Origin: a virus | IMG/VR virus record: IMGVR_UViG_3300025632_000079 | Location: 1-23,871 of that record | DNA: 23,871 nucleotides | Reading direction: 5' to 3' (one strand) | Shown: positions 1 through 23,871 of the stretch, one piece after another | Position numbering within the stretch: the first letter of the stretch is position 1 | Layout: each line of letters starts with the position of its first letter | The notes under the pieces: generated by a model | Told to the model about the DNA's origin: nothing | Database searches by the model: none | What the model saw: only the letters and a program-made list of their open reading frames with translations | Made by a program: the position numbers and the translations under genes

Positions 1-1
1 G

Positions 2-274
2 CCCGAAATCGACAGGGCGTACATTACAGCAATGCTGCGGCGCGGCGAGAAGTTCAACAGCATTCCCCGTATCACGGCGTCCACGATCCACGGGTCAAAG
101 GGTGGTGAGGCGGACAACGTTGTACTTTTCACGGACCTTAGTGCGGCTGCCGACAATGCTATGCGAATTAACCCTGATGATATGCACCGAGTTTTCTACG
201 TTGGGGTCACGCGTACCCGACAAAACTTGTATATTGTTGAACCTGAAGACGCGACAAGGAGTTACGACCTATGA
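2..274 (+). CDS. UvrD/Rep-family DNA helicase, C-terminal end (5' partial)
   Basis: The reading frame is open from the left edge, so only the last ~90 residues of a superfamily 1 helicase are seen. Two C-terminal UvrD motifs are recognisable: motif V (TIHGSKGGEADNVVL) and motif VI (FYVGVTRTRQNLYIV), which bind ATP and DNA at the domain interface in PcrA/Rep/UvrD. The ATPase Walker motifs lie outside the window. The role is probably DNA unwinding in phage replication or recombination, which fits the DNA polymerase 1.3 kb downstream. The tail residues DATRSYDL are encoded by a 27-bp repeat that also carries the next gene's ribosome site and ATGA overlap. Family call is firm; the exact subfamily is not determined. 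Confidence 0.85.
   Translation, partial: PEIDRAYITAMLRRGEKFNSIPRITASTIHGSKGGEADNVVLFTDLSAAADNAMRINPDDMHRVFYVGVTRTRQNLYIVEPEDATRSYDL
248..274 (+). repeat. 27-bp direct repeat, copy 1 (coupling cassette)
   Basis: Identical to 466-492. It encodes DATRSYDL at the end of the helicase, contains an AAGGAG ribosome site and finishes in the ATGA that stops one gene and starts the next. Confidence 0.95.
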
Positions 275-492
275 AGTGTTGGCACTGCAAAACAGAACTT
301 ACTTGGAACGGCGATCACGATTGTGACGTTGAGAGCTACTCAACAGCTATCGCTGCGAACAAAGGCGAAGACGTAGAGTTTATGCACAACGAATACAACA
401 TGGTTACTAACCTGTCCTGTTCCGGCTGCGGTTCGATGGTTTTAGTTTACCGCCCGAGGGAGAAAGACGCGACAAGGAGTTACGACCTATGA
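271..492 (+). CDS. Small zinc-ribbon-like protein
   Basis: 73 residues. Two CxxC knuckles (C3/C6 and C50/C53) separated by an acidic, helical-looking middle suggest a single zinc ribbon; the partner or nucleic-acid target is unknown. Start ATG overlaps the helicase stop (ATGA), with AAGGAG seven bases upstream inside the 27-bp repeat. The protein ends in the same eight residues, DATRSYDL, as the helicase, because its 3' end is the second repeat copy. The gene therefore looks inserted between, or duplicated with, the repeats. It is co-transcribed with the surrounding replication genes. Zinc binding is inferred from cysteine spacing only. Confidence 0.7.
   Translation: MKCWHCKTELTWNGDHDCDVESYSTAIAANKGEDVEFMHNEYNMVTNLSCSGCGSMVLVYRPREKDATRSYDL
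466..492 (+). repeat. 27-bp direct repeat, copy 2 (coupling cassette)
   Basis: Exact second copy of 248-274, 218 bases downstream. It ends the zinc-ribbon gene and starts the next by the same ATGA overlap. Confidence 0.95.
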
Positions 493-833
493 CTGAAGCT
501 CTTTCTGAACAACAGCGGTTCGAATTTATCGAAGCTGAGATAGACCGCGCCTATGTCCACGCGGATGATGAGTGGAAGCAGGAATATTACCAGAATGCTG
601 CCAAATATTTATCGGAACACCAGTTCGTGGAAGGTGGTAAAATCTGTGCTTTTTGTAGAGCGCAGGGTATGTCGGACCCCCACCACCACAATGTTTGGGG
701 CGCAATGATGGCGTCCCTTCGAAAGTTGGGGTGGGTTGAAAAGGTTGGGATGGTGCGTCCTACCACACGGCACACGCACATTAACGAAGTGTGCCAGTGG
801 GAAAGTAAATTATTTAAAGGAGAGAAATCTTGA
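489..833 (+). CDS. Hypothetical phage protein with winged-helix-like C-terminus
   Basis: 114 residues, function not recognised. The N-terminal half is helical and charged. C53/C56 and a run of three histidines (65-67) could form a metal site. The segment from about 69 to 110 (WGAMMASLRKLGWVEKVG, then a Thr/His-rich turn and a Trp-containing strand) has the helix-helix-wing pattern of small phage winged-helix proteins. It starts at ATG in the ATGA overlap with the zinc-ribbon gene and is translationally coupled to it. DNA binding is a guess from pattern alone. Confidence 0.6.
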   Translation: MTEALSEQQRFEFIEAEIDRAYVHADDEWKQEYYQNAAKYLSEHQFVEGGKICAFCRAQGMSDPHHHNVWGAMMASLRKLGWVEKVGMVRPTTRHTHINEVCQWESKLFKGEKS

Positions 834-1048
834 AAAAGATGACATGGGACGAATGGAAGGCGCAGGAAGAAGCTCGGCGCAAGGAATACAAAGAGATGGG
901 TGTTACTGATCTTAATGAAGTGCGAGCGGAAAAAATGTGGAATGATCCCACAGTAAAAGATGAGGACCTGCCCGCGGCCCGGTTTGAATATGATCCTGAA
1001 TTAAAACAAATGGTTTTTGTTGGTTATAGTAATGAGGTGAAACATTGA
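830..1048 (+). CDS. Hypothetical small protein, TTG start
   Basis: 72 residues, charged, not recognised. I chose the TTG at 830, which overlaps the previous stop, because the ribosome site AAAGGAGAG (816-824) is correctly spaced for it; the in-frame ATG at 839 would be about 16 bases away. The N-terminus (WDEWKAQEEARRKEYKEMG) is a likely amphipathic helix. No domain, signal peptide or membrane segment is visible. Expression is probably coupled to neighbours through one-base to four-base overlaps. Confidence 0.6.
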   Translation: MKKMTWDEWKAQEEARRKEYKEMGVTDLNEVRAEKMWNDPTVKDEDLPAARFEYDPELKQMVFVGYSNEVKH

Positions 1049-1224
1049 TGGCTAAATGGACGATTGAAGGGAAAAACCCGCTAGAAAAAACCGTCAGCAA
1101 CCTGCAATCTAAAATTGCAGTGCAGCGCAGCGAAATAGCGCGGCTTACAAGAGCATTGGAGGCCGTGACAAACGAAAAGCTGTCCTTGCTTGCCGACATT
1201 AAATGGATGAGGGGCGAAAAATGA
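1048..1224 (+). CDS. Hypothetical 58-residue coiled-coil protein
   Basis: The ATG at 1048 shares its first base with the previous TGA stop and has GAGGTG upstream. The product runs MAKWTIEGKNPLEK and continues with a heptad-like helix from about residue 15 to 52, rich in Leu/Ile/Ala with Lys/Arg/Glu, suggesting a short coiled coil. It ends at TGA 1222-1224, overlapping the start of the next gene in ATGA form. It fills what would otherwise be a gap in a tightly packed operon, which supports it being real. Function unknown. Confidence 0.6.
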   Translation: MAKWTIEGKNPLEKTVSNLQSKIAVQRSEIARLTRALEAVTNEKLSLLADIKWMRGEK

Positions 1225-1583
1225 AACGTTCCGAAGTTTTAATCGCAGCAGATGCCTTAATTAACGGCCAAAGAGCCACCGATTATGGCGATGCTTACGA
1301 CAACCACGCTCGAATTGCGGATGGTTGGAACGTCATCATACGCGGGGCTCTTACAAGCCACGGTTACCTGACCCCGGCCCACGTCACGTTGATGATGGAC
1401 TGGGTTAAAACAAGTCGTCTGATAGAAACGATAGACCACGAGGACTCGTGGATAGATAAAGCGGGCTATACCGCGCTGGGCGCAGAGTTTGTCGAAAGAG
1501 ACAAACGCCCTGTAGATGAAATTATTGAGGAAATAAAAACTAATGGCAAATTTGCAAATGGCTATGTTCGCCCCCAAAAGTGA
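1221..1583 (+). CDS. DUF6378-type phage protein
   Basis: 120 residues from the ATG at 1221, preceded by GAGG and overlapping the previous stop. An upstream in-frame ATG at 1203 lacks a ribosome site. The core (RATDYGDAYDNHARIADGW, later LMMDWVKTSRLIE and DSWIDKAGYTALG) matches the pattern I know from DUF6378, a family common in phage replication regions. The DYG...N/H...D residues and K/D pattern look like a helical MazG-type or nucleotide-handling fold, but no activity is established. It overlaps the polymerase start by 41 bases. Confidence 0.7.
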   Translation: MKRSEVLIAADALINGQRATDYGDAYDNHARIADGWNVIIRGALTSHGYLTPAHVTLMMDWVKTSRLIETIDHEDSWIDKAGYTALGAEFVERDKRPVDEIIEEIKTNGKFANGYVRPQK

Positions 1584-3438
1584 ATGGGTTCCACCCATCG
1601 AACTGCCCGACATCACAAGTGCCGCTAAGATTGCAATTGATGTCGAAACGCGCGACCCGAACCTAAAAAAGAATGGCCCGGGTTGGGCAACAGGAGACGG
1701 GGAAGTCGTGGGTTACGCCGTAGCCGTAGACGGATGGTCCGGTTACATCCCGATCCGACACCTTGGCGGAGGTAATCTTGACGAAAAACAAGTCAACAAA
1801 TGGCTGCGAAAAGTATTTGAATGCCCTGCCGACAAAATCATGCACAACGCTCAGTATGACTTGGGCTGGATTAAACGCATGGGCTTCACGGTCAACGGAC
1901 GCATCATCGATACCATGCTGGTGGCGTCCCTGCTTGACGAAAATCGCTTTAGCTACAGCCTAAACGCTCTGGCTTACGAACACCTCGGTAAAACAAAATC
2001 GGAAAAAGCACTCGTGCAAGCCGCGCGAGAGTTTGGCGTCGATCCAAAAGCAGAGATGTGGAAGATGCCCGCTATGTATGTCGGCCCGTATGCCGAAGTG
2101 GATGCCGTCCTAACGCTGGAGCTTTGGAATTACTTTTCCACAATGTTAGGCAAAGAAGACCTGTGGAGCATTGCTAACACAGAACTCGACCTCCTGCCCT
2201 GCCTTGTCGATATGACCATGCGCGGCGTTCGTATAGACGTAAACCGCGTCGAACGGACCAGAGACATGCTTTTAAAGCGCGAAAAAGAAGTGATGAAAGA
2301 AGTTAAACGCATCACGGGAATAGACGTAGAGATATGGGCAGCACAATCCCTGTCAAAAGCTTTCGATAAGCTGGACATAGCATATCCCAAAACAGAAAAA
2401 GGCGCTCCGTCGTTCACAAAACAATACCTGAACGAAAACCCGCACCCCGTGGCAAAGCTGGTTGTGGAAGCCCGCAACCTAAATAAAACGTCAGGCACGT
2501 TTATTAACACGATAATCAAGCACTGCCGGTCCGATGGGCGTATCCACTCGCACATTAACCAAATCCGTTCAGATGATGGCGGAACGGTTTCGGGCCGTAT
2601 ATCGATGTCAAACCCCAACCTGCAACAAATCCCGGCCCGCGACCCAGAACTTGGTCCCATGATCCGCAGTTTGTTCCTGCCAGAAGAAGGCGAACAGTGG
2701 GCTGCCATCGACTACTCGCAGCAAGAACCGCGCATCTTGGTCCACTACGCACACGTATATGGCAAAACACGCGGCATTCCGCTGGAAGGTGCTGCCGAGT
2801 TTGTTGAAGCGTACAACACGGACCCATCAACAGACTTCCATACGATGGTGGCCGAGATGACAAACATCCCGCGTAAGCAAGCAAAAACCATTAACCTCGG
2901 CCTGATGTATGGCATGGGCGTAAACAAAATGGCGGAAAGCTTGGACATTCCTGTCGAAGAGGCCAAGAAGTTGGTCAAACAATACCATGACCGCGTTCCG
3001 TTCGTAAAAGGACTGATGACCGGCGTCATGAACAGGCTAAACGAGAAATCTTCGGCGGGCGCTATACGCTCACTGGGAGGCCGTAAGTGCCGCTTTGAGA
3101 TGTGGGAGCCCGATACGTTCGCAATGAACAAAGCCCTGCCTTACCGGGAAGCTGTGGAGACCTACGGCCCCACTACGCGCCTGAAGAGGGCCTACACGTA
3201 CAAAGCCCTAAACAGATTGATCCAAGCGTCCGCTGCCGACATGACAAAGAAAGCCATGGTGGCTCTCTACAAAGAAGGCAAACTCCCCTTGGTACAAATC
3301 CACGATGAAATTGCAATGTCCGTAAAAAATGTTGACGAAGCAAAAGAAATTGCTAAAGTAATGGAGAATGTACTACCACTTGAAGTCCCGAGTAAATGTG
3401 ATGTTGAAATAGGACCATCTTGGGGCGAGTCCATGTGA
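1543..3438 (+). CDS. polA: DNA polymerase I (family A) with 3'-5' exonuclease
   Basis: 631 residues, a replicative phage PolA without a 5'-3' exonuclease domain. Proofreading motifs are intact: ExoI D33/E35 (IDVET), ExoII D106 (NAQYD) and ExoIII Y183...D187. The polymerase palm has motif A from D390 (DYSQQEPR, with the usual I-E-L replaced by Q-E-P), motif B (RKQAKTINLGLMYG) and motif C HDE at 587-589. The position equivalent to E. coli Phe762 is Leu452. Start ATG 1543 has GAGGA eleven bases upstream; ATGs at 1558 and 1564 are alternatives. A strong terminator follows 43 bases after the stop. It probably copies the phage genome together with the upstream helicase. Confidence 0.95.
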   Translation: MANLQMAMFAPKSEWVPPIELPDITSAAKIAIDVETRDPNLKKNGPGWATGDGEVVGYAVAVDGWSGYIPIRHLGGGNLDEKQVNKWLRKVFECPADKIMHNAQYDLGWIKRMGFTVNGRIIDTMLVASLLDENRFSYSLNALAYEHLGKTKSEKALVQAAREFGVDPKAEMWKMPAMYVGPYAEVDAVLTLELWNYFSTMLGKEDLWSIANTELDLLPCLVDMTMRGVRIDVNRVERTRDMLLKREKEVMKEVKRITGIDVEIWAAQSLSKAFDKLDIAYPKTEKGAPSFTKQYLNENPHPVAKLVVEARNLNKTSGTFINTIIKHCRSDGRIHSHINQIRSDDGGTVSGRISMSNPNLQQIPARDPELGPMIRSLFLPEEGEQWAAIDYSQQEPRILVHYAHVYGKTRGIPLEGAAEFVEAYNTDPSTDFHTMVAEMTNIPRKQAKTINLGLMYGMGVNKMAESLDIPVEEAKKLVKQYHDRVPFVKGLMTGVMNRLNEKSSAGAIRSLGGRKCRFEMWEPDTFAMNKALPYREAVETYGPTTRLKRAYTYKALNRLIQASAADMTKKAMVALYKEGKLPLVQIHDEIAMSVKNVDEAKEIAKVMENVLPLEVPSKCDVEIGPSWGESM

Positions 3439-3480
3439 ATTACCTATACTGCTCGACAAACCTCATGTTTGTTAACTCCC

Positions 3481-3511
3481 CCCCCCAGCCTTCCCCGCTG
3501 GGGGGTTTTTT
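3481..3511 (+). terminator. Rho-independent terminator after polA
   Basis: The GC-rich stem is CCCCCCAGC (3481-3489) pairing with GCTGGGGGG (3497-3505), with a 7-base loop and then six T. It ends the replication operon and touches the stop codon of the converging ATP-grasp gene at 3510. A weaker ACAAAC/GTTTGT hairpin precedes it at 3456-3472. Confidence 0.9.
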
Positions 3512-4259
3512 ATGCCAACTCCGAGCGAATAGCACTCGCAAGCGCACCATCAACAACACGATCAAACGCCGCAAACATCGGTCCGCTGTTTATTTCCAGA
3601 AACACGTCGTCCATAAAATCCGCTGCGCAAAAAGTTAAGCCCAGCCCATGGGCCACGGACCGTACTTTGTGCGCAATATCTTGCGCAAACACCTCCTTGG
3701 TCACAACAACGTGCGGATCGTCACGGTAATCTAAAGCCGTCGTCTCTAACTTAAAGCCAAAGTGCTGATCCCCGACCAAAAATAACCGACGATTAACCCC
3801 CGGCATACGGTTTTGAATAATACCCGTCCAACTCGTTTGATTGCCGGACATGCAATGCGCCCCGCCCGTCAACGGCTTAAATATGCAATCGCCCTCCAAA
3901 GGCCCCTTGCCAATAATCGTGCGCGGTATCTCAAGGCCCGCGGCCATGGCCCGACGCAAGTTAGAAGCTTTGATAGGTGTGCCATGGTTATAACGCCTGT
4001 TATAACGAGACACATGCGAGTTAGCGTCCAAGTAATTCGCCATAAGATGCCAATTGTTGAAACGTTGATGCGTGTTCTTTGTAAACACATTGGCCCTGCC
4101 AAAAAAACCGCGCATCTTAACGCGCTCATCGTTACAAACAAGGGTGTTTGTATTTATGTCCCACGTATAATCACTCGCCTGATCCAGAAATAAATCAAAA
4201 TGCGGGCGCAGCGCCGCAATGTTAGGATCGTCCATCTGTCCAAACAACACATAATCCAT
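3510..4259 (-). CDS. ATP-grasp ligase, RimK/graspetide-ligase-like
   Basis: 249 residues from the ATG at 4259-4257, which has GAGG seven bases upstream; a longer reading frame to 4484 lacks support and would overlap the RHH gene. The N-terminal ~100 residues resemble a pre-ATP-grasp domain, followed by MAAGLEIPRTII (105-116), a nucleotide-binding strand with K128 (IFKPLTGGAH), and the C-terminal metal-binding part D214...E222-I-N224 (ADFMDD, FLEINSGP). Such enzymes join a carboxylate to an amine through an acyl phosphate, for example adding amino acids to a protein or cyclising a peptide. Its substrate is unknown and no obvious precursor peptide lies next to it. It is the only minus-strand gene and is divergent from an RHH regulator. 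Confidence 0.75.
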   Translation of the reverse strand: MDYVLFGQMDDPNIAALRPHFDLFLDQASDYTWDINTNTLVCNDERVKMRGFFGRANVFTKNTHQRFNNWHLMANYLDANSHVSRYNRRYNHGTPIKASNLRRAMAAGLEIPRTIIGKGPLEGDCIFKPLTGGAHCMSGNQTSWTGIIQNRMPGVNRRLFLVGDQHFGFKLETTALDYRDDPHVVVTKEVFAQDIAHKVRSVAHGLGLTFCAADFMDDVFLEINSGPMFAAFDRVVDGALASAIRSELA

Positions 4260-4274
4260 AGTAAACCCTCTTTT

Positions 4275-4303
4275 TCTTGCATTCTTGCATATACTCCTAT
4301 AAT
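4275..4303 (+). promoter_or_regulatory. Promoter with tandem TCTTGCAT, divergent control region
   Basis: TCTTGCAT occurs twice head-to-tail (4275-4282, 4283-4290). A perfect -10 TATAAT (4298-4303) faces the RHH gene, with TTGCAT at 4277-4282 as a -35 (spacing 15). The region also lies just upstream of the minus-strand ATP-grasp gene, so one protein bound here could control both. The tandem 8-mers are a natural candidate for an RHH operator (inference). Confidence 0.6.
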
Positions 4304-4337
4304 ATCCTAGATGAAGCGGGACTTGGAGCGAAAAAAA

Positions 4338-4523
4338 ATGGATACCACACGTTGGAAAAGCGTACTTGTACCGCGGGAAGTGTACGAAGAAATTAAACAC
4401 CTGTCTAAAGCAGAGGGCAGAACCATCGGCGGACAACTCCGACTGGTCTTCGACTGGTATAAAGAAGCGCGGACCGCGGGCCACGTACCAATTGAAGAAA
4501 ATAAAGAAGATATATGCGATTAA
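4338..4523 (+). CDS. Ribbon-helix-helix transcriptional regulator
   Basis: 61 residues. The strand-helix-helix pattern RWKSVLVPREVYEEIKHLSKAEG followed by TIGGQLRLVFDWY is typical of MetJ/Arc proteins, in which the N-terminal strand pairs in a dimer and enters the DNA major groove. I chose the ATG at 4338 because GGAG lies nine bases upstream; the ATG at 4311 has no ribosome site and lies almost on the -10. It stands alone between its own promoter and a terminator, divergent from the ATP-grasp gene, which suggests autoregulation and control of that gene. A toxin-antitoxin role is less likely because no toxin-like partner is adjacent. Confidence 0.75.
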   Translation: MDTTRWKSVLVPREVYEEIKHLSKAEGRTIGGQLRLVFDWYKEARTAGHVPIEENKEDICD

Positions 4524-4592
4524 CTATTGCTTATCCCATACATTGATGTAAAGTAAGTTTTGCAGCAGCATGTTGCACTCCGTAGTAAAAAC

Positions 4593-4632
4593 GCCCCCAG
4601 ACTGCTTGCCCGCGGCTGGGGGCAATTTTTTT
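4593..4632 (+). terminator. Rho-independent terminator after RHH gene
   Basis: Stem GCCCCCAG (4593-4600) pairs with CTGGGGGC (4616-4623), with a 15-base loop and then AA plus seven T. The ribosome site of the next gene begins right after it. Confidence 0.9.
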
Positions 4633-4649
4633 AAAAAAAGGAGAAACGA

Positions 4650-4856
4650 ATGCCAGATTTCGTTGATGGCCTACGCGCCAAAAAACCAAATGATAAAGCA
4701 CCAGACTTCGTTAAGTGCAATCTTAGCATAAAACGCGAAGACCTGTTGGCGTGGTTGTCCACAAGAAACGACGAATGGATCAACGTCCAAGTCAAAGAAA
4801 GCGGTAAAACCGGCACATGGTACGCAGAAGTGGATACGTGGGAGCCCCGCAAATGA
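4650..4856 (+). CDS. Conserved-looking hypothetical small protein
   Basis: 68 residues starting MPDFVDGLRAKKP, with a strong AAAGGAG site at 4637-4643. A middle helix (KREDLLAWLS) is followed by alternating strands ending in WYAEVDTWEPRK. This pattern (short N-terminal tail, K-E-DL-W, then Y-A-D-W near the end) is familiar from small phage proteins of unknown function. No catalytic motif or membrane segment is visible. It is the first gene of the A-rich early block and overlaps the next by ATGA. Confidence 0.7.
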   Translation: MPDFVDGLRAKKPNDKAPDFVKCNLSIKREDLLAWLSTRNDEWINVQVKESGKTGTWYAEVDTWEPRK

Positions 4857-5170
4857 AGTTGACGCCGGATTCCGAAAAATACCAAACCCTCTACTTCGAG
4901 GCTTGGACCAAACAAAATAAAATTGACGGCCGAAAAAACCCGGACATGCTTAAAAAAGACACAAAAAAAGCATGGGACAACGGTAAAGTAAACGGAGCGT
5001 TAGGAGGCCGTAAAAAAATCACCTTGGACAAATGGCCCGAAAAAGCTAAAATCATAAACAATATGAAACTTAAAGGCATGTCCAATAATAAAATAACGGA
5101 ACTTACAGGCATAAACTTGTCATCCGTTAAAGATTTCGTCAAAAGATACGACCTGCCAAAGGAAGTCTGA
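4853..5170 (+). CDS. HTH domain protein
   Basis: 105 residues from the ATG at 4853 (ATGA overlap with the previous gene, GGAG eight bases upstream); the more upstream start at 4817 would overlap more and lacks support. The N-terminal half is Lys-rich. The C-terminal part (EKAKIINNMKLKGMSNNKITELTG, then INLSSVKDFVKRYDLP) has the three-helix pattern of resolvase/Hin-type helix-turn-helix domains, so sequence-specific DNA binding is likely. No recombinase catalytic domain is present. It is probably an early regulator co-transcribed with its neighbours. Confidence 0.65.
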   Translation: MKLTPDSEKYQTLYFEAWTKQNKIDGRKNPDMLKKDTKKAWDNGKVNGALGGRKKITLDKWPEKAKIINNMKLKGMSNNKITELTGINLSSVKDFVKRYDLPKEV

Positions 5171-5171
5171 A

Positions 5172-5459
5172 GTGAAAGCAACGCGACTCAGTGAAGCCGA
5201 AGAAGAAGCAAGAAACGACTTCTTTATGGCAATGGATTGCGCGCAAGACTTGATCCAAGAAATGGTAGAAAGTGACATAAACATGGGCGCAGCACTCGGA
5301 GGCATACTAACGCAAACCCTCACCGCGCTCATGTCCGTCGCTCCAAATAACGAAACCGCAATGAAAGTCCTATCGTCTTGTATCCATAATGCGTCCTTTA
5401 CGTCCCTAGAAACCTCCGAACACGAACAAACGCACCAAGGGTCAGACGAAATACACTGA
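5172..5459 (+). CDS. Hypothetical helical protein, GTG start
   Basis: 95 residues starting at GTG 5172, two bases after the previous stop, with AAAGGA eight bases before it. It is predicted mainly helical: a charged helix (SEAEEEARNDFFMAMD), a longer hydrophobic-amphipathic stretch (MGAALGGILTQTLTALMSVAP, not long enough to be a convincing membrane helix) and a His/Gln/Glu-rich tail. Function not recognised. A promoter follows directly after its stop, so this is probably the end of the transcript started at 4.6 kb or read into the next gene. Confidence 0.6.
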   Translation: MKATRLSEAEEEARNDFFMAMDCAQDLIQEMVESDINMGAALGGILTQTLTALMSVAPNNETAMKVLSSCIHNASFTSLETSEHEQTHQGSDEIH

Positions 5460-5462
5460 CAC

Positions 5463-5492
5463 TTGACAGTATCGCATAACATCCCATATAGT
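5463..5492 (+). promoter_or_regulatory. Sigma70-type promoter with ATCGCATA operator motif
   Basis: Perfect -35 TTGACA (5463-5468), 18-base spacer and TATAGT (5487-5492). The recurrent 8-mer ATCGCATA sits in the spacer (5471-5478), where a bound protein would block RNA polymerase. The ribosome site TATGGAG follows at 5507-5513. Confidence 0.75.
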
Positions 5493-5519
5493 TAAACGGC
5501 ATAAACTATGGAGATGAAA

Positions 5520-5915
5520 ATGCAAAAACTACTGTCTATCGAAGAAGTAATGAAAATCACAGGTAAAGCTAAACCTACAATATACCGGCGTACCGCAGAA
5601 GGCACGTTCCCAACACCCGTCGAAGTGCCGTCAACCGCGCTCCGCGGGCCAAAAACAAAAAAAATGTGGGACGAAAAAGACATAATGGCGTGGAAAAGAG
5701 AAATGAAGTTCGTGCCGAAAAAAGAAAATATCGTCCTCGACAACGGTGAAAACATCGGAAGACAAGAACAAAACCACGAACAGGTTAACCCCTTTTCAAA
5801 CAACCCGTGGACGAACCTGCTAGACGAACCAAAATGGTACGTTAAACATAAATTCCTAGTCTGGGCCGCCATCGGAGGCCTGCTCGCAGGTATAATAGGA
5901 AGCGTTTGGGGTTAA
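5520..5915 (+). CDS. AlpA-like DNA-binding protein with C-terminal membrane helix
   Basis: 131 residues from ATG 5520 (GGAG six bases upstream; the ATG at 5508 is part of that site). The N-terminal ~60 residues (LLSIEEVMKITGKAKPTIYRR, then GTFPTPVEVPS and KMWDEKDIMAWKRE) follow the MerR/AlpA-type winged-helix excisionase/activator pattern. The C-terminus has a hydrophobic segment at about 112-130 (FLVWAAIGGLLAGIIGSVW) preceded by Lys/His, so it may be anchored in the inner membrane with the DNA-binding domain in the cytoplasm. A polar linker joins the parts. AlpA proteins are normally soluble, ~70 residues. It has its own promoter carrying ATCGCATA, shared with later cassettes. Confidence 0.75.
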   Translation: MQKLLSIEEVMKITGKAKPTIYRRTAEGTFPTPVEVPSTALRGPKTKKMWDEKDIMAWKREMKFVPKKENIVLDNGENIGRQEQNHEQVNPFSNNPWTNLLDEPKWYVKHKFLVWAAIGGLLAGIIGSVWG

Positions 5916-5933
5916 ATAAACAAAATAACCCAA

Positions 5934-5962
5934 TTGTGACGACGGTATCGCCATCGTCACAA
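5934..5962 (+). other. Long intergenic hairpin without T-tract
   Basis: Twelve-base arms, 5934-5945 and 5951-5962, pair with one C/A mismatch around loop TATCG. No T-run follows, so this is more likely an RNA stability or processing hairpin, or an inverted-repeat binding site, than a terminator. Confidence 0.65.
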
Positions 5963-5988
5963 TCTATAAAACAAAAAAAGGAGTGAAA

Positions 5989-6069
5989 ATGACCAAAGAA
6001 AAACTGGAAATGGAAAAAATGCTCAACGAAGTGTTCCAAAAAGTGTTCGGAACAAAATGGGGAGCTTAA
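5989..6069 (+). CDS. Putative 26-residue microprotein
   Basis: Very short frame with an excellent ribosome site (AAAAAAAGGAGTG) correctly spaced before ATG 5989. Product begins MTKEKLEMEKMLNEVF and ends FGTKWGA: one amphipathic helix. Whether it is translated is not certain, but the ribosome site has no other gene to serve. It lies between a hairpin and the CSD-like gene. Function unknown. Confidence 0.45.
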   Translation: MTKEKLEMEKMLNEVFQKVFGTKWGA

Positions 6070-6086
6070 AGCATAAAGGATAAAAC

Positions 6087-6608
6087 ATGCTAAATGGACT
6101 GCTGGAAAAAAAACAAGGCGTCATCATAAACATATTAAATGATAAAAAATGTGCTTTCGCTCAAATCGAAAACGATGAACAAGTCTTCATCGAACCAAAA
6201 TTTACCACAGGACTAAAACTGCAAATCGCAGACCAAGTGGAAATGGTGGTAATTTCTAACACGCGATTCACAACACAGTGGAAAGCAATAAAAGTAGAAC
6301 TAATAAACCAACACGGGGAAACAACAACACAACCCGAAACAAAACCCGTGCTGACACTGCAACAAGAAATCATGCTGTTCCTAACAGAAGAACCAGACAT
6401 GTGCTTCACAACAAAACAAATAAAAGAAGGCCTCGGTCTAAGCATTGGACAAGAAGACGTGCGAAGAGAAGCAGAAAAGTTGCACAACGCAAATAAAATA
6501 TGTCGCGCTAAAGTATGCGGACCAAACTACAAAAAACAAACGACTTTCAACCTATACTCCAAAAATATCGAAGCGTTCATCTTCGATGTCGAATACGAAA
6601 CCCAATAA
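6087..6608 (+). CDS. Cold-shock-like OB domain plus winged-helix protein
   Basis: 173 residues, start ATG 6087 with AAAGGA upstream. Residues ~8-70 (QGVIINILNDKKCAFAQIENDEQVFIEPKF...) follow the strand pattern of a cold-shock OB fold (G-x-I-x-x, G/A-F-A-x-I, VFI), which binds single-stranded nucleic acid. After a Thr/Glu-rich linker, residues ~92-165 look like a winged helix (QQEIMLFLTEEPDMCFTTKQIKEGL, then VRREAEKLHNANKICRAKV). The combination suggests a DNA/RNA-binding regulator. It is the last gene before a terminator and is strongly A-rich in third positions, like its neighbours and unlike the head genes. Confidence 0.6.
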   Translation: MLNGLLEKKQGVIINILNDKKCAFAQIENDEQVFIEPKFTTGLKLQIADQVEMVVISNTRFTTQWKAIKVELINQHGETTTQPETKPVLTLQQEIMLFLTEEPDMCFTTKQIKEGLGLSIGQEDVRREAEKLHNANKICRAKVCGPNYKKQTTFNLYSKNIEAFIFDVEYETQ

Positions 6609-6630
6609 AATAAGGCGCTTAACGTAATCT

Positions 6631-6664
6631 AAAGCCCGCGGCACACGGCTCGCGGGCTTTTCTG
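6631..6664 (+). terminator. Rho-independent terminator, end of early block
   Basis: Perfect 10-bp stem AAAGCCCGCG (6631-6640) / CGCGGGCTTT (6651-6660) with 10-base loop, followed by TCT. The A-run on the left arm would let it also act on the other strand. Confidence 0.85.
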
Positions 6665-6996
6665 TGTAAACCGAGGCCCACGGCTCGCGGTGCGGTTACA
6701 AATAAACGCGTTCCCTTATATATAGAGCCAGAAATAAAAATAAATATTTTTTGTAAAAATAGGCGTAACCGGTGTAACCGTGTAACTTTAGGTGTTTTCT
6801 CCTGTGTATATAAGGAGTTAGAAGTAACACAAAGTAGTTTTTAAAAATGTAACGTAACCAGAGTTTGTGTAACCTTAGAGGCCCAAAGTGCGTTAAGGGG
6901 GTCTGAAAGTTTTTTTATTTTTTTTTATTTCTGTAGCTATATATACAAGAGAGCGTTTTTAGTATTAAACTATCTGCAAATAACTAGGATACTCAT
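6665..6996. other. AT-rich non-coding region with iteron-like GTAAC repeats
   Basis: No credible gene in 330 bases. GTAAC occurs at least six times in one orientation (6765, 6774, 6782, 6823, 6849/6854, 6869) and once inverted as GGTTAC at 6694; three copies from 6763 are nearly tandem. An inverted CTCCT/AGGAG pair lies at 6799-6817. Long T/A stretches follow (6908-6960). Iterons beside an AT-rich stretch are typical of a replication origin or a regulatory region. The DNA just before terS could also carry its promoter. Function inferred. Confidence 0.5.
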
Positions 6997-7626
6997 ATGG
7001 CCTCGAAAGCTAAATCAAGCCCCCCTGCTAAGATCAAAAGCCGCGGGCGACCTAAATCAACGAAATCAGCGGTCCTGACTAGGCGGCAAGAGCTTTTTGT
7101 AAAAGAGCTTGTCTCAAAAGACGGCCAGATCACTATGCGAGAAGCTGCCATTAATGCTGGATACCCCGCAGGATCAGCGCACACCCGAGCATATGAGATG
7201 ACCAATCCCAATATCTGTCCCCATGTGGTGGCAGCTATACAATCGTATCGCGCCGAGCTTGATGAAAAGTTTGGCGTGAATTACCAGCGGCATCTGCGCG
7301 ACCTTCAAACCATCCGCGATGCAGCATTAACCAACGGAGCCTATTCGGCAGCCGTTCAAGCAGAATATCGGCGGGGGCAAGCGCAAGGCGATATTTATGT
7401 GAGCAAATCAGAAATCCGTCATGGCAGTATCGATTCGATGAGCAAGGACGAAGTGCTGAACGCTCTGAAGGAGATTAAACAAAGTTATGCCCCGATCACT
7501 ATCGACGTTACTCCCGAAGGAGAGAGCAATCCCCAGAACCGCGACAAAGCGCGAGGCCGACTTTTGGAGGCTGATGAAGACTGGGATGCAGAAGAGCCCG
7601 AGAACATGGAAAAATACCCGAATTGA
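6997..7626 (+). CDS. terS: Terminase small subunit
   Basis: 209 residues, start ATG 6997 with AGGAT six bases upstream. After a basic tail, residues ~27-85 (LTRRQELFVKELVSKDG, TMREAAINAGYPAGSAHTRAYEM, VVAAIQSYRAELD) match the Terminase_2 DNA-binding helix-turn-helix family, which recognises the packaging site and delivers DNA to the large subunit. The middle is helical (oligomerisation), and the C-terminus is acidic (ADEDWDAEEPENME), as expected for contact with the large subunit. Unusually, terL lies 4.4 kb downstream. The last 140 bases may be translated in a second frame as the next gene. Confidence 0.85.
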   Translation: MASKAKSSPPAKIKSRGRPKSTKSAVLTRRQELFVKELVSKDGQITMREAAINAGYPAGSAHTRAYEMTNPNICPHVVAAIQSYRAELDEKFGVNYQRHLRDLQTIRDAALTNGAYSAAVQAEYRRGQAQGDIYVSKSEIRHGSIDSMSKDEVLNALKEIKQSYAPITIDVTPEGESNPQNRDKARGRLLEADEDWDAEEPENMEKYPN

Positions 7627-7948
7627 AACGTGGGCCATGCCGGGTATCCCGGATGTCTTATGTTGTGATGAAAACGGTAAGTTTCATTTTGTAGAATTAA
7701 AGGCGACCTCTGGGAACGCAGTGGACCTGCGACCTCATCAAGTCGCTTGGCTTACAACGCACAGTCATGCCAGCGTTTGGGTTTTAGTCCGTAAGCTGCA
7801 AACCAAAACAAAGCCTCAAATGATTTATTTGTACCATGGTAAAGACGCAATGGATTTAAAGATGGAAGGCCTGAAGGTTGCACCGGTCTATTCGTCCGAC
7901 GGGGATTTTGACTGGGATAAAATAATGGGCTTGATTTCTCCCATATGA
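7487..7948 (+). CDS. PD-(D/E)XK (VRR-NUC-like) nuclease
   Basis: The conserved core lies after residue ~20: E23-ADFWRLMK helix, TRIETWAMPGIPDVL (catalytic D), KFHFVELKAT (E-x-K), then RPHQVAWL with the typical Gln, and VWVLVRK. This is the VRR-NUC/Holliday-resolvase-like fold, cutting branched or structured DNA; next to terminase genes such nucleases may trim DNA before packaging. The start is uncertain: ATG 7487 lacks a good ribosome site, ATG 7574 would cut the first helix, and a strong AAGGAG (7517-7522) stands six bases before an in-frame ATC at 7529. In any case the gene overlaps terS in another frame. Confidence 0.75.
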   Translation: MPRSLSTLLPKERAIPRTATKREADFWRLMKTGMQKSPRTWKNTRIETWAMPGIPDVLCCDENGKFHFVELKATSGNAVDLRPHQVAWLTTHSHASVWVLVRKLQTKTKPQMIYLYHGKDAMDLKMEGLKVAPVYSSDGDFDWDKIMGLISPI

Positions 7949-7982
7949 TCGCATAATATCTTAGACCTAACTAACTACGGAG
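7931..7982 (+). promoter_or_regulatory. Cassette promoter with ATCGCATA and TACGGAG
   Basis: TTGATT (7931-7936), 17-base spacer, TAATAT (7954-7959). ATCGCATA lies at 7948-7955, overlapping the -10. Ribosome site ACGGAG at 7977-7982 serves the gene at 7989. Confidence 0.6.
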
Positions 7983-7988
7983 ATTATT

Positions 7989-8201
7989 ATGAAACATGAT
8001 GAAAGACACGGCGGTCCATATGATCGAGGACGGGCGGACTATTGGTATAACCGACCGGTTGACCCTCATTACTTTACGGGTGGCACGAGAAGTAGAGACT
8101 GCGCGACCTGCGTGACAGATTTAAAACCGTCTGAATTAAAGGCTTATCATGCGGGTTATTGTGATGGGGAAGCCGACGGCGGCCAAAAGGATTGGGGTTA
8201 A
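7989..8201 (+). CDS. Small phage protein of the DRGxADxYY type
   Basis: 70 residues. The pattern GPYDRGRADYWYNRPVDPHYF followed by LKPSELKAYHAGYCDGEADG is familiar from small conserved phage proteins, in which an Arg/Tyr/His-rich first half precedes an E-x-x-AY-x-GY helix. The role is unknown; two cysteines (CATC) could bind metal. It has its own promoter and ribosome site and is followed at once by a 39-codon frame and a terminator, forming the first accessory cassette between terS and terL. Confidence 0.75.
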   Translation: MKHDERHGGPYDRGRADYWYNRPVDPHYFTGGTRSRDCATCVTDLKPSELKAYHAGYCDGEADGGQKDWG

Positions 8202-8321
8202 ATGTTTTTATTTAATTGGCTTGGCAAATTATTATACGGTAAAGAGGCGTGGGAAAAGCAGGATCGTGAAAAGGCGCGGCGGCGGCCGATAAAACAAAAG
8301 CCTAAAAGACGTAAAAAATAA
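8202..8321 (+). CDS. Putative 39-residue basic protein
   Basis: ATG one base after the previous stop. The product has a hydrophobic N-terminus (MFLFNWLGKLLYGK) and a very basic tail (KARRRPIKQKPKRRKK), resembling a small membrane- or nucleic-acid-associated peptide. No clean ribosome site except AAGG 15 bases upstream, so it would depend on coupling. It ends nine bases before a terminator, which supports its being the second gene of the cassette. Confidence 0.5.
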   Translation: MFLFNWLGKLLYGKEAWEKQDREKARRRPIKQKPKRRKK

Positions 8322-8329
8322 TAAAATTA

Positions 8330-8354
8330 AACCCGGTTGACGCCGGGTTTTTTA
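8330..8354 (+). terminator. Rho-independent terminator
   Basis: AACCCGG (8330-8336) / CCGGGTT (8343-8349), loop TTGACG, then a T-run to 8352. Confidence 0.9.
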
Positions 8355-8375
8355 TTGCGCTATAGTATGGGATAA

Positions 8376-8395
8376 GTCGCATACATTACGGAGGG
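8376..8395 (+). promoter_or_regulatory. ATCGCATA-like motif and ACGGAG site
   Basis: GTCGCATA (8376-8383, one mismatch to the recurrent 8-mer) is followed by ACGGAGGG (8388-8395) before ATG 8402. Upstream, CTATAGTATGGGATAAG resembles the other cassette leaders and could hold a -10 TATAGT. Confidence 0.5.
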
Positions 8396-8401
8396 CAAAC
8401 C

Positions 8402-9112
8402 ATGTTAAAGACTGTTGAACTAAGCCGCGCCAAAAAAACAAAGGGCATTGCGGTAACATATAGAGCGGGCACCGGGGAAAAATACGGGACCTGCCCGACC
8501 ACGTGCAAAATGAATTGCAGCGGGAAAGGCACCGAAAAGATCGACGCAGATTACCTTGACGCGTTGCTGGATGCAAAACCGGCCAAAGGCGTTTCATTTA
8601 CTTACTCGCATTTCGATCCGCATGTTTTTAATTGGGGCCGCAAATTGCGGGCAGATAAAACCGTTATTAATTACAGCACCGAAAACTTAGGCGCGGCAGC
8701 CGCGTCAATTCATAACGGCGTCCCGTCCGTCGCGGTGGTAAGTGAGCAATCATGGCAGGGAAAGAAAACGCAACCGGCCCCGCATGGTATTAACGTCGTG
8801 CGGTGTCCTGCGGAAATCCGGGACATTTCCTGCGCGGATTGTGGAAACGGTGATCCACTTTGCGCCCGATTAGATCGCAATTTTATTATTGGATTTACTG
8901 CGCATGGCCCCAGCAAAAGAAAAGCCGCGGATTTAAACGTAAAAGGCGGATGTTATGCGGACGCCGGTAATTGCCGAATATGGTGGGATGATACGGCGAA
9001 CGGTGCGCAGCCGGATGAAACCGACGGGGAAAAGCTTTTGCGGTTTGTTAAAGGCCTGCCGCCGCGGTCTATTGTGCGGCACCATGTGGCGGGTGATATC
9101 GGGGCAGAATAA
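8402..9112 (+). CDS. gp88/DUF7227-like Cys-rich phage protein
   Basis: 236 residues, start ATG 8402 with GGAGGG upstream. Nine cysteines: C31-x3-C35-x3-C39 near the N-terminus, C135, C144-x2-C147-x6-C154, and C184-x6-C191. Recognisable gp88 (DUF7227) blocks are GVSFTYSHF, CPAEIRDISCADC followed by CARLDRNFIIGFTAHG, GGCYADAGNC and RHHVAGDIG. From memory, the usual family order places GCYA and RH-x-AGD before the YTH/CPA/FPAHG half; here they come last. The cysteines suggest bound zinc or an iron-sulfur cluster; no activity is known for the family. It forms its own cassette between a terminator at 8330 and one at 9163. Confidence 0.7.
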   Translation: MLKTVELSRAKKTKGIAVTYRAGTGEKYGTCPTTCKMNCSGKGTEKIDADYLDALLDAKPAKGVSFTYSHFDPHVFNWGRKLRADKTVINYSTENLGAAAASIHNGVPSVAVVSEQSWQGKKTQPAPHGINVVRCPAEIRDISCADCGNGDPLCARLDRNFIIGFTAHGPSKRKAADLNVKGGCYADAGNCRIWWDDTANGAQPDETDGEKLLRFVKGLPPRSIVRHHVAGDIGAE

Positions 9113-9129
9113 CTTTCTAAAAAATAAAG

Positions 9130-9162
9130 CTTGCAACCATATGCAAGTTTATGCGAGATTAT
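9130..9162 (+). promoter_or_regulatory. CTTGCA inverted repeat and inverted CTCGCATA
   Basis: Perfect inverted repeat CTTGCA (9130-9135) / TGCAAG (9142-9147). CTTGCA is also the core of the tandem TCTTGCAT at the RHH gene. TATGCGAG (9150-9157) is the cassette 8-mer in reverse with one mismatch. It may be an operator; a terminator follows immediately, so a promoter here would give only a short RNA. Confidence 0.45.
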
Positions 9163-9194
9163 AGGAGCGGGCCGGGCAATGGCTCGCTCCTTTT
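9163..9194 (+). terminator. Rho-independent terminator
   Basis: AGGAGCG (9163-9169) / CGCTCCT (9185-9191), inner GCC/GGC pairing, then TTTT. Confidence 0.85.
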
Positions 9195-9216
9195 AACTTT
9201 TACGGAGATTAATAAC

Positions 9217-10407
9217 ATGACTTATACAACTAACGCCTTCGCGCACGGTATCGGAAACAGTGCAGTTTCATCACAATGGTTTAGCCGCCCGGACGATCAA
9301 AAGTTTTTGACGCTTGACGATATGCTGGCGCACAAAAAGATTGATTCGCAGCGCATGACAAGCCGCACCGTTGACACGCACAAGGTCAAAATCATCGGAG
9401 ACTTTGACGAAGAAAACCCCAGCCGGGGAAATATCTTTGTTGAATATACGGATGACAATCGCCGCGAGCATAATAACACCCCCACCAATTGGAGTTTTGG
9501 CCAGCTATCACAATTAGCAGGCGCACCCGCTGGATATCTGCGCGACTTGCCCGCACCTATTGCGGCGGACTGTATCCAATGGGGTTTGAAGTATAACCGG
9601 GGAAAGGAGTTGATTAAAGTTTACGGACATCAGGCGCAGGGCGGGGAATTGCGAGCCGCAACCGGTCCGGACTATGGCCGGATTTTTGATTGGGAAATAT
9701 TAGAGCCCATCAAAAACTTGATTGATGAAAGTGGCGGGCGCTGGAAAGTGCCCGGGATGATGACCGGCAGCCGCAACGGCATGGCCGTTTATGATCCGGA
9801 GGTCCCTGTTACTATGGACACGACCACCCTTTTCGCGTCGGATCGGGACGTTTTCGTTTTCCTTGTGGATGACCGCAACCCCATCGAAGTGGGCAAGCTT
9901 CCAAACGGTGAACCTGATTTGATGTTTCGCGGGTTTTATGCGTGGAACAGTGAAACCGGCAGCAAAACCGCCGGGATCGCTGCAATGTATTTGCGCGGCG
10001 TTTGTATGAATCGAAACTTGTGGGGCGTTGAAAACTTCCATGAAATTAAAATCCGCCATACAAAATTCGCGCCGGATCGGTTTGCAATGGAGGCCCGCCC
10101 CGCGTTGCAATCCTTTGCGAACGGTTCAACGCATTCTTTTGTTGAAGGGGTGCAAGCCGCCAAAGATGCCCGCATTGCTAAAACAGATGAGGACCGTCTA
10201 GACTTTTTGACAAAGCGCGCCGGTTTATCTGGACGCATGGCGCGGGCAGCAAACGCCCGCCACTTGACCGAAGAGGGCCGCCCAGTGGAGACCGTTTGGG
10301 ATGCTGCGCAGGCAATAACCGCAATTGCCCGCGACGTTCCCCATCAAGATGCGAGAATTGAAGTTGAACGGAAGGCGGGCGCGTTGCTGGACAAAGTGAC
10401 CGCATAA
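9217..10407 (+). CDS. DUF932 domain protein
   Basis: 396 residues from ATG 9217, preceded by TACGGAG; the longer frame from 9151 runs through the terminator and is rejected. The arrangement of a short N-terminal region, LSQLAGAPAGYLRDLP (about 100), LRAATGPDYGRIFDWEIL (about 153-170), a central beta-rich part and MYLRGVCMNRNLWG (about 270) matches DUF932, the phage/plasmid-like family often found in phages and plasmids. Biochemical activity is unknown to me. It is a monocistronic cassette; the ribosome-site module is the same as in the neighbouring cassettes, and a terminator follows 24 bases after the stop. Confidence 0.85.
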   Translation: MTYTTNAFAHGIGNSAVSSQWFSRPDDQKFLTLDDMLAHKKIDSQRMTSRTVDTHKVKIIGDFDEENPSRGNIFVEYTDDNRREHNNTPTNWSFGQLSQLAGAPAGYLRDLPAPIAADCIQWGLKYNRGKELIKVYGHQAQGGELRAATGPDYGRIFDWEILEPIKNLIDESGGRWKVPGMMTGSRNGMAVYDPEVPVTMDTTTLFASDRDVFVFLVDDRNPIEVGKLPNGEPDLMFRGFYAWNSETGSKTAGIAAMYLRGVCMNRNLWGVENFHEIKIRHTKFAPDRFAMEARPALQSFANGSTHSFVEGVQAAKDARIAKTDEDRLDFLTKRAGLSGRMARAANARHLTEEGRPVETVWDAAQAITAIARDVPHQDARIEVERKAGALLDKVTA

Positions 10408-10431
10408 GCCGCCGCTATATAATAAGACCCG

Positions 10432-10457
10432 GGGCCGCCATTGTGCGGCCCTTTTTT
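10432..10457 (+). terminator. Rho-independent terminator, CATTGT loop
   Basis: GGGCCGC (10432-10438) / GCGGCCC (10445-10451), six-base loop CATTGT, then six T. Preceded by CGCTATATAATAAGAC, which recurs before the next cassette's terminator. Confidence 0.9.
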
Positions 10458-10465
10458 GTGGGGGG

Positions 10466-10494
10466 TTTACTTTTAAATAAATTAATCGCATATT
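10466..10494 (+). promoter_or_regulatory. Cassette promoter with ATCGCATA
   Basis: TTTACT (10466-10471), 17-base spacer, CATATT (10489-10494); ATCGCATA at 10485-10492. The leader continues GCGGCGGGCAAGCCGCG and CTATGGAG, a layout repeated at 11034-11104. Confidence 0.6.
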
Positions 10495-10546
10495 ATCCCA
10501 CATGCGGCGGGCAAGCCGCGTTAACCTAACCTATGGAGTGAAAAAA

Positions 10547-10975
10547 ATGACAAATGTTTTCGAATTAAATTTCCGGGCGTCCGACATTCTTTTGGATCGC
10601 GTTTTAAATCCGGCCAAAGATCAAGACACCGGGCGCAACCGTCCCGAGGATTTAGTTGAAGCTTGCGGGATCATCCCCGACTTTTTCCTTGAGGCCTGCC
10701 ACTTTGCAAAAGATAGCGAGACCGGTTTGACGCTGGAAAACGTTTGCGCCGGTATGGATAACGCTTATCAGATGGGCGGGTTTGGGTCTTATCCTTGGAA
10801 GGGGACACTAGACCACAATGGGACATATCAGGCGGATAACGACGAAGACGCACCACTTGCACCGCTGGCCCGGTTTGGTTTTGAAGGGCGCGTTTTCTGT
10901 TATGTTTATGACTACGGCGTCGCGGCGGTCCGCATCGGATTAGATGGACCTTATAAAATCGCCCGGTTTGATTAA
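10547..10975 (+). CDS. Hypothetical cassette protein
   Basis: 142 residues from ATG 10547 (TATGGAG upstream; the frame from 10502 begins inside the leader repeat and is rejected). Sequence not recognised. It has a helical N-terminal half (NFRASDILLDRVL, LVEACGIIPDFFLEACHFAKD), a Gly/Asn/Asp-rich middle (MGGFGSYPWKGTLDHNGTY) and a beta-rich end (FCYVYDYGVAAVRIGLDGPYKIARFD), so a compact cytoplasmic protein is likely. It is monocistronic between its own promoter and terminator and next to DUF932, with which it may work; this is suggested by position only. Confidence 0.65.
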   Translation: MTNVFELNFRASDILLDRVLNPAKDQDTGRNRPEDLVEACGIIPDFFLEACHFAKDSETGLTLENVCAGMDNAYQMGGFGSYPWKGTLDHNGTYQADNDEDAPLAPLARFGFEGRVFCYVYDYGVAAVRIGLDGPYKIARFD

Positions 10976-10999
10976 TCCCACGCTATATAATAAGACACC

Positions 11000-11025
11000 G
11001 GCCCGCCATTGTGCGGGCCTTTTTT
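11000..11025 (+). terminator. Rho-independent terminator, CATTGT loop
   Basis: GGCCCGC (11000-11006) / GCGGGCC (11013-11019), loop CATTGT, then six T. It is a near copy of the 10432 terminator, with CGCTATATAATAAGAC before it. Confidence 0.9.
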
Positions 11026-11033
11026 GTGCCCCC

Positions 11034-11069
11034 TTTACTTTCTATTAAATTAACGCATATTATCGCATA
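11034..11069 (+). promoter_or_regulatory. Cassette promoter with two ATCGCATA-type motifs
   Basis: TTTACT (11034-11039), 16-base spacer, CATATT (11056-11061). AACGCATA at 11052-11059 and exact ATCGCATA at 11062-11069. Followed by the GCGGCGGGCAAGCCGCG leader and CTATGGAG. Confidence 0.6.
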
Positions 11070-11112
11070 GCGGCGGGCAAGCCGCGTTAACCTTTTCTAT
11101 GGAGTAGAAAAC

Positions 11113-11517
11113 ATGATTGAACTAAAAACAAACCCCGACCACCTACACGCAATCGCAAGTAATGTTCGCCTGACCGATCAGACCGACCTTGCGCACGATC
11201 TCGACGCCGCAGCGCATGACATGAAAAACTTGCGCGACTACGGCGAACGGCTGGAACGTAGCACCCAGCAAATGAGCGGTGAAATTCAAAGCATACGCAC
11301 CCAGCGCGACGAAGCCGCCGCCGCCTTGCTGGCCATCTTTAAACCCGAGCTTGAGAAGATGATTGACGCCGCCGTTAATGATTGCCGCGCTATTTCCGAC
11401 ATCGAGGACCGGCTGGACAACTTAGAAGACCCCGGCAACCTAACGGACACGGTTCGCAGTGAGGTCAAGGACATGATACGCGACGGTGACATCACAATCA
11501 GCATCGCTCACGTGTAA
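11113..11517 (+). CDS. Hypothetical coiled-coil cassette protein
   Basis: 134 residues, start ATG 11113 with TATGGAG upstream. The central part (about 25-75) is a long charged helix with heptad character (DLDAAAHDMKNLRDYGERLE, then QQMSGEIQSIRTQRDEAAAA), followed by an acidic second helix set (IEDRLDNLEDPGNLTDTV). It is probably an elongated dimer or trimer. No family recognised. It is the last cassette before the GC-rich element and terL, with a promoter nearly duplicated from the previous cassette. Confidence 0.65.
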   Translation: MIELKTNPDHLHAIASNVRLTDQTDLAHDLDAAAHDMKNLRDYGERLERSTQQMSGEIQSIRTQRDEAAAALLAIFKPELEKMIDAAVNDCRAISDIEDRLDNLEDPGNLTDTVRSEVKDMIRDGDITISIAHV

Positions 11518-11545
11518 CACCCTCACAGCCCCCACAACGACGATC

Positions 11546-11574
11546 AGGCCCGCCATTGCGCGGGCCTTTTCTTT
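11546..11574 (+). terminator. Rho-independent terminator, CATTGC loop
   Basis: AGGCCCGC (11546-11553) / GCGGGCCT (11560-11567), loop CATTGC, then T-rich TTTCTTTT. Third member of the CATTGY-loop series. Confidence 0.9.
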
Positions 11575-11591
11575 TGCGCAGAGTTAAACAG

Positions 11592-11935
11592 TGAAACAAG
11601 CCGGGCCAAGGCCCGCGGCGTACCGCCCAAACCTACCGGGCCGAGATCCCCGGCCGCTGGACCGGGCCCAGCCGGTGACGGTTAGCGATCCCCAGCCGGT
11701 GGCAGTTAGAGCGCAGCCGGTGCCAATTAACCGAGCCCACCGGGCAAAAATTAACGCGCAGCCGTCCCCGGTCCGACATCAAAACCCGCGCAGCTGGACC
11801 CCGGGCCACGGCCCGCGATCCCCGGCAATTCGCCCGGGTCCCCCGGATATCGGGTCAAAAACCACAGTTTTCGCGCCAAAAAACCAGCCCAAAACCCGCG
11901 GCCCGGGGTTTGCGTACCGAGGGCTTGGGCCATGT
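11592..11935. other. Very GC-rich non-coding element before terL
   Basis: About 340 bases, clearly richer in GC than either flank and dense in CCCGGG, CCGCGG and GGGCCC palindromes. AGCCGGTG followed by a variable C-x-x-TTA recurs three times at roughly 22-25 base steps (about 11669-11730), and GATCCCC recurs three times. A GTG-started frame (11591-11986) spans it, but its Pro/Arg-rich product and lack of a ribosome site argue against translation. Possibilities are a structured RNA, a packaging site or foreign repeat DNA; nothing decides between them. Confidence 0.5.
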
Positions 11936-11958
11936 TTCTCACAAATATTCATTAGTTA

Positions 11959-11987
11959 TTTCCAACGAGCCCTAACTGTCCTATAAT
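11959..11987 (+). promoter_or_regulatory. Candidate late promoter before terL
   Basis: TTTCCA (11959-11964), 17-base spacer and a perfect TATAAT (11982-11987). ATCGCATA follows at 11998-12005, about where the transcript would start. Confidence 0.6.
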
Positions 11988-12005
11988 AGCCCGTAATATC
12001 GCATA

Positions 12006-12021
12006 TGTTTCACGTGAAACA
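12006..12021. promoter_or_regulatory. parS: Perfect chromosomal-type parS site
   Basis: TGTTTCACGTGAAACA is a perfect 16-bp palindrome identical to the bacterial chromosomal parS consensus bound by ParB. It lies in the presumed terL leader, directly after the ATCGCATA motif and 41 bases before the terL start. No parA or parB is in the window, so host ParB is the likely reader. Sequence identity is certain; function is inferred. Confidence 0.8.
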
Positions 12022-12062
12022 TTGGCCGTGAACCGCGTACCATAAATTAAGTAGGGTCCCCC

Positions 12063-13526
12063 ATGAACGTTGCTCAAAATTCGTTGTTAGAGGATAAAAA
12101 ATTAAAATTAGAGTTACGTTTGGCTCAGATCATGAAGAATGAGGAGTGCCAAAATAATTTTTTAGTTTTTGTAAAAACTGTTTGGCCTGATTTTATTGCG
12201 GGCCGTCATCATAAGATTATTGCTGAGAAGTTGGAAAGGGTTGCAAATGGCGACTTAAAGCGACTTATCATCAACATGGCTCCGCGGCACACGAAGAGTG
12301 AGTTTGCGAGTTATTTATTTCCGGCATGGATGATGGGCCGTAATCCGAAGATGAAGATCATTCAGGCGACGCACACGACGGAGTTAGCGGTTAACTTTGG
12401 TCGTAAGACGAAGAACTTGATTGAGAGTGACGATTACAAGGATGTGTTCCCGGGCGTGAAGCTGGCTGCTGACAGTAAGGCGAGTGGTCGTTGGGACACG
12501 AGTTCTGGCGGGATGTATTATGCTGTTGGTGTTGGTTCGAACTTAGCTGGTCGTGGTGGTGATTTAATTATCATTGACGACCCTCATTCTGAGCAGACGG
12601 CGATGAGCAACACTGGTTTTGAGGACGCTTGGGATTGGTACACGGGTGGACCGAGGCAGCGTTTACAGCCGGGTGGGAGCATAGTTTTGGTTCAGACGCG
12701 GTGGTCTGAGAAGGACATGACGGGTCAGTTGATGCGGGCTCAAGCGAAGGACGGTTCTGCGGATCAGTGGGAAGTCGTTGAATTACCTGCTATTTTTGAG
12801 GACGGGACTTCTTGTTGGCCTGAGTATTGGAGTTTGGAGGATTTGACTGCGGTTAAGGCTTCTATTCCTCCGAGCAAGTGGAATGCGCAATATCAGCAAA
12901 ATCCTACGGGTGAGGAGAATGCGATTATCAAGCGCGAGTGGTGGCGTGTTTGGGATCAGGATAAGGTTCCTCAGTTGGAATATGTTATTCAGAGTTACGA
13001 CACGGCTTTTAGTAAGCGGGAGACTGCTGACTTTAGTGCGATTACGACGTGGGGGGTATTTTATCCGAATGAGGGTGGTTCTGGGCCTAATTTAATTTTG
13101 TTGGATGTTAAGAAAGGGCGTTGGGATTTTCCTGAGTTAAAGCAGGAGGCTTTAGAAAATTATAAATTTTGGGAGCCTGACACGGTTATTGTTGAGGCGA
13201 AGGCTTCTGGGACCCCTTTGACGCAGGAGTTACGTGCTATGGGGATTCCTGTTGTGAATTTCACTCCAAGTCGTGGTAATGACAAGATTACTCGGGCGCA
13301 TAGTATAGCGCCATTATTTGAGGCTGGGATGGTTTGGGCTCCTGACGAGATGTGGGCGGAGGAGTTAATTGAGGAGGTTGCGGCGTTCCCGAATGGGGAG
13401 CATGACGACTTGGTAGATAGTATGACGCAGGCACTTATGCGCTATAGACAAGGTAATTTTGTACAATTACCAACAGATGACTGGGAAGATGAAGAAAACT
13501 CTGCTAAAGTGCGATTGTATTATTAG
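12063..13526 (+). CDS. terL: Terminase large subunit
   Basis: 487 residues, start ATG 12063 with AGGG seven bases upstream. ATPase domain: Walker A-like MAPRHTKSE (72-80, a phage variant of PRHGKS), Walker B LIIIDD (168-173) and coupling motif QTRW (211-214). Nuclease domain (RNase H-like): D313 (SYDTAF), E378 (VIVEAKASG) and D448/D449 (GEHDDLVDS). It packages DNA into the prohead and cuts the concatemer. Third codon positions are rich in T and G, unlike the A-rich early block. It opens the head operon behind its own promoter, the parS site and a recurrent operator motif. Confidence 0.95.
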   Translation: MNVAQNSLLEDKKLKLELRLAQIMKNEECQNNFLVFVKTVWPDFIAGRHHKIIAEKLERVANGDLKRLIINMAPRHTKSEFASYLFPAWMMGRNPKMKIIQATHTTELAVNFGRKTKNLIESDDYKDVFPGVKLAADSKASGRWDTSSGGMYYAVGVGSNLAGRGGDLIIIDDPHSEQTAMSNTGFEDAWDWYTGGPRQRLQPGGSIVLVQTRWSEKDMTGQLMRAQAKDGSADQWEVVELPAIFEDGTSCWPEYWSLEDLTAVKASIPPSKWNAQYQQNPTGEENAIIKREWWRVWDQDKVPQLEYVIQSYDTAFSKRETADFSAITTWGVFYPNEGGSGPNLILLDVKKGRWDFPELKQEALENYKFWEPDTVIVEAKASGTPLTQELRAMGIPVVNFTPSRGNDKITRAHSIAPLFEAGMVWAPDEMWAEELIEEVAAFPNGEHDDLVDSMTQALMRYRQGNFVQLPTDDWEDEENSAKVRLYY

Positions 13527-13541
13527 ATGAAGGGCGTCTGA

Positions 13542-14459
13542 ATGTATGGTACTGCGGTAAATCTTGGGGCTGGCGGCTTTGACGACGTGATGTATTTCGA
13601 GGCGGGCGGCAGTCCTATGTACTTGGAAGAAACGTTGACGGGCACGGCACCGGGGTCACAAAGCCCGCGGCCTGAGTTTGCTGATCTCAGGGGCCCCGTG
13701 GGCGACGATGCGCCTGTTATGTCTGAAGAAGAGCTTGCGGAGTTTGAGGACCAAAAAGGTTTAGGGTCCCTTATCATGGACCGGATACGTGGAAAGAACG
13801 TCACGAAAGATTTACGTGAGTCTGGCCGTGTTGGCGGCACCTCCCCTGAGTTTATGGAGACATTAATTGACGAGTACGGCTATCCGAGTGTCTTTGACGA
13901 GGAGACGGGCGAGAAGATAATACCTACCGATTTGGACCTTTATTCTGAAGAAGTCCGTCATGCGCGGCCCGAGGGCCGTCGTGATTTACCGACGTATCCT
14001 GAGTTAGAGGATGCTCGGGGTCATTTGTTAGGTTCGGCTGTTATGGCGTCGGAGTATGGTCCTGAGACTGCGGAGAGTGCTGGAAACTTTAGTGAGTTTA
14101 TGGATCGTTTTGCGCCGATTATTATGGGTGGTGGTCAGAACAAGCGTGACGTTGCTATGGACCAGCGCAACAACGCGATTGGTCGTCAGATATTTATGAA
14201 GGCTGGAATAGACGCGACTGTTGAGGAGCTAACCCAGCAGGTTGACGCTGAGATATTTAAGCAGTTAGATAAGATAATGGGACGTTCGCAGGAGGATCGT
14301 ATGACGCCATCGGCGGATCAGCCTCGCGCCCCACGGAACTTTAAATCACCGTCTGAGGGTCCGGATGTTTTTTTCCCTCGCAACGAGGAAGGTTATTTTG
14401 ACACGACTAGAGGCGTTATGGGGATATCTCCTCGTAAGTACCGTAATTACGGCGTTTAG
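13542..14459 (+). CDS. Hypothetical protein between terL and portal
   Basis: 305 residues, start ATG 13542 with AGGG seven bases before. Gly/Asp/Glu-rich, acidic N-terminal 150 residues of low complexity. The segment at about 150-187 (YPELEDARGHLLGSAVMASEYGP, then ETAESAGNFSEFMD) recalls the DAxRH...G...A...HE helices of DUF6973-type domains, though the final His-Glu is absent. The C-terminus has a Phe-Phe-Pro and GYFDTTRGVMG stretch. Its place between terminase and portal suggests a virion or assembly protein. Family membership is weak. Confidence 0.6.
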   Translation: MYGTAVNLGAGGFDDVMYFEAGGSPMYLEETLTGTAPGSQSPRPEFADLRGPVGDDAPVMSEEELAEFEDQKGLGSLIMDRIRGKNVTKDLRESGRVGGTSPEFMETLIDEYGYPSVFDEETGEKIIPTDLDLYSEEVRHARPEGRRDLPTYPELEDARGHLLGSAVMASEYGPETAESAGNFSEFMDRFAPIIMGGGQNKRDVAMDQRNNAIGRQIFMKAGIDATVEELTQQVDAEIFKQLDKIMGRSQEDRMTPSADQPRAPRNFKSPSEGPDVFFPRNEEGYFDTTRGVMGISPRKYRNYGV

Positions 14460-14481
14460 GTTGGTCAAATAGGAGGATTAC

Positions 14482-16938
14482 ATGGCTGAAGAAATAAATG
14501 GTTACTCGGGTAGTTTAATGGACAACAATGTCCCTGCGCAGCTTGACGAGGATGACTTAAAGGCTGAGATGGAGATTGAGCTTCCTGATTCACAGAACGA
14601 CGTTATGGCTATGATTAGTGCCGAGGACGTTGGCGAGATAGAAATCAGTGAGACTGACGACGGCGGTGTTGAGGTTGATTTCGATCCCCAAGACCAGCGC
14701 GGCGAGGACATGGATTTTTATGCCAACTTGGCTGAAGAGATGCCGGATCGTGAATTGCAGCGCATTGCGGGTGATTTATTGAGCGAGTATGACGCGAACA
14801 AGGCCAGTCGTCAGGACTGGGAGGATGCGTATTCGAGTGGTTTGGAGCTTTTGGGCTTTAACTACGAGGAGCGGACGCAGCCGTTTCGTGGGTCCTCGGG
14901 TGTTACGCATCCGTTGCTTGCGGAGGCTGCCACACAGTTTCAGGCGCAGGCTTTTAATGAGCTTTTGCCGTCTAGCGGGCCTGTTCGTACTGTTGTTATG
15001 GGCCAAGAGACGCGGGCCAAGGCTGCTCAATCGCAGCGTGTCCGTCAGTTTATGAATTATTATATTACGAATGTCATGGAGGATTACACTCCGGACATGG
15101 ACCAGATGCTGTTTTATTTACCGCTTGCTGGTTCGACGTTTAAGAAGACGTATTACGATGAGGCTCTGGGCCGTGCGGTCAGTAAGTTTGTTCCTGCGGA
15201 GAATTTAGTTGTTCCGTATGAAACTTCTGATCTTGAGACGTGTCCTAATATTACTCAGGTTGTTCGGATGTCTTTGAATGATTTGCGTAAGCGTCAGCTT
15301 GCGGGGATTTATTTGGATGATGTTGACGTTATTCCCGCGCAGCGGGAGGTTACGGGCGTTGAGGGCGAGATAGATCGCATTGACGGCATTCAGCCGGGTA
15401 CGGTTGATTACGACTGTACGATTCTTGAGTGTCACGTTGATTTGGACCTTGAGGGTTATGAGGAGCTTGACGAGGACGGCGAGCCTACGGGCATTCGGGT
15501 CCCTTATATTGTTACGCTTTCCATGGACAACGGGCAGGTTTTGTCTGTTCGTCGGAATTGGACCGAGGACGATGAGCGGAAAAAGAAGATACAATTTTTT
15601 ACGCATTTTAAGTTTTTGCCGGGGTTTGGTTTTTACGGCCTTGGTTTGATACATACGATTGGGGGTCTGTCACGGACCGCCACTTCGGCACTGCGGCAGT
15701 TAATTGACGCGGGTACGTTGTCCAACCTCCCTGCGGGTTTCAAGGCCCGTGGACTACGGATCAGAGACGATGATGAACCGTTGCAGCCCGGTGAGTTCCG
15801 CGATGTGGATGCTCCGGGTGGGGCTATCCGCGATAGTCTTATGCCGTTGCCCTTTAAGGGTCCGGATCAGACGTTGTTCCAGTTGTTGGGCTTTGTTGTT
15901 CAGGCTGGTCAGCGGTTTGCGACGATTACAGACTTGAAGGTTGGAGATGGCAACGAGAACGCGGCTGTCGGCACAACGATGGCTATGATGGAGCAGGGCT
16001 CTCGTGTTATGAGTGCGGTACACAAGCGTTTGCACTACGCGATGCGCCAAGAGTTTAAGATTTTGGCTCGTGTTATGTCGGAGAGTTTGCCGCAGGAGTA
16101 CCCGTATTCGGTTCCGGGCGGTGATGAGACGATCATGCGCGAGGATTTTGATGGTCGGGTAGATGTTATACCGGTCAGCAATCCGAATGTGTTCAGTCAA
16201 TCGCAGCGCATTATGTTGGCGCAGACCAAGTTGCAGTTGGCGTCTCAGGCTCCTGAGATACACAACATGCACGAAGTGTTTAGCGACATGTATGACGCTT
16301 TGGGTGTTACGGACACGGATCGTTTGTTGAAGTCAGTCCCGGCGGATACGGATGAGCCTGTTGATCCGGCGCAAGAGAACATCAATGCGTTGGACATGTT
16401 GCCGTTGAAGGCGTTTGAGGGTCAAAACCATCAGGCGCACATTACGGCTCACTTGTTGTTTGGCACTTCTCCGATTGTGGGCGGTATGCCTCCGGTAGCG
16501 ATTGCCGTTCAGAAGCACGTTATGGAGCATGTACAGATCGCGGCCCGCGAGCAAGCGGCGGTTGCGTATTTGCAGCAAGTTCAGCAACAGGGTGGTCAGC
16601 CTGCGGACGAGGAGCAAATGCTTCAGGTCGAGCAAATGACGGCTCAGTTTATTGCGGAAGGCTTACAGCAGCTTAAAGACTTGTCTGGTCAGCTATCGGG
16701 TGCTGGCGCTCCTGATCCATTGGTTCAGCTTAAAGAGCAAGAGTTGCAACAGAAGGCGGCGGCAGATCAAGCGGATACGCAGATCGATCAAGCCAAGCTG
16801 GAGTTGGATGCGCAGAACCAGCAGATGCGCGGACAGCAATTCCAGCAGCGGTTGCAGTCTCAGGAAGAGCAGACGGCGGCTCGTATTCAATCGGCCATGG
16901 ACCGTGAGTTGCTTAAACAGCGAGGGCAAACACAATGA
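14482..16938 (+). CDS. Portal protein, large
   Basis: 818 residues, start ATG 14482 with AGGAGG. After an acidic N-terminal ~80 residues comes the conserved portal entry: SRQDWEDAYSSGLELLGFNYEERTQPFRG then SGVTHPLLAEAATQFQAQ and ELLPSSGPVRT (about 110-172), known from large portals of marine phages. Later come SVRRNWTEDDERKKK, FYGLGLIHTIGGLSRTATSALRQLIDAGTLSNLPAG (about 390-425), typical of the stem/crown region, and a Gln-rich coiled-coil C-terminus (about 690-818). The dodecameric portal is the DNA channel and docks terminase. Its length exceeds P22 portal (~725), explained by the acidic head and Gln-rich tail. The stop overlaps the next start. Confidence 0.85.
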   Translation: MAEEINGYSGSLMDNNVPAQLDEDDLKAEMEIELPDSQNDVMAMISAEDVGEIEISETDDGGVEVDFDPQDQRGEDMDFYANLAEEMPDRELQRIAGDLLSEYDANKASRQDWEDAYSSGLELLGFNYEERTQPFRGSSGVTHPLLAEAATQFQAQAFNELLPSSGPVRTVVMGQETRAKAAQSQRVRQFMNYYITNVMEDYTPDMDQMLFYLPLAGSTFKKTYYDEALGRAVSKFVPAENLVVPYETSDLETCPNITQVVRMSLNDLRKRQLAGIYLDDVDVIPAQREVTGVEGEIDRIDGIQPGTVDYDCTILECHVDLDLEGYEELDEDGEPTGIRVPYIVTLSMDNGQVLSVRRNWTEDDERKKKIQFFTHFKFLPGFGFYGLGLIHTIGGLSRTATSALRQLIDAGTLSNLPAGFKARGLRIRDDDEPLQPGEFRDVDAPGGAIRDSLMPLPFKGPDQTLFQLLGFVVQAGQRFATITDLKVGDGNENAAVGTTMAMMEQGSRVMSAVHKRLHYAMRQEFKILARVMSESLPQEYPYSVPGGDETIMREDFDGRVDVIPVSNPNVFSQSQRIMLAQTKLQLASQAPEIHNMHEVFSDMYDALGVTDTDRLLKSVPADTDEPVDPAQENINALDMLPLKAFEGQNHQAHITAHLLFGTSPIVGGMPPVAIAVQKHVMEHVQIAAREQAAVAYLQQVQQQGGQPADEEQMLQVEQMTAQFIAEGLQQLKDLSGQLSGAGAPDPLVQLKEQELQQKAAADQADTQIDQAKLELDAQNQQMRGQQFQQRLQSQEEQTAARIQSAMDRELLKQRGQTQ

Positions 16939-18194
16939 TGAGCAAGAGTTTAAATTACGCCTATCCGCAGCGGTTTGAGGACGGCGGCGAGGTCCAAGTT
17001 ACCGATCTCTCGGGCTTAAAACAGGAACCTCTGGGTAACGACATGGTGTTGGTTAAATTCCAAGACGGGAGTTACGGAAAGACGCAGAAAGCTTTATTTC
17101 AAGCGGCGGAAAGTCTTGGTGCGCCTATGGGCTCTCAGAAAGATTTTGCAAACTGGCACTTGAACGAGTGGGCTCCAAAGGTTGCAAGCGACCCTGCATT
17201 CATAGCCGCGCACGATAAATTCAACACCGATCAAATTTCCTACAATCAGGCCGTTATGGATTCCGATCCACAATATGCACAAAACAGGCTTGCTTTTGTT
17301 CAGACCCATGCGCCTAATAACGCGGCGGCGATTTCGGCGGCAGAAGAATTAGTGGCTACAGGGAATTATGCGTCGGCAACATCGCCTGCGGCCAAGGCTT
17401 CAGAACAGAAAAGCACTTCTTACGCTTTTGTGGATGCTGACGGCAATTCTTATAACATGGGAGACGCTCGTCCGGGTCACGACGGCACTAGCCTTGAGAG
17501 AGCAATAGCCAACGTACAAGAGTATTACAACCTTGCTCCGGGGTCGTTTACGGTCAGTGTTCCTTCAGAAGAACGGTTAGTGGGTACTTACGATTCGGAT
17601 TCGGGGTCTTTTCAAGCGGCAACTTCCGATATGCGTGACATCAACGGGTTTTCGGCCGTACCCGGCATGGCTACCACTATGGCCATGGGTGAAGAAGACG
17701 CGCCTTTTGCGGAGCCCACCATAGAAGAGATAGCAGACCGCTTGGGGTGGGTTGATTCTCCTACCACTATGGCCGTGGGTGAAGAAGACGGCGGAATGCC
17801 TGATACTCCCGGTGTGGACCTTATGCGTCCTGTGCCTGATGCGCCCGTTTTTTCCCTTCCTCCCGGTGTGGACCCTATGTTCCCTGCCCCGGTTACACCT
17901 TCACCGGTTAACCCCGTATTTACGCCTGCGCCGCCTCCTCCGGTGGTTAACCCTGTGTTTACACCCTCACCGGATAACACAGCATTTACGCCTCCGCCTC
18001 CTCCTCCGGTAGAAGGTCGGACATACGGCGCGTATAGCGGCACCCCGATGGGTCCTACTAATTCTATTCAGCCGTTCACCCCGTACATGGCCCCGCAACA
18101 AGCGCAGGGCCCGGACCTTCAATCCCTAATTACAGACACCGATTATTTTTTAAATAATTCGGCTCCCCGTACAAGCGTCTTTAAAAGGAGTTAA
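16935..18194 (+). CDS. Hypothetical virion protein with Pro-rich repeats
   Basis: 419 residues; ATG 16935 overlaps the portal stop, and a second ATG at 16938 is equally possible. The N-terminal ~230 residues are an ordinary globular mix. Residues ~245-290 contain the repeated unit TTMAxGEEDG, and residues ~295-360 have PPGVD and VNPVFTPxPPPP-type repeats, making a long flexible proline-rich arm. Such arms are seen in phage connector, fibre or scaffold-linked proteins, but I do not recognise the family. Its codon use and place between portal and the co-chaperonin suggest a structural role. The ribosome site of the next gene is inside its last codons. Confidence 0.6.
   Translation: MMSKSLNYAYPQRFEDGGEVQVTDLSGLKQEPLGNDMVLVKFQDGSYGKTQKALFQAAESLGAPMGSQKDFANWHLNEWAPKVASDPAFIAAHDKFNTDQISYNQAVMDSDPQYAQNRLAFVQTHAPNNAAAISAAEELVATGNYASATSPAAKASEQKSTSYAFVDADGNSYNMGDARPGHDGTSLERAIANVQEYYNLAPGSFTVSVPSEERLVGTYDSDSGSFQAATSDMRDINGFSAVPGMATTMAMGEEDAPFAEPTIEEIADRLGWVDSPTTMAVGEEDGGMPDTPGVDLMRPVPDAPVFSLPPGVDPMFPAPVTPSPVNPVFTPAPPPPVVNPVFTPSPDNTAFTPPPPPPVEGRTYGAYSGTPMGPTNSIQPFTPYMAPQQAQGPDLQSLITDTDYFLNNSAPRTSVFKRS
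17671..17790 (+). repeat. 30-bp direct repeat, 90-base period, in 16935-18194 gene
   Basis: The copies at 17671-17700 and 17761-17790 differ at one base and encode (A/P)TTMA(M/V)GEED. The spacing is 90 bases, so the frame is kept. Confidence 0.9.
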
Positions 18195-18197
18195 ATC

Positions 18198-18404
18198 ATG
18201 AAAGATCGTAAAATTAAAATAAACGGCTCTGCGCCGAGCAATCCGCCAAAAGCGGTTGGTTACGCGGACATTAAGGGTCAAGGCCGCATTCCTTACGGAA
18301 AAACAGCCCCAGCCCCGATGGCCACGGACAACGTGCGTAAGATGAAAACGCGTGGCACGGGAGCCGCGATCCGCGGCAAGAGTTACATGGGCTGCGGTTC
18401 TTAA
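18198..18404 (+). CDS. Small basic Gly-rich virion-type protein
   Basis: 68 residues, start ATG 18198 with AAAGGAG formed by the end of the previous gene. Lys/Gly-rich: KIKINGSAPSNPPKAVGYADIKGQGRIPYG, later MKTRGTGAAIRGKSYMGCG. Small proteins with the MKTRGTGAAxxG ending are common among marine phage head genes, where they sit between portal and capsid genes. The basic charge suggests contact with DNA or the portal. Probably disordered; function unknown. Confidence 0.7.
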   Translation: MKDRKIKINGSAPSNPPKAVGYADIKGQGRIPYGKTAPAPMATDNVRKMKTRGTGAAIRGKSYMGCGS

Positions 18405-18417
18405 CGTTGTTTTTTCC

Positions 18418-18506
18418 GTAAATCGCATAAATTTACAGATAGTCCTAGCTTATCTTATACAAGTTGTGCTAGGATTATATCTGATAATGTTAGATATTAT
18501 GCGAGG
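18418..18506 (+). promoter_or_regulatory. Intergenic control region with hairpins and ATCGCATA
   Basis: GTAAAT (18418-18423) / ATTTAC (18431-18436) encloses CGCATAA, and exact ATCGCATA sits at 18422-18429. A second hairpin has TCCTAGC (18443-18449) / GCTAGGA (18468-18474) with an 18-base loop. An inverted CTCGCATA-type copy is at 18498-18505, just before ATG 18512. Neither hairpin has a good T-run, so regulation is more likely than termination. Confidence 0.55.
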
Positions 18507-18511
18507 TGGAA

Positions 18512-18709
18512 ATGGATGAAATATATGTAGCCGAAGCGGTTTTTCGTATCTTGAGAGAAAGACGGCAAGGGGTTACGGATTTGATGATTTTTGGAAACGT
18601 CAAATCAATGGAGCAATATCGTGAGCTTATGGGCAACCTAGAGTGCCTAAATCACGTGGAACAGGAACTCAAGGGCCTGCTAGATAAACAGGAGCGATCC
18701 GATGACTGA
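18512..18709 (+). CDS. Hypothetical small head-region protein
   Basis: 65 residues from ATG 18512 with GAGG/AGGTGG upstream; the GTG at 18506 is within that ribosome site. Predicted helical: MDEIYVAEAVFRILRERR, then GVTDLMIFGNVKSMEQYRELMGNLECLNHVEQELKGLL. The motif DLMxFGNVKSMExYR is familiar from conserved marine phage proteins next to co-chaperonin or scaffold genes; its job is unknown. It overlaps the next gene by eight bases, so translation is coupled. Confidence 0.7.
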   Translation: MDEIYVAEAVFRILRERRQGVTDLMIFGNVKSMEQYRELMGNLECLNHVEQELKGLLDKQERSDD

Positions 18710-19175
18710 ACAGTCAACAAAAATTGATTTGTCCGCCGCTGCCAAGGGTGTGGCTGCTATGGCGGAAACGACAAAGGCTAATTTAGCTGATGCTTATGTC
18801 GAAAAACCCCGTTTAAACCCAGAAGCTTTAGACGCAAGTCTTCTGGAAAGAATGCCCGCCCCTACTGGATGGCGTATTCTCATTTTGCCCTACCAAGGTA
18901 AGGCGAAGACGGCCGGGGGTATTTTTATCCCTACCGAAATTCAAGAGAAGAGCCAGATATCCACACAGGTGGGTTATGTCCTTAAAGTCGGTCCTTTGGC
19001 TTACAAAGACCGTGACAAGTTTCCTGACGGCGCGTGGTGCGCGGAGAAGCAGTGGGTATTGTTTGCCCGTTATGCCGGTTCGCGCCTACAGATCGATGGG
19101 GGAGAAGTCCGCATCCTCAATGACGACGAGGTTCTTGCGACTATTTTGGACCCTGAAGACATCCAGCATTTGTAA
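18702..19175 (+). CDS. GroES-like co-chaperonin (Cpn10)
   Basis: 157 residues. The GroES fold starts at about residue 52: PTGWRILILPYQGKAKTAGGIFIPTE (beta strand and mobile-loop region), VGYVLKVGP, then WVLFARYAGSRLQIDGGEVRILNDDEVLATI, the standard co-chaperonin core. About 50 extra residues precede it, unlike the ~95-residue bacterial GroES. Phage co-chaperonins such as T4 Gp31 replace host GroES on GroEL to fold the capsid protein; position just before scaffold and capsid supports that role. The start overlaps the previous gene by eight bases, with GGAG upstream. Confidence 0.88.
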   Translation: MTEQSTKIDLSAAAKGVAAMAETTKANLADAYVEKPRLNPEALDASLLERMPAPTGWRILILPYQGKAKTAGGIFIPTEIQEKSQISTQVGYVLKVGPLAYKDRDKFPDGAWCAEKQWVLFARYAGSRLQIDGGEVRILNDDEVLATILDPEDIQHL

Positions 19176-19187
19176 ACGAGGTAAAAT

Positions 19188-20048
19188 ATGGCTGATAGTA
19201 GTGAAAACCCGATTGAACTAGACGTTGGGGACAACCAAGAAACTGAGGTTGAGGTTGTAAGTGAGGTATCTGCGTCGGAAGACAATGACCGTGATGACCA
19301 GTTCTCCAAAGCGGAGACGGCCACTCAAAAACGAATTGATCGTTTGACGAAGAAGATGCGTGAAGCTGAACGTCGCGAGCAAGAAGCGATTAAGTACGCT
19401 CAAGCGGTCCAGACGGAGGCAACCAGCTTAAAGAACCGTATGTCCAACATGGACACAAATTACGTCAACGAATATACAAACCGCGTCAACACTCAGATGC
19501 AACAGGCTGAAAACGATTTAGCCCGTGCGATTGAGATTGGTGACAGCAAGGCCTCGGTGGAAGCCCAGCGCAACTTGACTAAGTTGGCTATCCAGCAAGA
19601 CCGAGCCCAACAGGCAAAAGCGCAACAAGATCGTTCGCGACAACAGCAACAGGCCGCTGCGCAGCACCAATCGCGTCAGCCTATGCCTGCCCAAGCGCCC
19701 AAGCGCCCTGATCCCAAAGCGGAGACATGGGCCATGAAAAACAGTTGGTTTGGCCAAGACGAGGCCATGACGTATGCGGCGTTTGGAATACATAAAAAGC
19801 TCGTTGAAGACGAAGGGTTTGACCCGACGAGCGATGACTACTATAATGAACTTGACCGTCGCATTTCAAGTAAGTTTGTAAATGCCGGAAACACCGCGAA
19901 CAAACGTCCCGCTCAAACGGTTGTTGGCGCTTCAAGAACACCATCTGGGCGCACTGGGAGAAAGGTTCGACTCACCCCGAGCCAAGTCGCAATAGCGAAA
20001 AAACTGGGTGTGCCGCTAGAAGAATATGCGAAATACGTGAAGGAGTAA
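19188..20048 (+). CDS. Scaffolding protein
   Basis: 286 residues. Acidic N-terminus (1-45), then a long charged coiled coil (about 45-165: KRIDRLTKKMREAERREQEA, LKNRMSNMDTNYVNEYTN, Gln-rich QQDRSRQQQQ), followed by a Pro/Ala hinge, a small folded part (TWAMKNSWFGQDEAMTYAAFG) and a basic C-terminus (TGRKVRLTPSQVAIAKKLGVPLEEYAKYVKE). The last part is the helix-turn-helix-like capsid-binding end typical of phage scaffolds. It guides capsid assembly and leaves the head afterwards. It lies directly upstream of the capsid module, as expected. Confidence 0.8.
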   Translation: MADSSENPIELDVGDNQETEVEVVSEVSASEDNDRDDQFSKAETATQKRIDRLTKKMREAERREQEAIKYAQAVQTEATSLKNRMSNMDTNYVNEYTNRVNTQMQQAENDLARAIEIGDSKASVEAQRNLTKLAIQQDRAQQAKAQQDRSRQQQQAAAQHQSRQPMPAQAPKRPDPKAETWAMKNSWFGQDEAMTYAAFGIHKKLVEDEGFDPTSDDYYNELDRRISSKFVNAGNTANKRPAQTVVGASRTPSGRTGRKVRLTPSQVAIAKKLGVPLEEYAKYVKE

Positions 20049-20052
20049 GAAA

Positions 20053-20541
20053 ATGACTGAACAAAACAACCAAAACGGTGGTTCGGCAATTAACCGTACT
20101 TCTCGCGCTAACCAAACCCGGGACAAACAGGCTGTTCGTAAGCCGTGGGCCCCACCGTCTATGCTAGACGCACCACCTGCCCCTGATGGCTTTAAGCATC
20201 GTTGGATACGCGCCGAAACGCGCGGTTTTGATGATACTAAAAACATCAGTGCTAAAATGAGGGAAGGTTGGGAATTGGTCCGTAAGGACGAGTATCCTGA
20301 TTTTGAATCCCCTGTTGTTGAATCAGGTAAACATGAAGGTGTGTTTGGAGTTGGCGGGTTGCTTCTCGCTCGTATTCCGGTCGAAACAATTGCAGAACGA
20401 ACTAATTATTTCTCTCAGAGAAATATGGATCAGATGCAAGCGGTAGACCATGACATGATGCGTGAGAATGCACATTCATCAATGACGATTGCTAAACCTG
20501 ATCGTCAATCTCGTGTAACCTTCGGTGGCCCCAAGAAATAG
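20053..20541 (+). CDS. Hypothetical head protein
   Basis: 162 residues, start ATG 20053; the ribosome site AAGGAG overlaps the scaffold stop. The N-terminal ~35 residues are polar and probably disordered (NNQNGGSAINRTSRANQTRDK). The middle (GFKHRWIRAETRGFDDTKNISAKMREGWELVRKDEYPDF) and GVFGVGGLLLARIPVETIAER form a small folded domain, followed by a helical C-terminus. Proteins with the HRWIRxExxGxDDxxNI pattern lie between scaffold and capsid in related marine phages. Assembly role is likely, but the exact function is unknown. Confidence 0.7.
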   Translation: MTEQNNQNGGSAINRTSRANQTRDKQAVRKPWAPPSMLDAPPAPDGFKHRWIRAETRGFDDTKNISAKMREGWELVRKDEYPDFESPVVESGKHEGVFGVGGLLLARIPVETIAERTNYFSQRNMDQMQAVDHDMMRENAHSSMTIAKPDRQSRVTFGGPKK

Positions 20542-20567
20542 GGCTACCTCAATAGGAGTGAAATCTT

Positions 20568-21218
20568 ATGGCAAATTCTAATACTGCCTATGGTCTTCGT
20601 CCTATCGGGCTAGTTGGCGCTGCGGCTAATACTACTGGTGTAACCCAGTATGAAATCGCTTCCAACAACACTAATGCTATCTTTCAATATTCTATCTGCG
20701 TCCCTACGGCCGCGGGGGTTATTGACCAAGCTGGTGCTACTAATGGTGGTACTACGCAAGCATTGGGTGTCCTGATGGGCGTAGAATACGTTGACTCAGT
20801 TTCAAAGAAACCAGTCTTCATTAATTACTGGCCCGGTTCCGGTTCAGTAAGTGCTGATACAAACCATCCTATCAAGGCGTTTGTAGCAGACAACCCAAAT
20901 CAGTTGTTCAAAGTAGCGTCTGACGCGTCTTTGACTGACCGTGCAACGGCTCTTGCGCATGTATTTGCAAACGCGTCGTTGGGTACATCTGCCCGCACCG
21001 GTTCTACCGACACTGGTAGTTCCAATTCCGCTTTGGGCGTTTCCACAATTGCTGCAACGGCTACTTTGCCATTGCGTATTGTGGGTATCATGGATGACGC
21101 AGGAAACAGTGACTATGCAGCCGCTGGTATCCCGCTAATTGTCCGTTTGAACGCTCATTATAATGCACCAACCAGCCGGTTTGATTCGCAGACTACCGCG
21201 ACATCAACAGGTCTATAA
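20568..21218 (+). CDS. Capsid decoration-like virion protein
   Basis: 216 residues, ATG 20568 with AGGAG. Starts MANSNTAYGLRPIGLVG and is rich in Ala, Thr, Ser, Gly and Val with alternating strands throughout, no long helices and no cysteine clusters. This N-terminus and composition are familiar from phage capsid-associated or decoration proteins encoded just before the major capsid gene. It probably coats or cements the head surface. A tail role is less likely at this position. Confidence 0.7.
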   Translation: MANSNTAYGLRPIGLVGAAANTTGVTQYEIASNNTNAIFQYSICVPTAAGVIDQAGATNGGTTQALGVLMGVEYVDSVSKKPVFINYWPGSGSVSADTNHPIKAFVADNPNQLFKVASDASLTDRATALAHVFANASLGTSARTGSTDTGSSNSALGVSTIAATATLPLRIVGIMDDAGNSDYAAAGIPLIVRLNAHYNAPTSRFDSQTTATSTGL

Positions 21219-21232
21219 GGAGGGCTTAATAA

Positions 21233-22144
21233 ATGGCTATTTCTCGCGCACAATTAGCGAAAGAGCTAGAACCCGGCCTTAATGCCTTGTTCGGCCTTGA
21301 ATACAATCGTTACGAAAACGAGCATGGTGAAATCTTCGAAGAAGAAAGCTCAGACCGAGCTTTTGAGGAGGAGGTCATGCTCGGCGGATTTTCCACAGCA
21401 CCTGTTAAAAGCGAGGGCGGTGCCCTTACTTATGACGATGCGCAGGAAACATATACCGCTCGTTACACTCACGAAACCATTGCGTTGGCATTTTCGATCA
21501 CTGAGGAGGCTATCGAAGATAACCTTTATGATCGTCTGGCATCTCGCTACACCAAAGCTCTGGCCCGTTCTATGGCCCAGACAAAGCAAATCAAAGCGGC
21601 TTCTATCCTGAACAATGCGTTCACGGCTGGTGCTTCTGCGATTGGCGACGGTGCAGCACTTTGTTCAGCATCCCACCCATCGCTTTCTGGTAATCAGTCT
21701 AACGTCTTGGCAGTTGCTGCCGACCTCAACGAGACTTCGTTGGAACAGATGTTGATCGACATTGCCGGTTTGACTGATGAGCGTGGTCTGAAGATTGCTG
21801 TTCGTGGTATGAAGTTGATTATTCCGAAAGAACTGCAATTTATTGCAGAGCGGGTAATGAACTCCAACCTGCGTTCCGGCACTGCCGACAACGACAACAA
21901 TGCGATGAAAAACATGGGTATGATTCCTGACGGGGCAGTGGTTAACCACTTCTTGACAGACTCAGACGCATTCTTCATCAAAACTGATGCTCCAAATGGT
22001 TTCAAATTGTTCAACCGTTCGCCTATTAAAACGGCAATGGAAGGCGATTTTGATACGGGTAACATGCGCTTTAAGGCGCGTGAGCGTTATTCTTTCGGTG
22101 TATCCGATTGGCGTAGCGTGTACGGAACTCCCGGCGCAGCATAA
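21233..22144 (+). CDS. Major capsid protein (HK97 fold)
   Basis: 303 residues, ATG 21233 with GGAGGG upstream. The N-arm is followed by the E-loop-like region (FEEEVMLGGFSTAPVKSEGGALTYDDAQETYTARYTHETIALAF), the spine helix (ITEEAIEDNLYDRLASRYTKALARSMAQTKQIKAASILNNAF) and the A-domain (about 165-250; LKLIIPKEL-type strand, AERVMNSNLR), then the P-domain end (MRFKARERYSFGVSDWRSVYG). The order is that of Mu gpT/HK97-type capsid proteins. No prohead protease gene is visible, in line with a separate scaffold protein. The strongest terminator in the window follows. Confidence 0.88.
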   Translation: MAISRAQLAKELEPGLNALFGLEYNRYENEHGEIFEEESSDRAFEEEVMLGGFSTAPVKSEGGALTYDDAQETYTARYTHETIALAFSITEEAIEDNLYDRLASRYTKALARSMAQTKQIKAASILNNAFTAGASAIGDGAALCSASHPSLSGNQSNVLAVAADLNETSLEQMLIDIAGLTDERGLKIAVRGMKLIIPKELQFIAERVMNSNLRSGTADNDNNAMKNMGMIPDGAVVNHFLTDSDAFFIKTDAPNGFKLFNRSPIKTAMEGDFDTGNMRFKARERYSFGVSDWRSVYGTPGAA

Positions 22145-22172
22145 GAACAGAACCTCATTCTGTACTGCAAGG

Positions 22173-22202
22173 AGGGGCCTCGAAAGAGGCCCCTTTCTTT
22201 TT
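22173..22202 (+). terminator. Strong terminator after capsid gene
   Basis: Perfect 9-bp stem AGGGGCCTC (22173-22181) / GAGGCCCCT (22186-22194), GAAA tetraloop, then TTCTTTTTT. The 117 bases from here to the next start contain no gene. Confidence 0.95.
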
Positions 22203-22318
22203 TGCCAAACCTAGAGTATACTTTTTTAAGGGTTAACATATTAGCTTTGTAGACAGGTTCTGCCCTCCTGACGTTGCATAGACTACGAAGCGAATCCTTA
22301 TGCAAAAAGGTGCTTATA

Positions 22319-22543
22319 ATGGCTTCTACTACTTTTTCAGGTCCAGTGACCTCAACAAACGGTTTTGTTGGCGACATCCAAGTTCCAACTTACACTGTTG
22401 CAAATGCCCCATCCGCTTCTGATGCAGGCGCGGGCACTTTGGTATATGTTTCTAACGGCGCAGCGGGCGCTGCAATCTTGGCTTTTTCTGACGGCACTGA
22501 TTGGAAGCGGTCTGATACAGGCGCTACAATCGCAGCCGCGTAA
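22319..22543 (+). CDS. Small fibre/decoration-domain protein
   Basis: 74 residues from ATG 22319 (AAGG eight bases before); the longer TTG frame at 22274 is rejected. The N-terminal TTFSGPVTSTNGFVG is a short beta stretch. The rest, TVANAPSASDAGAGTLVYVSNGA followed by AAILAFSDGTDWKR, is the widely seen small phage virion domain (often at the ends of fibres or as head spikes). Cell-surface or capsid-surface exposure is likely. Confidence 0.7.
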   Translation: MASTTFSGPVTSTNGFVGDIQVPTYTVANAPSASDAGAGTLVYVSNGAAGAAILAFSDGTDWKRSDTGATIAAA

Positions 22544-22553
22544 GGGGTCGGTC

Positions 22554-22739
22554 ATGAGTAGGTTTACAACCGCTTCGGCCGAAGAACTAGCACGTCGGGG
22601 GTTAAACTCCGACGGCACACCTATAAAGGTGGAAAAAGTTCGAGCCCGAAATAAAAATGGCACACTTAAAGCAGACGACCCTTCTACGCCCAATGTAAAC
22701 GAGGCATGGGAAGATAAACCTGCAAAGAAAAAGGGTTAA
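22554..22739 (+). CDS. Hypothetical small protein
   Basis: 61 residues from ATG 22554 with AAGGGG upstream; longer versions of this frame run antiparallel to the good upstream gene and are rejected. MSRFTTASAEELARRGLNSDGTPIKVEK and a Lys/Asp-rich, probably disordered tail ending KPAKKKG. No family recognised. Same operon as the neighbouring virion genes. Confidence 0.6.
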   Translation: MSRFTTASAEELARRGLNSDGTPIKVEKVRARNKNGTLKADDPSTPNVNEAWEDKPAKKKG

Positions 22740-22742
22740 CAA

Positions 22743-23015
22743 ATGGCTGGTTCTGATATTCGAACAAAACGTTTGGCTGCGACGGGTTCTGCTGCGGTTG
22801 GTCCCGCACGTATTCGTCAAATTCAAATAAAAACAACCACGGGCTCTCCTCGCCTAACGGTTACCGACGGCAACGGGGGTGCAACTGTTTTGGATATGGA
22901 TTTAAATGCTTCTGATACGCACTCCGTCAACATTCCGGACGAAGGTATTCGTGTAACCGATATTTACATATCGTTGTTCACGGCCTGTACGTCTGTAACG
23001 GTCTTTTACAGCTAA
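22743..23015 (+). CDS. Small beta-rich virion protein, paralogue A
   Basis: 90 residues, start ATG 22743, three bases after the previous stop. Predicted all-beta: RIRQIQIKTTTGSPRLTVTDG, TVLDMDLNASDTHSVNIPDEGIRV, SLFTACTSVTVFYS. It aligns end-to-end with the next gene (MAG-x-x, ATG-x-x-x-R, VL-[DE]-x-D, IP-x-x-GI, final V-T-V/L-F). Probably a capsid- or neck-bound trimeric or pentameric surface protein; exact function unknown. Confidence 0.65.
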   Translation: MAGSDIRTKRLAATGSAAVGPARIRQIQIKTTTGSPRLTVTDGNGGATVLDMDLNASDTHSVNIPDEGIRVTDIYISLFTACTSVTVFYS

Positions 23016-23026
23016 AGGTGTAAATC

Positions 23027-23314
23027 ATGGCAGGAAACGAGGTAAAATCGGTTCATCGCCACGACTCGGGAACTCTTGCTACGGGTCGGGGTCGCTTAAC
23101 GGGCTTTTTAATTAACCACGCTTCCGGCGCAAGTGGTGATGTCATTATATATGACAATGCCTCGGCAGCTTCCGGGGATGAAGTCCTTGAAATAGACGAA
23201 AAAACGGCGGGTTTGTTTGGCATGGAAATTCCGGGGGACGGGATTTTGTTTTACAACGGCTTATATGCGACCTTACCCGCCAACGTTTCCCTGACTTTGT
23301 TTATTCAGAAATGA
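23027..23314 (+). CDS. Small beta-rich virion protein, paralogue B
   Basis: 95 residues, ATG 23027 with AAAGGTG. Same layout as the previous gene: N-terminal MAGNEVK, ATGRGRLTGFLINH, DVIIYDNASAASGDEVLEID, MEIPGDGILF and a last strand VSLTLFIQK. Tandem duplication followed by divergence is the simplest reading. Virion location is inferred from position and all-beta composition. Confidence 0.65.
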   Translation: MAGNEVKSVHRHDSGTLATGRGRLTGFLINHASGASGDVIIYDNASAASGDEVLEIDEKTAGLFGMEIPGDGILFYNGLYATLPANVSLTLFIQK

Positions 23315-23321
23315 GGGGTTT

Positions 23322-23606
23322 ATGGCTACGACAAAAGACGTAACTAGAACACCTTCGGGCCGAATAAAGTACCGCGGGGAGACTTTTCCGGGTTTTAACA
23401 AGCCTAAAAGGACTCCCAACGCGTCTAAAAAGAGTGCCGTTTTGGCTAAAAAGGGCAGCGAAATAAAGCTTGTTCGGTTTGGTGACCAAAACATGTCCAT
23501 TAAAAAAGACCAACCCGGTCGCCGTAAGAACTTTAGGGCTCGTCACTCGTGTGACACTGCAAAAGACAAGTTCACGGCTCGGTATTGGTCCTGTAAGGCT
23601 TGGTAA
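23322..23606 (+). CDS. Conserved basic phage protein (CxxCKAW-end type)
   Basis: 94 residues, start ATG 23322 with GAGGGG. Very basic: SGRIKYRGETFPGFNKPKRTP, SAVLAKKGSEIKLVRFGDQNMSIKKDQPGRRKNFRARHSCDTA, ending RYWSCKAW. This KLVRFGD-x-NMSIKK...RARHxC...YWSCKAW pattern is widespread in phages and in giant viruses' short proteins. Two cysteines, a histidine and many Arg/Lys suggest metal and nucleic-acid binding. The exact function is unknown. It is adjacent to two more small basic proteins often seen as a set. Confidence 0.75.
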   Translation: MATTKDVTRTPSGRIKYRGETFPGFNKPKRTPNASKKSAVLAKKGSEIKLVRFGDQNMSIKKDQPGRRKNFRARHSCDTAKDKFTARYWSCKAW

Positions 23607-23607
23607 C

Positions 23608-23802
23608 ATGGCCTATTCTAGAAAATCTAAAAAAGCTTCGTCTAAAAGCAAGGGCAGTAAGATTTGTCCAGAAGGTAAAGCTTGGGCGCAACGCACTTTT
23701 GATACTTACCCCTCTGCTTATGCAAATATGGCGGCTTCTAAGTACTGCAAAGACCCTAACTACGCCAAAAAATCTAAAGGCGGAAAACGGAAGGGCTCGT
23801 AA
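23608..23802 (+). CDS. DUF5872-like basic protein
   Basis: 64 residues from ATG 23608, two bases after the previous stop; the longer frame from 23470 overlaps that gene and is rejected. Pattern SKICPEGKAWAQRTFDTYPSAYANMAASKYCKDPNYAK between Lys-rich tails is the PSAYAN-type short domain found in phages and giant viruses. Two cysteines; function unknown. Confidence 0.7.
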   Translation: MAYSRKSKKASSKSKGSKICPEGKAWAQRTFDTYPSAYANMAASKYCKDPNYAKKSKGGKRKGS

Positions 23803-23871
23803 TGGGAAAATTAAAGGATTGGGTTGATGAAGATTGGGTCAGAATTGACAGCCAAGGTAATATCGCAGGCA
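23802..23871 (+). CDS. DUF5872-like short protein, 3' partial
   Basis: ATG overlaps the previous stop in TAATG form. The visible residues are MGKLKDWVDEDWVRIDSQGN, then IAG; the LKxWVDEDWVRID pattern is the typical start of the partner short protein that follows the PSAYAN protein. It runs off the right edge. Confidence 0.65.
   Translation, partial: MGKLKDWVDEDWVRIDSQGNIAG

Follow-up and report, generated by a model that had tools for sequence, protein, structure and literature searches.

Ribbon-helix-helix (RHH) repressors and phage regulators with multiple binding sites are both already known. The operator of Arc, a small RHH protein of the temperate phage P22, lies between the -35 and -10 elements of Pant and Arc is known for one operator region. 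The omega repressor of plasmid pSM19035 is a symmetric RHH dimer that reads asymmetric short units (i.e. 7-bp heptads) in either direction at several promoters. Cluster A mycobacteriophages carry stoperators, which are bound by a repressor of another kind, are spread over the phage genome and also terminate elongation (PMC9283540). The DNA studied here (i.e. the window, the whole analysed stretch of 23,871 nucleotides) is a 23.9-kb record of an uncultured tailed phage that encodes polA, terminase and portal proteins. The GenBank set contained no phage that was close to the window at the DNA level. The large terminase subunit exhibited 64% identity to that of Pelagibacter phage HTVC027P, and closer relatives are encoded by hundreds of IMG/VR contigs. 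A 324-aa ORF on the reverse strand (3510-4484) is located between polA and the RHH gene, opposite in direction to its neighbours; this ORF appears ATP-grasp-like by eye and was without a match in a Pfam search.

A preliminary description of this DNA had reported a repeated 8-mer, ATCGCATA. Seven exact copies were recovered at the same coordinates, namely 4513 on the reverse strand and 5471, 7948, 10485, 11062, 11998 and 18422 on the forward strand. The estimate of less than one chance copy was upheld, with 0.67 (sd 0.99) expected on both strands and none of 100 dinucleotide shuffles reaching seven. The reported one-mismatch copies at 8376, 11052, 9150 (reverse) and 18498 (reverse) are real, such copies are in excess (30 versus 17.7), and ATCCCATA at 4533 (+), 5481 (+) and 8366 (-) was grouped with them. 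The placing of all but one copy between genes needs adjustment: the copy at 4513-4520 shares bases with the final codons of the RHH ORF (stop codon 4521-4523) and the copy at 7948 touches the stop codon of ORF 7487-7948. The extra similarity described beside many copies (ATCCC or ATCTT) is present but is actually a second unit at +10 bp.

The unit has the relaxed consensus NTCSCRTA. The distance to a second unit is exactly 10 bp if both point the same way and 20 (sometimes 10) bp if they are opposed, with almost no partners at other distances. A logo around 134 non-redundant sites exhibited weaker copies of the word exactly 10 bp away on both sides. In the gap spectrum, which covered all distances for 215 sites, +/-10 was the only spacing with direct partners (37 and 33; background 0.17), and partners in inverted orientation were found at -20 (31) and -10 (6). 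Among loci of the R5 clade of RHH proteins (i.e. RWKS...PREVY), NTCSCRTA formed 21 distinct tandem pairs at an offset of 10 as compared to one at 21 other offsets (8 to 29), together with 18 divergent pairs at an offset of 20. No NTCSCRTA pairs were present in three RHH-less phages. A blind scan of tandem 6-mers singled out TCGCAT/CGCATA at an offset of 10. Logo, gap spectrum, consensus pairs and blind 6-mer count together indicate, at the level of DNA sequence, that ATCGCATA is one 8-bp unit of a strictly spaced operator with helical phasing.

Operators with this architecture were assigned to promoters along the window. O1 (4513-4540) is a divergent pair, TATGCGAT-N12-ATCCCATA, with an offset of 20 bp, which overlaps the RHH stop codon and lies on the promoter of gene 4650, where the pair flanks the -35 with units around and upstream of this element. 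O2 (5471-5488, +) is the tandem ATCGCATA-AC-ATCCCATA, positioned within the spacer and on the -10 of the alpA-like promoter (5463-5492, +; -35 TTGACA at 5463-5468, 18-bp spacer, -10 TATAGT at 5487-5492), a promoter read from the sequence and aligned in relatives. O3 (7938-7955, +; CTCCCATATG-ATCGCATA) falls on the promoter of gene 7989 (-35 TTGATT at 7931-7936, -10 TAATAT at 7954-7959). O4 (8366-8383; TATGGGAT-AA-GTCGCATA) is divergent with an offset of 10 and is located just past the -10 (TATAGT, 8361-8366) of the gene 8402 promoter, whose -35 (TTGACG, 8337-8342) is inside a terminator-like hairpin. O5 (9140-9157, -) consists of two reverse units, TATGCAAG at 9140-9147 and TATGCGAG at 9150-9157, upstream of the DUF932 gene (9217-10407). 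O6 (10485-10502, +; ATCGCATATT-ATCCCACA) and O7 (11052-11069, +; AACGCATATT-ATCGCATA) occupy the promoters of gene 10547-10975 (-35 TTTACT at 10466-10471, -10 TATTAT at 10491-10496) and gene 11113-11517 (-35 TTTACT at 11034-11039, -10 TATTAT at 11058-11063), respectively. O8 (11998-12005, +) is a single ATCGCATA unit 10 bp past the -10 (TATAAT, 11982-11987) of the promoter of terL (12063-13526, +; PHROG 38, E=6e-113). The isolated unit at 18422-18429 (+), before gene 18506, is shared by the closest relatives (G001, G002 and L007) alone and is a low-confidence operator.

The same promoter elements had been picked out in the preliminary description for the spacer at 5463-5492, the -10 at 7954 and the position after the -10 at 11982. 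The TA that ends the unit doubles as the TA of the -10 box at many promoters, with TTGACT, TTGATC or TTTACT located 17-18 bp before it. The most frequent position of hexamers resembling a -10 was +6 relative to the first base of the unit (41 of 215 sites; median, 1); with the aligned promoters, this places the operator over the core promoter as for Arc. This shared TA and the 17-18 bp spacer at several promoters would also be expected if the word were part of a phage-specific promoter (i.e. an extended -10 or a sigma/activator box) instead of an operator. Such a box has a fixed place and direction, however, whereas the pair flanks the -35 at g4650, is reversed at g8402 and DUF932 and lies past the -10 at terL, and second units occur exactly 10 bp off on either side. 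A promoter element was judged very unlikely and was discarded for this variation in position and direction; the variable placement (divergent at the -10 of g8402, around the -35 of g4650, past the -10 of terL) fits an operator.

Two further features of these promoter regions were observed. The -35 of the g8402 promoter (TTGACG/TTGACT) constitutes the loop of a hairpin resembling a terminator, e.g. CCCGCTTGACTGCGGGCTTTTTT, in the window (8331-8366) and at homologous places, so that an upstream terminator and a downstream promoter share DNA. The 5' leaders of accessory genes in R5-clade loci contain a longer ribosome-binding word, CTACGGAG/ACTACGGAG (TTGGAGAATG in the K5 clade), which is the most over-represented 8-mer in these loci besides the operator.

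The word had been described as phage-wide, which did not hold, as sites are confined mainly to the ~8-kb segment between polA and terL. Ten related phages, all tailed and uncultured, had 93 sites in 81 kb of polA-terL segments versus 18 in the other 320 kb, a 20-fold fall in density from 1.15 to 0.06 per kb; equal frequency elsewhere in the genomes, proposed at the outset as grounds for rejection, was thus not observed. Sites recurred upstream of the same genes even though the flanking DNA diverges, and mostly overlap or abut the -10 box. Conservation at homologous promoters, the other check proposed, was found in dozens of relatives: exact ATCSCATA was present at the terL promoter in 77 of 84 loci, and operators were detected at the promoters of g4650 (75/81), the alpA-like gene (58/81, within +/-180), g7989 (19/25), g8402 (35/56), g10502 (30/45) and g11113 (26/39), with an exact copy at DUF932 in 15 of 44. 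A few conserved copies also lie inside the portal and terL genes, as might be predicted if the excess of ATCGCATA were due to chance or a common coding word, but the shuffles, spacing and placement leave this explanation with a negligible probability, and it is refuted by the gap spectrum and the concentration between polA and terL.

A single regulator common to the AlpA-like gene, the accessory cassettes and the terL operon, as originally suggested, is well supported by this distribution. Of the four binders named at that stage, the evidence picks out the RHH protein, a candidate repressor of 61 aa (MDTTRWKSVLVPREVYEEIK...; 4338-4523, +) assigned from an AlphaFold model, PDB fold matches and Pfam. 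The model predicts strands at residues 3-6 and 9-12 and helices at 13-26 and 30-47, with a pLDDT of 77-88 over residues 1-40, giving the strand-helix-helix of about 45 residues that defines the RHH fold. Nearly all PDB fold matches were RHH proteins (including Arc, CopG, PutA, omega [1irq], CdbA and MatP), with each single match being weak (Foldseek E of 0.2 or worse, VIA Z of 5.5 or less). Pfam RHH_5 matched with E=0.001 and 19.2 bits, below the gathering cut-off of 26. When PDB sequences were compared, the RHH protein that matched best was Arc (E 0.17-0.5), which has a PREV..GR motif in common with the 61-aa protein.

The RHH gene adjoins the first operator (O1), and was present in every operator-bearing clade examined and in all operator-bearing genomes covering the region. 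The gene was not found, even at E<10, in the characterised but operator-less relatives HTVC027P, 023Pt_psg01 and DSL-LC04. An operator in either arrangement was located on or close to the 3' end of RHH in 67 of 78 R5-clade loci, and in 39 of 59 (K5), 15 of 15 and 3 of 3 loci of three other clades; the remaining 20 K5 loci were without an operator pair near RHH. Operator variants differed between clades, with a ratio of ATCGCATA to ATCCCATA of 259:138 for the R5 clade (15 for a reversed-word control) and about 7 to about 138 for the K5 clade (i.e. KWKS...PIEVY). RHH clade and operator variant covary in these counts, which come from many related contigs and represent essentially one or two evolutionary events. 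The L258 clade has a degenerate tandem, CTCCCATATT-ATCGCGTA, after RHH and an exact unit at a nuclease-gene promoter. A fresh test was made with RHH relatives of 56-62% identity from another collection: L299 contained CTCCCATATA-ATCGCATA directly 3' of the RHH gene, L300 had a tandem just before this gene plus a second tandem, and L301 had single units only, without a pair near RHH. For L302, with a distant RHH protein (37% identity), no operator was detected nearby. A phyletic profile searching for any other DNA-binding protein that tracks operator presence or absence returned only virion-type or uncertain ORFs; an overlap filter had left the RHH ORF out of this profile and RHH was tested apart.

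The evidence speaks against a second named binder, the AlpA-like regulator (5508-5915, +; PHROG 66, E=5.5e-9; Pfam Phage_AlpA, 22.5 bits against a cut-off of 21), whose gene is one of those controlled. As a winged-helix protein of the excisionase type it might bind the units head to tail and control its own and other promoters; AlpA/Xis/Cox-type proteins bind short direct repeats, and its own promoter carries the operator in the 58 loci counted above. Yet alpA did not accompany the operator: with one exception in about 80 loci, the K5, L258 and L273 clades lack the gene but keep operators and RHH. The operator persists in about 59 K5-clade loci with alpA in at most one, L258-clade loci combine RHH and operator with no alpA, and a 56-kb record (G011) also lacks the gene. 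Divergent pairs at 20 or 10 bp, moreover, are more readily explained by a symmetric dimer than by monomers arranged head to tail. Binding by the AlpA-like protein is therefore improbable and was rejected on its absence from whole clades with the operator, and the best candidate binder is most probably the 61-aa RHH protein. The AlpA-like protein and its relatives have a hydrophobic, membrane-helix-like C-terminal segment (WYVKHKFLVWAAIGGLLAGIIG), which is unusual for an excisionase-type regulator.

From the operator architecture, its conservation and promoter overlap, the link to the RHH gene and the predicted fold, we infer with good but incomplete confidence that ATCGCATA is the operator unit for the phage's own RHH protein (4338-4523), which would block at least eight sigma-70-type promoters. 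In this model each pseudo-palindromic unit (ATSSSAT core) would be occupied by a symmetric dimer, with neighbouring dimers one helical turn apart and on one face of the DNA as for other RHH proteins, and this would account for spacings of exactly 10 or 20 bp with free direction. At eight or more promoters of the polA-terL segment, bound dimers would cover the spacer, the -10 box or the start and, by analogy with Arc at Pant of P22, may sterically block the host RNA polymerase. The sigma-70-like promoters are in line with the reliance on host polymerase of HTVC027P (PMC12753301). In 157 loci, the 300 bp before RHH contained no exact unit, so that the protein would be coexpressed with the upstream genes, without autorepression in this lineage, L300 being a possible exception. 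RHH may then keep accessory genes, possibly early ones, at a low level or silence them, and may set the timing of terL, possibly by delaying it. Counting against the blocking model, terL has one unit only, past the apparent -10.

Some RHH proteins (i.e. ParG, omega, MatP and CdbA) organise DNA or bind centromere repeats, and MatP and CdbA are among the fold matches. An activating or genome-organising/partition role for RHH on its operator, to which the units around and upstream of the -35 of g4650 could also be ascribed, was nevertheless considered unlikely, as binding at most units, which overlap the core promoter, would keep RNA polymerase out, and no ParA or ParB family gene was detected in nine records. 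In these records, some of them incomplete, searches for integrase, ParB and ParA families (PF00589, PF02195 and PF13614) were negative, serine recombinases being outside the search; the integrase or ParA/ParB maintenance genes that would mark a temperate-phage immunity repressor were thus not detected.

The terL operator of the window is directly followed by an exact host-type parS, TGTTTCACGTGAAACA, at 12006-12021, as are those in terL leaders among L004-L083, G005, G008, G010 and G021. One or two parS-like sites were present in 65 of 80 terL loci, often with TGTTCCACGTGGAACA 23-24 bp away; in long records they are almost only at the terL leader. This arrangement (i.e. an RHH operator then one or two exact host-type parS, with no phage ParB) could form a two-input switch, in which a host ParB clamp on parS and an RHH repressor, spread ever more thinly during phage replication because each genome carries 8-13 operators, would jointly time the packaging genes, although we regard this proposal as doubtful.

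These observations would provide the first regulatory circuit, with a named regulator, operator and targets, for widespread uncultured marine phages that are terL-related to HTVC023P-type pelagiphages. A small repressor acting on many promoters, with no detectable lysogeny module, raises the question of how accessory and late genes are timed with host RNA polymerase alone, and the operator could be used as a marker for promoters of unknown accessory genes in metagenomes. The literature searched described neither an RHH regulon nor parS for this group of phages. What appears to be new is a putative RHH regulon that spans a whole segment with eight or more promoters, in phages in which integrase, ParA or ParB were not found. 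The candidate regulator resembles Arc in being a small phage RHH protein whose operator overlaps the core promoter, but differs in that it would act at eight or more promoters instead of one operator region, in having units 10 bp apart that are direct or divergent and, as compared to temperate P22, in the lack of a detected integrase. Omega similarly uses asymmetric short units in either direction at several promoters, but here the pitch is 10 bp and not 7 bp, there are usually one or two units and no partition ATPase was found. As for the stoperators of Cluster A mycobacteriophages (PMC9283540), one phage protein would act through many short asymmetric sites at separate genes, but the sites described here are neither genome-wide nor in one direction relative to transcription, being confined to the promoters of one segment and present in both directions.

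Follow-up and report, generated by a model that had tools for sequence, protein, structure and literature searches.

A repeated gene joint with predicted expression signals in a gene row, partly near-core and partly exchangeable, between terS and terL of a marine phage

Introduction

Morons, as described in lambdoid phages by Hendrix, Juhala and colleagues, are accessory genes that sit among the late genes, each with a promoter and a terminator of its own. Short conserved sequences (mosaic-boundary or linker sequences) are also known from lambdoid and other phages, at the gene borders where genomes switch from one relative to another. Cluster K mycobacteriophages carry the SAS and extended SAS (ESAS), a repeated ribosome-site element that stands before many unrelated genes and is associated, for part of the copies, with inverted repeats (PMC3203893).

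Here, we analyze a 23,871-base IMG/VR viral contig from a marine phage (the window), in which a row of genes lies between terS and terL. The row resembles lambdoid morons in that it holds accessory genes that vary between relatives and have predicted signals of their own. Judged by TerL (56 to 64% identity), the nearest annotated relatives are the HTVC023P-type phages (HTVC027P, 64%; HTVC023P, 56%; PMC9599517), 023Pt_psg01, and DSL-LC04. RNA sequencing of HTVC027P assigned gp30, gp33, and gp34 to two additional temporal clusters, distinct from the early, middle, and late classes (PMC12753301); all three genes lie between terS (gp29) and terL (gp40).

Results

Layout of the row

The features of the interval and its flanks are as follows.

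6997 to 7626, plus strand: terS, small terminase subunit, left flank (phrog_51, 4.6e-10; Terminase_2 below cut-off)
7487 to 7948, plus strand: nuclease-like gene overlapping terS (phrog_2165, 5.5e-13; phrog_93, 1.5e-7), conserved in relatives
7949 to 7988, plus strand: cassette 1 leader, heptamer TCGCATA at 7949 and TACGGAG at 7976; kept in loci L006 and L007, where the gene is different
7989 to 8322, plus strand: cassette 1, a 70-aa gene (7989 to 8201) and a 39-aa basic open reading frame (8202 to 8322)
8329 to 8350, plus strand: predicted intrinsic terminator of cassette 1, with the -35 box of the next promoter in its loop
8337 to 8401, plus strand: DUF7227 promoter-like TTGACG-18-TATAGT and leader, TACGGAG at 8387
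8402 to 9112, plus strand: DUF7227 gene, near-core (PF23872, 2.8e-31; 21 of 23 intervals)
9113 to 9216, plus strand: DUF932 promoter region and leader, strong 5' hairpin at 9163 to 9191 with loop GGGCAAT, TACGGAG at 9201
9217 to 10407, plus strand: DUF932 gene, near-core (PF06067, 1.9e-5; phrog_1362, 4e-44; 20 of 23 intervals)
10405 to 10550, plus strand: joint 1, terminator 10431 to 10452, promoter TTTACT...TATTAT, GGGCAA-loop hairpin leader, TATGGAG at 10532
10547 to 10975, plus strand: 142-aa cassette gene, no assigned function (17 of 23 intervals)
10973 to 11116, plus strand: joint 2, terminator 11000 to 11019, promoter, GGGCAA-loop hairpin leader, TATGGAG at 11098; 83% identical to joint 1
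11113 to 11517, plus strand: 134-aa cassette gene, a long helix in the structure model (13 of 23 intervals)
11546 to 11567, plus strand: predicted terminator of the 134-aa cassette, CATTGC loop
11930 to 12062, plus strand: conserved terL leader, promoter-like TTTCCA-17-TATAAT and a perfect parS site
12006 to 12021, no strand assigned: parS, TGTTTCACGTGAAACA, exact match to the consensus
12063 to 13526, plus strand: terL, large terminase subunit, right flank (phrog_38, 6e-113)

Five leaders, each with TAYGGAG, lie between the end of the terS/nuclease pair (7948) and the start of terL (12063); some 0.5 kb of DNA, G+C-rich for the most part and apparently noncoding, separates the 134-aa gene from terL. 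As the first-pass annotation had proposed, TAYGGAG precedes all five genes of the row, and these account for five of its nine copies in the window (3.4 expected). The heptamer TCGCATA is in five-fold excess (14 copies in the window, 2.56 expected).

The same annotation described one order of parts repeated in each cassette. This holds for the leaders and TAYGGAG but not for the DUF7227 unit, which lacks a terminator of its own: none was found ahead of the DUF932 promoter, and the sole candidate, the hairpin at 9163 to 9191, is inside the DUF932 leader. A first scan had read that hairpin as a terminator, a reading we rejected because it sits between promoter and ribosome site and has the GGGCAA loop in common with the other leaders. 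We argue that it is a leader hairpin, possibly one that also ends DUF7227 transcripts. At 8337, the DUF7227 promoter has its -35 box within the loop of the preceding terminator, so that the units overlap and are not set cleanly end to end. Promoter-like and terminator-like sites (all predicted) stand at the units, the DUF7227 terminator excepted. Near-copy leaders are limited to the 142- and 134-aa genes; the DUF932 leader has the hairpin loop in common with these, and the first two leaders (cassette 1 and DUF7227) have only the heptamer and TAYGGAG in common.

The cassettes had also been thought to split terS from terL. No recent split is apparent: HTVC027P, HTVC023P, 023Pt_psg01, and DSL-LC04 each have several genes between terS and terL, as in the window, from which we conclude that the separation is old and ancestral. 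Matching joints were not found in these four genomes.

A repeated joint and its leader hairpin

The proposal that two promoter leaders are near copies was borne out, and the copied stretch is longer than first stated. Over 146 nt, positions 10405 to 10550 and 10973 to 11116 show 83% identity (E 1.6e-37), and the block runs from the stop codon of the upstream gene to the start codon of the next; the repeated unit is therefore the joint between genes. This joint, which stands before both the 142- and the 134-residue gene, consists of CGCTATATAATAAGAC, a terminator, the promoter TTTACT...TATTAT, a hairpin leader, and TATGGAG. The terminators of the DUF932, 142-residue, and 134-residue units, for which one CATTGY loop had been described, were likewise recovered, with CGCCATTGYGCGG cores at 10436, 11004, and 11551 only in the whole window (0.11 expected, one mismatch allowed). 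When 13 records were searched whole, the joint promoter pattern, which allows three mismatches and misses more diverged joints (as in L053), gave zero to two matches per record; by comparison with known leader positions, these matches are the 142/134 joints.

A GGGCAA-loop hairpin followed within 40 bases by GGAG occurs 42 times in 826 kb of related loci, compared with a median of 0 in a control with permuted loops. In the 142/134 leaders the loop is almost invariant while the stem covaries (0.589, compared with 0.165 in shuffles): among 15 distinct stem sequences, 95.6% of cells are paired and five of six pairs have changed on both sides, in a count that omits three of 18 leader types because of a TAAA insertion in the loop. 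Since the stem covaries and the loop hardly changes, the signature is one of an RNA hairpin, not of a DNA operator. The -10 box predicts a transcription start no more than a few bases away from the hairpin. A stronger hairpin of its own (fold z -4.4), kept as a hairpin in relatives, is found in the DUF932 leader. In the clade of L052, L053, L056, L060, and L071 the leader hairpin is a different one, and here too the two leaders resemble each other in most genomes. Rfam covariance models gave no match in the window.

Gene content among relatives

A TerL search yielded 80 viral loci, and variable cassette content and order, as the first-pass annotation had anticipated, were found among these roughly 80 relatives. 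The five window genes occur in 11 arrangements in 30 intervals from terS or the nuclease to terL, some of which are cut at the left end and which, given the near-duplicate pairs L045/L046, L026/L027, and L006/L007, are not 30 independent samples. The commonest arrangement (DUF7227, DUF932, 142, 134) accounts for 13 of the 30; the 134-aa gene lies ahead of the 142-aa gene in L040, DUF932 lies ahead of DUF7227 in L037 and L049, and each of the row's genes is lost in some relative. An identical gene set in relatives was looked for and did not occur.

Not all genes of the row behave as morons, as had been claimed for them. Across 23 intervals, DUF7227 is present in 21 (91%) and DUF932 in 20 (87%), which makes both near-core, and proteins of the DUF932 and GP88/DUF7227 types turn up even among distant relatives; the 142-aa gene is present in 17, the 134-aa gene in 13, and the 70-aa gene in 6. 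Variable presence at the same place in close relatives is seen for the 70-aa, 142-aa, and 134-aa genes and is not seen for DUF7227 or DUF932. Near-core and exchangeable genes thus stand side by side in the row.

The interval is variable, as expected of the proposed hot spot, but it is neither the sole variable place nor the most variable one in the genome. Downstream of terL, 85% of gene cells are scored as present; upstream of terS the figure is 33%, based on just eight loci and lowered slightly by one mis-framed query. We therefore dropped the view that the gap is the only variable region; the stretch before terS is at least as variable.

Exchange at the joints

A search for the leader-leader recombination joints that the initial reading predicted found gene swaps with breakpoints at both leader and terminator, and one chimeric leader. 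L006 and L007, whose TerL is 99% identical to that of the window, have in cassette 1, in place of the 70-aa gene, a 132-aa gene unrelated to it. Their DNA follows the window as far as the cassette 1 ribosome site (7983) and resumes from 8307, before the terminator; the 132-aa gene resembles, in sequences read by eye, a family in L052, L053, and L071. In L071, the 142 gene is mostly 83 to 93% identical to that of the window at the DNA level and its protein is 93% identical, compared with 52 to 53% in its own clade, and the joints on both sides are closer to that clade (L056 and L060) than to the window. The 134 leader of L009 is a chimera of 142-type and 134-type segments. Leader identity in 20 genomes is 0.77 within a genome, compared with 0.645 between genomes and 0.66 to 0.67 for orthologous leaders; none of 10,000 permutations gave a within-genome likeness as high, and nine clade representatives behave likewise. 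These alignments show two gene swaps with both breakpoints at predicted expression signals, together with a chimeric leader and within-genome homogenization.

The position of breakpoints at leaders and terminators could partly reflect selection for working hybrids, as distinct from sites of crossover. Leaders that are alike within a genome could also stem from coevolution with one shared trans-acting factor.

Cassette proteins and host

The 142-aa protein gave an AlphaFold model with a pLDDT of 81.6 and had no match in Pfam, PHROG, GenBank phages, or PDB folds. The 134-aa protein gave a long-helix model only, and a search for DUF7227 in plasmids returned one weak match. Among bacterial genome contigs, only two metagenome-assembled genomes matched (Rhodobacteraceae and Rhodospirillales), too few to name a host.

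A parS site in the terL leader

Positions 12006 to 12021 form a perfect parS of host type and match exactly the 16-bp consensus TGTTNCACGTGNAACA, the canonical ParB-binding palindrome; a T/C variation among relatives falls at the free position of the consensus. Among the 78 loci with enough sequence, the terL leader has one site in 41, two in 18, and none in 19. parS is present in 11 of the 12 IMG/VR records that were searched whole, with every copy at terL except one (in the L067 record). Strict parS sites are absent from the four GenBank relatives (HTVC027P, HTVC023P, 023Pt_psg01, and DSL-LC04). Tandem parS sites occur in 72 stretches across all of IMG/VR; 47 of these have a relative of the window TerL, and in 45 of the 47 the site lies 38 to 53 bases before terL. 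No ParB_N domain was found in the 16 phage records checked, so that a host ParB would be needed for binding. A literature search in which subscription journals were thinly covered found no paper on phage-borne parS in such a setting.

Discussion

We consider it probable that the row is a series of separate small transcription units, and that genes are exchanged between its repeated expression joints while the signals are kept. Each unit would have a host-type promoter, a short leader, a TAYGGAG ribosome site, and one or two genes, and most would end in an intrinsic terminator; in three units, a leader hairpin would sit close to the predicted mRNA 5' end or right at it. Phages would recombine homologously at leaders and terminators, and the gene lying between these would be replaced. 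The incoming gene would take up ready-made signals and be expressed independently of the packaging genes, with transcription stopping before terL. Conversion between the two joints of one genome would keep them alike, and the leader hairpin may protect the 5' end of the mRNA or present its loop to a binding partner. Promoter and terminator activity, the use of homologous recombination and of a recombinase for it, and either role of the hairpin are what we infer from the sequence. The timing of gp30, gp33, and gp34 agrees with separate control of the gap genes, HTVC027P itself being without the joints.

The segmental make-up of the L009 leader, which reaches beyond promoter and hairpin into the flank (e.g., TAAACCGCCG), and terminators that look homogenized too, bear against the idea that one lineage-specific regulator, a protein or small RNA, coevolves with the leaders and makes conversion unnecessary. 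That idea would account for an almost invariant hexaloop on covarying stems, as expected of a binding site, and for clade-specific promoter details in both leaders of a genome (e.g., CCCATATAATCCC in L040); we nevertheless think it unlikely.

The leader hairpin might instead be an antitermination signal (nut/put-like or boxB-boxA-like) that carries RNA polymerase past the terminators, the row then being one regulated operon. Upstream of terS in L013, L018, L030, and L067, a GGGCAA hairpin stands directly before an rRNA-type boxA (GCTCTTTGACAATTTAATC or similar), L040 shows the same hairpin-boxA arrangement, and in many relatives a T-rich run follows the DUF932 leader hairpin, as if termination were regulated. 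However, the 142 and 134 leaders have no recognizable boxA, the terminators and promoters of their joints are both conserved, and the gap genes of HTVC027P have an expression timing of their own, which together leave an operon of this kind distinctly improbable. That the row is a fixed, ordinary early-gene block altered by sequence divergence only, without exchange, is scarcely credible even though one gene order prevails (13 of 30 intervals), given the gene replaced in the 99%-identical relatives L006 and L007, the order changes in L037, L040, and L049, and the clade-discordant 142 gene of L071.

If exchange does take place between repeated expression joints, this phage group can exchange genes without breaking their expression, as the exchange handle would be the regulatory joint itself. 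In uncultured marine phages, the joints would also provide an address at which to seek new genes for host takeover or counter-defence. As a lead, the parS sites are more surprising than the cassette row. We suggest, tentatively, that the phage may load the host ParB clamp at terL. If so, ParB loading would time terL expression, place or organize the DNA for packaging, or draw ParB off the host chromosome. With parS beside the row, packaging of the phage DNA may be linked to ParB, the chromosome-segregation protein of the host.

The exchange described here is of the modular kind familiar for accessory genes of phages, with an unusually tidy repeated joint. The SAS elements of Cluster K are spread through the genome with the sequence GGGATAGGAGCCC before gene starts, and their joining to a terminator is not described; here, the leader sequence differs and the joint promoter is limited to one interval. 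In contrast to lambdoid morons, several cassettes follow one another at a single place with near-identical joints, two genes of the row are near-core, and a gene is replaced while its signals are kept. Compared with mosaic-boundary and linker sequences, the boundary here is a full (predicted) expression signal that occurs twice in one genome and is homogenized within it.

Predicted parS site in the terL leader

The terL leader contains a perfect parS, the palindrome bound by ParB (window 12006-12021). Among the relatives (L003-L068), 59 of 78 loci have parS at a fixed place upstream of terL, as one or two copies. A search of 16 phage records found no gene for ParB_N. Tandem parS also occurs in 25 further viral contigs that have no relative of the window TerL (L090, L092, L107, L121, L129, L138, and L148 among them), some of which carry three to five sites each.

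Between the last cassette and terL (window 11590-11930), the sequence is repeat containing, very high in G+C, and poorly conserved. This stretch is probably noncoding, despite an open frame of 131 codons.

Overlapping genes and leader signals

The terS gene and the nuclease-like gene, both conserved in relatives, share 140 bases in differing frames (window 7487-7626). In the related locus L009, a 36-codon ORF (L009:3169-3279) runs across the stop codon of the 142-aa gene, immediately 5' of the chimeric joint, where the leader of the 134-aa gene combines 142-type and 134-type segments.

Outside the terS-to-terL interval, an AlpA/HTH-like gene (window 5523-5915) is preceded by the heptamer TCGCATA and a TATGGAG leader like those inside the interval (window 5472-5513). 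Further leaders precede a gene upstream of terS in related loci:

L013:4162-4238, boxB-boxA-like leader
L018:786-861, boxB-boxA-like leader
L030:4325-4393, boxB-boxA-like leader
L040:2511, boxB-boxA-like leader
L067:3657-3721, boxB-boxA-like leader

In these, the hairpin with a GGGCAA loop is followed by GCTCTTTGACAATTTAATC or a similar sequence, resembling the boxB-boxA leaders of rRNA operons.

Follow-up and report, generated by a model that had tools for sequence, protein, structure and literature searches.

A host-type parS site near the terminase gene of aquatic phages without partition genes, a probable loading site for host ParB

The window (the whole stretch of viral DNA that was analyzed, a 23.9-kb virus record) carries the 16-mer TGTTTCACGTGAAACA just past the TATAAT box of the predicted terL promoter and 41 nt before the terL ATG. 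Chromosomal ParB of the host probably loads at this orphan parS, which selection has maintained in a marine phage where no partition genes could be detected. That level of confidence refers to ParB loading and not to any downstream use of the loaded protein. The reading draws on the exact sequence of the site, selection at the level of DNA, its repeated placement among relatives, the failure to detect phage ParA or ParB, and an identical parS next to the parAB genes of a MAG with a phage relative in it.

The 16-mer matches the chromosomal-type parS palindrome TGTTYCACGTGRAACA at 16 of 16 positions. A preliminary description of the window had reported this exact match at 12006-12021, between TATAAT (11982-11987) and the start of terL, and both its sequence and its coordinates were confirmed, with terL starting at 12063. 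A scan of the window allowing up to three mismatches returned this site as the sole match, with no second parS, and shuffled sequences averaged 0.14 such matches. We place the terL transcription start near 11994, so parS would lie at about +12 to +28 of the predicted transcript. Table 1 lists the features of the region.

Table 1. Features around the parS site and the terL gene, in window coordinates
Feature	Position	Strand	Basis or remark
Terminator-like hairpin closing the upstream operon	11546..11567	+	sequence scan
Three iteron-like direct repeats around CAGCCGGTGNCNNTTA, spacing 24 and 21	11667..11730	+	GC-rich non-coding, upstream of the promoter
Weak -35-like hexamer TTTCCA	11959..11964	+	17 bp from TATAAT
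Predicted terL promoter, -10 box TATAAT	11982..11987	+	10/12 promoter matches, 17-bp spacer
TCGCATA leader element	11999..12005	+	alignment; kept also in most parS-less relatives
parS, perfect 16-bp palindrome TGTTTCACGTGAAACA	12006..12021	none	sequence match; kept in leaders of relatives
AGGGTCCCCC abutting the terL ATG, likely ribosome-binding AGGG in GGGNCCCC motif	12053..12062	+	function inferred
terL, large terminase, 487 aa	12063..13526	+	64% identity with the terminase of HTVC027P
Portal protein gene, 818 aa, downstream of terL	14482..16938	+	family marker for portal similarity

Terminase comparison relates the window phage to the Pelagibacter phages HTVC027P and HTVC023P and to phage DSL-LC04, the window terminase being 64% identical to that of HTVC027P and 56% to that of HTVC023P over 94-95% of the protein. 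Homology to these two terminases places the window in the HTVC023P-type group of podophages, as does the portal protein; a portal family (phrog_1216) was matched in the protein set of relative G009. Genomes of this group are about 55-60 kb (PMC9599517).

Among relatives with a readable terL leader, 61 of 79 carry TGTTYCACGTGRAACA within about 90 nt of the terL start codon, many of them as twin sites 23-25 bp apart. Across 38 distinct leaders, the parS columns are about 90-100% conserved, compared to mostly 30-60% in the flanks. Alignment of the leaders shows the parS block inserted right after TCGCATA; in parS-less relatives a clean block is missing between TCGCATA and the ribosome-binding motif, while the remaining leader aligns and the GGGNCCCC motif is conserved with and without parS. 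The preliminary description had named absence from close relatives as evidence against a selected site and had proposed looking for the site at the same place in related genomes. The expectation held for the 61 leaders that keep it and failed for the 18 that do not, and the leader position was kept in one subclade but had moved or was absent in others. The near-complete genomes G012 (56 kb), G092 and G094 contain no parS anywhere and, since about one-fifth of near relatives also lack the leader site, parS is not essential in every lineage or host. Among isolates whose hosts are known, most have no exact site (HTVC023P and DSL-LC04 have none). HTVC027P, which infects Pelagibacter, carries CGTTTCACGTGAAACA (MN698241.1 16412-16427), matching at 15 of 16 positions, between the convergent genes gp31 and gp32 and 4 kb upstream of terL. 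Roseobacter phage CRP-810 carries TGTTCCACGTGGAACC (OR671924.1 24250-24265), also a 15/16 match, within a large ORF far from terL.

The abundance of the motif is far from what control sequences give. In 1.63 Mb of family DNA pooled from 165 sources it occurs 140 times in 85 contexts, and 150 permuted palindromes have 0 matches in the same DNA. At the two variable positions, only the four Y/R fillings, out of 16 possible ones, are found among the 140 family sites, all within the tolerance of chromosomal parS (C/T at position 5, A/G at position 12), and the variation of the family sites matches that of chromosomal parS (PMC7022226). Throughout IMG/VR, an exact-match scan found the parS 16-mer in at least 120 contigs versus 0 and 5 contigs for two palindromic 16-mers of matching composition that served as controls; the 16-mer is therefore selected and not a product of chance, which bears out the earlier estimate that a chance match would be negligible. 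By terminase or portal similarity, 31 of the 119 parS contigs among those listed belong to this phage family and six to a second group. Contigs outside both groups also carry parS, for example L143 (three sites), L149 and L153.

The position of the site differs from one subclade to another. In a subclade other than that of the window, 38 of 78 loci had exact sites, most of them lying either 0.24-0.64 kb upstream or 1.2-6.3 kb downstream of where the terminase match begins. The L226-type subclade has its site inside a long ORF between terL and the portal gene, 3-6 kb downstream, and locus L075 lacks the leader site and has one parS about 0.7 kb past terL. Within ORFs, parS encodes V[SP]R[EG]T, and parS DNA spells 30 of the 31 peptides of this form that occur in distinct contexts. 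Because the amino acids change at the bases where parS tolerates variation while synonymous changes are almost absent, selection on the in-ORF sites acts on DNA; a conserved protein motif in place of a DNA motif was ruled out by this codon usage. On a tree of 90 terminases, no fewer than 10 changes of site state are required, and many relatives keep or re-evolve parS. The second phage group (L310-L387), whose terminase is about 28% identical to that of the window, has at least one site in 35 of 69 loci, mostly within 2 kb upstream of terL, and its arrays hold two to five exact copies. In the long contigs of both groups, nearly all sites fall within about 6 kb of terL. Twenty genomes carry a site, and by manual calculation from the locus ranges no site in 18 of them is more than about 6.3 kb from terL; the other two are CRP-810 and G022, the latter lacking a terL position.

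As the window is a fragment, near-complete relatives were used for tests of gene absence, including G009 (complete as judged by a 127-bp end repeat), HTVC027P, HTVC023P and DSL-LC04. Profile searches found no ParB_N domain in the sampled family genomes or in the long contigs of the second group, and neither HTH_ParB nor ParA-type AAA_31 in the sampled family genomes, in agreement with the earlier remark that no ParA or ParB was in view. Weak ParB_N matches were confined to two large contigs outside the phage family, and among eleven parS contigs outside both groups, ParB_N matches were absent from ten and weak in the remaining one (L117). A search of 14 genomes for integrases of the tyrosine type found none. 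A phage-plasmid with its own ParABS was rejected on the absence of both ParB and ParA from the near-complete relatives, and the tyrosine-integrase result gives no indication of a temperate phage.

On the host side, a Rhodospirillales MAG (G121) has the identical 16-mer before rsmG-parA-parB and twice more between mnmE and mnmG, and this MAG contains a relative of the window phage with a twin site (L225). A Rhodobacteraceae MAG (G120) has the identical 16-mer at mnmG and before rsmG, and the phage contig in it (L224) is without parS. Gene names in both MAGs are our reading of translations, and the binning of phage contigs into MAGs is weak evidence of host rather than proof; no tRNAs that might serve as a host clue were found in the loci scanned. 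Published alphaproteobacterial parS sequences agree; chromosomal parS is given as TGTTNCACGTGAAACA, that of Caulobacter as t/cGTTt/cCACGTGAAAca, and that of Hyphomonas is exactly the 16-mer of the window (PMC7022226). As the site is host-type and selected, and as no ParA or ParB was found in the phage or its sampled relatives, host ParB is the likely reader of phage parS.

At infection, clamps of host ParB-CTP would load on the phage parS and slide over the neighboring several kb, which would comprise the packaging genes and the start of the late genes. The phage genome could thereby be handed to host ParA and condensin, so that it would be positioned, compacted and, if a slow-growing host divides before lysis, shared out between the daughters. 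We tentatively take such centromere mimicry as the most likely use of the site. The candidate gains are genome positioning or inheritance, late-gene timing, a ParB decoy and condensin recruitment. Cis-acting use of ParB for positioning, compaction or inheritance is favored over a pure late-gene switch because the distance and placement of the site with respect to the promoter differ among subclades. The odds are slightly below even that aquatic phages lacking partition genes use centromere mimicry generally, as a strategy that has so far escaped notice; genomes of several phage groups would then have between one and five orphan host parS sites close to the terminase genes, with host ParB serving for their placement, inheritance or timing.

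The main rival reading, with perhaps one chance in a few of being correct, is a timing switch, in which ParB bound at about +12 to +28 would block the terL promoter early and the late genes would come on once phage copies outnumber ParB. It stays the main rival because sites cluster near terL, as the 18 of 20 site-bearing genomes show, and because the site of the window subclade lies just behind the promoter, between the -10 box and the start codon. Repression by ParB has precedents, as ParB at parS3 and parS4 represses adjacent genes in Pseudomonas (PMC7022226) and plasmid ParBs silence genes several kb away (PMC7333895). Against a switch, the sites of other subclades lie 0.2-0.6 kb upstream or, within ORFs, 3-6 kb into the operon, and the same promoter region is retained in relatives without parS. 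Chromosomal ParB, moreover, usually affects transcription little. Silencing of the late operon, which the preliminary description had proposed, is possible in the window phage; it cannot be a function shared across subclades because the site moves between them and some relatives do without it, and a fixed role in the late-operon leader does not hold as a general rule, with other subclades carrying the 16-mer off the promoter or in an ORF. It is also conceivable, if rather improbable, that replicated phage copies soak up host ParB as a decoy, interfering with chromosome segregation or the cell cycle in a way that benefits the phage. The many positions of the site, the several copies per genome in the second group and the use of best-consensus sites only would suit a decoy, yet most genomes have only one or two sites, and the observed clustering near terL would not be needed for one.

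Readings that leave ParB out fare worse. An operator for a phage-encoded regulator, parS-like by accident, would account for the site at the promoter in the window subclade and could in principle be read by a DNA-binding protein with no resemblance to ParB. We regard it as quite improbable, given that no ParB-type domain was found in the genomes, that the second group has the identical site despite its distant terminase, that the sites vary as chromosomal parS does and that some lie within ORFs. Less probable again is a hairpin in the terL leader RNA that would influence translation or transcript stability; the perfect palindrome does fall in the predicted 5' leader and its pairing is preserved in both the T..A and the C..G variants, but the central ACGT, which would form the loop, is almost invariant among sites, the 16-mer is also found at many non-leader positions, ORFs included, and a search of Rfam for an RNA element gave no match. 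Least credible, and deserving almost no weight, is a functionless sequence present by chance or hitch-hiking, for which the absence of the site from some close relatives could be cited; controls at or near zero, conservation of the site over its flanks and the codon-level evidence already contradict it.

The phage site shares with parS of chromosomal ParABS systems (Hyphomonas, Caulobacter, B. subtilis) both the 16-bp palindrome and its tolerated variation, and is identical to the parS beside parAB in the MAG with a phage relative. Unlike chromosomal parS, it sits on a virus by the late operon, without parA or parB and away from a chromosomal origin. Phage-plasmids (P1, N15 and cluster A mycobacteriophages) likewise have a phage genome with a centromere, but they code for partition proteins of their own, each with a parS sequence of its own, and are maintained as plasmid prophages, whereas neither partition genes nor a tyrosine integrase were found in the sampled genomes of the window-phage family. 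The phage CTXphi uses host XerCD at dif, its integration site, and is thus another virus with a copy of a host chromosome-maintenance site on which host proteins act; parS, in contrast to dif, serves to load a sliding clamp, with no integration implied. Two papers on HTVC023P-type podophages (including PMC9599517) mention neither parS nor ParB, and our literature search, with preprints and most subscription papers outside its reach, returned no report of host-type parS on phages lacking ParAB. The capture of a host chromosome-sorting protein through an orphan parS may thus be undescribed. If the reading is correct, a lytic-looking virus from a group that includes relatives of abundant marine phages would be borrowing the host centromere, tying infection directly to chromosome segregation. 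This could explain how phage genomes persist through host division without partition genes, and phage DNA could readily be visualized in cells through labeled host ParB.

Finally, several further elements were observed around terL. The iteron-like repeats of Table 1, within a GC-rich non-coding stretch at 11580-11930, may mark an origin or a packaging site, and related repeats are present in L012, L029 and L047. Directly 5' of the terL ATG, AGGGNCCCC (12053-12062 and the corresponding position in relatives) is conserved regardless of parS, and L047 has a perfect 15-nt inverted copy of this pre-ATG motif (AGGGGCCCCTAGCTA) 231 nt further upstream. A weak Terminase_2 (small terminase) match at 6997-7626 lies 4.4 kb upstream of terL and does not adjoin it. 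In L147, the homology to terL on the reverse strand (4822-7239) is interrupted by about 1 kb in a manner resembling an intron or inserted gene.
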